Shown here piece after piece: positions 1 through 49,972 of a stretch of 49,972 bases of DNA. The notes below the pieces were generated by a model. The model saw nothing but the letters and a program-made list of their open reading frames with translations. It ran no database searches and had not been told where the DNA came from. The DNA is from a virus: positions 1 through 49,972 of IMG/VR virus record IMGVR_UViG_3300008122_000002, one strand, 5' to 3'. The translations under genes were made by a program, and so were the position numbers. Positions within the stretch are counted from its first letter, which is position 1, and the number at the start of each line of letters is the position of its first letter.

Positions 1-767
1 TTCGTGTACGTCGCGCCCTGGTAAATGTATTTTTCATCGACGACCGGCGCGGGCGGTACGAGGAGATCATGTGCCGGGGGCGGCGGGGCGCTCGGAGTCG
101 GTGCTGGTGCCGGGGCTGCGGGCGGCATCGGTGCGGGACGGGCTGCCACAGGTGCACCAGCTTGGTTTGCCGCACCGTTGACAACCTGACCACCTTGCAG
201 ACCGGCAAACGCTGCTGCGGCGTTGAACGCGCCCTCGCTGATGATCTCCTCACCGGCTTCTGCGAACATCAGACCGTCAATGTTCTGATACATGCCCGCA
301 TTGGTCTTAACCGTTGCCGCCCCGTTGAACTTGCATGAACCTGCAACGTAGAACCAGTCACCACGCTTGACGGCGGTCGGGTTGATGATCGGGCTATAGT
401 TACCATCCACAATCTTGACCGCACCCATTGCTTTGTAGCGGGTGAACTTGATCAACATGTGACCGGCAGGGCGCGACGCTTTGCCGAGCTTCTGCGGATC
501 GTCCGGTGCGTCGCAGTCCTCGATCTTCCAGTTGAAACCAGCCTGACCACACAGCGCCTGACCGCAGCGAGCATCACCAGCCGCCTCGCCAAACATCGTG
601 GCGTAAATCTCATCCCATGCCGCGCCCTTCGGCACTGCGAACGCCATGAACCAGTGATGCTTCGACTCGTCCAGCAGCGGCTGACCAGCGTGGTCTTTGG
701 TGTTCAGCTCGAACGGGCTACCCATTACCAGGCGGGCTTTGAAGGGTTTGTACTGTGCCATTTTCAT
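1..767 (-). CDS. ssDNA-binding protein, DUF2815 family (3' end off the window)
   Basis: The visible 255 codons match the DUF2815 family, a T7 gp2.5-like single-stranded DNA-binding protein that normally travels with a DUF2800 nuclease and the phage replicase. It opens MKMAQYKPFKARLVMGSPFEL and has an OB-fold-like body of about 165 residues (WKIEDCD, KFTRYKAMGAVKIVDGNY, GDWFYVAGSCKFNG). A Pro/Ala-rich tail follows, ending ...EKYIYQGATYT at the window edge, so the C-terminus is missing. The ATG at 767 overlaps the TGA of the upstream nuclease gene (ATGA), so the two are translationally coupled. An ACACGGAGATAA ribosome site precedes it; a second in-frame ATG at 761 has more usual spacing. Family assignment is from recognised sequence; the ssDNA-binding role is family knowledge. 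Confidence 0.85.
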   Translation of the reverse strand, partial: MKMAQYKPFKARLVMGSPFELNTKDHAGQPLLDESKHHWFMAFAVPKGAAWDEIYATMFGEAAGDARCGQALCGQAGFNWKIEDCDAPDDPQKLGKASRPAGHMLIKFTRYKAMGAVKIVDGNYSPIINPTAVKRGDWFYVAGSCKFNGAATVKTNAGMYQNIDGLMFAEAGEEIISEGAFNAAAAFAGLQGGQVVNGAANQAGAPVAARPAPMPPAAPAPAPTPSAPPPPAHDLLVPPAPVVDEKYIYQGATYT

Positions 768-1873
768 TTATCTCCGTGTTGGAACATCTGTTTAACGTCT
801 ACCTCAACCAACTTAGCGCCGGTTGATGGTGTCTCACTGTACGCTTTGATGACGGTTTCGTCAATACCTTTTTTACGAAGTTGCGCGGGGGTGTCGAGTT
901 CAACCGGCTTGCGCACGTCCACGCCCATCAGGTCGCCCATCATGATGACCTGTTCGACCGGTACGTCTTTGCGCCAGCGCTCGCGCCCCTTCCCGTGCTT
1001 GACGGTGTAGAATGCCACGTCGCCACCCTGCTGGATCTCATGGAGCGCTTGCTCTTCCAGGCCGGACAAGCGGTACTCAAGCGCACGCTGGGCGCGCTGC
1101 AAGATCTTCAACTCCATGCCCAACTCTTGACCGCTGAGCGAATGCGTTTCGAGCGATGCCTCGTAGTCGATCCCCTCGAACGCAACGCGCTGCAACGTCT
1201 CGCAATGCGCGCGGGCGGTACAGCGCTTGCAATGTGTACCGGTGCGACACTGTGGCGCGTCCCCGATAACCTGTGGGATTGCATCAATGACGCGCTGTTC
1301 GACCTCACGGAACTGTTCGCCGGTCATCGACCAGGTGCGGATCGCCCCTTCGCTGGTGTAACAGCGCGGCTGTACGATGCGGAGGTTGATTTTGGAGACG
1401 ACATTCCACGAATGGTAATGCAACCACCCTGATGCGTACAGAACCAACTGCCAGTTTTCAAACGCAGGTACAAACGTGTGTCCGGACTTGAAATCCCACA
1501 CGTTCAGCGTCGCAGTCTCGGTGTCATAGAACCACGCGTCACACACACCGACCCAGTCGAGTAGGATATGACTCAACGATGTATGACACTCTACGGATGC
1601 ACCATTCCCCGCCACGCTGCACACGTCATTGACGTACACCATTGCAACGTCGATCAGATCCGGCGTGATGACGATCCCATCGCGTGACAGGGTGTTGACG
1701 ATTGATTCGGGCGTCTCGCCGTTAAGCACACGCTGGGCAGCCTCATGACACGCCCGCCCCTCTAGACGCGATGCGGGCGGATCACCAGGAACGCCACGGT
1801 GACGCCGTTGCGCTTGAAACGAACCGTGGCACGCCATCCATTGGTTGGCGCTAGATACGGGTGGGTTGGTCAT
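764..1873 (-). CDS. RecB/Cas4-like PD-(D/E)XK nuclease, DUF2800 family
   Basis: A 369-residue DUF2800 protein. The nuclease core is readable: an early cysteine (C15), an LEGRACHE motif (E39/H43), D112 in VGVCDAWF, the D-x-K motif VWDFKSG (D127, K129) and the Q of WQLVLYA (Q142). A C-terminal cysteine cluster (C209, C215, C218, C224) together with C15 fits the 4Fe-4S pin of the RecB/AddB/Cas4 type. The C-terminal third (RERWRKDVP, ELDTPAQLRKKGI) is typical of DUF2800. The family is a presumed replication or recombination exonuclease, usually encoded next to the DUF2815 ssDNA-binding protein as here. The start at 1873 overlaps the upstream stop by ATGA, and its own stop overlaps the ssDNA-binding gene. 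Confidence 0.88.
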   Translation of the reverse strand: MTNPPVSSANQWMACHGSFQAQRRHRGVPGDPPASRLEGRACHEAAQRVLNGETPESIVNTLSRDGIVITPDLIDVAMVYVNDVCSVAGNGASVECHTSLSHILLDWVGVCDAWFYDTETATLNVWDFKSGHTFVPAFENWQLVLYASGWLHYHSWNVVSKINLRIVQPRCYTSEGAIRTWSMTGEQFREVEQRVIDAIPQVIGDAPQCRTGTHCKRCTARAHCETLQRVAFEGIDYEASLETHSLSGQELGMELKILQRAQRALEYRLSGLEEQALHEIQQGGDVAFYTVKHGKGRERWRKDVPVEQVIMMGDLMGVDVRKPVELDTPAQLRKKGIDETVIKAYSETPSTGAKLVEVDVKQMFQHGDK

Positions 1874-2145
1874 TTACGAATAGCCCCTGTCGCATAGTCG
1901 AAGTCCATATTGCGCAACTTTGCGAGCTGCTTCTCGAGGCTGGCAATTTTCCGGTCACGCATGGAGCGAGCCACAACTATTGCACTCTCCATGTCGAAAC
2001 TAAACTCTCGTCCCGCTATCAGATGTTGGGGGAACGTATCGTTGCCCAACTTCCCGAAAAATCGCTCACCGTTGACCGCGCTGTCGGACACATCGTGAAT
2101 CTCAATACCCTGTGTCAGTGCGTACTTTGTAACGTGGATTCTCAT
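1870..2145 (-). CDS. hypothetical protein, 91 aa
   Basis: Not recognised. The N-terminal half looks like a small beta-rich fold (MRIHVTKYALTQGIEIHDV...). The C-terminal third is a short amphipathic helix (RDRKIASLEKQLAKLRNM) that could be a coiled coil. It is real because it is locked by ATGA overlaps to DUF551-like 2142-2333 upstream and to the DUF2800 nuclease downstream. Its position suggests an accessory role in the early/replication operon, but no function can be assigned. Confidence 0.75.
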   Translation of the reverse strand: MRIHVTKYALTQGIEIHDVSDSAVNGERFFGKLGNDTFPQHLIAGREFSFDMESAIVVARSMRDRKIASLEKQLAKLRNMDFDYATGAIRK

Positions 2146-2333
2146 TGCGGTTTCTCCGGTAGTTCCATCCAGTGGGTTACACGGGGATCATGCCATCTAT
2201 CTGTATCCGTAGGGTCAACCCATACCTGCCTAATTACGTTGTACCATCCGACACTGCATTCACCGTCTACCAGTATCAATACATCTCGATCTGTATCCGG
2301 TGGTGTATCCACGCTGATCCATTGCGACATCAT
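2142..2333 (-). CDS. DUF551-like small protein, 63 aa
   Basis: Short protein with the DUF551 pattern common in phages: W-I-S-V near the N-terminus, P-x-D-x-D-x-V-L-I, then a conserved end T-H-W-M-E-L-P-E-K-P. Function unknown for the family. The start (two adjacent ATGs, 2333 and 2330) overlaps the stop of the 257-aa gene upstream, and its stop overlaps the next start, so it is a middle cistron of a tightly coupled leftward operon. Confidence 0.8.
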   Translation of the reverse strand: MMSQWISVDTPPDTDRDVLILVDGECSVGWYNVIRQVWVDPTDTDRWHDPRVTHWMELPEKPQ

Positions 2334-3103
2334 AGCACCCCCTTCAGTGCAGCATGCACTTGTGGAATCAGATCCGGACGCTGGTTGAGCTGTACCAGGG
2401 TTTGCAGACCGTTAGTCGCCAGCACCGCGTCGATCTTTGCGACCTGTTCCGCCCGTGCATCGTCATTCGCTACGGCGTGACTGGTGATCCACACCATCAA
2501 CTGCTGGAACGACATGGGCAGGCTGTCGGATACCGGTGCGGGCGGTACGACGACGGGCGGAAGAGGTGCGGCGACCACGACGGGCGGGGGTGGTACAAAT
2601 GCTGCAACCGGGACACTCATCAACGCTTTCAACTCGGCGCGCACGGTGTCCTGATACGTTGCCCACTCTTCCGCTTCCATGTCGGACGGCTTACGACGCG
2701 AGCGCCACGTCCCATCGGCGTTGAGCGCCTTGCTGTCAGCGTGAATGCGGGCATCCCACGGATAGCCGGCGCTGTCCTGGTCGGGTGCTACGTAGACGGG
2801 CGGGGGTGGTACCTGTTCAGTAAATGCCGGAACGATGCCCTCGCTGAACCCTTTGATGAATTCCGGATCGTCCACGCTTGGATTTCCTGCGGGTGATACA
2901 ACCTCGCTAACGGTCGGTGCAACATTCTCGGTAATACCGATATCGATGCGTTCATTTACAATGTGTCCAACCAGCTTGGTCACAACCTTATCGACCTTTT
3001 CACTGCTCATTCCTTCACCCTCTGCGGCAATGCGCAACAGCGCTTCGGCCATGACGCGCATTGCGAACTTGTCGTTGCTGGGGACAGTGATACTGATGGT
3101 CAT
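2330..3103 (-). CDS. hypothetical protein with PWDARIH module, 257 aa
   Basis: The N-terminus MTISITVPSND is followed by an alpha-helical segment, a Pro-rich linker (VPPPPVYVAP), a conserved module DSAGYPWDARIHADSKALNADG with WRSRRKP after it (about residues 112-143), a second Pro/Val-rich linker and a C-terminal helical domain (FQQLMVWITSHAVANDD...). The PWDARIH module is known from many phage early proteins but has no assigned function. A variant also lies near the C-terminus of the DNA polymerase in this window (47823-49955), which hints at a shared partner in the replication apparatus (inference). Preceded by an AGGAG site at proper distance; the stop overlaps the DUF551-like start. Confidence 0.75.
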   Translation of the reverse strand: MTISITVPSNDKFAMRVMAEALLRIAAEGEGMSSEKVDKVVTKLVGHIVNERIDIGITENVAPTVSEVVSPAGNPSVDDPEFIKGFSEGIVPAFTEQVPPPPVYVAPDQDSAGYPWDARIHADSKALNADGTWRSRRKPSDMEAEEWATYQDTVRAELKALMSVPVAAFVPPPPVVVAAPLPPVVVPPAPVSDSLPMSFQQLMVWITSHAVANDDARAEQVAKIDAVLATNGLQTLVQLNQRPDLIPQVHAALKGVL

Positions 3104-3108
3104 GTTTG

Positions 3109-3309
3109 TTACTCCTGAGTGACGTTAGGTTGATTGTCGGTATCGACTACTTTTCCGTCGCGCAAGTCAATGATGCACTCGACGGTCGTAATGGGGGTGA
3201 TTGTGTGGACAGTCATTGTGATGTCATCGATGTCATGTCTGAATCCCGATGATGCAGCATCACACACGACTATCTCGTCAGTACTTGGGACAGTGATATT
3301 GATGGTCAT
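3109..3309 (-). CDS. hypothetical protein, 66 aa; first gene of leftward early operon
   Basis: Small protein beginning MTINITVPSTDE, almost the same first residues as the next gene (MTISITVPSND), then a short beta-rich body (ITMTVHTITPITTVECIIDLRDGKVV). The start at 3309 is chosen over an upstream in-frame ATG because ACACGGAG lies at the right distance and because the upstream ATG would lie beyond the promoter at 3343-3371. It is the first cistron after the divergent promoter region. Function unknown. Confidence 0.7.
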   Translation of the reverse strand: MTINITVPSTDEIVVCDAASSGFRHDIDDITMTVHTITPITTVECIIDLRDGKVVDTDNQPNVTQE

Positions 3310-3342
3310 CTTTGTTACTCCGTGTTTTGTTGGGGTGGTCGA

Positions 3343-3371
3343 ATCATCGCACCGCTTGACGCGACTGTCAA
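3343..3371 (-). promoter_or_regulatory. leftward early promoter with TTGAC-N6-GTCAA operator
   Basis: Read leftward: -35 TTGACA (3371-3366), 17-bp spacer, -10 GATGAT (3348-3343). The -35 region is one arm of TTGAC-AGTCGC-GTCAA. It drives 3109-3309 and the downstream replication operon, and shares its operator with the rightward promoter at 3356-3384. Confidence 0.65.
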
Positions 3372-3384
3372 CAAGAAATATCAT
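3356..3384 (+). promoter_or_regulatory. rightward early promoter, overlapping the leftward one
   Basis: TTGACG (3356-3361), 17-bp spacer, TATCAT (3379-3384). The spacer contains GTCAA, forming TTGAC-GCGACT-GTCAA with the -35 box. The same palindrome supplies the -35 box of the leftward promoter, so one bound protein could shut off both operons. Confidence 0.7.
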
Positions 3385-3419
3385 GCATTCACATCAACGA
3401 CACGCGGAGAGCGAAAGAT

Positions 3420-3791
3420 ATGGAGTATTTGTATAGAGCGTTTGACGATTACAGGTTCACGAGTTTCGACAGCACCATACAACGGGTATCGGTCAAAAGA
3501 TTCCCAATCGTTAAGCACACCAGGTGTGGTGCATGGATTGAGACAGGTGCGCCGAAACATCGATTCGTAAACCTTACCACGGCATATAAACAGTACGCTT
3601 CCGAGACCGTCGAAGATGCTGTCGAACAATACCGGAAGCGCAGGATTCGACAGTTGAGAATCCTGCACGGACAACTTGCACGCGCCGAGGAATATCTACG
3701 ACTAGCGGACAACATCGTTAAAGATGACTCGCACGGTGCACTGGATGTCTACGACGTGTGTGTCTACTTTACCACGGAGAGCGAATCATGA
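3420..3791 (+). CDS. hypothetical phage protein, 123 aa
   Basis: First gene of the rightward early operon. The middle contains a pattern seen in several phage proteins of unknown function: KHTRCGAWIE, FVNLTTAYKQYASETVEDA, then a basic helix (QYRKRRIRQLRILHGQLARAEEYL) that probably forms a coiled coil. Start at 3420 is supported by GCGGAGA about 10 bases upstream and the promoter at 3356-3384. The stop overlaps the next start (ATGA). Function unknown. Confidence 0.75.
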   Translation: MEYLYRAFDDYRFTSFDSTIQRVSVKRFPIVKHTRCGAWIETGAPKHRFVNLTTAYKQYASETVEDAVEQYRKRRIRQLRILHGQLARAEEYLRLADNIVKDDSHGALDVYDVCVYFTTESES

Positions 3792-4069
3792 TCACACTGA
3801 TCGAGTTTTACAAGCACCCCGAGCAGTGCCTCCAGTATCACGGAGACGTGACGGAAGACACTATCGAGGCGCTGGAAGAGTTGGAGGGGTTGAGGAAAGA
3901 GGTGGCGCGGTTACGCGTGCCGGAAGGGTGGAAGATTGTACCGGTTGAGCCGACGTATAAGATGCTTGATGTGGCACTGGATGCACTGGACCAATATGGG
4001 GATAGTCTGCGAATTACTTATGAGGTAATGGTCAGCGCCGCACCTAGTCCCGAGGATGTCGCGCGATGA
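3788..4069 (+). CDS. hypothetical phage protein, 93 aa
   Basis: Start at 3788 is fixed by ATGA overlap with the upstream stop and a CACGGAGAG ribosome site. The N-terminal part is acidic and helical (DVTEDTIEALEELEGLRKEVARL). The C-terminal part (PEGWKIVPVEPTYKMLDVAL... YEVMVSAAPSPED) follows the P-E-G-W...M-x-x-A-A-P pattern common in small phage proteins of unknown function. Stop overlaps the helicase start. No function assigned. Confidence 0.75.
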   Translation: MITLIEFYKHPEQCLQYHGDVTEDTIEALEELEGLRKEVARLRVPEGWKIVPVEPTYKMLDVALDALDQYGDSLRITYEVMVSAAPSPEDVAR

Positions 4070-5778
4070 CGCTTAACCGCACACTGATTGCCGACGCGAT
4101 CATCCGTCCGCAGTTGCGACCATATCAGCAGCAGGCGCGGGACGAGATCGACGCGGCGTGGCAGTCGGGTAGTCCAAACGTGCTTGCGGTGCTCCCGACC
4201 GGCGCAGGGAAGACCGTGCTGTTCAGCTCCATCATCGCCGACGAACCCGGCGCGTCTTGTGCCGTGGCGCATCGCCAGGAACTTGTCAGCCAGATGAGCA
4301 TGGCACTGGCGCGCAACCGTGTACGCCATCGGATCATCGGCCCACAAAAAGTCGTCAAGATGATTGTCCGTCTACACATGGAAGAAGTCGGGGCGAGCTA
4401 CTACGACCCGAACGCCCGTTGCGCGGTGGCCGGCGTTGATACGCTTGTGCGACGTGATGCACAACTTGCATCATGGCTGCCGACCGTCAAGCTATGGGTA
4501 ATGGACGAAGCGCATCACGTTCTCACGGCGAACAAGTGGGGAACGGCGGTACAGATGTTCCCCAACGCTCGCGGATTGGGCGTTACGGCCACACCTTGCC
4601 GCGCCGATGGTAATGGCCTCGGGCGTCACGCAGATGGTGTGTTCGATACGATGGTCATCGGCCCGACAATGCGCGACTTGATCGACATGGGGTTCTTGAC
4701 CGAGTATCGGATCTTCGCGCCGCCGAGTACGTTCCACCGTGAAGCAATTGCGGTCAGCGCGACAACTGGTGATTTCAATCTGGACTCCATGCGTAAGGCG
4801 GTTGCCGGGTCGTCACTTATCGCACCCGAAGGTAGAACGATTACCGGTGATATCGTGCAACATTACATCAGGATTGCATCGGGTAAACTCGGCGTTACAT
4901 TCGTCCCGGATATTGCAACGGCCACGGAGGTTGCTCAGCAGTTCAATAATGCGGGCGTACCAGCAATGGCACTGAGTTCCAAGACACCGGATGAAGAGCG
5001 TGCGAGAGTGCTGCGACAGTTTAAGCGTCGCGAGATCTTGCAACTGGTCAACGTGGATTTGTTCGGGGAGGGCTTCGATCTTCCGGCCATCGAAGTTGTG
5101 AGCATGGGTAGACCTACTCAAAGCTTTAGCCTCTTTTGTCAACAGTTCGGTAGAGCGCTAAGACTGCTAGACGGAAAGACTCACGCGATCATCATTGATC
5201 ATGTTGGGAATGTTGAATACATGGCTAAAACCCACGGGTTACCCGACAGCCCACAGCAGTGGTCACTTGATCGACGTGAGAAACGTAGCACCGGCAAGAG
5301 TGATGCACCAGCGGTACGCACATGCATTAAGTGTACGGCGGTATACGAGCGTTACATGGACGCCTGCCCGTTCTGCGGTGAACCGATCCCCGTACCGGCA
5401 GCGCGTACCGGCCCCGAGTTTGTCGAAGGGGACTTGCACGAACTGGACGCCAGCACACTTGCACGGATGCGCGCAGATGTGGCGATGGTAGACATGGATA
5501 CCGAGGAATACCGCCAACACTTGCAAGCAAAACACGTCCCGCACCTGGGCGTGCTGGCCGGCGTGAAGCGTCACAAGTTGCAGCAGGAAGCAGTCGCAGC
5601 ACTACGGGACGCAATGGCACAGTGGGGCGGATACAAGCGTGCAGCAGGTCGCAGCGACTCGGAGATTTACCGAGAATTTTACTTGCGCTTCGGGATCGAT
5701 ATGTTATCGGCTCAAGCGCTCAAGACTGACGAAGCGGTTGCACTCTGTGACCGCGTGAATAGGGAGATGGTGGGATGA
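4066..5778 (+). CDS. SF2 DNA helicase (SSL2/UvsW-like) with C-terminal zinc ribbon
   Basis: 570 residues. RecA-like domain 1: Walker A PTGAGKT (44-50), DEAH box (147-150), motif III TATP (174-177). Domain 2: motif V DLFGEGFDLP (331-340) and motif VI QQFGRALR (359-366). A C4 zinc ribbon follows (C420, C423, C434, C437). The C-terminal 130 residues are helical and resemble those of other phage SF2 helicases. Likely role: ATP-driven strand separation or branch migration during phage DNA replication or recombination (family knowledge). It overlaps by ATGA with both neighbours, including the VRR-NUC nuclease downstream, a frequent pairing. Confidence 0.92.
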   Translation: MTLNRTLIADAIIRPQLRPYQQQARDEIDAAWQSGSPNVLAVLPTGAGKTVLFSSIIADEPGASCAVAHRQELVSQMSMALARNRVRHRIIGPQKVVKMIVRLHMEEVGASYYDPNARCAVAGVDTLVRRDAQLASWLPTVKLWVMDEAHHVLTANKWGTAVQMFPNARGLGVTATPCRADGNGLGRHADGVFDTMVIGPTMRDLIDMGFLTEYRIFAPPSTFHREAIAVSATTGDFNLDSMRKAVAGSSLIAPEGRTITGDIVQHYIRIASGKLGVTFVPDIATATEVAQQFNNAGVPAMALSSKTPDEERARVLRQFKRREILQLVNVDLFGEGFDLPAIEVVSMGRPTQSFSLFCQQFGRALRLLDGKTHAIIIDHVGNVEYMAKTHGLPDSPQQWSLDRREKRSTGKSDAPAVRTCIKCTAVYERYMDACPFCGEPIPVPAARTGPEFVEGDLHELDASTLARMRADVAMVDMDTEEYRQHLQAKHVPHLGVLAGVKRHKLQQEAVAALRDAMAQWGGYKRAAGRSDSEIYREFYLRFGIDMLSAQALKTDEAVALCDRVNREMVG

Positions 5779-6251
5779 ACCTCACACAATGGGCACATCG
5801 TCACGGTGTCACACCGCAGGCTATGAGCGAGTTACACCAACTATTCGGGATCAGCACCGATCCGACACGATGCACTGCTAAAGCGGGTAGCGAGGCAGCG
5901 GTACAGACTGTGATTCGTCTAGAAGCGTCACGACTTGGCATCCGTGTCTGGCGCAACAACGTAGGGGCGTGTAAAGACGAAACGGGGCGAGTCATCCGGT
6001 ACGGACTGTGTAACGACTCGGCGCAGATGAACAAAGCGATTAAGTCGAGCGACTTGGTGGGTATTCGTCCGGTCATCATCACGCAGGATCATGTCGGTCA
6101 CACTATCGGTCAATTCGTAGCGCGTGAAGTTAAGCGTCCGGGCTGGCGCTACACAGGCACGGATCGGGAAGTGGCGCAGCTCGCTTTCGGACAGCTGGTG
6201 TCGAGTATGGGCGGGGATTTCAAGTTTGCAACGGGGGAGGGGTCACGGTGA
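5775..6251 (+). CDS. VRR-NUC domain nuclease
   Basis: 158 residues. The VRR-NUC core starts around GSEAAVQTVIRLEASRLGIRVWRN. A catalytic-type D lies in KSSDLVGIRPVI, and an E-x-K motif in FVAREVKRPGW, followed by EVAQLAFGQLVSSMGG. VRR-NUC proteins are PD-(D/E)XK-fold nucleases acting on DNA structures; phage versions are often encoded with an SF2 helicase as here. Coupled by ATGA at both ends. Role in resolution or repair of replication intermediates is inferred. Confidence 0.88.
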   Translation: MNLTQWAHRHGVTPQAMSELHQLFGISTDPTRCTAKAGSEAAVQTVIRLEASRLGIRVWRNNVGACKDETGRVIRYGLCNDSAQMNKAIKSSDLVGIRPVIITQDHVGHTIGQFVAREVKRPGWRYTGTDREVAQLAFGQLVSSMGGDFKFATGEGSR

Positions 6252-6967
6252 AGAAGGCGGTATTTCTATACGATTACACGGGAATCATGGCGCAGCCGTG
6301 GTTGGATGACGGGTACGAGTGCTGGATCTTCGACGGTCAGCACGAACAGGGGATTACTCGCGAAGGGAACCTTGTAAAGGTCGGTATGTGGTTCTACGCG
6401 GATAAAGTCCAAGAGCACGCTGAAACGATCCGCAACATGGTGGGTGATGGTGTGACGTTCGTGTTCGGATTCCCAGAATGCACGCATCTTGCCGTATCCG
6501 GTGCGAGGCACTTTGCAGTTAAGTTGGCAAAGAATCCGCGAATCCAGGACGACGCCACGGAGCTTGCCAAACTGGTTGAACTGGTTGCTGCACAGTGGAA
6601 TTGTCCGTGGGGCGCTGAGAACCCTGTGTCGGTTCTGGCAACCAAGTGGCGCAAGCCGGATCACACCTTTCAACCGTATGAGTTCGGGGGATACCTGCCC
6701 GCCGATGACATGCACTCAACCCATCCGGAAATGATCAAACCCCGTGATGCGTACCCGAAAAAGACGTGTATCTGGTCGGGCGGCGGGTTCATAATGCCTG
6801 ACAAGCTTCCGGTCGCGGTTGATCCGGGTTATTCGAATCAATTTAAGAAGCTTGGTGGCAAGTCACTTCGCACCAAGAATATCCGCAGCGCTACGCCCAG
6901 GGGTTTCGCAATGGCGTGTTGGGTCGCTAACAGATTGACCCACTCGCCAAACACTGATAGAGTGTAG
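6248..6967 (+). CDS. DNA cytosine methyltransferase-like phage protein
   Basis: 239 residues. Features: an N-terminal strand KAVFLYDYTGIMAQPW, a Y-E-C-W-I-F-D-G-Q-H segment, and a loop FPECTHLAVSGARHF (from about residue 75) that resembles motif IV (P-C) of C5-cytosine methyltransferases, then WGAENPVSVL. It belongs to a phage family often annotated as DNA methyltransferase or Dcm-like; I cannot confirm a complete SAM site. The loop reads P-E-C rather than the canonical P-P-C. Coupled by ATGA to VRR-NUC upstream. The promoter for the next gene lies inside its 3' end. Could modify DNA to evade restriction (inference) or be a non-catalytic relative. Confidence 0.6.
   Translation: MKKAVFLYDYTGIMAQPWLDDGYECWIFDGQHEQGITREGNLVKVGMWFYADKVQEHAETIRNMVGDGVTFVFGFPECTHLAVSGARHFAVKLAKNPRIQDDATELAKLVELVAAQWNCPWGAENPVSVLATKWRKPDHTFQPYEFGGYLPADDMHSTHPEMIKPRDAYPKKTCIWSGGGFIMPDKLPVAVDPGYSNQFKKLGGKSLRTKNIRSATPRGFAMACWVANRLTHSPNTDRV
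6935..6963 (+). promoter_or_regulatory. promoter of the TetR-like gene, inside the 3' end of 6248-6967
   Basis: TTGACC (6935-6940), 17-bp spacer, TAGAGT (6958-6963). The operator half-site is degenerate here: TTGAC-CCACTC-GCCAA instead of GTCAA. Confidence 0.55.
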
Positions 6968-6994
6968 ACCGCTAACCCATCACATAGGAATACC

Positions 6995-7279
6995 ATGAAC
7001 CCGACCAAGCAATCTATCATTGACGCGGCGTACCAGATCGCCGATGAAAAAGGATTCACGCACGTCATGCGTGACGACGTAGCAACCCGTGCCGGTGTCG
7101 CATCCGGCAGCGTGAACTATTACTACTCCAACATGGACTCGCTACGCAGCGCCGTGATGCTGCGCGCTGTTGAGGAGGAGAATGTCCACATTATCGCCAT
7201 CGGACTGGCCGCCCGTCACCCTGTCGCAATGAGCGCACCGGAAGGGTTGCGACGTGCTGCGCTTGAGACACTGATGTAA
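6995..7279 (+). CDS. small TetR-type HTH DNA-binding protein, 94 aa
   Basis: Contains a clear TetR N-terminal helix-turn-helix: KQSIIDAAYQIADEKGFTHVMRDDVATRAGVASGSVNYYYSNMDSL (about residues 5-50), including the G-x-V-x-Y-Y-Y recognition region. It lacks the ~120-residue ligand/dimer domain of standard TetR proteins (~190-200 aa), so it is a DNA-binding domain with a short helical tail. It has its own promoter and an AGGAA ribosome site. It is the only obvious sequence-specific transcription factor in the window and therefore the best candidate for reading the TTGAC-N6-GTCAA palindromes (inference). Confidence 0.85.
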   Translation: MNPTKQSIIDAAYQIADEKGFTHVMRDDVATRAGVASGSVNYYYSNMDSLRSAVMLRAVEEENVHIIAIGLAARHPVAMSAPEGLRRAALETLM

Positions 7280-7306
7280 GCACCACACTACACGGAGAGA
7301 ATAATA

Positions 7307-9670
7307 ATGCACCAACTCCCAGCAGCGCTGGGGGCTTTGGCCCCCTATCGTCAATTCATGCTGTACCGTATCAGTCCGAGCGCATCGCGTCCGGGCAAGA
7401 TGGATAAAGTCCCGTGCGACTTGCAGGGTAACACCGTGAGCGCGCATGACTCGCGTCATTGGGTTGACCACGTTGCGGCGTGCGCCGAAGCGACCCGACG
7501 CGGTGCGGGTTGGGGCGTGGCGTTCGTGTTCACCGAGAACGACCCGTTCTTCTTTATCGACATTGACGGGGCACTTGTAGACGGTCAGTGGTCGCCCGTC
7601 GCGGTCGATCTGTGTCAGCGGTTCGTGGGTGCAGCCGTTGAGGTGTCGCAGTCCGGTACGGGCTTGCACATCTTCGGCAAGTTGTCGGACGTACCCGACC
7701 ATGCGTGTAAGAACATCCCACTGAATCTAGAGTGTTACACCGAGGGGCGGTTTGTGGCGCTGACCGGCATCAACGCCACGGGTGACGCTGGCACGGTACA
7801 TGACGCAGCGTTCAACACGACCGTTGCGCAATACTTCCCGCCCGCCCAGGCGTTGCACGGCTTGCACTGGACGACTGAGGCGCAGTCTAACAGCAACCCG
7901 ATCCCCGATGACGAGATTCTGATCAGTAAGGCACTCAAGTCCGAGTCGGTCGCGTCCATGTTCGGCGCTCGCGCATCCTTCAAAGACCTGTGGACTTGTA
8001 ACGTGTCGGCGTTGACCGCCGCGTATCCGGACACTGAACGAGGGTATGACGCATCGAGCGCAGATGCTGCACTGGCGCAACACTTGGCTTTCTGGACGGG
8101 TGGCAACTGTGAGCGCATCGAGCGATTGATGCGCTTGTCTGGACTGGTGCGCGAGAAGTGGGACAAGCACCGGACGTACATGCACATGACCATCACGGGT
8201 GCGTGTGGGCGTCAGAAGTCGTATTACAACAAGGGCGCACCGGTCGAGATCGTCCCGACATCCACAGTTGTGGATGTAGCCAAGCCGGTATTGCGCACCG
8301 GCTCGCAGCTTCTATTTGTCACGCAGCAGCTGGAATACTTTGCAGGATGCGTGTATATCGCAGACATTCACCGCATGTTCACGCCTGACGGCGCAATGCT
8401 CAAGACCGAGCAGTTTAACGCTATGTTCGGCGGTTACTCGTTTGCGCTGGACGATATCGGTGACAAGACGACTAAGAAGGCATTTGAGGCGTTCACCGAG
8501 TCACAGTGTGTGACGTTCCCCAAGGTAGATTCGTTCGTGTTCCGACCATCCGAGCCTGCCGGCGCAATCATAGAGGAGGAAGGGCGGAGACTGGTCAACA
8601 GCTACGTCCCCGTCACGATCCCGATGCAGTCTGGTGATATCGAGCCATTCATGGTCCATCTTCGCAAAGTCCTACCAAACGAGCGTGACCAGCAGATTCT
8701 GCTCGCGTACATGGCCGCATGTGTGCAGTACAAGGGGTATAAAATCCAGTGGGCACCGTTGATCCAGGGCTGCGAGGGCAACGGTAAAACGCTGTTCACG
8801 CGTTGCTTGGCTTACGCTATCGGTCAGCGTTATACCCACATGCCACCGGCCAGTGAGATCAGCGAGAAGTTCAACGCTTGGCTGTTCGATAAGATGTTCA
8901 TCGGCGTTGAGGACATTTACGTTCCAGACCAGAAGCTTGAAGTGCTGGAAGTCCTGAAGCCGATGATTACAGGCACGCGCTTAGCGCGTCGGGCGATGCA
9001 GCAGGATCAGACGATGCACGATGTGTGCGCGAACTTTATGTTCAACACGAACCACAAGAACGCTATCAAGAAGACACTAAATGACCGTCGGTTCGCTGTG
9101 TTCTTCAGCGCCCAGCAGGAAGCGAAAGACTTGAAGCGTGACGGGATGGATGGGAACTACTTCCCCGATCTGTACACATGGTTGCGCCAGTGTGGTTACG
9201 CACGTGTTGCGCACTTTCTGCACAACTACCAGATCCCTGCACAATTCAACCCGACGACTGAATGCCAGCGAGCACCGGACACCAGCACGACCGCCGAAGC
9301 TGTGGAAGCGTCGCTCGGAGGTGTTGAGCAAGAGATACTGGAAGCGATTGATGAGGGTCGCACCGGCTTTGCGGGTGGCTGGGTATCGTCGCACTTCCTG
9401 GACAAGCTCATCGGACAGATGCGTGCCGAGCGTCAGATCCCGCAAGCGAAGCGTCGCGCACTGATGCAGTCGCTAGGATACGACTGGCACCCGGCGCTCA
9501 AGGGTGGCCGCGTGAATAACGTCGTGATGATCGACGGGTGTAAGCCGCGTCTGTACATCAAGCAAGGTCACATTCATGCAAATCTCACGGGCGGGGCGGA
9601 GGTAGCTAGGGCGTACTCGGCGGCACAGGGTGACCCGGTAGCGATCGCAGCTTCGGTGGCTGCAGCATGA
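7307..9670 (+). CDS. primase-polymerase fused to SF3-type helicase (NrS-1-like)
   Basis: 787 residues. The N-terminal PrimPol domain has D-x-D in FIDIDGA (D85, D87), the S-G-x-G-L-H motif (H121) and YTEGRFVALTG (144-154). The middle segment (about 200-300) resembles the helix-bundle domain found in NrS-1-type polymerases. The C-terminal D5/DUF5906-like helicase has Walker A GCEGNGKT (488-495), a Walker B-like VEDIY and a sensor region FNTNHKNAIKK. It would make primers and unwind the template at the fork, acting with the family B polymerase and DUF2815 protein. Start at 7307 has an ideal ACACGGAGAG ribosome site. The stop overlaps the next start. Confidence 0.92.
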   Translation: MHQLPAALGALAPYRQFMLYRISPSASRPGKMDKVPCDLQGNTVSAHDSRHWVDHVAACAEATRRGAGWGVAFVFTENDPFFFIDIDGALVDGQWSPVAVDLCQRFVGAAVEVSQSGTGLHIFGKLSDVPDHACKNIPLNLECYTEGRFVALTGINATGDAGTVHDAAFNTTVAQYFPPAQALHGLHWTTEAQSNSNPIPDDEILISKALKSESVASMFGARASFKDLWTCNVSALTAAYPDTERGYDASSADAALAQHLAFWTGGNCERIERLMRLSGLVREKWDKHRTYMHMTITGACGRQKSYYNKGAPVEIVPTSTVVDVAKPVLRTGSQLLFVTQQLEYFAGCVYIADIHRMFTPDGAMLKTEQFNAMFGGYSFALDDIGDKTTKKAFEAFTESQCVTFPKVDSFVFRPSEPAGAIIEEEGRRLVNSYVPVTIPMQSGDIEPFMVHLRKVLPNERDQQILLAYMAACVQYKGYKIQWAPLIQGCEGNGKTLFTRCLAYAIGQRYTHMPPASEISEKFNAWLFDKMFIGVEDIYVPDQKLEVLEVLKPMITGTRLARRAMQQDQTMHDVCANFMFNTNHKNAIKKTLNDRRFAVFFSAQQEAKDLKRDGMDGNYFPDLYTWLRQCGYARVAHFLHNYQIPAQFNPTTECQRAPDTSTTAEAVEASLGGVEQEILEAIDEGRTGFAGGWVSSHFLDKLIGQMRAERQIPQAKRRALMQSLGYDWHPALKGGRVNNVVMIDGCKPRLYIKQGHIHANLTGGAEVARAYSAAQGDPVAIAASVAAA

Positions 9671-9912
9671 TGTACTACCTGTACGGCCTCATCACGATTC
9701 CGTTGGTACTTATGATAGTGTTTATCGTCGGGTATAGCGGTGCTTTTAAGTATCGTCGCGCAGAGTCATACACATGCATAAGGTTCGGCATCGGTACATT
9801 GGTGATAATTCGCAGCGAACGCATGGCAACCGACATGTTACACGCGGGGTACAAACTGCATCGCACCCGTCACGGCGCATACGGACTCAAGATTATGTGG
9901 TGGATTATTTGA
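9667..9912 (+). CDS. small membrane protein, 81 aa
   Basis: The N-terminal ~27 residues form one hydrophobic segment (YLYGLITIPLVLMIVFIVGY), followed by a basic, probably cytoplasmic tail. Start at 9667 is fixed by ATGATG overlapping the TGA of the primase-polymerase. A terminator follows the stop within 10 bases. Function unknown; may be an inner-membrane host-takeover peptide (inference). Confidence 0.65.
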   Translation: MMYYLYGLITIPLVLMIVFIVGYSGAFKYRRAESYTCIRFGIGTLVIIRSERMATDMLHAGYKLHRTRHGAYGLKIMWWII

Positions 9913-9919
9913 CCATGAT

Positions 9920-9940
9920 GCACTCTCCGGAGTGCTTTTT
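9920..9940 (+). terminator. intrinsic terminator after the primase-polymerase operon
   Basis: Stem GCACTC/GAGTGC (9920-9925, 9930-9935), loop TCCG, then TTTTT. Confidence 0.75.
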
Positions 9941-9951
9941 CGTAATGGGTG

Positions 9952-9980
9952 TTGACGGCTGCGTCAGACATGGGTACTAT
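9952..9980 (+). promoter_or_regulatory. early promoter/operator, copy A of a 65-bp repeat
   Basis: TTGACG (9952-9957), 17-bp spacer beginning GCTGCGTCAG, TACTAT (9975-9980). The block 9952-10016, including the leader GGAACACAACACGGAGATAGGG and the ATG, differs at about 4 of 65 positions from 11519-11583. Confidence 0.8.
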
Positions 9981-10013
9981 ACATACATCGGAACACAACA
10001 CGGAGATAGGGAA

Positions 10014-10244
10014 ATGGAAACATTCTACGGATTTACGGTTGCGGAGGACGTTCTCGAATCGTTTTATGAACGTCACAACGCTACACAGCTTGCTATTGCT
10101 ATCAGTTGGTACGACACGACCGGTACCGCATATGCAGGCACACTCGATGGTCAATACTGGTACGCAATGAGTGATGGGGACTTCTGGTGGGACGCAAAGC
10201 AGATCGTGATGTTCAAAAATGAAACCGTAAGGATGGTCAAATGA
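10014..10244 (+). CDS. hypothetical protein, 76 aa
   Basis: Start at 10014 follows the repeated promoter and ACACGGAGATAGGG ribosome site; longer in-frame starts would run back through the promoter and terminator. The sequence is rich in aromatic residues (WYDTTGTAYAGTLDGQYWYAM, GDFWWDAK). Its second half suggests a small beta-sheet protein. No family recognised. Stop overlaps the next ATG. Confidence 0.75.
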   Translation: METFYGFTVAEDVLESFYERHNATQLAIAISWYDTTGTAYAGTLDGQYWYAMSDGDFWWDAKQIVMFKNETVRMVK

Positions 10245-10363
10245 AACAATCAATCGAACTTTACGCGTATCTGAACGACGTTTCGGTGCGATGGGTAGTG
10301 GATCAATTGAAGAACGGCAATACGGACGTTGCCGAGCAATGTGCAAACTTGGAGGTGAATTAA
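10241..10363 (+). CDS. small hypothetical protein, 40 aa
   Basis: ATGA overlap with the upstream stop and no gap to the next ATG (TAAATGG) place this 40-residue acidic helical peptide in a four-gene run. It begins MKQSIELYAYLNDV. GGAGG for the next gene lies inside its last codons. Not recognised. Confidence 0.6.
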   Translation: MKQSIELYAYLNDVSVRWVVDQLKNGNTDVAEQCANLEVN

Positions 10364-10555
10364 ATGGCCGATGAAATCGATCAAACCGACGAGCGTGATA
10401 TGCCGCTCTTGGAAGCAAACGTTGCAGCAGTGCGAGCCAGGGCTGCCGCGATTCCGGTGGGTGAGCCGGGCGAGTGTGAGCATTGCGGGGAATACACGCC
10501 GCGCATTGTACGGGGCGCATGCGCACCGTGTCGTGACAAGTACAATTTAGGGTGA
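10364..10555 (+). CDS. TraR/DksA-like zinc-finger protein, 63 aa
   Basis: A short TraR/DksA-family member: N-terminal acidic helix (DEIDQTDERDMPLLEANVAAVRARAA) followed by the C4 finger C-E-H-C-G-E-Y-T-P-R...G-A-C-A-P-C-R-D-K-Y. Phage proteins of this type are proposed to bind host RNA polymerase through the secondary channel, as TraR does, and to alter promoter choice without ppGpp (family knowledge). It could help shift transcription between the palindromic early promoters and the late leaders (inference). Good GGAGG site nine bases upstream. Confidence 0.82.
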   Translation: MADEIDQTDERDMPLLEANVAAVRARAAAIPVGEPGECEHCGEYTPRIVRGACAPCRDKYNLG

Positions 10556-10559
10556 TGAG

Positions 10560-11030
10560 ATGATTCCTCTGATCATCTACCGCCAGGAAGCGCCGAAGGG
10601 GATTTCCGAAGCCAACAAGATCCGGACAAATCTGTTCCGACTGTGTGAGGACTTAGCGCATGGTAAGTGGACCATGGCGGACGTATCAGGCATGCACGAG
10701 TTCATCGGCGTCTGCCTAGTGCTGGCCGAGGAGTCGCACAACGCGAGCTTCACTGCCGGGGCGTGCCGGGTCGGTACAGCGCTTGAAGGTATCATCCTGC
10801 GATACGGTAAGACGGGTCGCTTTGTGGCTACAGGCGATGAGTTAACAACGCTTCGGTCGGACTGTGACGCTATGGCTGAAGCAATGGGGGATCTCCCCGA
10901 CACAACGGTGCGAATCGCACTATCCAAACACATTGAGAGGGTTACACATGCTGCTGGCTTACAACGAAATCTGCGAACTGATCGAGCGGGGCGTAATCGA
11001 AAACACCAGCTACACAAACGTAAACGGTAG
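10560..11030 (+). CDS. hypothetical protein, 156 aa, overlapping dCTP deaminase
   Basis: Mainly helical protein (EANKIRTNLFRLCEDLAHGKWTMADVSGMHEFIGVCLVLAEES...). The last 27 residues are very basic (RNLRTDRAGRNRKHQLHKRKR) and lie in the 83-base overlap with dCTP deaminase, where the other frame probably dominates selection. Start at 10560 is four bases after the DksA-like stop. Function not recognised. Confidence 0.65.
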   Translation: MIPLIIYRQEAPKGISEANKIRTNLFRLCEDLAHGKWTMADVSGMHEFIGVCLVLAEESHNASFTAGACRVGTALEGIILRYGKTGRFVATGDELTTLRSDCDAMAEAMGDLPDTTVRIALSKHIERVTHAAGLQRNLRTDRAGRNRKHQLHKRKR

Positions 11031-11478
11031 CAGCCTGGATCTCATCCTTGGCGACGAATTCATGTTCGAGGATGAGCGCAACGGCGAGATCCGGATGGAT
11101 ACCAAGGACGGTCCAATGCTGCGCATGCGCTGTCCGGACGGATACACGCTAGCACCGAACGAATTCATCCTGGCGCACACAGTGGAGAAGTTCAACTTCC
11201 CGCTGACAGTGTCGGGCGAATATATGCTCAAGTCCACACTGGCGCGCAATGGGCTGGAACACCTTGGCGCGGGCTGGGCAGATGCGGGTTGGTCGGGCGT
11301 GTTGACCCTGGAATTCAAGAACATGCTGCGCCACCACGCTATCCTGATGCGCCCAGGCATGAAGTGCGGACAGATGAAGTTCTTTCGCCATACAGCGGTG
11401 CCGGAACATCATAGCTATCGTGCACGCGGTCAGTATAACGGTGACACCAGCGTATCGGCTGGGAAGGGAGTGAAGTAA
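10948..11478 (+). CDS. dcd: dCTP deaminase
   Basis: 176 residues with the dCTP deaminase/dUTPase trimer signature: KSTLARNGLEHLGAGWADAG (S96, R100) and WSGVLTLEF containing the catalytic-type Glu (E122). It converts dCTP to dUTP, feeding dTMP synthesis for phage DNA. Start at 10948 is preferred over an upstream in-frame ATG because GAGAGGG lies directly upstream and the family N-terminus begins here. It overlaps the previous gene by 83 bases and is followed at once by a terminator. Confidence 0.9.
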   Translation: MLLAYNEICELIERGVIENTSYTNVNGSSLDLILGDEFMFEDERNGEIRMDTKDGPMLRMRCPDGYTLAPNEFILAHTVEKFNFPLTVSGEYMLKSTLARNGLEHLGAGWADAGWSGVLTLEFKNMLRHHAILMRPGMKCGQMKFFRHTAVPEHHSYRARGQYNGDTSVSAGKGVK

Positions 11479-11484
11479 CAACCG

Positions 11485-11506
11485 ACCCGCAGCGATGCGG
11501 GTTTTA
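11485..11506 (+). terminator. intrinsic terminator after dcd
   Basis: Stem ACCCGC/GCGGGT with loop AGCGAT, then TTTATT. Confidence 0.7.
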
Positions 11507-11518
11507 TTGCACCAGGTA

Positions 11519-11547
11519 TTGACGGATGCGTCAGACATGGATACTAT
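11519..11547 (+). promoter_or_regulatory. early promoter/operator, copy B of the 65-bp repeat
   Basis: TTGACG (11519-11524), 17-bp spacer beginning GATGCGTCAG, TACTAT (11542-11547). Same leader and ribosome site as copy A at 9952. Confidence 0.8.
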
Positions 11548-11580
11548 ACATACATTGGAACACAACACGGAGATAGGGGA

Positions 11581-11736
11581 ATGAAAACAATCATCGAACT
11601 GGAACGCGAAGATAACCGTAGCGTAGGAATCTATTTTGACGGGTCACTATATACCGCGATGACCTTCACCAAAAGCAAGACGTTTAAGACCGAATCCGGC
11701 GCACGTAAGTGGTTGTCGGTAAACTACACGGAGTAA
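11581..11736 (+). CDS. small hypothetical protein, 51 aa
   Basis: Begins MKTIIELEREDNRSVGIYFDG and ends WLSVNYTE. It looks like a compact beta-alpha peptide. It is placed exactly where the 65-bp promoter/leader repeat puts a start codon (ACACGGAGATAGGGGA then ATG). Not recognised; probably one of the many small early host-takeover peptides (inference). Confidence 0.7.
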   Translation: MKTIIELEREDNRSVGIYFDGSLYTAMTFTKSKTFKTESGARKWLSVNYTE

Positions 11737-11777
11737 TATAAATACAAATCGAACCATCCTGTAACCAAGCGGAGTAA

Positions 11778-11966
11778 ATGAAAATGGCGTTAATAATTAG
11801 AACACTCATGTATTTGGTCACCGAACTTGGTAAATTACGCGTGGAAGCAGAATTGATGAAACACCACTTGGATTGGTACGCCAAGGATGAAATGGATCGT
11901 AACATTGACAGAATTGTGGCAGAAGTGAAGGATGAAATGGATAACTTAAGGCGTTACCAACAATAA
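11778..11966 (+). CDS. small helical protein, 62 aa
   Basis: Begins MKMALIIRTLMYLVTELGKL and continues as one long charged helix (AELMKHHLDWYAKDEMDRNIDRIVAEVKDEMDNLRRYQQ), likely a coiled-coil oligomer. GCGGAGTAA sits directly before the ATG. It lies downstream of 11581-11736, probably in the same transcript, and is followed by a terminator. Function unknown. Confidence 0.65.
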   Translation: MKMALIIRTLMYLVTELGKLRVEAELMKHHLDWYAKDEMDRNIDRIVAEVKDEMDNLRRYQQ

Positions 11967-11978
11967 CTCACCAAACAC

Positions 11979-12000
11979 AACGCCCCTCACGGGGCGTTTC
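11979..12000. terminator. bidirectional terminator between converging genes
   Basis: AACGCCCC-TCAC-GGGGCGTT, then TCTC. It separates 11778-11966 (rightward) from 12004-12930 (leftward). Confidence 0.7.
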
Positions 12001-12003
12001 TCA

Positions 12004-12930
12004 TTATCCGACCGCACATCCTCGACACTTGCCAGTCGCCACGCAACGCTCTGAGAACGTACCACAGCGCTTGCACGGGGTATCGGGTACATAGTGCGAT
12101 TTGCCGGCGCGTAGAGCCGCTTTACGGGCGCTGTGACACATGATGCACTCACCGGTTGCGGTGCGCCTTAAAGCCACATGTCCGCGCTCGCAGGCTGTGC
12201 CGGTGAAGAACGTGGGCAGGCGCAGCATCCTGGCGAGATCCTGATCGATTACAGCATATGATTCAGTCGCGCCCGTACAACCTGCACACTGACCGTTATT
12301 GGTACTCCGTGGGGCGCACTTACCGCACTTGGTGCACGGCGTGGCGGGAATGTACGTTTTGTGACCGGCGCGGATGGCAGCCTGGCGGGGGCTGTTCTTG
12401 CGGTCTTTACGCTGGGTGGCGTGGCAGTGTTGACACGCCCCCGTGCGAACGTGACGGGGTGAGAGCGTGCCGCATTGCGCGCAAGGCTCGTCGGGTACAT
12501 ACATGTCACTAGACTCGCGTAGCGCCTTCTTACGGGGCGTTAGCGGGCGTTCATCGATGCATAGGACACAGTGGCCGCGACCGTTGCGCACATCAATGTG
12601 GCCGCCGCGCTCGCATGGTTCCGGGCGCACCTTTCGACCGTTCAGGAAGGTGCGATATTGAGGCCATTTCGATTCATCCGGGGCGATGGGATCTTCACCG
12701 TAAACGACCCGGTTGTACTCAGGAATCCCCCTCACGTAGGCAGCGAAAGCCATCGCTTCGAGCAGTGCGCAAGTGGTGCACTTGTGGGTCGAAGTGTACC
12801 GATACGGGGAGCGATTGCACGTCGGGCAGACCGTTCCGCAGTTGTATTTTAGCGCTCCAATCTTCACTGCATCAGCGTGAGAGGTCGGATAAAGCGACTG
12901 TGAGCCGTCAGAATTAAAATAAATCGGCAT
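12004..12930 (-). CDS. protein with six tandem zinc-ribbon/finger modules, 308 aa
   Basis: Six zinc modules are readable: C35/C38/C51/C54; C106/H111/C121/C124; C150/C153/C166/C169; C199/C202/C215/C218; C247/H251/C262/C265; C286/C289/C302/C305. Modules 3, 4 and 6 are true repeats, each introduced by R-x-A-x-R-x-G/S...Y-V/I-P-x-x-P-C. The C-x(3-4)-G-H modules (2 and 5) are the type found at the N-terminus of phage HNH homing endonucleases, including 22948-23763 here (YYTGKPCKQGH). No HNH or other nuclease motif is present. Nucleic-acid binding is likely; function is otherwise unknown. It is isolated, leftward, and has an AT-rich upstream region with AGGA as ribosome site. Confidence 0.75.
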   Translation of the reverse strand: MPIYFNSDGSQSLYPTSHADAVKIGALKYNCGTVCPTCNRSPYRYTSTHKCTTCALLEAMAFAAYVRGIPEYNRVVYGEDPIAPDESKWPQYRTFLNGRKVRPEPCERGGHIDVRNGRGHCVLCIDERPLTPRKKALRESSDMYVPDEPCAQCGTLSPRHVRTGACQHCHATQRKDRKNSPRQAAIRAGHKTYIPATPCTKCGKCAPRSTNNGQCAGCTGATESYAVIDQDLARMLRLPTFFTGTACERGHVALRRTATGECIMCHSARKAALRAGKSHYVPDTPCKRCGTFSERCVATGKCRGCAVG

Positions 12931-13004
12931 ACGTTATTTTTCCTAAAAGATATAAATATAACGATAACATAATGTTTAGTTACTGTCTAGTCACACCTAC
13001 CCCA

Positions 13005-13332
13005 CACAATGCCACGGTGGCGAGGGTAGTCGCAAAGCCTTGCGTGGCGTGGCTTTCATCGATTTTTACCTTCACCCCGACACGCGTTGCTATTCCCTGC
13101 TATATATCCCAGTATTTGTATTATGTATATTATGTATCTGTATCATTACTATATACCTACTACTATTAATTTATTAAAAGAGGGGTATAGAGGTAAAAGG
13201 GACGTAAAGCCTTATTTTACAAGACTTCCAGCGCACCCCAACTTTCCCACACCCCGACAATTTTGCGGGGTAGGTTTGGCAACTGCGCCGAACTGTGGCA
13301 TTATGCGAGTGTCGATCAACCACGGGGCAACC
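13005..13332 (+). repeat. late-operon leader, copy 1 (non-coding; 402-bp gap 12931-13332)
   Basis: The gap upstream of terminase holds no gene. From about 13005 it is a diverged copy of 33058-33360. Shared landmarks in order: a CCCCACA stretch, the palindrome GCCAC-G-GTGGC, GGGTAG, an AT-rich run with CTACTACTA and TTAATTTATTAA, AGGGGTATAGAGGTAAA, CCCCAACTTT, CCACACC, GCGGGGT and CTGCGCCG. Identity over the last 150 bp looks near three quarters. The first ~75 bases of the gap hold the AT-rich upstream region of the zinc-array gene. Confidence 0.75.
13276..13304 (+). promoter_or_regulatory. candidate terminase promoter
   Basis: TTGGCA (13276-13281), 17-bp spacer, CATTAT (13299-13304), at the end of late leader copy 1. 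Lacks the TTGAC-N6-GTCAA palindrome. Confidence 0.5.
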
Positions 13333-13752
13333 ATGGCACTCACGCCGAAGCAGGAAAAATTTGCGCAGGTCTACGTCCAGGCAGGTAACGCTAGCGAAGC
13401 GTACCGCCAGGCGTACAACGCTGAGCGGATGAAACCTGAGTCGATTGCGAGTAAGGCCAGCGTGTTGCTCAAGCAGGGAAATGTTTCGTCAAGGGTCAAC
13501 GAGATCCGCGCCGAACTCGCCAAACGCAACACTGTCACGCTCGATACGCTGCTGCGCGAGCTGGAGGAAGCCCGAGGCGTTGCGCTCGGTGCGGAGACGC
13601 CGCAATCCTCCGCAGCCGTGGCCGCGACGATGGGTAAAGCGAAACTGCTCGGCCTGGACAAGCAACTGGTGGAAGTGTCCGGCAGCATGAGCGTGAATCT
13701 AACCGCGACACAGGTTGCCGCGCTGAATACCGTGCTGGATCGTGAGTATTAA
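13333..13752 (+). CDS. terS: terminase small subunit
   Basis: 139 residues of the Terminase_2 type: MALTPKQEKFAQVYVQAGNASEAYRQAY contains the N-terminal helix-turn-helix that recognises phage DNA, followed by KASVLLKQGNVSSRVNEIRAEL and a C-terminal oligomerisation/regulatory region. The complex starts DNA packaging with TerL. The ATG at 13333 is preferred to one at 13303 (inside the putative -10), and the family N-terminus begins at MALTPKQ. TerL starts in another frame before this stop. Confidence 0.88.
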   Translation: MALTPKQEKFAQVYVQAGNASEAYRQAYNAERMKPESIASKASVLLKQGNVSSRVNEIRAELAKRNTVTLDTLLRELEEARGVALGAETPQSSAAVAATMGKAKLLGLDKQLVEVSGSMSVNLTATQVAALNTVLDREY

Positions 13753-15196
13753 ATTAACACCCGCACAGGTTATTGCCGGGATTAAAAAGCGCTGCGAGGA
13801 TGATTTTGAATTCTTCGTTCGTTACTTTTTTAAATCGTTGAAAGGTTCTAAATTCGTTTTCTCGGAACATCACCACGTTATTTGCAATGCGCTGATGGAT
13901 GTTTATTACGGGCGAACGACTCACCTAATTATTAACATGCCGCCCCGTTATTCAAAAACGGAAATTGCCGTCAAACTGTTTACGGCATGGTGTTACGTTA
14001 AAAACCCCAAGTGTGAATTTATTCACCTTTCCTACGCCGATATTCTGGCGCTCGATAACTCCGAATCGATCAAGCAGATTATTAAATCCGCTGAGTTTGT
14101 TCAACTTTGGCCGGAATTGGTCATTAAAGCGAATAAAGATTCGAAGAAAGCCTGGGCAACCGAACAGGGCGGCGTGTTCTACGCAACGTCTGCCGGTGGT
14201 CCAATTACCGGTTTCGGTGCGGGTAAGATTGACGATTTCGAGAATGGAGCGGGTTTTGGTGGTGCGATTATCATCGACGACCCGCTCAAGCCGGACGATG
14301 CGTATTCCGACCCGAAACGTAACGGTGTGAACCGTCGTTGGGACGAAACGATCAAGTCACGCTTCAACAGTCGCAACACCCCGTGCATTGTGATCATGCA
14401 GCGCATCCACGAGGAGGACTTCTGCGGGATGCTGCTTAAGGACGACGAGTATGATTTCCGTCACCTGGTGCTGCCCGCAATCGTCGGGGAGGGTACAGAC
14501 GAAGAACATGCCCTATGGCCTGCAAAACACACGCTAGAATCGCTCCACGCGATGCGGGCGAAGAACTCCTACATGTTCGCCGCGCAGATGCAGCAGCGCC
14601 CATCTCCGCTCGGCGGCGGCATTCTCAAGGGTGTATGGTTCGGGCGGTACACTATGCTGCCGAAACTCAAGTGGCGGGCAGTGTTTGTCGATACGGCGCA
14701 GAAGGCCAAGCAGCACAACGACTACCAGGTCGCGGAATGCTGGGGACTCGGTGAGGACGGTTACCTGTACTTGATCGACGTAATGCGTGACAAGTTCCAG
14801 GCGTATGAACTGGAAGATCGTATCCCGGACTTCTGGAACAAACATCGCGCCGATAAGAACGGGCGACTGCGTTTCATGGCCGTGGAAGATAAATCGTCTG
14901 GTACGGAGTTGATTCAGAAGATCCGCCGCAAGATTAAACCGGTTATTCCGGTACGAGAGATTCCGCGTGGACCAGCGAGTAACAAGCTGACACGCGTCAT
15001 GGATGTGCAGGGTTATATCGAATCGGGGTATGTGAGAATCCCACAAGATGCGCTGTGGGTGAATGATTTCATCGCAGAGTGCGAGTCATTCACCGCCGAT
15101 GATACGCATGCGCACGATGACCAGATCGACCCGATGTGTGACGCGATTAGTCAGATGCTGCATAACGCTAGGCCGTCCATTAGCGAAATGATGTAA
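13742..15196 (+). CDS. terL: terminase large subunit
   Basis: 484 residues, GTG start overlapping terS by 11 bases. ATPase domain: Walker A-like MPPRYSKTE (66-74), Walker B IIIDDP (177-181). RNase H-like nuclease domain: D317 (FVDTAQ), E382/D383 (VEDKSSGTEL), D459/D460 (HDDQID). This is the packaging motor that cuts concatemeric DNA and pumps it through the portal. The absence of cos-like features in view is compatible with headful packaging, but the mechanism cannot be decided here. Confidence 0.95.
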   Translation: MSIKLTPAQVIAGIKKRCEDDFEFFVRYFFKSLKGSKFVFSEHHHVICNALMDVYYGRTTHLIINMPPRYSKTEIAVKLFTAWCYVKNPKCEFIHLSYADILALDNSESIKQIIKSAEFVQLWPELVIKANKDSKKAWATEQGGVFYATSAGGPITGFGAGKIDDFENGAGFGGAIIIDDPLKPDDAYSDPKRNGVNRRWDETIKSRFNSRNTPCIVIMQRIHEEDFCGMLLKDDEYDFRHLVLPAIVGEGTDEEHALWPAKHTLESLHAMRAKNSYMFAAQMQQRPSPLGGGILKGVWFGRYTMLPKLKWRAVFVDTAQKAKQHNDYQVAECWGLGEDGYLYLIDVMRDKFQAYELEDRIPDFWNKHRADKNGRLRFMAVEDKSSGTELIQKIRRKIKPVIPVREIPRGPASNKLTRVMDVQGYIESGYVRIPQDALWVNDFIAECESFTADDTHAHDDQIDPMCDAISQMLHNARPSISEMM

Positions 15197-15219
15197 AAGC
15201 GCCCCACTCGGGGCGCTTT
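15196..15219. terminator. terminator after terL
   Basis: AAAGCGCCCC-ACTC-GGGGCGCTTT. Also lies just downstream of the leftward gene 15237-15386. Confidence 0.75.
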
Positions 15220-15236
15220 GGTTAGTTGTGGTGGGG

Positions 15237-15386
15237 TCATTCACCATCATTCGCGAGTACGGCACGTTTCGCATTCTTGAACCCGTAATACGCTTTTGCA
15301 GTGTAAAGCGCGTCCTCAGCGCTTGTACCGTATTGGTGGCACAGTGTTGCGCCGTTGCGATCCTGGATTTTGTAGAGTTGTTTCAT
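15237..15386 (-). CDS. small leftward accessory protein, 49 aa
   Basis: Begins MKQLYKIQDRNGATLCHQYG and continues TSAEDALYTAKAYYGFKNAK. It is probably a small beta-alpha protein. It sits between terL and the portal gene in opposite orientation with its own promoter (15425-15453), an ACGGAGTAACGGAA ribosome site and a terminator, a self-contained cassette. Not recognised; function unknown. Confidence 0.65.
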   Translation of the reverse strand: MKQLYKIQDRNGATLCHQYGTSAEDALYTAKAYYGFKNAKRAVLANDGE

Positions 15387-15424
15387 TTCCGTTACTCCGT
15401 TGCGTGTTGTGTTCCGATGTGTGT

Positions 15425-15453
15425 ATAGTAACCCGGCTTGACGGCGTCGTCAA
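15425..15453 (-). promoter_or_regulatory. leftward cassette promoter/operator
   Basis: Leftward TTGACG (15453-15448), 17 bp, TACTAT (15430-15425). Palindrome TTGAC-GACGCC-GTCAA. The leader ACACACATCGGAACACAACACG matches the leaders at 9980 and 11547. Confidence 0.8.
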
Positions 15454-15510
15454 CACCTAATTGCAAAAAATAATGTGATACACTGCACGTATGAATGCAG
15501 AGGCTGAACA

Positions 15511-16905
15511 ATGACCAAACGCACAAACCTGGACGGCTTGATTAACGTCGCATCGGGTCTCGGGACGCACAAATCCAAGCGCTCGCACAATCAGTTCCAG
15601 TACGGGCTGATGAACGATTACGCCTCTCTCGAAGCCGCATACCAGTCGAACTGGTTAGCCAGGCAGATCGTCGAAGTCCCTGCCGAGGACATGACGCGGG
15701 AGTGGCGATCGTTCAAGTGTGACGACGCCGATCTGATTCGCATCGAAGAAGACCGTCTCGGCATCCCGGTGTACACGAACGAAGCGCTCGCATGGGCGAG
15801 ACTGTTCGGTGGTGGCGGCATGCTCATGCTCACTGGCCAGGATCTTACCAAGCCGCTCGACGTGAACCGTATCCGCAAAGGCGATTTGGAGCGCGTGCTG
15901 GTGTTCGACCGCTACGACCTATCGCCCATGACGTTGAACACCTGGAACGTACTGGCGCGCAATTACCTGATGCCCGAGTTCTACGCGCTGGTAGGCGGTC
16001 AGCAGCAGGTGCATTGGACGCATGTTGTGCGCTTTCACGGCGCACGCCTACCGCGTCGCCAGCGTGCGCTCACATACGGCTGGGGCGACTCGGAGTTGAG
16101 GAAATGCCTCGACGACATTATGGACATTGTGGCGTCCAAGGACGGTATTGCCGAACTGATGCAAGAGGCGAACGTCGATGTCATCACGCGTGAAGGATTG
16201 AGTGAAGAACTTGCCAGTGATCAAGACGGTACGATTATCGATCGTTTCGCACTGTATGCCCGCCTTAAATCCAACGTAAACCTGGGGCTGCTGGACGGCG
16301 ACGAGAAGTACGAACGGAAAACGCTTGACCTGAGCGGTGTCGCACCTGTTATCGAAACACTCATGACGTGGATCTCGGGCGCGGCTGACATCCCTGTGAC
16401 GCGACTGTTCGGTACGAGCGCCAAGGGGCTCAACGCCACGGGTGAAGGGGATCTGACAAATTACTACAACTCCATTGGCTCAAAGCAGCTTACGCAGCTT
16501 GACCCGGCGATGCGCCAGCTGGATGAGGTGTTGGTACGCTCCGCGCTCGGTCATTGGCCAGAGGATTTCAACTACAAGTGGAACCCGCTTCGACAGCCGA
16601 GCGCGAAAGAGATTGCCGACGCGGCTCGCACCCGTATGGAAACCGATATTGGTTATCTGGATGCCGGTGTTGTACAGGTATCGCAGATCCAGCGCAACCT
16701 CCAGGCGGCTGAGGAGTATCAGTTCGAAGAGGAGGATATCGAGAAGCTGGAAGGCATGGAAGATGTGACCATGTTTGAAGATCCGACGCCCGAGGAAGAT
16801 CCGGCCAACACTCCGCGCATTGGGACGGGTGACTATCTCGCGGCGTTCGGGCAAATGGTTCAGGACGGTATTGATCCAGGCGCAGCGGTCGCAGCGTTGC
16901 GCTAG
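15511..16905 (+). CDS. portal protein (DUF1073 family)
   Basis: 464 residues of the DUF1073 (HI1409-type) portal family. Diagnostic stretches: WLARQIVEVPAEDMTREWR near residue 50, ARLFGGGGMLML, VVRFHGARLP, DIPVTRLFGTSAKGLNATGEGD and a C-terminal acidic tail. It forms the dodecameric ring at the portal vertex through which TerL packages DNA and to which the neck attaches. Start at 15511 has GAGG seven bases upstream. A terminator follows directly, so the next rightward gene needs its own transcription or readthrough. Confidence 0.9.
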   Translation: MTKRTNLDGLINVASGLGTHKSKRSHNQFQYGLMNDYASLEAAYQSNWLARQIVEVPAEDMTREWRSFKCDDADLIRIEEDRLGIPVYTNEALAWARLFGGGGMLMLTGQDLTKPLDVNRIRKGDLERVLVFDRYDLSPMTLNTWNVLARNYLMPEFYALVGGQQQVHWTHVVRFHGARLPRRQRALTYGWGDSELRKCLDDIMDIVASKDGIAELMQEANVDVITREGLSEELASDQDGTIIDRFALYARLKSNVNLGLLDGDEKYERKTLDLSGVAPVIETLMTWISGAADIPVTRLFGTSAKGLNATGEGDLTNYYNSIGSKQLTQLDPAMRQLDEVLVRSALGHWPEDFNYKWNPLRQPSAKEIADAARTRMETDIGYLDAGVVQVSQIQRNLQAAEEYQFEEEDIEKLEGMEDVTMFEDPTPEEDPANTPRIGTGDYLAAFGQMVQDGIDPGAAVAALR

Positions 16906-16911
16906 ACGTAG

Positions 16912-16939
16912 AAACGCCCCTCAACAGTGAGGGGCGTTT
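16912..16939. terminator. terminator after the portal gene
   Basis: AAACGCCCCTCA-ACAG-TGAGGGGCGTTT, 12-bp stem. Serves the portal gene and, read leftward, 16948-17754. Confidence 0.8.
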
Positions 16940-16947
16940 AGCTTTGG

Positions 16948-17754
16948 TTAGAGTTTGCGGAGGTCTTTTGCCGAAATGTACTGATTCACCCCGTTACGTT
17001 CACGCTCGTACGCACTATCCCCAATGGTAGATAGTCTCACCATTGTCACAATATCCCCTATATTGAAGTTGTGTTTCGGATATGTGACACCCACTACTTT
17101 AAACATATCCCCAACTTTCCACGTCGACGTATCTACCACCGACACATCTCCCCAACCCGCAGCAACTAGCGCCACCTCGACCGCTGCTTTCGCATCGCGT
17201 TGCGCCTGTTCCAGACGTTCCAGCTCGGTGCGGGTGAACTCGACGGCGCGGGTCGCTTCGGTGTGGATCTGGATCAGTTGTTCGATGGTGGGTGATATTG
17301 GCGTATTCATGAATGCACCGACACCCCTTTCAAGGAATGAACCGCAGTCTGTAATCCAGTCGTTTGCTGTATATTCTGGGGGAATCCAATTACTACGTCT
17401 CGCGGATTCACACAGTTGATCATACGTCAACTGTACTAAGTCTACGGTTACATTCGACGGGTCATCCGCCGGCACCGGTGCGGGCGTTACGCTCGCGACG
17501 TATTCGAGATATTCTTCGCGGGTCAGCTTGGTGCTGTAGTATTGGGTGATGGGTTTGGCGGTGGTGACGTCCTGATAATCCGTGTCGAATTCATTACGCA
17601 CCCAACCAGCGACGCAACAATAAAGATCGTCATTGGTGTATACGCGTACCCATCCACTCTTATCCTGCACCGCGACCACGTACTTCTCAGACCATTTCGC
17701 CCCGCTCGCACGGATAATTTCGGCCAATTGCTGCTTGCTCTTCGTAAGTTTCAT
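16948..17754 (-). CDS. hypothetical accessory protein with coiled coil and SH3-like end, 268 aa
   Basis: N-terminal ~90 residues resemble the N-terminus of the neighbour 17767-18153 (short helix, G-x-x-W, V-A-x-Q/H-D, then L-T/V-T-R-E/D-E-Y/F). Residues ~150-190 form a charged helix (TEATRAVEFTRTELERLEQAQRDAKAAVEVAL). The end (TWKVGDMFKVVGV... NIGDIVTMVRL) looks like a small SH3-like barrel. Good AAGGAGAG ribosome site. It is part of a leftward three-gene cassette inserted between portal and minor head genes. Function unknown. Confidence 0.65.
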   Translation of the reverse strand: MKLTKSKQQLAEIIRASGAKWSEKYVVAVQDKSGWVRVYTNDDLYCCVAGWVRNEFDTDYQDVTTAKPITQYYSTKLTREEYLEYVASVTPAPVPADDPSNVTVDLVQLTYDQLCESARRSNWIPPEYTANDWITDCGSFLERGVGAFMNTPISPTIEQLIQIHTEATRAVEFTRTELERLEQAQRDAKAAVEVALVAAGWGDVSVVDTSTWKVGDMFKVVGVTYPKHNFNIGDIVTMVRLSTIGDSAYERERNGVNQYISAKDLRKL

Positions 17755-17766
17755 GATTTACTCTCC

Positions 17767-18153
17767 TTAGTGATCTGAATATGCGATATACGCACCGCTT
17801 CCGGCTGGGAGGAATACCCATCGACCCGGAACATACGGTTCAACGCACAATTTACATCCCGGACACTGTCCATTCGGGTAAATGGACATAAACTCATCGC
17901 GAGTTACAATTTCGCGATTCCAGGCGACATGCCATACGGCGATCTCCATCGATTCGTGTCCGGGTGCGCACTGGTACGCCGGGAACCGAACCGTGAATGC
18001 ACCGGACTGTCTCGGTTCAGATGGTACAGGCGGCACAACGTGAAAGCGCAACATACCATTCGATTGATCGTGCGCTAGGAAGTTGTACCCGTCCGGCCAC
18101 ATGATGCCGACTCTGTGCAACTCGTCAATCATTGCCGACTTGTGGTCATTCAT
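17767..18153 (-). CDS. hypothetical accessory protein, 128 aa, with C-x2-C pair
   Basis: N-terminus HKSAMIDELHRVGIMWPDGY then FLAHDQSNGMLRFHVVPPVP; a similar block starts the neighbour 16948-17754, suggesting paralogy. Near residue 100 a NGQCPGCKLCVEPYVPGRW segment could bind metal. A start at 18153 with ACACGGAGG upstream is clear. Only part of the promoter seen at 18427-18455 is repeated upstream of it. Function unknown. Confidence 0.65.
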   Translation of the reverse strand: MNDHKSAMIDELHRVGIMWPDGYNFLAHDQSNGMLRFHVVPPVPSEPRQSGAFTVRFPAYQCAPGHESMEIAVWHVAWNREIVTRDEFMSIYPNGQCPGCKLCVEPYVPGRWVFLPAGSGAYIAYSDH

Positions 18154-18165
18154 GACCGCCCCTCC

Positions 18166-18202
18166 GTGTTAAACTACAATCACACTGTAACGCTATGTGA
18201 CG
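18166..18202 (-). repeat. 37-bp direct repeat, copy 1 (promoter/leader segment)
   Basis: Identical to 18409-18445. Read leftward it contains CGTCACATAGCG, TACAGT and GTTTAACAC, but here a TTGACA box is missing upstream. Confidence 0.85.
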
Positions 18203-18204
18203 AA

Positions 18205-18393
18205 TTAGAGTCTGCCGTATCTGTAATCGGCCGTTTTACGATAGTGGGTCCGGGATAGATCGACACCCTGATCTCTGGCCTTCTTCTCGTATTCCTTATC
18301 GGCGCGCCCGCTGCGTCCTCGTCTGTTGGAATTTGCTTCTGCAACATCTGCCCAACCTTTGTGCCTTACACCATTCTTGTCATACTTACCCAT
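18205..18393 (-). CDS. small basic protein, 62 aa
   Basis: Very basic, low in hydrophobic residues: GKYDKNGVRHKGWADVAEAN then RRGRSGRADKEYEKKARDQG. Probably binds nucleic acid or is partly disordered (inference from composition). First gene of the leftward cassette after the promoter at 18427-18455; AGAGAG lies before the ATG. Not recognised. Confidence 0.6.
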   Translation of the reverse strand: MGKYDKNGVRHKGWADVAEANSNRRGRSGRADKEYEKKARDQGVDLSRTHYRKTADYRYGRL

Positions 18394-18408
18394 GATTTGC
18401 TCTCTTTA

Positions 18409-18445
18409 GTGTTAAACTACAATCACACTGTAACGCTATGTGACG
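18409..18445 (-). repeat. 37-bp direct repeat, copy 2 (promoter/leader segment)
   Basis: Identical to 18166-18202; here it forms part of a complete promoter. Confidence 0.85.
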
Positions 18446-18455
18446 GGCTTGTCAA
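18427..18455 (-). promoter_or_regulatory. leftward cassette promoter/operator
   Basis: Leftward TTGACA (18455-18450), 17 bp, TACAGT (18432-18427). Palindrome TTGAC-AAGCCC-GTCAC. The -35 box abuts the ATG of the rightward head gene at 18456. Confidence 0.65.
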
Positions 18456-19265
18456 ATGATATCAACCGGAATTCAGTACAACGTGAAGCTGCAACGCATG
18501 GTGCGTGCGATCAAGCGTGACATCGACGCAACGTTCCTACCGTTGATCAAGCTTTACGCGCCGGATTACACGATGGATGGTGCGACGGTGACGCGGGACG
18601 GGTGGGTCGAGGCGATCGCTGCGGCGCTCCAACTACTCGTCACGCGGTGGGAGAACCATCCAGGTATCGCAGCGATTGCCGGCGACTTCGTGCGCACAGC
18701 GTTCACGTCTGCGGATCGTCGCGCCATGCGTTCGATGGGTATCGACGTGTTCGGATCTTCGACCGAGATGGACGAGTACCTGCGGGCGGCGATGTATCAG
18801 AATGTCAAACTGATCAAGTCGATCCCTGCGCAGTACCTGGAGCAGGTCGGTAATATCTTGATGACTAACATGCGCATCGGCAATCGCCCGGGTTACATTG
18901 TGAAAGAGTTGCAGCAACAGTTCGGCGTGACACAGCGGCGGGCTAAGTTCATCGCCCGTGACCAATCCGCGAAGATTGCGGGCGAGGTGAGCAAGAAGCG
19001 CCAGATTGCGGCGGGATACAGTTACTTCGTATGGGTGGATAGTCACGATCAGCGTGTACGTCACAGTCATCGTGACATTGCCAACCGTGTGACCGCATAC
19101 GGTAAAGGTGTGTATCGGTGGGACGACTTGCCGGTGAATGAGCGCGGCGAGCGCATACAACCTGGATCGGATTATAATTGCCGATGCGTTGCGAAGGTTA
19201 TTAGCAATCGCAACGTAGAGCGCAACCAAGAGCGCGGGTTGACCGACCCGAACGTGTTGCGCTAG
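18456..19265 (+). CDS. minor head / head morphogenesis protein (SPP1 gp7 / Mu gpF type)
   Basis: 269 residues. The C-terminal half has the family signature: GYIVKELQQQFGVTQRRAKF (helical), ARDQSAK, then YFVWVDSHDQRVRHSHRDIA and PGSDYNCRCVAKVI. Such proteins sit inside or near the portal and help DNA ejection or capsid assembly. No good ribosome site precedes the ATG at 18456; the DNA directly upstream is the -35 box of the opposing cassette promoter. Ends with GCGCTAGACGTAGAAA, the same stretch as after the portal gene. Confidence 0.85.
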   Translation: MISTGIQYNVKLQRMVRAIKRDIDATFLPLIKLYAPDYTMDGATVTRDGWVEAIAAALQLLVTRWENHPGIAAIAGDFVRTAFTSADRRAMRSMGIDVFGSSTEMDEYLRAAMYQNVKLIKSIPAQYLEQVGNILMTNMRIGNRPGYIVKELQQQFGVTQRRAKFIARDQSAKIAGEVSKKRQIAAGYSYFVWVDSHDQRVRHSHRDIANRVTAYGKGVYRWDDLPVNERGERIQPGSDYNCRCVAKVISNRNVERNQERGLTDPNVLR

Positions 19266-19271
19266 ACGTAG

Positions 19272-19297
19272 AAAGCGCCCCAACTCGGGGCGCAATT
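19272..19297. terminator. terminator after the minor head gene
   Basis: GCGCCCC-AACTC-GGGGCGC (19275-19293). Its leftward reading is followed by TTTC, so it may mainly stop the leftward cassette 19352-20150. Confidence 0.65.
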
Positions 19298-19351
19298 GTC
19301 AGTCAATGATCAATATGACAATGAGGACGACCAGCGACATCAATACGAGTG

Positions 19352-19561
19352 TCATGGTCTACGAATAAATTCCCATTCGGTATTGTCGCTGGGATACCAT
19401 GCTAGTCCGTTCACGCCAATGAATCCCACCTCGTTCAACTCATTGTCATGTAGTACGGTCAATTCGCCGGAATGTCTCCACGACCAGCGCGGATTCGTAC
19501 TCCCCGTAATCCGTACCACGTCACCGTCTCGCAGTTCATCTAGAGTTGTCGGGTTAATCAT
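19352..19561 (-). CDS. small accessory protein, SH3-like, 69 aa
   Basis: Beta-rich: LRDGDVVRITGSTNPRWSWR, GELTVLHDNELNEVGFIGV. The spacing of G-D-x-V-x-x-x-G and the hydrophobic strands suggests a small SH3-like barrel, like 24578-24799. Start at 19561 is fixed by ATGA overlap with the membrane-protein gene upstream; GGGGAAG lies at proper distance. Function unknown. Confidence 0.6.
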   Translation of the reverse strand: MINPTTLDELRDGDVVRITGSTNPRWSWRHSGELTVLHDNELNEVGFIGVNGLAWYPSDNTEWEFIRRP

Positions 19562-19731
19562 TTCATCTTCCCCACGATCCAGCCCGCGACAGCGTGTACG
19601 CCGATAGCCAGGGCGCTTGCAATGCCCAGACCAATTGCAACATACGGCGTCAGATTCACGGCATCGTTGAATACAAACAACACCAACCAGGTGAACCATA
19701 CCGCCACGAAATAGCTAAAACGACTGTTCAT
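19558..19731 (-). CDS. small two-TM membrane protein, 57 aa
   Basis: Two hydrophobic segments: YFVAVWFTWLVLFVF (about 7-21) and YVAIGLGIASALAIGVHAVA (30-49), ending WIVGKMK. ATGA overlaps tie it to both neighbours. It could be a holin-like, superinfection-exclusion or other inner-membrane protein; the sequence does not decide. Confidence 0.65.
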   Translation of the reverse strand: MNSRFSYFVAVWFTWLVLFVFNDAVNLTPYVAIGLGIASALAIGVHAVAGWIVGKMK

Positions 19732-20150
19732 TTGTTCGACTCCTCAATTGCCTGACGTAGGTACATGCACAAATCCAGTGCTTCTTGGTACGCATCCCAC
19801 AGCGCGTTACGCCCGTTATGCGCTTTCAACGGTTCACCGTACTTTTCTTTACCGATCAGTGCTCGATTCGTGAGATCCGCGAGAACCATCCCCAGGATTG
19901 GATCACCTTTGCCGTTCGGTGCGGGTTGTTCGGCAGTGGCGGGTTGCAGGTGTGACACATGGTGAAGTAATTGCCAAGTATGCTTATTGATCACTGTTTG
20001 GTAATCCTTAGTCGTGAACCACATTTCACCCTTGAAGTTCCTAGCCCAACCCCAACCCGGACAAAGCGGTGCATCTGCAATGTCGGTAGGCCACTTGCCG
20101 TCCAGACGCTCGACTAGGAATTGCATTGCTTGTTCGCGTGTGTAAGTCAT
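19728..20150 (-). CDS. MazG-like helical C-terminal domain protein, 140 aa
   Basis: N-terminal ~60 residues: REQAMQFLVERLDGKWPTDI then PGWGWARNFKGEMWF. After a Pro/Ala linker, residues ~83-135 (LGMVLADLTNRALIGKEKYG ... GRNALWDAYQEALDLCMYLR) look like the helix bundle of phage MazG-like or nucleotide pyrophosphohydrolase-type proteins (K-Y-G, then D-A-Y-Q-E-A-L-D). An activity on NTPs is possible but not shown. First gene of a leftward three-gene cassette; AGAGAGG precedes the start. Confidence 0.6.
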   Translation of the reverse strand: MTYTREQAMQFLVERLDGKWPTDIADAPLCPGWGWARNFKGEMWFTTKDYQTVINKHTWQLLHHVSHLQPATAEQPAPNGKGDPILGMVLADLTNRALIGKEKYGEPLKAHNGRNALWDAYQEALDLCMYLRQAIEESNK

Positions 20151-20155
20151 AAATA

Positions 20156-20184
20156 TTGCCTCTCTGTGTATTGATTGTTATCAT
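20156..20184 (+). promoter_or_regulatory. candidate late promoter giving a near-leaderless mRNA
   Basis: TTGCCT (20156-20161), 17-bp spacer, TATCAT (20179-20184), then 6 bases to the ATG at 20191. Transcription would start at or next to the start codon, and no Shine-Dalgarno is present. Confidence 0.5.
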
Positions 20185-20190
20185 GCGCTT

Positions 20191-21354
20191 ATGAAAGCAC
20201 TGATTTGCGACCGCGCAAGCCATAAGATCACTCATCGTGAATATACCGATGAGGGCTTTTTGCGCGTTCCCGGCACTGTTGCCCGTGTCGGTATTCAGCA
20301 GTATCTCGCCCGTGAGCTGGGTCTACCCGGCGACCCCAACCGCATCGTTAACGTCTACCGCCCGCCCGAAGAAGTGTTTCACGCTGATTCGCTTACCTCG
20401 TTTGATGGCGTTGATGTAACAATAAACCACCCTGACGCGCTTGTCAACAGTAGTAACTACAAGAATGTCACAGCGGGTGTCGTGCGCGGTTCGGGGCGTG
20501 TCGATGGCGACTTCATCGTCTGCGATCTGATCGTTAAAGACCGGCAGGCCATCGACGCGATCAACTCCGGCAAGTGCGAGCTGTCGGCAGGTTATACGGC
20601 AGTATACGACGCGCAAGAAGGCGTCACGCCCCAGGGCGAGCGTTACGAGTTTATCCAGCGGGAAATTCGCATCAACCATGTTGCCTTGGTAGACAAGGCG
20701 CGTGCTGGTGCGAATGCCCGAGTTTTTGACCACAGCAACGACGAGGTAAGACCGATGACCCATAAAGTCATGCTCGACTCGGGCCGCACCGTGGAAATTG
20801 CAGACGAGGCAGCAGCGTTGCTCGTCGGTGATACCATCGATCGCCTGAAAAAATCCGTTGCGGACGCAGAAGCGAAGGCCGAGAAAGCCCAAGCAGCCGC
20901 AGACGCAGCGAAAGAACAACTGGAAGAAGCCCGCCAGCTGACCAGCGATTCCGCCATCCAGGCACGAGTAAAATCGATTGCCACGGTGCAAGCCAAAGCC
21001 CAACGCATCGCTGGCGAATCGTTCACTTGCGACAGCGTGGACACTGTAGAGATCGCCCGCGCCGCGATGAAAATCGCACGTCCCAAAGTCGATTGGTCGG
21101 ACAAGTCCGCTGCATACGTCCAAGCTGCTTTCGATGCCAAGATTGAAGAGATCGAGGAAGAGAAGGAAGAAGAGGATGAGACCAATGACGCGGGCGGCGT
21201 CGGCAAGATGCGCAAGACCGGTGATATGGCGACTATCGTCGCACAGTTGGCACAATTGGCTAAAGATGGTGCTGGCACTGCGACCACGGACAGTGCGCCG
21301 GTAGTATCCCGCGCCCAAGCGAATTTCCTGAAACGCACCGGTAAAGGGGCTTAA
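20191..21354 (+). CDS. DUF2213 capsid maturation protease/scaffold
   Basis: 387 residues. Residues 1-180 are DUF2213: EYTDEGFLRVPGTVARVGIQ, a V-Y-R-P-P-E-E-V-F motif, VDVTINHPDALV, GKCELSAGYTAVYD and INHVALVDKARAG. The C-terminal half is scaffold-like: a long coiled coil (DAEAKAEKAQAAADAAKEQLEEAR) and an acidic stretch (EEIEEEKEEEDE). In related myophages this protein precedes cement and capsid genes, as here, and probably guides procapsid assembly. No ribosome site precedes the ATG; see the promoter at 20156-20184. Confidence 0.85.
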   Translation: MKALICDRASHKITHREYTDEGFLRVPGTVARVGIQQYLARELGLPGDPNRIVNVYRPPEEVFHADSLTSFDGVDVTINHPDALVNSSNYKNVTAGVVRGSGRVDGDFIVCDLIVKDRQAIDAINSGKCELSAGYTAVYDAQEGVTPQGERYEFIQREIRINHVALVDKARAGANARVFDHSNDEVRPMTHKVMLDSGRTVEIADEAAALLVGDTIDRLKKSVADAEAKAEKAQAAADAAKEQLEEARQLTSDSAIQARVKSIATVQAKAQRIAGESFTCDSVDTVEIARAAMKIARPKVDWSDKSAAYVQAAFDAKIEEIEEEKEEEDETNDAGGVGKMRKTGDMATIVAQLAQLAKDGAGTATTDSAPVVSRAQANFLKRTGKGA

Positions 21355-21356
21355 TT

Positions 21357-21851
21357 ATGACGGGTATTGTGCAGGCCTCCTACGGCCTCAACCACGGCCC
21401 CGCGTGGGTCGGTATGATCGCGGATGGCCAACTGTCCAACGTAGTCAGCAAGATCAACAACGACACTGTGACTATTCAGTACGGTAAAGCCGTTGTGCGC
21501 GATGGTACGGCTGGCGGCGCGAAACTTCCGGTTGCAGGCAGTGTGACCGCTGACATCATCGGCGTAGCGGTGCGCGAACTGAACCGCGCATACACCGACG
21601 GTAGTACCTTCGGCGCTGTGATCGATAAGGACTTCAGCGTGATGACCGTCGGCACCATCTGGGTGACCGTGGCCGAAGCTGTAGCGATTAACGATCCGGC
21701 GTTCGTGCGTGTCGGCGCAACCCAGACCGGCGACTTCTGTAAGACCGCTGGTACCGGTGCGACCCTGGCCGTAGCGATGACCGGCGCTAAATTCCTCACC
21801 GCCGCTACCGCTGGCAACCTGGCTAAACTGTCCATCGTCGTAGGGGGCTAA
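21357..21851 (+). CDS. capsid cement/decoration protein (structural cement type)
   Basis: 164 residues between the DUF2213 protein and the capsid protein, the standard place for the cement protein. Beta-rich with features of the family: an early G-x-A-W-x-G-M-I-A-D, central AVRELNRAYTDGSTFGAVID and VGTIWVTVAEAVAINDPAFV, and a C-terminal GAKFLTAATAGNLAKLSI. It would bind the outside of the capsid lattice and stabilise it. Two bases separate it from the upstream stop. Confidence 0.8.
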   Translation: MTGIVQASYGLNHGPAWVGMIADGQLSNVVSKINNDTVTIQYGKAVVRDGTAGGAKLPVAGSVTADIIGVAVRELNRAYTDGSTFGAVIDKDFSVMTVGTIWVTVAEAVAINDPAFVRVGATQTGDFCKTAGTGATLAVAMTGAKFLTAATAGNLAKLSIVVGG

Positions 21852-21856
21852 CATAT

Positions 21857-22906
21857 ATGGCTGATAAACTCGTAACTATTGACGCGCAAACTATCGCGGG
21901 TAACCCGTGGTTGACTAAGTTCATGCGCGACGGCAATAAGGTGTCGATCCCCGAGTACATCGCGGATGCCGACGGTGGTATCGCGTTCTACATCTCGCAG
22001 CTCGCGAGCATCGAAACCACGCTGTACGAAGTTCCGTATGCGGACATCACTTATCTGGAAGATATCCCGGTCGTCGCGGGCATTCCGGAATACGCGACCC
22101 ACTGGAATTATCGCTCATACGACGGTGCGACCCTCGGTAAGTTCATCGGTGCAAACGCACAAGACTTGCCGCGCGTTGCCCAGGCCGCAAAGCTCCACCA
22201 GGTCGAGCTGGGTTACGCGGGTGTCGAGTGCTATTACACTATCGACGAACTGCGCACCACCGCTGCGATGAATATGCCGATCGACTCGATGCAGTCGGAG
22301 CTGGCATATCGTGGTTCGGAAGAACACTCGCAACGTGTGGCATACTTTGGCGATGCTGAACGCGGTATGACCGGTCTGCTCAACAGCCCGAACGTAACCA
22401 AAACCAGCGCGGCGAAGTCGTACACCACCATGAACGGTCAAGAGCTGTTTGACATGGTGAACGATGCGATCTTCTCGGTTATTAACCTGTCGAAGCGTTA
22501 TCACACTCCGAACACCGTTCTGCTGCCGCCAGACGTGTGGAAGAAGATGAACGCGACGCGTATGTTCAACTTCCCGGCTGCTACCGATACATTCGGTGAC
22601 ACCGTGATGGAGTATTTCATGAAGAACAACGCGTACACGCTGCTGACCGGCAATCAGATCGATGTGAAGATTCGCTTCCAGCTGACCGCTGCGGAACTAG
22701 CTGCGAACGGTGTGTCGAACGGTAACAAAGATCGCATTGTGGTGTACGACAAGTCGGATCGTAACCTGGCGATGGCTCGCCCGATTCCGTTCCGCATGCT
22801 CGCACCGCAGTTCACCGGCCTAGCAATTACAGTGCCAGCGGAATACAAAATTTCAGGCACTGAATATAGAATGCCTTTGTGCTGCAGCTACATTGATATG
22901 GTTTAA
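21857..22906 (+). CDS. major capsid protein (DUF2184 family)
   Basis: 349 residues of the DUF2184 (encapsulin-like, HK97-fold) family. Recognisable stretches: FYISQLASIETTLYEVPYAD, VAGIPEYATHWNYRSYDGAT, QVELGYAGVECYYTIDELR, RVAYFGDAERGMTGLLNSPN and the end PAEYKISGTEYRMPLCCSYI. Its place after DUF2213 and cement genes fits. Codon use is strongly biased (CTG, CGT, GGT), typical of a highly expressed phage gene. A terminator follows. Confidence 0.93.
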   Translation: MADKLVTIDAQTIAGNPWLTKFMRDGNKVSIPEYIADADGGIAFYISQLASIETTLYEVPYADITYLEDIPVVAGIPEYATHWNYRSYDGATLGKFIGANAQDLPRVAQAAKLHQVELGYAGVECYYTIDELRTTAAMNMPIDSMQSELAYRGSEEHSQRVAYFGDAERGMTGLLNSPNVTKTSAAKSYTTMNGQELFDMVNDAIFSVINLSKRYHTPNTVLLPPDVWKKMNATRMFNFPAATDTFGDTVMEYFMKNNAYTLLTGNQIDVKIRFQLTAAELAANGVSNGNKDRIVVYDKSDRNLAMARPIPFRMLAPQFTGLAITVPAEYKISGTEYRMPLCCSYIDMV

Positions 22907-22920
22907 CAGTAGACGCTAAT

Positions 22921-22948
22921 AAACCGCCCCAACTCGGGGCGGTTTTCT
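22921..22948. terminator. terminator after the capsid gene
   Basis: AACCGCCCC-AACTC-GGGGCGGTT followed by TTCTT; converging with the HNH gene 22948-23763. Confidence 0.8.
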
Positions 22949-23763
22949 TATCTACCACCCTTGGACAGGTTATCAAACGCCCACAGTGGTTGGAGATTAG
23001 ACAGTGCGTTCACAATTGCCGGATCTGTAATACCCTGTTTCACCATTTGAACAACTGGAACAATGTGGTCAATATGCCATTCCCCGTAGTTCTCCCAGTT
23101 CATCCCGTCTTCAAACTTCACCTCAATGTGGGATTTGAGTTGTGCTACATCGTAACCTAGTATCTCAGATGTCAGTTTTGTCTTATCGTACCCACGTTGA
23201 ACCAGTCGTCCAACCATGTTACGAATGTACGTTGATAGTTTGAAATCAAGATCATTGCGGCGACGGTTACGATAGTAATGGTTCAATTTATCGCGGTTGT
23301 TCATCTGATATATCTTCGCAGCCGCTGCTCTTTTTTCCTTATGCTTCTCATAATCTCGGCGACGTTGTTCTCTCTCTTGTTCTATATTTCGAGCATAATA
23401 ATCGCGCTTCATTTCGCGAATGCGTTCAATGTTATTCTCGCGGTATAGCTTACGCTCAAGTCTACCCGCATCACTATTGTAATACTCGCGTTTCCACGCG
23501 TTCAGTTCTTCACGATGTTCCTCTCTGTACGTAGCTTTCTTTTCCAATAGTACATCCCTATTCTCGTAGTAATACCTACGATTCACCGCTTTAGAGCGTT
23601 CCGGATCGTCCGCTTTCCACTTGGCAACACGATCGCGAACACATTGTGCGCACTTACCATCGTTTACATATCGTTCCGAGTCGTGACCCTGCTTGCAGGG
23701 TTTACCCGTGTAGTAGTGTTTCAGACCTTCAGATCTCGCCGTCTTCTTGTCTATAATTTGCAT
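22948..23763 (-). CDS. HNH homing endonuclease
   Basis: 271 residues. N-terminal zinc module C23/H27/C38/C41 (KPCKQGH...GKCAQC). A long, highly charged helical spacer with near-repeats (RRYYYENRDVLLEKKATYRE, REYYNSDAGRLERKLYREN, RDYYARNIEQEREQRRRDYE) follows. The C-terminal HNH nuclease reads WHIDHIVP, then ALSNLQPL and DNLSKGG. Probably a free-standing homing endonuclease that spreads its own cassette at the capsid locus (family knowledge). Start at 23763 has GGACAGGAG upstream; a longer in-frame ATG would overlap the promoter. Own promoter at 23792-23820. Confidence 0.9.
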   Translation of the reverse strand: MQIIDKKTARSEGLKHYYTGKPCKQGHDSERYVNDGKCAQCVRDRVAKWKADDPERSKAVNRRYYYENRDVLLEKKATYREEHREELNAWKREYYNSDAGRLERKLYRENNIERIREMKRDYYARNIEQEREQRRRDYEKHKEKRAAAAKIYQMNNRDKLNHYYRNRRRNDLDFKLSTYIRNMVGRLVQRGYDKTKLTSEILGYDVAQLKSHIEVKFEDGMNWENYGEWHIDHIVPVVQMVKQGITDPAIVNALSNLQPLWAFDNLSKGGR

Positions 23764-23791
23764 ATCGCAACTCCTGTCCACTAATATGCGC

Positions 23792-23820
23792 AGACTACAC
23801 CTAGTGTACGCACCCGTCAA
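23792..23820 (-). promoter_or_regulatory. promoter of the HNH gene
   Basis: Leftward TTGACG (23820-23815), 17 bp, TAGTCT (23797-23792). The second palindrome arm is degenerate (GTACA instead of GTCAA). Confidence 0.65.
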
Positions 23821-23866
23821 CTATTTGCGGTATACTTCAACAACTCACTAACATGGAGTTAACACA

Positions 23867-24157
23867 ATGATCCTGATGAACAACGCGGCCTGCATCATCA
23901 TCATCCCGGGTATGGGCGACGGTAAGTCCCTGGACGGCATGATCGCACCGTTGCAAACCCTCGACGTACCTGACGCACTGTGCGGTCACCCGTTCGTGCA
24001 AGGTTGCATCGAGCGCGGTGAACTCGTAAAGCGTGGTGAATCCGCACCTGTGGAATCCACGCTTGACGCCCTGCGCCGCGAGTGCGACGAACAAGGTATC
24101 GAGTACGACAAACGATGGGGCGAAGCGAAGCTGCGAGAAGCGCTACAAGGCGCGTAA
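23867..24157 (+). CDS. hypothetical head-module protein with SAP/HeH-like end, 96 aa
   Basis: Begins MILMNNAACIIIIPGMGDGK. The last ~30 residues (LDALRRECDEQGIEYDKRWG then EAKLREAL) follow the helix-extended-helix pattern of HeH/LEM/SAP motifs often found in phage head proteins near the capsid gene. ATGGAGTT provides a ribosome site; a TATACT -10-like box lies at 23831. Function unknown; it may be an accessory head protein. Confidence 0.7.
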   Translation: MILMNNAACIIIIPGMGDGKSLDGMIAPLQTLDVPDALCGHPFVQGCIERGELVKRGESAPVESTLDALRRECDEQGIEYDKRWGEAKLREALQGA

Positions 24158-24161
24158 CGAT

Positions 24162-24188
24162 AAAGCCCCGCTACGATGCGGGGCTTTT
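24162..24188. terminator. bidirectional terminator
   Basis: AAAGCCCCGC-TACGAT-GCGGGGCTTTT. The stem-loop core GCCCCGCTACGATGCGGGGC is the same as at 47793-47819. Confidence 0.8.
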
Positions 24189-24576
24189 ACTTGGTTCGAC
24201 AACGTGGACAACCTGTACCGCCGTTCACCAGGTTGTGAACCGATGCCGACCATTCGAATCCGTCCACATCGCAGCGCATGACGGCCTTTGAATGTGCACC
24301 GCGATACTCAGTTTCCCATCGGACGTATCGTTTGTTCGGTAGCGCGTTAAGCTGCACGATACGTTCCGCTGCCGTCCACCTACGGTTGCCGGTACACTGC
24401 GGACACCCGGTGCAACCGTTCAGCAGATTATGAACCGAAGCGGACCATTCGAATCCATCCACGTCGCAGCGCATGAGCGCCTTGGATGACTTGTTCCGGT
24501 ACCCGTCGACCCACCGGACAAATCGAATGTCCGGTAGATCGTTGAGTTGATCAATGCGTTCCGACTCTGGGGTCAT
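24187..24576 (-). CDS. two-repeat zinc-ribbon protein (DUF723-like), 129 aa
   Basis: Two tandem copies of a ~55-residue unit: ER(I/V)xQLNxLPxxRxVRW...YR...SKAxMRCDVDGFEWSASVHN, then L-x-N-G-x-T-G-C-P-x-C. Each copy has R-C-D-V-D-G and C-P-x-C. This resembles the DUF723-type repeats of phage proteins, some linked to homing nucleases, but no nuclease motif is present. ATG at 24576 comes one base after the TAA of 24578-24799. Probably binds nucleic acid (inference). Confidence 0.7.
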   Translation of the reverse strand: MTPESERIDQLNDLPDIRFVRWVDGYRNKSSKALMRCDVDGFEWSASVHNLLNGCTGCPQCTGNRRWTAAERIVQLNALPNKRYVRWETEYRGAHSKAVMRCDVDGFEWSASVHNLVNGGTGCPRCRTK

Positions 24577-24577
24577 A

Positions 24578-24799
24578 TTAGACGCGCTTGAACTTGAATC
24601 CCCAGTTCCCACCTGGCACATCCCCGTCATCATCAGCCGGCCCAATATCACCAAACCTGTCCTCGACGATGATATACACTTTACCAGGTGTAAACCTCAA
24701 GTAATCAGGTATTAAAACGCCAACTTCGGGAGTAAACCCCACAAATTCCACCTTGTCACCAATCTCCCAATCGCCCCATGTCACAAATTCCGTTTCCAT
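24578..24799 (-). CDS. small SH3-like accessory protein, 73 aa
   Basis: Acidic, beta-rich: WEIGDKVEFVGFTPEVGVLI, then LRFTPGKVYIIVEDRFGDIG and a D-rich loop. Looks like a KOW/SH3-like barrel of the kind common among small phage proteins. Start at 24799 is supported by GCGGAGG; an earlier in-frame ATG lies within the promoter's -35 region. First gene of a two-gene leftward cassette. Function unknown. Confidence 0.65.
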   Translation of the reverse strand: METEFVTWGDWEIGDKVEFVGFTPEVGVLIPDYLRFTPGKVYIIVEDRFGDIGPADDDGDVPGGNWGFKFKRV

Positions 24800-24829
24800 C
24801 TCAGTGCCCTCCGCGTTAGTTGAGTCCTC

Positions 24830-24858
24830 AATATACGACGCCGTGACGCGCCCGTCAA
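24830..24858 (-). promoter_or_regulatory. leftward cassette promoter/operator
   Basis: Leftward TTGACG (24858-24853), 17 bp, TATATT (24835-24830). Palindrome TTGAC-GGGCGC-GTCAC. Confidence 0.8.
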
Positions 24859-24911
24859 CCAATACTTAGCGACCGGACACAATCCGTCGAGTTTGTCAAT
24901 AAGTAATTCAT

Positions 24912-24940
24912 TGATTGGTATCAAATCATCGGTTAAAATG
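24912..24940 (+). promoter_or_regulatory. candidate rightward promoter for the fibre genes
   Basis: TTGATT (24912-24917), 17-bp spacer, TAAAAT (24935-24940). No palindrome. Confidence 0.5.
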
Positions 24941-24969
24941 AGTACATCAGTTGAGCGAGACGCGCCGCG

Positions 24970-25311
24970 ATGTATCAATCCACATGCACGCCCGTACAGA
25001 ATGACGTGTGTATCGCATACGGCGAGAATCACGACTTCGTTCTGAACTTCAAGACCGACCGCGACTTAAGCGCGGCGACCTGCACGATCACTTTCCGCAA
25101 GAACAATTCAAGCGACACTGTGCTCATCACCGAGCATAAACCCATTGTGAACAACTCCGTGGCGTTCTCCATCACGCCCGCACAGTCGCGCACGCTTGGT
25201 GCTGGCACGTTCTATTACGATATCTGGATGATGGACGGCGCGACATTCGAGAAACCCATCGTGGAAGGAACTCTTACCGTTATGGCGCTAACTACACGGG
25301 TGCAACCATGA
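24970..25311 (+). CDS. virion-associated Ig-like/BppU-N-like protein, 113 aa
   Basis: All-beta protein: FVLNFKTDRDLSAATCTITF, then VAFSITPAQSRTLGAGTFYY and DIWMMDGATFEKPIVEGTLT. The pattern matches the N-terminal adaptor domains of phage fibre/baseplate upper proteins (BppU-N-like) and small Ig-like virion proteins. Its stop overlaps the next fibre gene (ATGA), so it probably works as adaptor or decoration for 25308-26720 (inference). Confidence 0.6.
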   Translation: MYQSTCTPVQNDVCIAYGENHDFVLNFKTDRDLSAATCTITFRKNNSSDTVLITEHKPIVNNSVAFSITPAQSRTLGAGTFYYDIWMMDGATFEKPIVEGTLTVMALTTRVQP

Positions 25312-26720
25312 GTTGCAGCGACATCACCGTAGAGATCCTGGGTGACGCCGCAGATATCCGCGTCTACGTTAAACAGGCGCAGGACGCGGCGACGTTTGCG
25401 CAGACTGAGGCGACCCGCGCCGATACGCTCGCGCAGCAAGCCTCCGTGAGCGCAACGCAAGCGGCAGCGAGTGCTACGGCAGCCGCAGCAAGTGAAGCGA
25501 GCGCCACAGGTAGTGCAACGGTCGCACTCTCGTATCAGAACGAGGCGCGCAAAGACGCAACCGCAGCGCAAGGTTACTCGCTCGATGCGCAGAACTCCGC
25601 GACGCAGGCGGAAGATGCGGCCACGCGTGCGGAAGCAGCCGCGACTAAGCCGTATCAGATCCAGATCAGCGACGATGGTACACCGGTCGGACTGTCGCTC
25701 GCTGAATTGAACTTCACCGGCCAAGGCGTGGCTGTAACCAGCCCCTCGACCGGCAAGTACAATGTGAATATTACCGGCACGCCCACCGCGCAGCCTCCCA
25801 CGATTGCCGACGTGCAGGGTTTGCAGGCGGCACTGGACGGTAAGGAGGCAGCGCTCGGCACGCCCGCAAATGACTATATGGTGCTGGCGTCGAAGAAAGA
25901 CGGCTCACGTCACTGGATCGCACAGTCGCCAAGTGGTGGCGTTGGTGTTATCCGCATGGGTTCGACCAGCGCGGTACAGCACCCAATCGACGATGTGGAA
26001 ATCGGCAAAGGTCTGACGTTCACCTATCAGGGCATGGTCGCCACGGTGGTTGCGGAGATCAGCAAGACGGATCTGGACGTTGTTACCGCGCGCATTGATG
26101 GGTTATTCGCCAAGACCTCGACGGAATGGCAAACGGCGTTTAACGGTGCAATTTCGCAATACGTGTCACGCCTTACCGCTGCGGAAGGATCGCTGCAACA
26201 CAACGCGCTGGAAATCGCTTCGTTGCACCAGGACATGACCGCCGCGCAGAATGAGCTACAACAGCTCAAGAATGGCAAGGTCGATACGGTCGAGAGCAAG
26301 GTTAACCCGGCGAGCAAGACCATCACGCTGACGTTTAAGTCTGGGCAGGATGTGATCGACACCGACCTGATCGATATCAGCGCCATGTTTGCGACCAATC
26401 CACCCGCGCAACAGCAGACCATTTGGTTCGGCTTCGGGACGGTCAAGCCGCCCGCAGAAGCGCAAATCAAGGCTGGCACCAGCGAACAAGACCACGTAAT
26501 CATCGGCCACGACATCACGCTTACACGCGCAGTCGGGACGCCCGCGTACATGTACGTATGGATTCCGGACGCGATGGGCGCAATCTCCGGGTTTAGCTTC
26601 TCGCACGCGTTTGTGGACGTGTGGCAGAGTTGGCCGGTTACGGTGGACGGCGTAGCCGGTAAGGTCTACGTGAGTGACAACCAGACGAATGCGACAACCG
26701 TGTCGTTCGAGGTGCAATAA
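25308..26720 (+). CDS. fibre-like protein with Ala-rich coiled coil, 470 aa
   Basis: Residues ~15-115 form an Ala/Thr/Ser-rich trimeric coiled coil (repeats like QAAASATAAAASEASATGSA), typical of tail or head fibres. A beta domain follows (QISDDGTPVGLSLAELNFTG), then an A-D-V-Q-G-L-Q-A-A-L-D-G-K motif seen in fibre shafts, a second coiled coil (ASLHQDMTAAQNELQQLKNG) and a C-terminal beta domain (WFGFGTVKPPAEAQIKAGTS to the end). Location in the head block leaves open whether it is a head fibre or tail fibre. Confidence 0.75.
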   Translation: MSCSDITVEILGDAADIRVYVKQAQDAATFAQTEATRADTLAQQASVSATQAAASATAAAASEASATGSATVALSYQNEARKDATAAQGYSLDAQNSATQAEDAATRAEAAATKPYQIQISDDGTPVGLSLAELNFTGQGVAVTSPSTGKYNVNITGTPTAQPPTIADVQGLQAALDGKEAALGTPANDYMVLASKKDGSRHWIAQSPSGGVGVIRMGSTSAVQHPIDDVEIGKGLTFTYQGMVATVVAEISKTDLDVVTARIDGLFAKTSTEWQTAFNGAISQYVSRLTAAEGSLQHNALEIASLHQDMTAAQNELQQLKNGKVDTVESKVNPASKTITLTFKSGQDVIDTDLIDISAMFATNPPAQQQTIWFGFGTVKPPAEAQIKAGTSEQDHVIIGHDITLTRAVGTPAYMYVWIPDAMGAISGFSFSHAFVDVWQSWPVTVDGVAGKVYVSDNQTNATTVSFEVQ

Positions 26721-29668
26721 TGGCAATCAAAATCGGGAGCAAGATCCAGAAGCTCAACCCGACCGACACTTATAAGCTAGTGGACGGTGCGGACGTTGAC
26801 GGGTTCAACACGCTTAAAGGTCGCGTTGATCAGCACGACACGGACAATGCTGCGATTGATAGTCGCGTGGCAACTGCCGAGTCAAACGCGTCTACGGCGC
26901 TTGCTGGCGCTTCTGGTGCAGCCGCAAAGGCTGATGCGGCTAGTGCAGCAGCGGCAACGAATGCCGGAGCGATCGCAGCAATTCAGGGTGATGTGTCGGC
27001 ACTGAAAACCAGCGCAGCGTCTAGCGCCACATCAGCTGCAACGGCAGTGCAGAAGGCCGATGCAGCCAGCGCCGCAGCGGCAACGAACGCCGCAGCAATC
27101 TCTATGGTCGAGGGTTCTATATCTACTGTGCAGTCTCGAGTGACGGCCGTAGAGGGCGTGCAGACCACTCATGGTGCAAAGATCGCAGACTTGCAGCTTG
27201 AAGTGGGCAAGAAGATCAGCGGCATACACGTCGAGGATCATGATCGCTCCAGCGCCTACGATGGCATCACTGGGCTTACTTTCGGTGATGGCTTCAAGAT
27301 ACACCCGTCCAACGTAGCCGAAAAAGACGCTCTCGTAGAGTACGAGCTGCAACTGCCAGTAGGTACGGGTGTTGGCACGCCTGATGCCGTGCAGTCGCTG
27401 TCGTTTCCCGGTGCGACCGTGGTTGTCAGTGGCACCGAGGGCGCCAAGGTGGCGGCTATCACAATCCCATCTGGTGGTGGCGGCAGCGCTCTGATGGTCA
27501 GGGATGCATCCAGCAATCGAGAGGTGACAGACGTAACACAGATCACCGCTCACTACCCGCTAGAAGCATACCCGGTGCCCAGCGGTGGCACAGGAACAGA
27601 CCTACCAGGTCAGGCGATATTGGCTATCAACCCATCCGCTTATGAAGCCAAACAAGGCAATGGCTGCTTGCTCAAGCTGGCCGGTGACAAACCTGTTATA
27701 GGTCAGCGCCCTGTTACGCTTTATTGCGACGAGGAAATCGTGCCGCTAGGTACATATTTCAGTCTCGATAAAGTCAAGGGCGGGGTGATCGTACAGGACA
27801 CTACGGGCGATGATACCGCTGTGACAGGCGGCCAGCTTACCGAGATATTGGCCAGCGTGGCGTTCGAGGGCGCAGCGCCAGCAGACGGCACTGTTACGGT
27901 ATACCTAGAATACCATGACCAGCTCGGACACCTGCCGAACCAAATGCTGGTCAGCCTAGACGGTACTCCGGTCGCGTCTCGCAAGTTCTTTAAGGCTGGC
28001 GAGCTGCTGACTGATGTCGTTATTGCCGGATCGATGCTGGCGACCACTCAAGCACCTGTGGTGCTGAAGGTCGAAACCAGTTTCAGTGACACCGATGTAG
28101 TGATCGTCGATGCTGACAAGACCATGGTTTGCGTCAATCAGTATAGCGAAGGGTTTGAGACCAGCATGGCGCGTATCGAGTTCCAGCGCCGTGTAAACGT
28201 TGACATTATCCCGATCATGCACCGGTTCAAGCTGGTGGAAGTTAGCCTGTCTGAGTTTATTGAAGGGCTCACAAAGCCAGAAGAAGAGCTGCCACCTCGC
28301 GCCGGCCAGGATTTCCTGAACTCGGTTGGCATTCGCAACCTCTCTGCAGTCAAGGCGAAGATCGAAAACGACGAACTCACCGTAACAAATGCCAGCGGGA
28401 CGCCAGCCGACTATTACATCGATATCCAAGTTGACAGCAATCGCACCACCATGTTGCGCGGAAAGTCGTGCGGCGTTGCGGCATCGTTCAAGAATCCGTA
28501 TGGCGCGTTCCGCCTGGTGGCGTATAGCTGGACTGGGGCCAAGGACGATCAGGAGTTGATCTACACAAGCCGCACCAACGATGTCCCAACACTGGCGAAG
28601 GGTTGGGTTGAGATTGACAGCGATTTCATTGCTGAGTCGCCAGATGGTGTGTCAGTTGGGCAACTGGCCTTCACCGTTCCGGCTGACGCGAACAATATTG
28701 CAGTGGTCATCATGCCTAACACGGCAGCATCCCCGTCATCGCTTACGCTGAATGTTTTCGATTTCACTTGCCCATCGTTCCTTGGGTATCTGATCGACTG
28801 GGTAGATGATAAATCGACCCAGCACCTTAAATTCAGTGAGCAGTATGCTGAGTTTGGCTTGGATACAGAGCAGTTCGACAGCCTGCGCTACACGATATCG
28901 AATACGCAGCCGGTGGATGGTCAACCGATGCCTGTGGGGCAACTGCTCAAGGGCAAAGCTGATGTGACCTTGGATAACACTGTCAACATCGTTCCCGGCA
29001 GTAACGACCCTGAGAATGACGGTGCTATCAAGTTCACCGTAGACGGGGAGGTTAACGTATCCAAGTCCTACCTCCTGCACAACGAGACAAACACTGAATC
29101 GACTGTAACATTCTGGGATGTGCTGATCGACGTTAACGGCACAGTGACCAAGATCCCAGACTCTGAGCACACTTACACCGTGCCTGCGAACACGCCAGAT
29201 ACAGCAGTTGGCATGAAGGTAACCAACCCAGCATACAGTATCGATGTACTGGCTGGTCAGCGTATCGGTGGCAGAGCGACTTCGAACAAGGCTGACGGAG
29301 CTTTCATCTACTCAGATAAAAAATCTGAGTACATGGTGCTTACTGTCGTTGACTTCAAAGAACTGTCGGCAACTACTAGCGACAGCCCAGACCTAGTGTC
29401 TGCCCCGATCCCGAAAGCATCCGTGCTTGACCGTCGGGTATACTCGTTCAGCGGCAATACTCAGCTTAACGTGGTGATTCCGCTGGACATTCCGTCTGAC
29501 GTTGAGCTGGCGGATATTGAGGTAGTAAAGCACTCGGCAGGCGTTACAACGTCCATCCGCGATAGCGAGTACGCGTATAACGCGACAACAAAGCAGCTTA
29601 CCGTCCACGTCGGTAATGCAGTGGCAACAGGCAAGATCTATCTAACATTCTGGAGCGGAATCGCATAA
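26720..29668 (+). CDS. large fibre protein, 982 aa
   Basis: Start codon shares a base with the upstream stop. Residues ~40-160 are coiled coil with a duplicated unit: two copies of KADAASAAAATNA followed by AI and a short charged helix. VEDHDRSSAYDGITGLTFGD opens a long beta-structured part (about 170-980) without recognised enzymatic motifs. Probably a trimeric fibre shaft plus receptor-binding or decoration domains. From about 27100 onward codon use looks less biased than in neighbouring structural genes (by eye), hinting at separate acquisition of the distal part. Confidence 0.75.
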   Translation: MAIKIGSKIQKLNPTDTYKLVDGADVDGFNTLKGRVDQHDTDNAAIDSRVATAESNASTALAGASGAAAKADAASAAAATNAGAIAAIQGDVSALKTSAASSATSAATAVQKADAASAAAATNAAAISMVEGSISTVQSRVTAVEGVQTTHGAKIADLQLEVGKKISGIHVEDHDRSSAYDGITGLTFGDGFKIHPSNVAEKDALVEYELQLPVGTGVGTPDAVQSLSFPGATVVVSGTEGAKVAAITIPSGGGGSALMVRDASSNREVTDVTQITAHYPLEAYPVPSGGTGTDLPGQAILAINPSAYEAKQGNGCLLKLAGDKPVIGQRPVTLYCDEEIVPLGTYFSLDKVKGGVIVQDTTGDDTAVTGGQLTEILASVAFEGAAPADGTVTVYLEYHDQLGHLPNQMLVSLDGTPVASRKFFKAGELLTDVVIAGSMLATTQAPVVLKVETSFSDTDVVIVDADKTMVCVNQYSEGFETSMARIEFQRRVNVDIIPIMHRFKLVEVSLSEFIEGLTKPEEELPPRAGQDFLNSVGIRNLSAVKAKIENDELTVTNASGTPADYYIDIQVDSNRTTMLRGKSCGVAASFKNPYGAFRLVAYSWTGAKDDQELIYTSRTNDVPTLAKGWVEIDSDFIAESPDGVSVGQLAFTVPADANNIAVVIMPNTAASPSSLTLNVFDFTCPSFLGYLIDWVDDKSTQHLKFSEQYAEFGLDTEQFDSLRYTISNTQPVDGQPMPVGQLLKGKADVTLDNTVNIVPGSNDPENDGAIKFTVDGEVNVSKSYLLHNETNTESTVTFWDVLIDVNGTVTKIPDSEHTYTVPANTPDTAVGMKVTNPAYSIDVLAGQRIGGRATSNKADGAFIYSDKKSEYMVLTVVDFKELSATTSDSPDLVSAPIPKASVLDRRVYSFSGNTQLNVVIPLDIPSDVELADIEVVKHSAGVTTSIRDSEYAYNATTKQLTVHVGNAVATGKIYLTFWSGIA

Positions 29669-29967
29669 TGCATCAAAAACATTTCACATTCACCCAGGCC
29701 ACCCCGAACGATACGTGGGAGGTCAACAACGTGCCGGCCGGTGCGGTTGGCGCTGTCATCACGCACATCGAGGCGACCGACGGGCAGATCCTGCAGCCGG
29801 ACAACCAGATGAAAGCGCCATACGGACTGCAGCTATCTTTCGGCGTACAGCAGGTAGCCGGCGTAGCCTACGGTGTCTACTACGTCGACGGTGACGAAAC
29901 CGTTACCGTGACTGGAGACGGCGGCACGATCAACGTCCATGTGACACAGCACAACAACCCGCGATGA
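29668..29967 (+). CDS. hypothetical virion protein, 99 aa
   Basis: Beta-rich, no charged helices: FTFTQATPNDTWEVNNVPAG, then PDNQMKAPYGLQLSFGVQQV and GDETVTVTGDGGTINVHVTQ. Its ATG overlaps the last base of the fibre gene's stop region. Could be a fibre-associated capping or decoration protein. Not recognised. Confidence 0.65.
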   Translation: MHQKHFTFTQATPNDTWEVNNVPAGAVGAVITHIEATDGQILQPDNQMKAPYGLQLSFGVQQVAGVAYGVYYVDGDETVTVTGDGGTINVHVTQHNNPR

Positions 29968-30019
29968 TGTAGCCGCTTCCGTCGTCGCTTTCGAGGCGGC
30001 GGCGGAGGTTATCGTGGAG

Positions 30020-30157
30020 ATGGCGGCTATACGGTTTGGTTTTGTAGAAGTTCAGCGAGGCGGGGAGCTGCGCCCGATGATAGTTAGGCCAACATTGATT
30101 GATGGTGGCCGGCTAAAATTTCAGTTCGAACAGCCCGAAACGGGAATTGTTTATTAG
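30020..30157 (+). CDS. possible small protein, 45 aa
   Basis: An ORF in the 205-bp gap between two virion genes: MAAIRFGFVEVQRGGELRPM then a beta-like tail ending ETGIVY. GGCGGAGG lies just upstream; a GTG at 30014 is an alternative start with better spacing. The next gene's ribosome site (AGAGGATG) begins right after the stop, fitting a cistron. Support is only positional. Confidence 0.45.
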   Translation: MAAIRFGFVEVQRGGELRPMIVRPTLIDGGRLKFQFEQPETGIVY

Positions 30158-30172
30158 CAGAGGATGTAAAAA

Positions 30173-30973
30173 ATGGCTCTTGAACTGAACGTAATGACCC
30201 GTGGTATTGACTTCGAGGAGTTGGGCAGTCTCCTTAACGTCAAGGAACTGTCGCTTGCCAATGCCGCAACGACCAACGTCCACCCGATCCGCAAGGGCGA
30301 GTTTGACACCACCGTAGCCGCACTGGAAGCGGCTATTGCCGATGCGTCCGGTGCGTCCCATGCATATGTGGATACCACCAACGTCAACCTGACCGACGCG
30401 CTCGCTGACGGTACGTTTGCGACCGGTGGCTGGACGTTCGGTGCGACCACGCTGCATGTGGGTGATGTGCTGTTCCTGGACGCTGCAACCGAGCAGGACA
30501 GTGACCGCGCGTGGCTGATGATCGCCGCGAACGGTGATGCCGGCGACTTCAAGGCGTTCGGGTCGGACGTAGACACCGCGATTGCTGCGGCCGTAAATGG
30601 CGTTGTAGGCGACGCAGCGACCTATACCAACCTGGGACTGGTCGAAGACAAGTTCGTCTCCGTAGACGCCGATATCGCCGCGTTGCAGGCTGCTGAGGGT
30701 TCGCACACTCATACCGCCGAGTACGCTGTGACTTGGGGCGCTCCGGACGTTGACGGCATCCGTACTGCTACCATCGACACGTCGGTCGACTTTGGCACTT
30801 ACAAGGTCAACGCTCGCGTGTTGAAAGTGAAGGCTGGTGGCTTCTATGAGCACCTGTCCAGCACAGCGCTGGTCATCGAGTCGAGCGATACCGCTGTACG
30901 CCTGCGCACCGACTCCAGTTCGATCGTTGCGGCCACACTCAAACTGCTGGTGTCGGGCGTCCCGGCTGTGTAA
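30173..30973 (+). CDS. virion-associated fibre/head protein, 266 aa
   Basis: Starts MALELNVMTRGIDFEELGSL, then a short coiled coil (DTTVAALEAAIADASGAS), a beta region with GDVLFLDAATEQDSDRAWLM, another short coil (VSVDADIAALQAAEGSHTHT) and a beta-rich end (VKAGGFYEHLSSTALVIESS). Composition and place suggest a fibre or head decoration protein working with the preceding genes. AGAGGATG ribosome site; followed by a strong terminator that closes late block 1. Confidence 0.6.
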   Translation: MALELNVMTRGIDFEELGSLLNVKELSLANAATTNVHPIRKGEFDTTVAALEAAIADASGASHAYVDTTNVNLTDALADGTFATGGWTFGATTLHVGDVLFLDAATEQDSDRAWLMIAANGDAGDFKAFGSDVDTAIAAAVNGVVGDAATYTNLGLVEDKFVSVDADIAALQAAEGSHTHTAEYAVTWGAPDVDGIRTATIDTSVDFGTYKVNARVLKVKAGGFYEHLSSTALVIESSDTAVRLRTDSSSIVAATLKLLVSGVPAV

Positions 30974-30976
30974 CGT

Positions 30977-31017
30977 AACATGAAAAAGCGCCCCGCGATG
31001 GGGCGCTTTTTCATGTT
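30977..31017. terminator. strong terminator closing the head/fibre block
   Basis: An 18-bp perfect stem (30977-30994 with 31000-31017) with loop GCGAT, including GCGCCCC/GGGGCGC and a T5 tract on both strands. The strongest terminator in the window. Confidence 0.9.
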
Positions 31018-31022
31018 AAGTA

Positions 31023-31835
31023 TTAGAATACGCACTCGCACGGTTTAGTATCACCGTCATCGTTCACATCTTTGAACTGACGACGAACACGTGCGAAAAA
31101 TGTTCGAGGGTCTTCATGTTCAGTCGTGCGAATACCCGCACACTTCATTTTTGAAAACATATCCTCCACATCTTCTAGATAGTCATTCATTATTGAGTAA
31201 CCTATAACCTCTTCCGCATGTTTGGCCTTATTCCAGATTTCCGGATAGTTGCAAAATACGATATACCAGTGTTGTTTACTCGCTTTTAAACACCCCTTGC
31301 AATTGGCGTGTTTAAAATCACCGTATGTCAGCGGCGGTTCAATTCCAACATCCCTGGTAGAGAATATCGTTCGTTCCGTCTCAACATTCCACAGTGCAAG
31401 CGGATAGTCGCTCTTGTAACCACGCATCCCGAGAATTTGCGACCTACGCTGAATACGAACCTTCTCCCCAGCGTCGAACCCGTAGTAGATTACACAGTTT
31501 TTATCCGGTACAAACTCATTTAACCATTTATCGAATGGTTGTGTCTTCAGCCTATTCGTGCAAAGCGCCTGACCTCTAACTACCCGGAATGCCTTTGCAT
31601 CAATACATACGTCAAACTGATCTTTTTCCGACCAATGCGGGTGATTTGCATAGGTGATTGGAACATGCAGATACTCGGAAACTTCGCGTTTGAATCGTTT
31701 GATGTCAGCATCCTCAATGTTCGGGTGGATATCGTGATTCAGTAATACGACAGAATCCTGTCCGTATTTACGAACTACTTCAATTGCCACCAGTGCCGAA
31801 CTGTGACCGCCGCTGTAACATACAATATGTTTCAT
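31023..31835 (-). CDS. PAPS reductase-like / adenine nucleotide alpha-hydrolase family protein
   Basis: 270 residues. The PP-loop near the N-terminus reads SGGHSS (8-13) where the canonical motif is S-G-G-x-D-S. Further family-like stretches: VVLLNHDIHPNIEDADIKRF, C-T-N-R-L-K-T-x-P-F and GMRGYKSDYPLALWNVETE, with cysteines in CKGCLK and at the C-terminus (CECVF). Phage members of this family are common; the substrate is unknown, and a role in nucleic acid thiolation or nucleotide chemistry is only a possibility. Start at 31835 fits GGGAGGG; the longer in-frame start lies in the promoter. Confidence 0.82.
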   Translation of the reverse strand: MKHIVCYSGGHSSALVAIEVVRKYGQDSVVLLNHDIHPNIEDADIKRFKREVSEYLHVPITYANHPHWSEKDQFDVCIDAKAFRVVRGQALCTNRLKTQPFDKWLNEFVPDKNCVIYYGFDAGEKVRIQRRSQILGMRGYKSDYPLALWNVETERTIFSTRDVGIEPPLTYGDFKHANCKGCLKASKQHWYIVFCNYPEIWNKAKHAEEVIGYSIMNDYLEDVEDMFSKMKCAGIRTTEHEDPRTFFARVRRQFKDVNDDGDTKPCECVF

Positions 31836-31868
31836 CTTCCAACCCTCCCGCTCCGTTAAAGTATCGCC

Positions 31869-31897
31869 AGTATCACCCGCACTGACAACGCCGTCAA
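31869..31897 (-). promoter_or_regulatory. promoter/operator of the PAPS-like gene
   Basis: Leftward TTGACG (31897-31892), 17 bp, GATACT (31874-31869). Palindrome TTGAC-GGCGTT-GTCAG. The ~65-bp block through the ATG is a near copy of 32862-32798. Confidence 0.75.
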
Positions 31898-31938
31898 GCG
31901 TTACATGCATTACAATACACCCCAGGAGGATCTAACTC

Positions 31939-32358
31939 ATGGAAATTACTAACGAATTGGTCGCGTCGTTCCGCAGCGCGCCGGGCATGATTGCGTTTAG
32001 CAGCACGGTGAAGTGGCCTGACGACTATGTGACTACCGCGCTGTGCGAGGGTGACGTAGAGACAGGCGGGCGCGGCTGGGGTGCGTTTGTGGACGATTGC
32101 AGCAACTTCAAGCGGCGCGGTATGTTCCTGTACGCTGCGGCGTGGCTCGTCAACAACTTTGGCGACGGTGGCCCAAGTACGCACACGTCGGGCGAGGCGC
32201 GGTTGAACGTTGCGAGTAAGTCCATCGGTGACGAGTCGATTGCATACCGTGTGCCGGAAATGATGAATGTCCCGAATGATTGGTTGTCATTTAGTCACTA
32301 CGGGCAGCAATTCATGCGCTTAAGACGGCGCGCCGGCATGGGCGCGCTGGCGGTGTGA
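31939..32358 (+). CDS. head-tail adaptor (DUF4054 family)
   Basis: 139 residues. DUF4054 features: helical N-terminus, WGAFVDDCSNFKRRGMFLYA then AAWLVNN, S-K-S-I-G-D-E-S-I-A-Y, and the Y-G-Q-Q-F-M-R-L end. Proteins of this type form a connector ring under the portal. AGGAGG ribosome site, TACAAT at 31911 as possible -10. It stands alone between leftward cassettes, separated from the other connector genes by 1 kb, and has its own terminator. Confidence 0.8.
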   Translation: MEITNELVASFRSAPGMIAFSSTVKWPDDYVTTALCEGDVETGGRGWGAFVDDCSNFKRRGMFLYAAAWLVNNFGDGGPSTHTSGEARLNVASKSIGDESIAYRVPEMMNVPNDWLSFSHYGQQFMRLRRRAGMGALAV

Positions 32359-32360
32359 GT

Positions 32361-32385
32361 GAGGCGCCCCGAGTTGGGGCGCTTT
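32361..32385. terminator. terminator between converging genes
   Basis: GCGCCCC-GAGTT-GGGGCGC (32362-32380), then TTTG. Confidence 0.75.
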
Positions 32386-32386
32386 G

Positions 32387-32800
32387 TCACTGGCAACTAT
32401 ACGGACGATCATGCATTTTACCGCAAAACGGACACGCTCCAGGTTCACCCTCATTTGCACCGGTCACATGGTCGAACCGTAGTACAAACTCCTCGTATCG
32501 ACTGTAATAATGACCTGAAATGTAAAACTGTTTAAGCAGTTCCCACAGGTGCTCAATTTCATCGTTGTAACATTTGAACTCAAACTCTCCGATCACCAAC
32601 GTAACAGTATCTTCCAGTAGGATCGTTGATGTATGTCCGAAGAAGCTATGACAGCTAGGAAGTTTGAAAAATTCAAAATTACTCAAAACATCTGGAGTAT
32701 CCGTACATTCGTTGTCAGGATCCAACCAGTGAACTAGTGCTTCAGTTTCCGGTGTCCTGCGGAGGACAACATTCGCCTCGACCCATGTATACGCGCCCAT
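32387..32800 (-). CDS. hypothetical accessory protein with C-terminal zinc knuckle, 137 aa
   Basis: Starts MGAYTWVEANVVLRRTPETE, with a beta-alpha core (TSTILLEDTVTLVIGEFEFK, EIEHLWELLKQFYISGHYYS). The end C-P-F-C-G-K-M-H...C contains C-x2-C-x3-H that could hold a metal. GGGAGGG ribosome site. Its promoter lies inside the coding end of 32804-32995. Function unknown. Confidence 0.65.
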   Translation of the reverse strand: MGAYTWVEANVVLRRTPETEALVHWLDPDNECTDTPDVLSNFEFFKLPSCHSFFGHTSTILLEDTVTLVIGEFEFKCYNDEIEHLWELLKQFYISGHYYSRYEEFVLRFDHVTGANEGEPGACPFCGKMHDRPYSCQ

Positions 32801-32803
32801 CCT

Positions 32804-32995
32804 TCAGCCCTCCCACTCCGTTAAAGTATCGCCAGTATCACCCATGCTGACAACGTCGTCAAGCTTTCCATACGCTTCGTTGAGTTCCGCTTTACCGATC
32901 TTCCCCGTCGCGTAATCCTCGTACATCTTCGCTACAAACGTGGCGAGTTCTTCATCCGTGACGACGGGCGGTTCATCGTGTTCGTACATGTTCAC
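32804..32995 (-). CDS. small acidic accessory protein, 63 aa
   Basis: Acidic helical protein: HDEPPVVTDEELATFVAKMY then EDYATGKIGKAELNEAYGKL. The GTG at 32995 has GGAGGG seven bases upstream; an ATG six bases further in is the alternative. Its last 18 codons (LDDVVSMGDTGDTLTEWEG) coincide with the promoter of the next gene; the same peptide is encoded as a relic before the PAPS-like gene (LDGVVSAGDTGDTLTEREG). Function unknown. Confidence 0.65.
   Translation of the reverse strand: MNMYEHDEPPVVTDEELATFVAKMYEDYATGKIGKAELNEAYGKLDDVVSMGDTGDTLTEWEG
32834..32862 (-). promoter_or_regulatory. promoter/operator inside the 3' end of 32804-32995
   Basis: Leftward TTGACG (32862-32857), 17 bp, GATACT (32839-32834). 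Palindrome TTGAC-GACGTT-GTCAG. Drives 32387-32800. Confidence 0.75.
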
Positions 32996-33028
32996 AGGTC
33001 AACCCTCCCCGTTAATTTTCGATAATTT

Positions 33029-33057
33029 ATAGTATTACCGCCCGACGAACCCGTCAA
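33029..33057 (-). promoter_or_regulatory. promoter of 32804-32995
   Basis: Leftward TTGACG (33057-33052), 17 bp, TACTAT (33034-33029). Operator arm partly degenerate (GTCGG). Confidence 0.75.
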
Positions 33058-33360
33058 GTCTACCTCACCCCACAAGCGGCCACAGTGGCAGGGGTAGCCG
33101 GAAACCCGCGCCCCGTAAGGCTTTGCGACACTTTTACCCGATACCTCTGTATCGCTCGCCTCTCTCGCGGCCGGCCCTGTCTGGTGTTCCCTCTCCCTAT
33201 ATACTACCTACTACTAATAATTTATTAAGATAGGGGTATAGAGGTAAAGAGAGCGCAATGCCTCATTCTACAAGGCTCACAGCGTACCCCAACTTTTCCA
33301 CACCGGATGCATTTCGCGGGGTGTGTAGCGCACCGCTGCGCCGTCGCGTACAATGTGACT
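33058..33360 (+). repeat. late-operon leader, copy 2 (non-coding)
   Basis: The gap before the connector/tail operon holds no gene but a diverged copy of 13005-13332. Landmarks: CCCCACA, the palindrome GCCAC-A-GTGGC, GGGGTAG, CTACTACTA, AATTTATTAA, AGGGGTATAGAGGTAAA (33232-33248), CCCCAACTTTT, CCACACC, GCGGGGT and CTGCGCCG. It ends with TACAAT (33349-33354), six bases before the ATG at 33361. Confidence 0.75.
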
Positions 33361-33840
33361 ATGACCATCACGCTCAAAACCGCCAACATGCAACTCGCTG
33401 CCGATGCGCTCCGACAGGAGATCGCAAAGCTGCGCGGCGATCGCTACGTGACCGTGGGCATCCATGAGGGTGCACCGCAGCCGGAGGGCGGCGAGATCAA
33501 CATGGCGACGCTGGGCGCTATTCACGAGTTCGGCACTGCTGATGGTCACATTCCCGCGCGCCCCTGGCTCGTACCGGGCATGCAGGCCGCAACGGGTGCT
33601 ATCCTGGAGGAGATTTCCGACAGCGTGGCGGACGGTCGCACCGTCGATCAGATCATGGAACGCGTAGGTGTTGTGGCCGTTGGCGAGGTGCAGCAGTACA
33701 TCACAGATCTGCGCACACCCCCTAATGCACCGTCCACTATCGCGAAGAAAGGCTCGGACAACCCGTTGATCGACACTGGTGCAATGAGACAATCCGTAAC
33801 GTATCAAGTCCGACGTGGACGCCCCGAGGAGGGTCTGTAA
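33361..33840 (+). CDS. neck/tail completion protein (HK97 gp10-like)
   Basis: 159 residues. Contains V-G-I-H-E-G-A-P, then [20 protein letters not shown], the hallmark stretch (I-H-E-F-G-T...I-P-A-R-P-W/F-L) of gp10-like and Mu virion morphogenesis proteins, and a C-terminal [17 protein letters not shown]. It would close the head-tail interface. First gene of late block 2. No Shine-Dalgarno precedes the ATG; TACAAT ends six bases upstream, so the transcript may be leaderless. Confidence 0.82.
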
Positions 33841-33841
33841 C

Positions 33842-34420
33842 ATGTCGCACAGTGTGCTGGAAAATGCGTTCAATGCTGGACTACTGCGTGATGAATCGGG
33901 TCAACTCATTACATCTCGCAAGCAGATGCGAGACGCTAAGTGGATTACAGTCCACCCGAATGGTGAAGGTGCTAAAGGTTCAAAGGTTCTAATCGGTGAA
34001 GGTGGTGAAATACTTGCCGGAATGGGTGGGAAGCACAATGGTAAGAAGATTGGGAGTATCGGTAAATCTGAACCGGTCAGAATGAGTTTAAGCGAATATC
34101 TCGTGTCGAAAGGTGTTGGCTCATCTGCACCCAGTAATCCTGAATTGCATCATAATCGCCACAAGAGTGAGCGACGTCATGAGGAAGCCGTTGAAAAACT
34201 TAGACGTGAGAGTGTCGAGTGGTTTAGCAAGAAAACGGAACTCACCGCAGAATATGAGGCGAAGGTGAAGAGTGGCGAGATCCTGAAACCTGATGAGATT
34301 GCCCGACTTAAACAGAAGGCTGAGGCTATTCCTGAATCTGAGTCCGGTCAGGCGGCTGCTAGGATTGCTGCGAGACTTGAAGCCCGTAAACTGGCACGAC
34401 AAGTCAAAGGTGGAGCGTAA
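33842..34420 (+). CDS. accessory protein with WITVHPNG...GMGGK module, 192 aa
   Basis: Begins [20 protein letters not shown]; residues ~30-70 hold [20 protein letters not shown] then [20 protein letters not shown], a module found in large phage polyproteins and structural or inhibitor proteins. The rest is a charged helix ([20 protein letters not shown] ...). Composition is visibly more A/T-rich than the neighbouring connector genes, and it sits in the middle of them, so it looks inserted. It may be cargo or a host-directed effector rather than structural (inference). Confidence 0.65.
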
Positions 34421-34785
34421 TGTCAGTCTTGAACATGGCGGGCGGTATCGACGGTGTTTTCCAGTCAGTACCGGCCACGCGCACCACGAATAGTACCGGG
34501 TCGTATGTGGATGGTATATGGGTCCCGGGCGTACCGGTAACGACCGATTTCATTGTGAACATCCAGCCGGTCAGCCAGCAAGAGCTAGACTTCCTGACCC
34601 AAGGCGGCGAGCGTGTGCTCGACTTGCGCCGTGTGTACGTCAACGACGGTCCGCTGGACGGGATCGACGAAACGGGTATCTGGGAATTCCTCGGTAAACG
34701 CTGGAAAGCGATTCGTGTAGATAATCGTCCCTGGCGCAATTACTGCAAGTGCATCGTATCGCGTGAGGACGTGCAGCAACCATGA
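34420..34785 (+). CDS. head-tail connector/tail completion protein, 121 aa
   Basis: Beta-rich: TTNSTGSYVDGIWVPGVPVT, then FIVNIQPVSQQELDFLTQGG, RVYVNDG and WEFLGKRWKAIRVDNRPWRN. The G-x-W-V-P-G pattern with N-I-Q-P and R-V-Y is typical of small connector proteins placed between gp10-like and neck terminator genes in this phage group. The start shares a base with the upstream stop; the stop overlaps the next start. Specific role inferred from place. Confidence 0.65.
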   Translation: MSVLNMAGGIDGVFQSVPATRTTNSTGSYVDGIWVPGVPVTTDFIVNIQPVSQQELDFLTQGGERVLDLRRVYVNDGPLDGIDETGIWEFLGKRWKAIRVDNRPWRNYCKCIVSREDVQQP

Positions 34786-35306
34786 CGAATCAGGAAATGT
34801 TTCAGATCCTGCGCCCCATCGTGATGAAAGTCGCGGGGATCTCCGAATGCATTCTAGCCGATCAGAACCAAATCGCGCCGAAGAATATCCCCTACGCGAC
34901 GATTCGTCCGCGTCAAAGTGTAACGGAGCGCGGGCAAGCGAACATCTACAAGAAGAATAAAGTCGGCAATCTCGTTACGACCGATGTGCGCGCCCAGGTC
35001 ATTGCAACGTGCAGCGTGAATTTCTTCCGTGGTGATGCGCTTCTGTACGCTGAACGTCTCAAAGAATGCCACAAGCGCCCTGACGTGCTGTGCGACTTGT
35101 TCCGCGCTCGCGTCGGTTGGGGTGGCACGGATGCGGTCAATAACCTGACGGCGCTACAGGCGGCTAATTGGGAACAGCGCGCACAGATTAATATTCGATT
35201 GATGTACGAAGTCAGCGACATTTCCGACATCAATAACATTCTGTCCGCGAACGTCAAGCTGTATAACGAGCAAGATCGACTATTGCAGACAATTGATGTA
35301 CCATAG
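34782..35306 (+). CDS. neck/tail terminator protein (LIC12_2B-like)
   Basis: 174 residues in the usual spot before the sheath gene. Resembles the phage neck terminator family: IRPRQSVTERGQANIYKKNK, then ATCSVNFFRGDALLYAERLK and the Q-x-R-A-Q-I-N-I-R-L-M-Y-E-V strand near the end. It would cap the tail tube/sheath at the neck. Coupled by ATGA to the upstream gene. Confidence 0.75.
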   Translation: MTNQEMFQILRPIVMKVAGISECILADQNQIAPKNIPYATIRPRQSVTERGQANIYKKNKVGNLVTTDVRAQVIATCSVNFFRGDALLYAERLKECHKRPDVLCDLFRARVGWGGTDAVNNLTALQAANWEQRAQINIRLMYEVSDISDINNILSANVKLYNEQDRLLQTIDVP

Positions 35307-35331
35307 TAGCGTGTTTCTACGAGGTTAATCC

Positions 35332-36474
35332 ATGTCATATCCAGCCGGCGATATTATCCAGATCAACACCCGGATTTCTCCGGCCGGTCTGGGTACTGCC
35401 AACTTTGCAAGCGCGATGCTATTCGCGCCGGAAACCGACCTACCTGTCGGTTTCCTGAAAGACACGTACCGCAGTTATAGCTCCATGAAGGCGTTATCTG
35501 TGGACTTCCCCAGCACCACCGAAACGTACAAGTCGGCAGAACGCTGGCTCGGCGGTATTCCTGCTACCCGTCGTGTGATGGTGTGGGGTGCCGCAACCGC
35601 CGACGCGCAACCGGACGTAACGCTGAACAAGGCGCGCAATATTACCTGGTGGTACTGGACGATGTTTACCGCTCCGGTGCTCGCCACCGCGTCTAAAGTG
35701 ACGAATATCGCGCAATGGTGTGAAACCAATGGTTCGATGTTCGTCAACAATCAGACCGGCGCGAACGCCACGGCTATTCGCGATCCGATGCTGACGACCG
35801 ATATTGCAAGTGTGCTGACCACGCTTGGTCTGCGTCACGTTTATACCGCGTGTCATGCGACCGACGGTAATGCTGGTAACGCACTGGCTAAGCACTTCGC
35901 AGCTGTGAATTACTCGGCGGATCGCTCGACCATTACCGGCGAGTTTAAAAAGTCGCCAGGTGTTGCGACCGAGGATCTTACCGCAACCGCATACGACGCG
36001 ATGCAGAAGCCGACTAAAAAAGCGTGCTTCTACACAACTGTGGATTTGCAAGGTTCGGTCGATTCCGGTCGCTGGATGAACACCTACACGCACTCGACTT
36101 ACGGCGAGTTTATTGACGACGTTGTGAATCTGGACGCCATGGTTAATGCCATGACCGTTGCACTGTATAATGTGCTGACCAAGCAGACCACCAAACTTGC
36201 ACAGACTCCGGTCGGTCAAGCCGTATTGATCGGCACGGCGCGTAACGTCTGCGAGCAGTATGTTCGAAACGGTTATCTCGGCCCGCGTAATTACATTGAT
36301 CCGGATGATGGGATTGAGAAATACACGGCAGGCTATGAAATTCTGACCAAACCCGAGGATATTCTCGATCTGTCGGACGCTGATCGTAACGCCCGCAAGT
36401 CCGCACCGCTGCGCATTCGTTTGTTCCGTGCGGGCGCCATTCACATGGTTCAAGTTGACATGGACGTCTACTAA
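35332..36474 (+). CDS. contractile tail sheath (DUF3383 family)
   Basis: 380 residues. DUF3383 features: IIQINTRISPAGLGTANFAS at the N-terminus, YKSAERWLGGIPATRRVMVW, and a long central domain followed by GPRNYIDPDDGIEKYTAGYE near the C-terminus. This is the contractile sheath that identifies the particle as a myovirus. Strong codon bias as in the capsid gene. GAGG ribosome site; overlaps the tube gene by one base. Confidence 0.9.
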   Translation: MSYPAGDIIQINTRISPAGLGTANFASAMLFAPETDLPVGFLKDTYRSYSSMKALSVDFPSTTETYKSAERWLGGIPATRRVMVWGAATADAQPDVTLNKARNITWWYWTMFTAPVLATASKVTNIAQWCETNGSMFVNNQTGANATAIRDPMLTTDIASVLTTLGLRHVYTACHATDGNAGNALAKHFAAVNYSADRSTITGEFKKSPGVATEDLTATAYDAMQKPTKKACFYTTVDLQGSVDSGRWMNTYTHSTYGEFIDDVVNLDAMVNAMTVALYNVLTKQTTKLAQTPVGQAVLIGTARNVCEQYVRNGYLGPRNYIDPDDGIEKYTAGYEILTKPEDILDLSDADRNARKSAPLRIRLFRAGAIHMVQVDMDVY

Positions 36475-36878
36475 TGAGTATCGCTAATTTTAGTACCAGC
36501 CTGACGGTCGTCACAGTTAACGGTCGTCAAATCACCGACTGGGGCGACACCGCCACACCGTACACCGACGAGCCGATCGATCCGGTAACCACGGTCCGAC
36601 GTGGTCAGGGCGGCAATGCTGTCCGCCTTGACCGCAAGAACCCGGGTCGTCGTGTGACGTTGTATCTCAACCCTGGTTCGCCGGACGCTGCGTACATGCA
36701 AGGTCTGTTCAACAGTAATGCGAATATCAGTTTGTCCTTCACTCAGATCGGCACGCTTGAGAACGCGATCGGCAGTGAAGGTGCTATCGTGAATGACGGT
36801 ACCCGTGGTCGCGCCGGCACGACGATTAGCGATCGTCAGTACATTATGGAATTCAACTCCTGGACGGCAATCGCATGA
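36474..36878 (+). CDS. tail tube protein (DUF3277 family)
   Basis: 134 residues. Pattern of DUF3277: SIANFSTSLTVVTVNGRQIT, D-W-G-D-T-x-x-P, R-G-Q-G-G-N-A-V-R-L-D-R-K-N-P-G-R-R-V-T-L, and S-P-D-A-A-Y-M-Q-G-L-F. It forms the inner tail tube inside the DUF3383 sheath; the sheath-tube order is conserved. Overlaps by ATGA with the next gene. Confidence 0.85.
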   Translation: MSIANFSTSLTVVTVNGRQITDWGDTATPYTDEPIDPVTTVRRGQGGNAVRLDRKNPGRRVTLYLNPGSPDAAYMQGLFNSNANISLSFTQIGTLENAIGSEGAIVNDGTRGRAGTTISDRQYIMEFNSWTAIA

Positions 36879-37285
36879 TCAAGAGCTTTACTGTAGGGAA
36901 TGTTACATACAATGCGGTCATGGCGTCGGCAGTCAAGCAGGACGAACTGCTGAGCCTGCTTACCGCTGCATTGATGGAACGCGGCGTGGCGTTGGCGAGT
37001 ATGGGTCAAGCGCTTGGCGACGAGGCGTTGGTACCAATGTTTATGGCGATGCCTGCCGAGCGTAAGCAGGCGGTCGCCGCGATCTTGATGCACAAAGTCG
37101 TCATTGCCGGTACTGAACAGATGGTGTCGGTCGCTGATTTCTCCGGTCGCATGGTTGAATATAACCGTCTACTCGCTAACCTGCTGCGCTGGAATCTGAC
37201 TGATTTTTTCGACTATATGCACGCCGAAGTACTAAGCGGCGTGCGGGTGGCGGAGAAAATCGATCCAGCGTTAACTGGTTCCTGA
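36875..37285 (+). CDS. tail assembly chaperone, 136 aa
   Basis: Located between the tube and tape measure genes, the position of tail assembly chaperones. Helical: VKQDELLSLLTAALMERGVA, then PAERKQAVAAILMHKVVIAG and YNRLLANLLRWNLTDFFDYM. It would bind the tape measure before tube polymerisation. The next small ORF begins in another frame at its stop (TGATG); many such pairs are linked by frameshift, but no clear slippery heptamer is visible. Confidence 0.75.
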   Translation: MIKSFTVGNVTYNAVMASAVKQDELLSLLTAALMERGVALASMGQALGDEALVPMFMAMPAERKQAVAAILMHKVVIAGTEQMVSVADFSGRMVEYNRLLANLLRWNLTDFFDYMHAEVLSGVRVAEKIDPALTGS

Positions 37286-37428
37286 TGTTACCCTGCGTGG
37301 GGGTGCAGGGCGTTTGCCCGCCCCTATGTAGCTGGGCGCAGTTAAATGACGGGACATACTCGCTTGCTGATGTTGAATATTTCCACATTGTAATCAACGA
37401 GTTACTGGATACCATGAACGCCCCGTGA
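37285..37428 (+). CDS. small tail-assembly ORF, 47 aa
   Basis: Starts MLPCVGVQGVCPPLCSWAQL and continues NDGTYSLADVEYFHIVINEL. The S-W/Y-x-x-L...D-G-T-Y-S-L-x-D-V pattern recurs in small proteins between the chaperone and tape measure of related phages. TGATG overlap with the upstream gene. Its stop codon lies inside the terminator stem at 37417-37441. Confidence 0.7.
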   Translation: MLPCVGVQGVCPPLCSWAQLNDGTYSLADVEYFHIVINELLDTMNAP

Positions 37429-37441
37429 TGGGGCGTTTTGT
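37417..37441 (+). terminator. terminator before the tape measure gene
   Basis: AACGCCCC-GTGAT-GGGGCGTT, then TTGTTT. It contains the stop codon of 37285-37428 and may attenuate downstream tail genes. Confidence 0.7.
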
Positions 37442-37454
37442 TTAGGGGTGATTC

Positions 37455-38753
37455 ATGGCGTCAACGCTTACTAATTTCTTGGTCGGCATCGGCTGGGATA
37501 CGCGCGACTTTGACAAAGGTGCGCGCAACGTCGAGACATCGTTAAAGGGTGTCGGCAAGACTGTACTGCAAGTCGGCGCGGCGATGGTCGGCGCATTCGG
37601 CGCCAAGGCATTGACTGTGGAATTTGCCAAGCGCACGGATGAGATCAATCTATTCTCCCGCGCAATCGGCGTGTCGACAGAGAACGTTCAGGGGCTGGGC
37701 AATGCTTTCGCTGTAGCGGGTGGCGAGTTTGAATCGGGTATCGCAGTTCTTCAAAAGTTGACGGACGCCAAGGACGCGCTACTGGTCAAGGGTGAGGCAG
37801 GTTTCCTCACCGACATGGCGTATGCAGGTATCGACCCGCAGGCGCTGCTACAGAGTAAGGACGCGTATGGCGCGCTGTTGAACATCATACGCGACTTCGA
37901 CAAGTTGTCCCCGGAGAAGCAACGCACACTCGTGCAAACGCTCGGTCTTGGTCCCGCTGAGATTGCACTGTTCAAGCAAGGGCGTAACGCTGTCGAGCAG
38001 CAGATTGAAATGCTTAAGAAGATGCGCCCGGCGACAGCAGACGCGGAAGACGCGGCACGGAAGTTTCGCGGGCAGTGGGCGCTATTCGGTGTACAAGCGG
38101 GTGGTATTGCGGATCAGATCTCGACGCCACTTGTTGCGGCGCTTGCGGACAGCATAGAGTATGTGAACTTGTTCATCGGTGCGAACAAGCCGATCATCGA
38201 CGGTACGATTGCAAAAGCCGTGGGCTTTGTCGGTGACAACTTCAAAGAGTTGGCGGTGGCCGTGGCGCTGGTCGGTGCTGGGGCAACTATGGCCACAATC
38301 TCGCGTCTTGCAACGTTCATCCCTATCATTGGTACTGGTCTTGGTACGATCGCGGCAATGGCTGCCAGGTTGTCGTACATTGGGCTAGCAATAACCGGCG
38401 GTGCGATGGCGTGGGACGCCAAGCCGGAGGACATCGAGAAGTTGACCGGCTGGAAGCCGCCCGAGTGGCTGTTCACGCCGGTGGACGAACTACCGAAACA
38501 GAGCAAAAAGACCGAAGAAGCCGTCAAACGGTCATCCGGTCGTGCTGCGTCGCTTGGGATTGATACTCGGGTAACCCCGATTGTTAAGCCGTCGGCCAGT
38601 CGTGCTACGACTCAGAACGCACCGACCAAACAAGCACCGTTGACAATTCACTTGAATCTGGACGGGCGTGTACTCGATGAGCGGATTACCAATGTCACGG
38701 AGCGGAACAATACGCTCACACTTGAAGATGTGACGACGACGACTAAGAGGTGA
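37455..38753 (+). CDS. tail tape measure protein, 432 aa
   Basis: N-terminus typical of tape measures: FLVGIGWDTRDFDKGARNVE then a hydrophobic/amphipathic stretch (VLQVGAAMVGAFGAKALTVE) and V-S-T-E-N-V-Q-G-L-G. Further hydrophobic segments lie around residues 270-315 (ELAVAVALVGAGATMATISR ... LSYIGLAITGGAMAW), as expected for a protein ejected into the host envelope. It is short; by the usual tape-measure rule the tail would be short too. AGGGGTG ribosome site. Confidence 0.82.
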   Translation: MASTLTNFLVGIGWDTRDFDKGARNVETSLKGVGKTVLQVGAAMVGAFGAKALTVEFAKRTDEINLFSRAIGVSTENVQGLGNAFAVAGGEFESGIAVLQKLTDAKDALLVKGEAGFLTDMAYAGIDPQALLQSKDAYGALLNIIRDFDKLSPEKQRTLVQTLGLGPAEIALFKQGRNAVEQQIEMLKKMRPATADAEDAARKFRGQWALFGVQAGGIADQISTPLVAALADSIEYVNLFIGANKPIIDGTIAKAVGFVGDNFKELAVAVALVGAGATMATISRLATFIPIIGTGLGTIAAMAARLSYIGLAITGGAMAWDAKPEDIEKLTGWKPPEWLFTPVDELPKQSKKTEEAVKRSSGRAASLGIDTRVTPIVKPSASRATTQNAPTKQAPLTIHLNLDGRVLDERITNVTERNNTLTLEDVTTTTKR

Positions 38754-38757
38754 TATA

Positions 38758-39417
38758 GTGAGCATTCTTAGCATTTTCACTAAGCGCGACCCCGAAATCA
38801 ACGGCGTTACGTTCGATGCGGTACTTGAGGACACGCTTGATCTGTCGGTCGAGGTCACGTCGTATCCGATTGAATCCGGCGTGCGTATCAGCGATCATCG
38901 CATTTTGCAACCATTCAAATGGTCGATTGTCGGCGCCGTGACGAATAACCCGCTGAAAACGAAGTTGACCGACTTCTTAACCGGTGGACTGTCGAATCTC
39001 ATGCCCAACAATCCGTATGTGGCGATGGGCGCCGGTCTATTCGCCGGTTGGCTTGCAGGTTCGAATGACACGCGGTCATCCACTACGTTGCAGTATTTGA
39101 TCGGCTTAATGGCATCGGGTGACCCGTTCACCGTGAGTGCCGGTGATATCACACTAAAGAACATGGTCATCACGCGGATCAGTCGCACGAAAGATCCGGA
39201 AAATGAAGGTGGTCTGATCTTCATCGCGGATCTTCAAGAAGTCATCACGCTTGATCGCATCTCGGTCGAGGATCGTGCAACGGTCGATAGTACACGCAGT
39301 GGTGACCCGTCACAGACTGGTATCATGGGCATGGTCAAGAAAGGTCAGGCCGCCGTGGCTGGCGCTAGCAAAGCTGTAGCGGGTGCAGCGAGTAAAGTAC
39401 TGTCGGGGATCTTCTAA
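38758..39417 (+). CDS. Dit-like baseplate/tail protein, 219 aa
   Basis: GTG start with AGAGGTG upstream. N-terminal region INGVTFDAVLEDTLDLSVEV then SYPIESGVRISDHRILQPFK and the M-V-I-T-R-I-S-R-T-K-D-P-E-N-E-G-G-L strand match Dit-like tail proteins that form the ring joining tube and hub. The C-terminal 40 residues are an Ala/Gly/Lys-rich tail. Position after the tape measure is canonical. Confidence 0.8.
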   Translation: MSILSIFTKRDPEINGVTFDAVLEDTLDLSVEVTSYPIESGVRISDHRILQPFKWSIVGAVTNNPLKTKLTDFLTGGLSNLMPNNPYVAMGAGLFAGWLAGSNDTRSSTTLQYLIGLMASGDPFTVSAGDITLKNMVITRISRTKDPENEGGLIFIADLQEVITLDRISVEDRATVDSTRSGDPSQTGIMGMVKKGQAAVAGASKAVAGAASKVLSGIF

Positions 39418-39713
39418 TGCTTGAAATTCCGCTTTCCGGTGGGGCGGCAAACGCCCACCAGCAATTCAGTGTGAGATTGGGCGATAGTGTTGTCGACATC
39501 TCGCTGAACTACATTTCGTATACCGGTGAACCGGCTTGGTCGATGGATATTCATCGTGATGGTTACCCGCTGGTTCGCGGTGCAATGCTTGTACCAGGTT
39601 GCGACGTGATCGCACCGTATCGTGCCGGTATCGGCATGCTGATCTTCACGGGTGAACCCGTCACGCTCGACAACTTGGGTATCGACAATCATATGGTCTG
39701 GGTAGAAGCATGA
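39417..39713 (+). CDS. baseplate plug protein, 98 aa
   Basis: Resembles the small phage baseplate plug family (DUF6983-type): IPLSGGAANAHQQFSVRLGD, then W-S-M-D-I-H-R-D-G and P-L-V-R-G-A-M-L-V-P-G. One-base overlap with the Dit-like gene and ATGA overlap with the hub. In this gene order it lies between Dit-like and hub proteins, presumably plugging the tube at the baseplate. Confidence 0.75.
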   Translation: MLEIPLSGGAANAHQQFSVRLGDSVVDISLNYISYTGEPAWSMDIHRDGYPLVRGAMLVPGCDVIAPYRAGIGMLIFTGEPVTLDNLGIDNHMVWVEA

Positions 39714-41119
39714 TCAGCAGAGAGTGGAGCCTCGACATCGACGGTGAGCCGTTTATCGAACTTCAAACAGGTTCTCGTCAATTCCGAATCGTGTTCGACG
39801 TGCAGATCAATCCCGGTAACTCACTAGTGCTGGCCGATATCAGTCTTTACAACTTGCGCAAAGATAATAAGATCAAGCGTGGATCTTCAATTCTGCTGCG
39901 CGCTGGTTATACGAACTCGTGTGACGCGATTTTCTCGGGTTACATTACGAACGTGTTTCCCGAACGCGAAGGTACCGAGATCATTACGCGGCTAGTCTGC
40001 AAGTCCGGCGACCCCAACGCTGACCGGGGAAGTGCAAACGGTACCTACGGTAAGGGTGCACGCCTGATTGATGTGTTGAAGGATCTGGCATATTCGTGGC
40101 CGCGTGAATTGCGGATCGATGAGGAGCAGTTCAAAGACGCGCCCGTATTCACAAGTGGGTATATGGCGAGCGGTGACATACCGTCCATTCTCGACAAGCT
40201 GTCATATGACTTCGGTTTCGATTGGGTGTTGGATCGCGGTGCATTGATCATCAGCAAGACCGGTGCACCGAGGCGCGGAGTGATCAACGACATCAGCAAG
40301 TTCACAGGTATGATCGGCATTCCGGAAGCCACGATGGGTCCGGGAATGCTTGGTGTGGCGGTGAATCACAAGCTTGACCCGTATTTCTACATCGGTGATA
40401 GATTCAAACTTACATCCGAGTATCAGACGTTCAATACTGGCAACTTGTACATGGTCGAGCTTGGCGGCGACCAGAGTGTCAACGGCGAATACAACTTCTT
40501 CCAGCTGCGATATCGCGGTGATAGTTGGGGCGATCAATGGCTTGTGGAGATCCTTGGTATGCGTGCCGGTTCTGAAAAATCGGATGCGCCGCCTGTACTG
40601 AGCACTAAACCCGGAAGCCCTATCGTATGGGGTTCCCGCGTTGACCAGGCATTCCGCAACAAGACCCGCGACATTGCCGGAAAGCTAGGCATTGATGCGA
40701 ACTGGCTGATGGCGGTGATGGCGTTTGAAACGGGTCGGTCGTTCAGCCCGAGCAAGCGCAACCCGCGATCCAGCGCTACGGGTCTGATTCAGTTTGTGGA
40801 AAAGACAGCAAAGGGTCTTGGTACGACGACTCGCGAATTGTCACGCATGAGCGCTGTCGAGCAGCTGGATTACGTCTACAAGTATTACCTACCATTCAAG
40901 GGGAAAATGAAGAACCTGGCAGACGCGTACATGGCTGTACTGTGGCCTGCGGCGGTAGGAAAGCCGGACAGCCATGTTCTGTGGACGCGTGACGCCAACC
41001 CTCGCGAGTACAACGTGAACAGCGGTCTGGATGTACTGCGTGATGGGAAGATCACAAAGGCGGAGGCCGCATCACGTCCGGATCGCGAGATGCGCGATGG
41101 TGTGAAATTCGCCAAGTGA
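39710..41119 (+). CDS. baseplate hub fused to a lytic (SLT/lysozyme-type) domain
   Basis: 469 residues. Residues ~1-290 are hub-like (gp27/VgrG-like barrels): WSLDIDGEPFIELQTGSRQF, NPGNSLVLADISLYNLRKDN, ISKTGAPRRGVINDISKFTG. Residues ~320-440 form a lytic transglycosylase-like domain: LGIDANWLMAVMAFETGRSF (catalytic-type Glu in F-E-T-G), SATGLIQFVEKTAKGLGTTT, YLPFKGKMKNLADAYMAVLW. The end holds a Ca-loop-like N-S-G-L-D-V-L-R-D-G-K-I-T. Punctures and locally digests peptidoglycan during infection. A leftward terminator begins three bases after its stop. Confidence 0.85.
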   Translation: MISREWSLDIDGEPFIELQTGSRQFRIVFDVQINPGNSLVLADISLYNLRKDNKIKRGSSILLRAGYTNSCDAIFSGYITNVFPEREGTEIITRLVCKSGDPNADRGSANGTYGKGARLIDVLKDLAYSWPRELRIDEEQFKDAPVFTSGYMASGDIPSILDKLSYDFGFDWVLDRGALIISKTGAPRRGVINDISKFTGMIGIPEATMGPGMLGVAVNHKLDPYFYIGDRFKLTSEYQTFNTGNLYMVELGGDQSVNGEYNFFQLRYRGDSWGDQWLVEILGMRAGSEKSDAPPVLSTKPGSPIVWGSRVDQAFRNKTRDIAGKLGIDANWLMAVMAFETGRSFSPSKRNPRSSATGLIQFVEKTAKGLGTTTRELSRMSAVEQLDYVYKYYLPFKGKMKNLADAYMAVLWPAAVGKPDSHVLWTRDANPREYNVNSGLDVLRDGKITKAEAASRPDREMRDGVKFAK

Positions 41120-41121
41120 CA

Positions 41122-41156
41122 GAAAAAAAGACCCGACCGAAGGGAGGCGGTCGGGT
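41122..41156 (-). terminator. leftward intrinsic terminator (no leftward protein gene upstream)
   Basis: Read leftward: ACCCGACCG-CCTCCCTT-CGGTCGGGT (stem 41131-41139 with 41148-41156) followed by C and seven T. The rightward reading has no T tract, so it ends leftward transcripts only. Confidence 0.85.
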
Positions 41157-41183
41157 TGGAGCACATCAAAGACACGGAGAGTC
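41123..41183 (-). ncRNA. putative ~60-nt sRNA with anti-ribosome-site 5' end
   Basis: Predicted from the promoter at 41190-41218 (leftward TTTACA, 17 bp, TATACT) and the terminator at 41122-41156. The expected 5' end begins about GACUCUCCGUGUC. CUCUCCGUGU is exactly complementary to ACACGGAGAG before the primase-polymerase gene (7307), and UCUCCGUGU to ACACGGAGA before the ssDNA-binding gene and the genes at 10014 and 11581. The DNA also resembles, on the other strand, the early leader at 3401-3420, so it could be a decayed leader. No expression evidence. Confidence 0.4.
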
Positions 41184-41189
41184 AAGCAA

Positions 41190-41218
41190 AGTATAGCCGG
41201 GGGTGCTGCGGTTGTAAA
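41190..41218 (-). promoter_or_regulatory. internal leftward promoter for the putative sRNA
   Basis: Leftward TTTACA (41218-41213), 17-bp spacer, TATACT (41195-41190). One mismatch to consensus in each box. Confidence 0.55.
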
Positions 41219-41396
41219 GGGTTGTTGGTGGTCGGTGCTGATCCCCGACATGGTGCCCTTGCGTTTGCATCGGTAGCCTATTGCAATGCCGTCTTTCGAG
41301 CGCTCACATTACCCGTTATTCCGAACACCCTGAGTCTGTCTAGTCGAACCGGTTAACTGGTTACATCCGGCACTCGATGCATCAGCCTGCATATTC

Positions 41397-41501
41397 ACCA
41401 ACATTGATGAAACCGTTACTGGATTACCTTACCAGCGTGGTCTTTTGCTAAACACATAGTGTCGCATGGGCATGACTTCACAGTTTCATCAATGTTGGTG
41501 C
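41397..41501. repeat. 18-bp perfect inverted repeat
   Basis: CACCAACATTGATGAAAC at 41397-41414 and its exact complement at 41484-41501, with a 69-base loop. Core of the putative structured RNA. Confidence 0.95.
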
Positions 41502-41595
41502 TCGTCTTTCCGAGCTGTCATCAAGGCTCTACCCGAGATCGGTGCAACCCCAGTGCACAGTGGCAACCAGACGCCCGGTTGACCGGCTTGATGCA

Positions 41596-41624
41596 ATAAT
41601 GCACCACGCTGGCGTGACTGTCAA
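41596..41624 (-). promoter_or_regulatory. leftward promoter of the putative structured RNA
   Basis: Leftward TTGACA (41624-41619), 17-bp spacer, CATTAT (41601-41596). The second operator arm is degenerate (TTGAC-AGTCAC-GCCAG). Confidence 0.6.
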
Positions 41625-41642
41625 GCGTCCATAGTGTAATAT
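41614..41642 (+). promoter_or_regulatory. candidate late promoter for the spike gene, overlapping the RNA promoter
   Basis: GTGACT (41614-41619), 17-bp spacer, TAATAT (41637-41642), then six bases to the ATG at 41649. Geometry equals that at 20156-20191. Confidence 0.4.
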
Positions 41643-41648
41643 TTGAAC

Positions 41649-42314
41649 ATGACGCAGCCGAAGCTTATCTCGCAAGCAAAACTCATCAAAGACGCGTTCG
41701 TCGAAATGATGAAGGGTGTCTGCACGTCCACACCTGGTCATATCCTGGCGTTCGATCCGCTGACACAGCTTGCACAAGTGCAAATCGGCATCCTGCGTGT
41801 GGATGTTAACGGTGCAGAGTTCGCACCGCCGCCGATCATAGAAGTGCCAGTATATTTCCCTGGCGGCGCGTTCTGCGTCGAGTATCAGATCGATCCCGGC
41901 ACTGAAGGTGACATCCTGTTCAGTCAGCGTTGCGTTGACGGCTGGTTGCAGACGGGCGGAGTGGCTGCGAACCCGATGGGTCGATTCCACGATGCGCAGG
42001 ACGCGTTCTTCCTGCCCGGCTTCCGAAGCATTCCCAAGGCGATCAAGAGCTTTCAGAATAATGGCATCCGCCTGCGTAACGTTGCTGGCACACAGTACGC
42101 TTGGCTCAAGAACGACGGGTCTATCGACATGCGTAACGGTGCCGGATACATCACCGTGGCCGCTAATGGCACTGTGACAATCAACGGCGTGACAATTGAT
42201 CCGCAAGGTAATGTTGTCAGTCCGACAGATGTTACCGCGTCGGGTATTTCACTCAAGTCTCACGCACACGGCGGCGTAACGAGTGGGGGATCTAACACGG
42301 GTGGCCCAGTATGA
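41649..42314 (+). CDS. membrane-puncturing spike (Gp138 family)
   Basis: 221 residues from the ATG at 41649. N-terminal OB-like region (PGHILAFDPLTQLAQVQIGI ... VPVYFPGGAFCVEYQIDPGT), then a triple-stranded beta-helix (NNGIRLRNVAGTQYAWLKND, GSIDMRNGAGYITVAANGTV, TINGVTIDPQGNV) and a C-terminal SHAHGGVTSGGSNTGGPV tip with H-x-H that usually binds iron. It is the needle at the end of the tail. No ribosome site is visible; a TTG two codons upstream is an unlikely start. Confidence 0.88.
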   Translation: MTQPKLISQAKLIKDAFVEMMKGVCTSTPGHILAFDPLTQLAQVQIGILRVDVNGAEFAPPPIIEVPVYFPGGAFCVEYQIDPGTEGDILFSQRCVDGWLQTGGVAANPMGRFHDAQDAFFLPGFRSIPKAIKSFQNNGIRLRNVAGTQYAWLKNDGSIDMRNGAGYITVAANGTVTINGVTIDPQGNVVSPTDVTASGISLKSHAHGGVTSGGSNTGGPV

Positions 42315-42661
42315 TTTCCAGACGATTGGACCCTGAGACCGGCGACATTGTGACCGCTGGTGAGCAGTTTATTACCGGTCGCGAAGAAGTCGCGCAATGC
42401 GTTCAGACTCGTCTCGCACTGTTTCTCGGTGAATACTTCCGCGACATTACGGACGGCACACCGTGGTTTCAAGAGATCTTGGGTAAGTTCGCAAGTATCG
42501 ACAACGTGGAGAATATCCTGCGACGGCGTATCGCTGAAACGCCGGGAGTCGTTCGGCTTATCAGCTTTTCAAACACGTTTGACCCTGTGACACGCAAATT
42601 CAGCGTGTCGGCTGGTATACTGACGGCAGATGGGTTAGCGGAGATTGAATATAATGGCTGA
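42311..42661 (+). CDS. baseplate wedge protein (gp25-like)
   Basis: 116 residues. Typical features: FLGEYFRDITDGTPWFQEIL, G-K-F-A-S-I-D-N-V-E-N-I-L-R-R-R-I, E-T-P-G-V-V-R-L-I-S-F and the end L-T-A-D-G-L-A-E-I. It joins sheath and baseplate J in the wedge. ATGA overlap with the spike gene; the baseplate J start lies within its last codons. Confidence 0.85.
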   Translation: MISRRLDPETGDIVTAGEQFITGREEVAQCVQTRLALFLGEYFRDITDGTPWFQEILGKFASIDNVENILRRRIAETPGVVRLISFSNTFDPVTRKFSVSAGILTADGLAEIEYNG

Positions 42662-43865
42662 ATTGACGCCACAGGGTTATAAGCTCAAGACACAAAACGA
42701 GTATTTCAACGAGGAGCGCAATCTCTATCTTGCAATTGACCCCTCCTGGAACCTCGACCCGTCTACGCCCGATGGTCTGAAACTTGCAAGCGATGCTGAG
42801 ATTTGGGGCGCGCTCGACGAGACGTTGCAGCAAGCGTACAACTCCAAAGACCCGAACAAAGCAACCGGCGTCGATCTTGACGTAATCTGCGCATTGACCG
42901 GTACGAAGCGCAGCGAGGGGACACCATCCGTCGTTACACTCACGCTGTCCGGCGTCGATGGGACGGTCATTACCGCTGGCAAGCGTGTCGAGTCTACATC
43001 GACTGGCTCGCGCTGGGCGATTGATCAAACCGTGACGATCGTCAGCGGCACCGCGACTGTCACGGCTACATGCACCGTAGATGGTCCCACTGATACCGCC
43101 GCCGGCACGATTACGCAGATTGTGGATACTGTGGGTGGCTGGACGGGCGCAACTAACCCGGCACCCGCTACGCTTGGTACTGAGGTGCAATCCGATAGTT
43201 CGCTGCGCATTGAGCGGTCTACGTCGGTCGGTCGTCCGGGTGTCAATCAGATTGATTCACTGCTTGGTGAAATTTACGCCGTTCAAGGTGTGCGTCGCGT
43301 CAGGGTCTACGAGAATCCCACGGGTTCGGCGACGGTCAACGCGGATAATCCCTACGGACTTCCGGCGCATTCGATTAGTCCGGTCGTAGATGGTGGTGCT
43401 GATGCGGACGTAGCGCTGGCGATCTACGTCAAGAAGAATCCCGGCGTGTTGCTCAATGGTACGGGTACACCCGTATCACAAGTCGTGACGAGTCCGACGT
43501 ATCCGACGAATAAGCAGGCAATCCGATTCGGTCGCCCCGCTGCGGTCGACATGGTTATCGTTGTCACGGTTAAGAATGATGGGTCGCTACCCTCTACCGC
43601 GTCCGACGAGATCAAAGACGCCATTGTGGAATTCGGTGCTGGAACGCTGATTGACCCCGAATGGGGCTTTGTGTCGGATGGCTTCGACATCGGAGAAAGT
43701 GTCCCGTTTTTCACGGTTGCCACGCCGATTAATAAAATCATCGGTGCGTACGGTAATAGTTTCATTCAGTCGATGACTGTCAACGGTGGATCGAGTACGG
43801 TCAATGTCGACTTCAATCAGTTGTCGCGATGGACGACGGGTAATATCACGGTGAACATCGTATGA
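42654..43865 (+). CDS. baseplate J-like protein
   Basis: 403 residues. Baseplate_J features: EERNLYLAIDPSWNLDPSTP (D-P-x-W...P-S-T-P-D-G), NKATGVDLDVICALTGTKRS, GTPSVVTLTLSGVDGTVITA and the central LTRxxS-like LRIERSTSVGRPGVNQIDSL with GEIYAVQGVRRVRVYENPTG. It forms the core of the baseplate wedge (T4 gp6 analogue). The ATG at 42654 is chosen over a TTG at 42645; GCGGAG lies about ten bases upstream. Confidence 0.9.
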   Translation: MAELTPQGYKLKTQNEYFNEERNLYLAIDPSWNLDPSTPDGLKLASDAEIWGALDETLQQAYNSKDPNKATGVDLDVICALTGTKRSEGTPSVVTLTLSGVDGTVITAGKRVESTSTGSRWAIDQTVTIVSGTATVTATCTVDGPTDTAAGTITQIVDTVGGWTGATNPAPATLGTEVQSDSSLRIERSTSVGRPGVNQIDSLLGEIYAVQGVRRVRVYENPTGSATVNADNPYGLPAHSISPVVDGGADADVALAIYVKKNPGVLLNGTGTPVSQVVTSPTYPTNKQAIRFGRPAAVDMVIVVTVKNDGSLPSTASDEIKDAIVEFGAGTLIDPEWGFVSDGFDIGESVPFFTVATPINKIIGAYGNSFIQSMTVNGGSSTVNVDFNQLSRWTTGNITVNIV

Positions 43866-44506
43866 TCTCGATCCCTGATCGCATCTACGCGCAGTATCGT
43901 AATAAGCCTAACGCCGTTGCATGGTACGCAATCACGCCAGCCATCGGCGCTCAACTTGTCACAGCGGCTGACGGCGTGCAGCGCATGTATAACATCGACA
44001 CCGCCCGGGGTGCGCAACTGGACGTGATAGGGAGGATCGTCGGACAATCGCGGGAATTTGTCGGTCAGATTACACTCGATCCGTCATGGTTCGATCTGAC
44101 CGACGGTGTTGAATTCGGTGATGATAATGCGGTGTTTAGTGAGATAACCGTCGATCAAGATAGTGAAATGAGCGACGAGCTGTACCGTATCGCCATTCGT
44201 GCAAAGATCATCAAGAATAACTCGGACGCCACGATTGAGTCGATCTTATACGGAATGAACTTCCTGTTGCCGAACGCTGATGTAATGCGCGTAACGGATG
44301 GTGAGGACATGTCATTTAGTATCGAGTTTTACGGTGAAATCACGGCATTAGAGCGATACGCGCTGTTGAATGCCGACTTCGTACCGCGACCGCAGGGGGT
44401 GAAGTTCAACGGGTTCCTGGAGGGATGGAAACTCCCCGAATTCGGCGATGATGATGTAGAATTCGGGGATGAACATGCTGAATTTGTAGGATTCATAGGA
44501 GTTTGA
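43862..44506 (+). CDS. DUF2612 baseplate/fibre connector, 214 aa
   Basis: DUF2612 features: IYAQYRNKPNAVAWYAITPA, NIDTARGAQLDVIGRIVGQS, then M-S-D-E-L-Y-R-I-A-I-R-A-K-I-I-K-N-N-S-D-A-T-I-E-S-I. The C-terminus is acidic and repetitive (PEFGDDDVEFGDEHAEF). Proteins of this family lie between baseplate J and tail fibre genes and probably attach the fibre. ATGA overlap upstream. Confidence 0.85.
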   Translation: MISIPDRIYAQYRNKPNAVAWYAITPAIGAQLVTAADGVQRMYNIDTARGAQLDVIGRIVGQSREFVGQITLDPSWFDLTDGVEFGDDNAVFSEITVDQDSEMSDELYRIAIRAKIIKNNSDATIESILYGMNFLLPNADVMRVTDGEDMSFSIEFYGEITALERYALLNADFVPRPQGVKFNGFLEGWKLPEFGDDDVEFGDEHAEFVGFIGV

Positions 44507-44509
44507 CGA

Positions 44510-45109
44510 ATGGCTCTACTGTATTACAACCGCTATCCCGGTCGATGGAATGGTTCCAGCGCACAGTACCCGCAAGGATCGTTCAAGAACCGGTCTGCAC
44601 CAGGTGCAAAAGATGGCTCATGGATTGAAAAGGATTGGGCGAATGATTGGTCGGCGTTCTTCCAAGCGTTGCTCAAAAATGCCAACGTTACCGCAAATGG
44701 TAACGTTGATACTGCTACAGCGAGTCAGTATTTCGATTCGTTGGATTCGTTGTACTTGCGCAAGGCTGCACAAGCTGTAGATTCCGCCAAACTTGGTGGT
44801 CAGTTACCGGCGTATTATGCAGCCGCATCGACTTTGGCTGATAAGATGGATAAGGTCAATGCGTATGGCTTGAATCAGGTGTGGCAAGATGTAGGTGTGA
44901 ACAGAGCATCTGGCGTAACATATACCAATACAACAGGAAAACCGATTGACGTAATAATCGGTAAGAATTCCGGTGTCACGGTGACGGCGAGTGTAAATGG
45001 TGTCAGTATTATCGCAGATTCTTCCGGTAATAATTTTACTTTTGTAGTTCCTGACCGTGGTAACTATGTGGTGACTGGTGCAGTAGTTAGATGGTATGAA
45101 TTTCGATGA
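44510..45109 (+). CDS. tail fibre protein, 199 aa
   Basis: N-terminal attachment part: LYYNRYPGRWNGSSAQYPQG, then SAPGAKDGSWIEKDWANDWS. A short shaft motif SLYLRKAAQAVDSAKLGGQL (Y-L-R-K...A-x-x-L-G-G) typical of fibre distal regions follows, and then a small beta tip (TGKPIDVIIGKNSGVTVTAS). It is short for a tail fibre; the much larger fibre proteins at 25-30 kb may supply other binding surfaces. Confidence 0.8.
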   Translation: MALLYYNRYPGRWNGSSAQYPQGSFKNRSAPGAKDGSWIEKDWANDWSAFFQALLKNANVTANGNVDTATASQYFDSLDSLYLRKAAQAVDSAKLGGQLPAYYAAASTLADKMDKVNAYGLNQVWQDVGVNRASGVTYTNTTGKPIDVIIGKNSGVTVTASVNGVSIIADSSGNNFTFVVPDRGNYVVTGAVVRWYEFR

Positions 45110-45117
45110 GGTCGTCC

Positions 45118-45486
45118 ATGATTTACTTCACTAACGATGATGAAACTGAGTTGTACGCACTAGATAGTGTGGAGGATATTCAGTTTCTCCCCAATCACAT
45201 TAATCCGACACCCATTGGTGTGACTGATGCCGATAGAATTCGTACCCAATTAATTCGATTGGTCACACCTGAACACGTTCGTTCCGATCGTGACACACGA
45301 ATCGAACGAACGGTTTGGCTCGTCCAGCGTCACCGCGACGAGATCGAGGCGGGGCGTGTAACTACGTTGACTAACGACCAGTATGTCGCACTCCAGTCGT
45401 ATCGCCAGGCATTGCGCGACGTCCCAGAACAACCCGGGTTCCCGCAAGACGTGAAGTGGCCAGTTGCTCCGGAGTGGTTGAAATGA
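45118..45486 (+). CDS. tail fibre assembly chaperone (XkdW-like), 122 aa
   Basis: Directly after the fibre gene. The C-terminal half shows the chaperone pattern: TRIERTVWLVQRHRDEIEAG, Y-R-Q-A-L-R-D-V-P-E-Q-P-G-F-P-x-D-V-x-W-P. N-terminal beta part MIYFTNDDETELYALDSVED. Start at 45118 fits GAGG six bases upstream; an earlier in-frame ATG at 45106 would lack a site. Confidence 0.8.
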   Translation: MIYFTNDDETELYALDSVEDIQFLPNHINPTPIGVTDADRIRTQLIRLVTPEHVRSDRDTRIERTVWLVQRHRDEIEAGRVTTLTNDQYVALQSYRQALRDVPEQPGFPQDVKWPVAPEWLK

Positions 45487-45998
45487 TCCGCTACCTTCTA
45501 CTGCTACCGTTCAATTTGCTGATGACGTTTATCAACTACACGTGTGCACCGGTCATTGCCTTGTTCTGTCGCAGTGACTGGACGCTGCCGGGATGGCTTG
45601 CATGGTTCTCGACGACTGATTCGCTGATGAACGGTGACGGTGGAGATTACGATTTCTACCATGATCACATTGGGCAGAATCGCTGGTGGGTGTGCATGTT
45701 ATGGTTATGGCGCAACCCCATCAATGGTTTCGACGAGGGACCGTGTGGGGCGCGATATTCCGGGAAATGGGACTATTCGGGCGATCTGGAAATGGAACAA
45801 CCCATGCGTGAGAATCGCCTGCTGTGGCGTGTCAAACACTACGGTGTCGGATCGCTACTGTTCAAGCCGTTTGAGCTATATGTGAAATTCCGATGGTGCA
45901 GTACTCGATACTTCCGACTGCGACTCGGCTGGAAGCTGACGGGGATGAATCCGGCACAGTATGTGTTCGTCCCATCCCCGTTCAAGCCGGTTCACTGA
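45483..45998 (+). CDS. conserved phage protein with N-terminal TM segment (DUF7338-like), 171 aa
   Basis: N-terminal hydrophobic stretch MIRYLLLLPFNLLMTFINYT then CAPVIALFCRS; afterwards W-x-x-T-D-S-L-M-N-G-D-G-G, a W-rich segment NRWWVCMLWLWRNPINGFDE and PFELYVKFRWCSTRYFRLRL near the C-terminus. This looks like the conserved phage family DUF7338 often encoded near fibre or lysis genes. Function unknown, probably membrane-associated. Its stop overlaps the converging Rz1 gene by seven bases with no terminator between them. Confidence 0.7.
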   Translation: MIRYLLLLPFNLLMTFINYTCAPVIALFCRSDWTLPGWLAWFSTTDSLMNGDGGDYDFYHDHIGQNRWWVCMLWLWRNPINGFDEGPCGARYSGKWDYSGDLEMEQPMRENRLLWRVKHYGVGSLLFKPFELYVKFRWCSTRYFRLRLGWKLTGMNPAQYVFVPSPFKPVH

Positions 45999-46228
45999 CC
46001 TGCATACCACTCCTGCCACCGGATCAGCTTATCACGTGATCCGGTGCACAGATCCCCGTTATGACGTAGCACATCCGGCACGCTTTCGGGCGTGCCGATT
46101 GCTTTGAACTCCCCAGGTGGTACAAGCAGGTCACTGCTTACCGTCAACCCCGAGCGAGGCGTTGTAAAGCTGGAACATCCCGCTGTCAGCGACACAATCG
46201 CGCACAGTAACAGTCTTGATGCGGTCAC
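45992..46228 (-). CDS. Rz1-like o-spanin lipoprotein, embedded partly in Rz
   Basis: 78 residues from a GTG at 46228, which has GGGAGG nine bases upstream. Lipoprotein signal: RLLLCAIVSLTAGCSS with lipobox L-T-A-G-C, so it is expected to be processed at the Cys and anchored in the outer membrane's inner leaflet. The mature part is short and Pro-containing (FTTPRSGLTVSSDLLVPPGE). It begins within the Rz frame (overlap 46131-46228) as in many spanin pairs. Confidence 0.82.
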   Translation of the reverse strand: MTASRLLLCAIVSLTAGCSSFTTPRSGLTVSSDLLVPPGEFKAIGTPESVPDVLRHNGDLCTGSRDKLIRWQEWYAGQ

Positions 46229-46466
46229 GATAAACAACCTCCCATTTCGTAATGGTTTCAGTTCGCACAGCGTCGACCCGCGCCTGAGCGTCCGCCAACT
46301 GCTGGTCACGTTCGTTGATCTTGCGCTGTAGCGTGTCGCGGACACTGTGAGCGGTATTAGCAGCTTCGACCGCTACCAGGCGCTCCATGCGCTGCCCGTG
46401 TCGATACGCGCCGTAATGTGTGGCGACTAGTACCAGTGTTAGCGCAACCCATCCGTATCGGTTCAT
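46131..46466 (-). CDS. Rz-like i-spanin
   Basis: 111 residues. N-terminal TM helix (YGWVALTLVLVATHYGAY), then a long periplasmic coiled coil (RDTLQRKINERDQQLADAQA, VRTETITKWEVVYRDRI). Type II inner-membrane protein that pairs with Rz1 to fuse membranes at the end of lysis. ATG at 46466 overlaps the endolysin stop (TGATG); a GTG three codons upstream is the alternative. Confidence 0.85.
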   Translation of the reverse strand: MNRYGWVALTLVLVATHYGAYRHGQRMERLVAVEAANTAHSVRDTLQRKINERDQQLADAQARVDAVRTETITKWEVVYRDRIKTVTVRDCVADSGMFQLYNASLGVDGKQ

Positions 46467-47005
46467 CACTGCCACCCTGCTTTATCCGGTTCACCGAGTT
46501 TCGACCCGAGTTGAGCGATTGCCGCTTCCGGGGAGAGTTTGCCTGTGCATAGATCCCGCTCGATCTGGCGACGCTTCCACACGCCACCGCACGACTTGTC
46601 TTTCGCACAGTCTCGCCCTGCTACGAATCGCCAGCGCTCGAACTGCTGGCATGCTGCCGGGTAGTTGCCGGCTTGCAAGTGCTTCCACAATTGCGACCGC
46701 GTGGCCGCCCCCGTGCCGACGTTGTACGTCCAGTCGAGTACCGCCAGGTGCACGTTGTCCGGTAATTCGTGCGGGAGTTTGGTTAGCGGCTCATTGTGCT
46801 TCAGAAGCGACTTGACCAGCTGATTGTCACATTGTTGACGCGTAGCTGTATCGCCGCGTTTGACACCGAGCGTCTCACCGTAGCAGATCGTCCAGACATT
46901 CCCGGCGTCAGGGTATGCGACGGTACGGTACCCCTCGAATCCGGCGACCAGTCCCATCGCTACGGCGAGTAGGCCGCCGCCCAGTAAATTACGTCTATTA
47001 GACAC
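46466..47005 (-). CDS. SAR endolysin, GH24 lysozyme
   Basis: 179 residues, GTG start. N-terminal Gly/Ala-rich weakly hydrophobic segment (LLGGGLLAVAMGLVAGF) fits a signal-arrest-release helix. The catalytic triad of T4-type lysozymes is intact with exact spacing: E24, D33, T39 (F-E-G-Y-R...Y-P-D-A-G-N-V-W-T). VLDWTYNVGTGAATRSQLWK and CQQFERWRF follow the P21/P22-type family. It degrades peptidoglycan after activation by membrane depolarisation. First gene of the leftward lysis operon. Confidence 0.92.
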   Translation of the reverse strand: MSNRRNLLGGGLLAVAMGLVAGFEGYRTVAYPDAGNVWTICYGETLGVKRGDTATRQQCDNQLVKSLLKHNEPLTKLPHELPDNVHLAVLDWTYNVGTGAATRSQLWKHLQAGNYPAACQQFERWRFVAGRDCAKDKSCGGVWKRRQIERDLCTGKLSPEAAIAQLGSKLGEPDKAGWQ

Positions 47006-47062
47006 TAAACGTTACCTTTGGCTTATACTAACGCCATCATCATAGCATGGACTAGGTATGAT

Positions 47063-47533
47063 ATGGTTCTGATTACTATCTACGCGATTATGACGCTGCT
47101 TGCGATATATCAGCCGACATGGGAGCGAGTATACAGCTGCTGCGCACTGACAACTGTGAACGCAATGTTCATGATTGTAGGGGATACCGTTGATTCGGGT
47201 TGGTACTATGTGTTCGCTGCGATGGCCGACTTGTTGATTCTGATCATGTTGATGCCGTTCTCAGATCGGGACGCACTAGCACGAAATCTTTCAATCGTCA
47301 CGGGTATTTCGATTCTGTTGAATGTTATCGGGCTGCTATCGTGGTACAATTTCAGCGAGCCCAACCTATATAATAATGCGTACATTGCGTTGTTACTGTG
47401 GGTAATCATTCTAATGATCACAACGAAAGATTCCAATGTGGCAGACAATGGAGCTGATCGCCTACAGTCTCGCGATGCTGTCAATCGTGATTCACGCCAT
47501 GACGATATTGATGGGAGTAAAAAGGCGATATGA
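47063..47533 (+). CDS. polytopic membrane protein, 156 aa (possible holin/antiholin or exclusion protein)
   Basis: At least four hydrophobic segments: MVLITIYAIMTLLAIYQP, YYVFAAMADLLILIMLM, NLSIVTGISILLNVIGLLSW, AYIALLLWVIILMI. The last 30 residues are charged. Start at 47063 is preferred because a TATACT -10-like box lies at 47024-47029, downstream of an earlier in-frame TTG (47018). Stop overlaps the holin-like gene. Neighbourhood suggests a lysis-related role, but it could also be exclusion. Confidence 0.65.
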   Translation: MVLITIYAIMTLLAIYQPTWERVYSCCALTTVNAMFMIVGDTVDSGWYYVFAAMADLLILIMLMPFSDRDALARNLSIVTGISILLNVIGLLSWYNFSEPNLYNNAYIALLLWVIILMITTKDSNVADNGADRLQSRDAVNRDSRHDDIDGSKKAI

Positions 47534-47790
47534 ACGTAACAGACGGTCGCCTTGCGACAACTGTGAGCGCGGGTACGACGAGCAGCGGAGTGATGACCTG
47601 GTTGGACATCATCCCGAACGACATCGGCAAGCTTGCGACACTTGTCGGTATTTGCCTATCCCTGACGTTGATCATAATGCACATTCGCAAGATGCGTCAG
47701 GACGCGCAGGAAGCGGAGCTGAAGCAAGAGCTACTGCGCGCCAGGATTCATCACCTGCGAAGTGGTCGAAGTGATCCGTACGATGAATGA
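47530..47790 (+). CDS. holin-like protein, 86 aa
   Basis: One clear TM helix (IGKLATLVGICLSLTLIIMH) after a polar N-terminus with TWLDIIPND, followed by a basic, helical cytoplasmic tail (IRKMRQDAQEAELKQELLRA). This topology is seen in small phage holins near SAR endolysins (pinholin-like). ATGA overlap with the membrane protein upstream; terminator right after. Identification as holin is by position and topology only. Confidence 0.65.
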   Translation: MNVTDGRLATTVSAGTTSSGVMTWLDIIPNDIGKLATLVGICLSLTLIIMHIRKMRQDAQEAELKQELLRARIHHLRSGRSDPYDE

Positions 47791-47792
47791 GT

Positions 47793-47819
47793 AACGCCCC
47801 GCTACGATGCGGGGCGTTT
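47793..47819. terminator. bidirectional terminator between holin and DNA polymerase genes
   Basis: AACGCCCCGC-TACGAT-GCGGGGCGTT, T-rich on both sides. Closes the leftward replication operon and the rightward membrane-protein pair. Confidence 0.8.
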
Positions 47820-47822
47820 GTG

Positions 47823-49955
47823 TTATGCGGGTAGCAACGGCGTTACAAGCTTCTCAGCCTCTTGAATGTACCACTCGTAATTGACCTGCGACCAATCGAA
47901 GTCTCGCACGTCGGCGCATTCAAGTACCTTCCAGCCGCTACAAACCGATAGTTCGCGATCAGCGTGTACGCTGCGGTTGCCAGTGTGAATGCGGGCATCC
48001 CACGGCGTGCCGGCGGCGTCCAGATCGCCCGGCTGTCCGGTAATCTCACGCATCGCCGCTGCGAACGCTTCATCCGTGACTTTAGCCTTGCGCTTCCACG
48101 TCCCAGGTACGCCGGACGGCGGCGAGATTTTCACAAGTGATGCACCGTTGCGGGCGATGAAATACCGCGTGGTGTTCTGTATCTGCTGGTCAAATCCAAG
48201 GTCTGCCCACCGCATGACGAGTGAGCTTGCACGCGGGACTTTACCGCGACACATGAAGTCGAACGGGTCGCGGTGGTTGACGATGAAATCGCGGATCGAC
48301 TCGCCACGCACCAGCGCAGCTTCGGCAGCTCTCGGAACGACCAGCGCTGACGGATCTTGATGCCACGCTGGGCTGTAGGCGTATGCGCCCTTGCGCTTCA
48401 CCTTACCGCCACCATCCGATACCGCCAGGTAGTTGTTGACATCTTTTATGGTCATCATCGAATAAACTGCGTACTCCAGTTGCAGCTTAGTTACGCCTTC
48501 CCACCACTTGCATACATCGTAGAAATGTGCCTCGTACTGACGGGGGCAGCGTACCGTGAGGCCGTCAGTATTCGCTTGAATCATTGTCAGGCGTGGAATC
48601 TTGATCAACTGTTCGGCCAACATGCATAGCGATAGTTGACCATTGATTGTGGTCGCCATGGTATACCACACGTCTCGGAGCGGGCTAAACTCGTTATTAC
48701 TGTTCCCGAACGATGCATTCAGCGCCTCTTTCAACGCTGCGTTCTCCGGCGTACCTTTCTTGTGTCCGGCGCGCTGCTCGAAAATGGATTGGTAGATCGC
48801 ACAATACTCGATACCCAGATGCGCCGGATAGAGTCCGTTGACGATTGCCATTTGCGGATAGAAGCTGGTTACGTCCGCGTCAATGATCACGAACTCATCA
48901 TCGCTTCGGATAATCTGGGATTCCACAGAACCGTGGATGCCGCCCAACCCGAAAACATAGGTGAAGTCGTTGATAGTTGCCGTGATACCTGCAAATGCAC
49001 CCTTGGTACGCAGTTCATCGTCTAGTTCGCCACGGCGCAACGTCTTAGCGTGGAACTTGTCCACGACTTCACGGAATGCTGGGTGTTCAAGCTTGATGTA
49101 TGGGAACAGCACTCCACCCAAGTTGATACTTTCGCGGATCGTCTGGCGCGGCTGGTTGCGTCCGTTCGCGTCGCGTTCGTAACACTGGATTCCCGCCTCT
49201 TCCATCTGGCTGATTAGGATCGTGCCGCCGATCTTCGTGTTCGAGAAGTTCAACATGTTGCGCCCGTACTTCTCGGACAACTGTTCGCGCAAGTGGATCT
49301 CGGCCAGCGACCGGGCGTAGAACTTCAAAGTCTCGCGCACGTCATGCTTGTTGTACGCGAGCAGCACGTCCATCTGGTCGTGCGTCAGATGCGTACCGAC
49401 TGGAGACGGCAGGTCAACCACGTTACGCGAACGCATGGCGATTTCAAGCGCTTTCAACGATGTGGACTTGGCCTTGTTATCGAAGTGCCATATTTTGTAC
49501 AGGTCAAGCTGTTGGAAGATTTGGTCGCGGTCGTAGATGATATGCTCGAACTTGTTTTCGGACTTGATCACTTTCATCGCATACGCGTAGATCTCAGCAA
49601 CCGTCGCGCCAGGATTCATAGCAATCCAGTGTAGTACTGGATAGTCGAATCCCAGATTGTTGAAGCCGACACCACGCGCACCGGAGCGCCCCAGACTGTG
49701 CATGAACTCGATTAGCGCTGCACCGTCGTCACGTCGTGCGGATATCTCGTGAGCGATGCACAACCCTGTCTCAGCGTGAATCCATGTGGCGGTGATAATG
49801 TTGGGGTAGGTCTCAATGTCATAACCCCAGTCCCGCACGTCCAGCGGTGCAGGGTTGCTGAATTCCTGCGGGTTTCCACAGTGGGGACATTTGCCCAGAT
49901 CGCTCGGGAACGTCTTACCACATCCGTGCAATGAGTCGCATTGTGAGAGGTACAT
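47823..49955 (-). CDS. family B DNA polymerase with N-terminal zinc finger and 3'-5' exonuclease
   Basis: 710 residues. N-terminal zinc finger C6/C12/C23/C26. Exonuclease: Exo I D46-x-E48 (YDIETYPN), Exo II N99...D104 (GFNNLGFDYP), Exo III Y201-D205 (YNKHD). Polymerase: motif A D361-x-x-S-x-Y-P, motif B K409...N-A-S-F-G, motif C A-N-T-D464-G in place of the usual Y-x-D-T-D-S. The C-terminus has a PWDARIH module also found in 2330-3103. This is the phage replicase, with its own proofreading. Start at 49955 has CACGGAGATAA. It reads in the same direction as the left-edge operon. Confidence 0.93.
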   Translation of the reverse strand: MYLSQCDSLHGCGKTFPSDLGKCPHCGNPQEFSNPAPLDVRDWGYDIETYPNIITATWIHAETGLCIAHEISARRDDGAALIEFMHSLGRSGARGVGFNNLGFDYPVLHWIAMNPGATVAEIYAYAMKVIKSENKFEHIIYDRDQIFQQLDLYKIWHFDNKAKSTSLKALEIAMRSRNVVDLPSPVGTHLTHDQMDVLLAYNKHDVRETLKFYARSLAEIHLREQLSEKYGRNMLNFSNTKIGGTILISQMEEAGIQCYERDANGRNQPRQTIRESINLGGVLFPYIKLEHPAFREVVDKFHAKTLRRGELDDELRTKGAFAGITATINDFTYVFGLGGIHGSVESQIIRSDDEFVIIDADVTSFYPQMAIVNGLYPAHLGIEYCAIYQSIFEQRAGHKKGTPENAALKEALNASFGNSNNEFSPLRDVWYTMATTINGQLSLCMLAEQLIKIPRLTMIQANTDGLTVRCPRQYEAHFYDVCKWWEGVTKLQLEYAVYSMMTIKDVNNYLAVSDGGGKVKRKGAYAYSPAWHQDPSALVVPRAAEAALVRGESIRDFIVNHRDPFDFMCRGKVPRASSLVMRWADLGFDQQIQNTTRYFIARNGASLVKISPPSGVPGTWKRKAKVTDEAFAAAMREITGQPGDLDAAGTPWDARIHTGNRSVHADRELSVCSGWKVLECADVRDFDWSQVNYEWYIQEAEKLVTPLLPA

Positions 49956-49972
49956 TGTAGTTATCTCCGTGC

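Follow-up and report, generated by a model that had tools for sequence, protein, structure and literature searches.

A palindrome sharing the -35 box of early phage promoters as the putative operator of a 94-residue TetR-type protein

INTRODUCTION

Lambda Cro and Mu Ner are small, early, autoregulated DNA-binding proteins that turn off early transcription, and in mycobacteriophage L5 a single phage repressor, gp71, has many sites dispersed over the genome. Bacterial TetR/AcrR repressors such as EilR (PDB 5vl9) and E. coli RutR combine a TetR_N helix-turn-helix with a palindromic operator of 14–16 bp lying over promoter elements and with autoregulation, a set of features to which the phage locus described here corresponds. 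In the Jedunavirus phages a 'TetR family transcriptional regulator' (JD001 gp45) is known only as an annotation, and we found no published TetR regulon or operator for these phages in the open-access literature.

The DNA analysed here, referred to as the window, is a stretch of 49,972 nt. A sequence-only reading had proposed that it contains a regulon of promoters whose -35 box is half of a palindrome. From a comparison with two dozen related phages we conclude that this palindrome very probably serves as operator for a 94-aa TetR-type protein which the phage itself encodes and which would shut off early and accessory transcription in a Cro-/Ner-like, autoregulated manner.

RESULTS

Palindromic promoters in the window

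The proposed regulon is real. The window contains 10 copies of the core TGAC-N6-GTCA (starts at 850, 3357, 9953, 11520, 15439, 18441, 20433, 24844, 31883 and 32848), whereas 1.15 copies (sd 1.09) are expected, and in the comparison with shuffled controls that the sequence-only reading had called for, none of 100 dinucleotide shuffles of the window reached 10. The palindrome is not equally common outside promoters: all 10 cores have a -10-like hexamer (at least 4/6 matches to TATAAT) at a spacing of exactly 17 bp to the -35 hexamer, against 0.49 expected. The extended pattern TTGAC-N6-GTCA-N8-WANNNT has 8 copies (0.00 expected); the reversed pattern, which served as control for the core with a -10 at 17 bp, occurs once. 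The -10 boxes are weak, mostly matching at 4/6 positions, and the distance from the -35 to the start codon is 57–67 nt in 12 of the 15 window promoters. The putative operator-promoters are the following:

836..864, minus strand: TTGACGAAACCGTCAT...TACAGT; palindrome 849-864; within the DUF2800 exonuclease gene, at its 3' end, and upstream of the ssDNA-annealing gene 3-767-
3343..3384, both strands: bidirectional promoter of the divergent helicase (+) and recombination (-) operons, TTGACGCGACTGTCAA; both arms serve as -35; -10 boxes TATCAT (+) and GATGAT (-)
6935..6963, plus strand: tetR(-primase) promoter, operator TTGACCCACTCGCCAA; 60 nt upstream of the tetR ATG
9952..9980, plus strand: for 10014-10244+ and the dCTP-deaminase-like gene downstream
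11519..11547, plus strand: duplicate of 9952; for 11581-11736+
15425..15453, minus strand: for 15237-15386-, between terL and portal
18427..18455, minus strand: for the leftward accessory cassette 18393..16948
20419..20447, minus strand: TTGACAAGCGCGTCAG...TATTGT; palindrome 20432-20447; within the prohead-protease gene; 297 nt to the next leftward gene, 19728-20150-
23792..23820, minus strand: degenerate far arm CGTACA; for the endonuclease VII-like gene 22948-23763-
24830..24858, minus strand: for 24578-24799- and the HNH endonuclease 24187-24654-
31869..31897, minus strand: for the PAPS-reductase-like gene 31023-31835-
32834..32862, minus strand: duplicate of 31897; for 32387-32800-
33029..33057, minus strand: far arm CGTCGG; for 32804-32995-
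41596..41624, minus strand: half-degenerate operator in the spacer before the baseplate spike; palindrome 41609-41624

Nine promoters with a GTCA arm had been listed originally. The arms are real, but the sites amount to eight distinct operators because 3356+ and 3371- mark opposite strands of a single palindrome, and two palindromes had been overlooked, 849-864 (864-) and 20432-20447 (20447-). The full TTGAC-N6-GTCAA is exact only at 3356 and 15438; at the other cores the far arm varies in its outer base. Four sites described as degenerate are so: 6935 (..CGCCAA), 23820 (..CGTACA), 33057 (..CGTCGG) and 41624 (..CGCCAG). Some promoter cassettes are copies of each other and not independent: 9952 and 11519 are duplicates over 78 nt (91%), 31833-31906 duplicates 32798-32871 (86%), and 15403-15469 is an inverted duplicate of 9936-10002 (79%).

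The target classes were also largely as first described: the helicase operon, the recombination operon, tetR-primase and accessory cassettes antisense to virion genes, with virion genes lacking the operator. The exception is 41609-41624. We found no gene leftward of 41624-, though the site is conserved beside the baseplate-spike gene. The 864- site has counterparts in the same place in JD001 (35803), KsaM-C1 (11428), PEi21 (32144) and VchM-138 (4028). The conserved spike-adjacent site and 20447- fit poorly with a simple early-promoter role.

A TetR-type protein encoded behind one of the promoters

The likely binder is the product of ORF 6995-7279+, whose 94 aa form a DNA-binding domain of TetR fold with no ligand domain; the ORF sits behind one of these promoters (6935+). 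The sequence-only reading had named no binder. The ORF matches Pfam TetR_N (PF00440) at 1e-8 with 35.3 bits (curated cut-off 24) and phrog_8723, a family classed as of unknown function, at 6.5e-31. An AlphaFold model of the monomer is all helical (pLDDT 94); its fold matches TetR structures, the best PDB match being the EilR-DNA complex 5vl9. The C-terminal ligand-binding and dimerisation domain of about 100–130 aa is absent: the protein stops at residue 94, only three short helices follow the DNA-binding domain and helix 4 in the model, and the primase ORF begins 28 nt after the end of tetR. The product is therefore classed as a TetR-type DNA-binding domain and not as a complete regulator of the TetR family. 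The homologues studied here have 86–112 aa.

The tetR promoter carries the operator with 0–1 mismatch in 15 of 22 genomes, usually 58–69 nt before the ATG. An operator in the gene's own promoter is the arrangement of TetR-family autoregulation, and the protein is predicted to act on its own gene in this way. The neighbours of tetR are the helicase and primase genes of the early cluster, whose -35 boxes are overlapped by operators.

The protein could instead bind the palindrome for lysogeny or superinfection immunity, rather than for a timed shutoff, and the arrangement of one repressor with many operators across the genome does resemble the L5 gp71 stoperators. We regard this as unlikely: neither the window proteins scanned (part of the ORFs) nor the annotations of JD001, PEi21 and VchM-138 showed an integrase or a partition function, and tetR sits with replication genes in the early cluster, not in a separate divergent immunity region.

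Co-occurrence of the palindrome and TetR in related phages

Ninety-six phage records contain homologues of the window TetR, among them Klebsiella Jedunavirus and phages of Edwardsiella, Vibrio, Pantoea and Acinetobacter, and many of these phages have the palindrome regulon as well. JD001 gp45 and its Jedunavirus relatives are direct homologues, located in the same place before the primase gene and accompanied by the same operators. In viral_contigs, searched with back-translated peptides, there were no close relatives of the window TetR, and queries with divergent TetRs returned mostly the same contigs.

Unsupervised enumeration of palindromes placed the motif among the most over-represented ones in most TetR carriers; in five terL relatives lacking TetR the same enumeration did not recover it. 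In 16 TetR-bearing phages (window included) 128 of 172 TTGAC/-10 promoters have the GTCA arm; in some other phages a different arm stands in the same register and goes with a different TetR. Relatives thus keep the arm as well as the -35, contrary to the possibility, raised beforehand as a test, that they keep the -35 and lose the arm. Of all window ORFs, TetR alone has homologues in every one of the 17 arm-carrying phages tested (14 with the GTCA arm, together with G003, G009 and PhiPLPE, abbreviated PLPE) and in none of the five controls, the terL relatives without TetR. What the window has in common with Scuro is mainly TetR and replication-type genes; with PLPE and G009 it is TetR and genes of the virion module.

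Cores with a -10 at 17 bp are only part of the total in VchM-138 (2/8), AAM22 (5/13) and KsaM-C1 (6/14). No such arm was seen in seven more distant TetR carriers (AeroV_348, R9Y1, CKB-S1, SFCi1, 367.14, PD0307 and 1.009.O), which limits the pairing of TetR and arm to part of the protein family.

The RutR box, TTGACCA-NN-TGGTCAA, has the same TTGAC-N6-GTCAA frame, which could mean that a host regulator such as the TetR-family protein RutR binds the palindrome and that the phage exploits host control. This is very unlikely. The motif is shared by phages whose recorded hosts are Klebsiella, Edwardsiella, Vibrio, Pantoea and Acinetobacter, and it tracks the phage TetR; terminase relatives without TetR are also without the motif; the inner bases are G..C, not the RutR-like C..G; and the arms vary with the phage protein.

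Operator symmetry and the far arm

We oriented 90 non-redundant promoters (those at least 80% identical over 70 nt removed) using only their -10 boxes. Of these promoters, 98% have the outer T in the -35 arm and 39% the outer A in the far arm (p=2e-19). The far arm is GTCA in 18 phages, GCCA in G003 (n=8, E=3e-12) and GGCA in G009 and PLPE (E=9e-7 and 4e-6), whose TetRs have the recognition helix DGLI(A/S)KPF in common. The arm that is spared from the -35 role appears to differ in step with the TetR recognition helix, which points to TetR, with shared ancestry only partly controlled because GCCA comes from one lineage and GGCA from two related proteins.

It is highly improbable that the arm belongs to an extended promoter read by RNA polymerase, a phage sigma factor or an activator. 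The fixed spacing of 17 bp to the -10 would suit such a promoter. Operator position 6, however, is G (72%) and not the A of the -35 consensus, and is symmetric with C at position 11 (77%); no sigma contact is known for the far arm; in relatives, several cores are without an in-register -10; 3356/3371 uses both arms as -35; and the arms change with TetR. Chance, or copying of one mobile promoter cassette as in the clear duplicates 9952/11519 and 31897/32862, has a negligible probability, given the 90 promoters that survive de-duplication and the shuffles, which give 0.

Two other candidates were rejected. A restriction-modification site does not fit a palindrome that is over-represented and promoter-tied rather than avoided, and no tRNA was found that would make the palindrome a tRNA feature.

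DISCUSSION

Shutoff of early and accessory genes by the mini-TetR is the most likely reading of these data. The two-fold symmetric sites fit a TetR dimer, which would set one recognition helix into each TGAC half-site, at a distance of about 10 bp from the other. As one half-site is also the TTGAC of a host sigma-70 -35 box, a bound dimer would keep RNA polymerase off the promoter, and would repress rather than activate. On phage entry the promoters would be free, and the helicase, recombination and tetR-primase genes and the accessory cassettes would therefore be transcribed together. TetR would then build up and turn off all operator promoters, including that of its own gene. The 'phage-wide switch' of the sequence-only reading may thus apply to about fourteen early and accessory promoters.

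A broader proposal is somewhat more likely than not. In it, a ligand-free TetR domain and an operator fused with the -35 box would govern early expression in phages that belong to several genera and have no apparent lysogeny genes. Repressor and arms would co-diversify into separate specificity groups (GTCA, GCCA, GGCA and the inner-base variants TGACT and TGACA), for which reason the regulons of related phages would be mutually blind. The -35-side arm would stay fixed because sigma-70 needs TTGAC, and asymmetric operators would arise in consequence.

If true, the proposed shutoff gives a function to a protein that is annotated in dozens of Klebsiella phages and listed under 'unknown function' in PHROGs, and explains how early and accessory genes can be shut off using host RNA polymerase alone. 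These phages would provide a natural series of small repressors that work without an inducer, each paired with its own operators, and would allow a direct test of how a repressor co-evolves with many sites when sigma fixes half of each. The palindrome upstream of a gene of unknown function would mark it as an early or host-takeover candidate.

The phage protein differs from bacterial TetR/AcrR repressors in having only 94 aa, without the C-terminal ligand-binding domain, and no inducer is expected for it. The bacterial proteins govern one or a few host operons, whereas the phage protein is predicted to act on about 14 viral operators. With Cro and Ner it would share the role of a small, early, autoregulated shutoff protein. 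Its fold, however, is that of TetR, and its operators are spread over the genome with a half-site fused with the -35, whereas those of Cro and Ner lie at one or two control regions. Like the L5 stoperators, the sites are many, scattered and apparently served by one phage repressor; those of L5 are asymmetric, lie mostly outside promoters and function in prophage immunity, whereas the sites described here are palindromes in promoters, in phages without apparent lysogeny genes.

Candidate operator promoters in the window

The core TGAC-N6-GTCA occurs 10 times in the window against 1.15 expected, a count reached in 0 of 100 shuffles. In all 10 cores a -10-like hexamer lies exactly 17 bp from a -35 arm, the palindrome half that doubles as the TTGAC -35 box (0.49 expected), and the strict unit TTGAC-N6-GTCA-N8-WANNNT is present eight times, against none in 100 shuffles. 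In three annotated phages at least half of the cores have no -10 at 17 bp. The sequence-only reading had proposed a promoter regulon on this palindrome; its site list was otherwise right, but entered the single palindrome 3356+/3371- twice and overlooked 864- and 20447-. With the four sites whose far arm (the other half, usually GTCA) is damaged, the total is 14 candidate operators and 15 promoters. The -10 boxes are weak, and some units are duplicates. In 12 of the 15 promoters the -35 lies 57-67 nt ahead of a start codon, so the promoter is part of a standard module together with its leader and RBS.

3356/3371 (both strands): each arm is a -35, giving a divergent pair under one operator, helicase operon to the right, recombination operon to the left
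6995-7279 (+): tetR, starting 60 nt behind the -35 of an operator promoter
18166-18202 (-): 37 nt identical to the far arm, -10 and leader of the 18455- promoter, lacking its -35 half and located before the next gene (17767-18153, -); it looks like a promoter copy that lost the -35 and half the operator

Orienting 90 non-redundant promoters, pooled from 16 TetR-bearing phages, by the -10 alone revealed an asymmetry: on the -35 side 98% have a T flanking the half-site, whereas only 39% have the matching A on the far side (Fisher p 2e-19). Position 6 is G in 72% and position 11 is C in 77%. The promoters thus combine two overlapping signals. One is TTGAC, which serves sigma-70; the other is a symmetric TGACG-N4-CGTCA that serves another factor, and at position 6 it prevails over the A of the -35 consensus.

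Genes behind the sites

The window, an IMG/VR virus record of 49,972 bases, belongs to a tailed phage. Its large-terminase gene terL has ~77% DNA identity to that of Klebsiella Jedunavirus JD001, and its sheath-like and baseplate genes group it with contractile-tailed phages. The sites precede the helicase operon, the recombination operon, tetR-primase, the ssDNA-annealing gene, small unknown genes, a PAPS-reductase-like gene and endonuclease genes; most targets are short cassettes antisense to virion genes. The site of the ssDNA-annealing gene lies within the exonuclease gene upstream of it or immediately behind that gene, likewise in JD001, KsaM-C1, PEi21 and VchM-138. As the sequence-only reading had stated, virion genes have no such site, with one exception, 41609-41624; in JD001 and others, the counterparts of this site adjoin the baseplate-spike gene. 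Its best -10 reads in the direction opposite to the spike, with no gene found downstream.

41156-41643: ~500-nt spacer ahead of the baseplate-spike gene, where an operator is conserved (TTGACAGTCACGTCA in relatives) and no leftward gene is obvious, possibly a small RNA or a silent operator; similar spacers of 135-590 nt occur in PEi21, VchM-138, JD001, PEAT2 and Geezett

Other repeats

13154-13271 and 33205-33322 (+): a repeat of 118 nt (81%), one copy preceding the small-terminase gene and the other the 33307+ virion gene; the copies share the AT-rich block TACTACTA..AATTTATTAA..GGGGTATAGAGGTAAA and have no operator; a candidate late-promoter or regulatory element (JD001 has TATATACTATA ahead of its terminase block)
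2734-2783 and 47978-48027: 50-nt stretches, 82% identical, encoding the motif ..PWDARIH.. in a recombination-operon protein (2330-3103, -) and the C-terminal part of DNA polymerase (47823-49955, -)
24187-24486: internal direct repeat of 93 nt (81%, spacing 195) in the endonuclease gene, with a small Cys-rich module present twice

The mini-TetR and the palindrome

The tetR product is a 94-aa TetR_N domain missing the ligand-binding half. Its AlphaFold model (pLDDT 94) contains helices only, and the best solved-structure matches are TetR repressors, EilR-DNA first. Homologues were found in 96 phage records. In 15 of 22 genomes the operator, with 0-1 mismatch, is part of the promoter of tetR itself, usually between -58 and -69 relative to the ATG, from which we infer autoregulation.

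Palindromes were enumerated without a prior motif in TetR carriers and in five terminase relatives without TetR. This palindrome was among the top ones in most carriers and was never recovered in the five relatives. Among the window ORFs, TetR alone has homologues in every one of the 14 GTCA-arm phages as well as in G003, G009 and PhiPLPE, and in none of the five controls. Acinetobacter phage Scuro has mainly replication-type genes and TetR in common with the window; PhiPLPE and G009 share virion-module genes and TetR.

G003, G009 and PhiPLPE, three carriers without the GTCA arm, have another far arm in exactly the same register: CGCCA in G003 (n=8, E=3e-12), CGGCA in G009 (E=9e-7) and PhiPLPE (E=4e-6). 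The TetRs of the latter two share the recognition helix DGLI(A/S)KPF. Inner bases vary in G010 (TGACT..AGTCA) and Scuro (TGACA..TGTCA). The -35 arm is TTGAC in every variant phage, but was demanded by the scan, and mirror-orientation sites are the same sites on the other strand. The sigma-70-free arm thus changes with TetR while the sigma-70 arm does not; shared ancestry is only partly excluded, because the non-GTCA arm types come from three genomes. The main rival on identity is a host regulator binding the palindrome. The box of RutR, a TetR-family protein of E. coli, is TTGACCA-NN-TGGTCAA; RutR would be an example of a TetR protein able to recognise this frame.

GTCA, GCCA and GGCA arms were sought in seven more distant carriers of homologous mini-TetRs (CKB-S1, AeroV_348, R9Y1, SFCi1, 367.14, PD0307, 1.009.O), and none was found. 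The palindromes enriched in them, for example GCTT-AAGC (R9Y1) and GGCT-N9-AGCC (AeroV_348), may be their operators.

Proposed mechanism and known systems

On the best reading, a TetR dimer would bind across the -35 and block host RNA polymerase at ~14 early and accessory operators, its own included, as a Cro/Ner-like timed shutoff that precedes the expression of late genes; position and fold suggest both the repression and its timing. The main rival on function is use of the palindrome for immunity. Public records label the protein TetR, but its PHROGs family is entered as of unknown function; we found no paper on a TetR regulon in these phages in the open-access literature. The candidate repressor is alike in kind to the autoregulated repressors of other phages, but differs in its ligand-free TetR fold, in a genome-wide operator set fused to the -35, and in arms that vary with the recognition helix.
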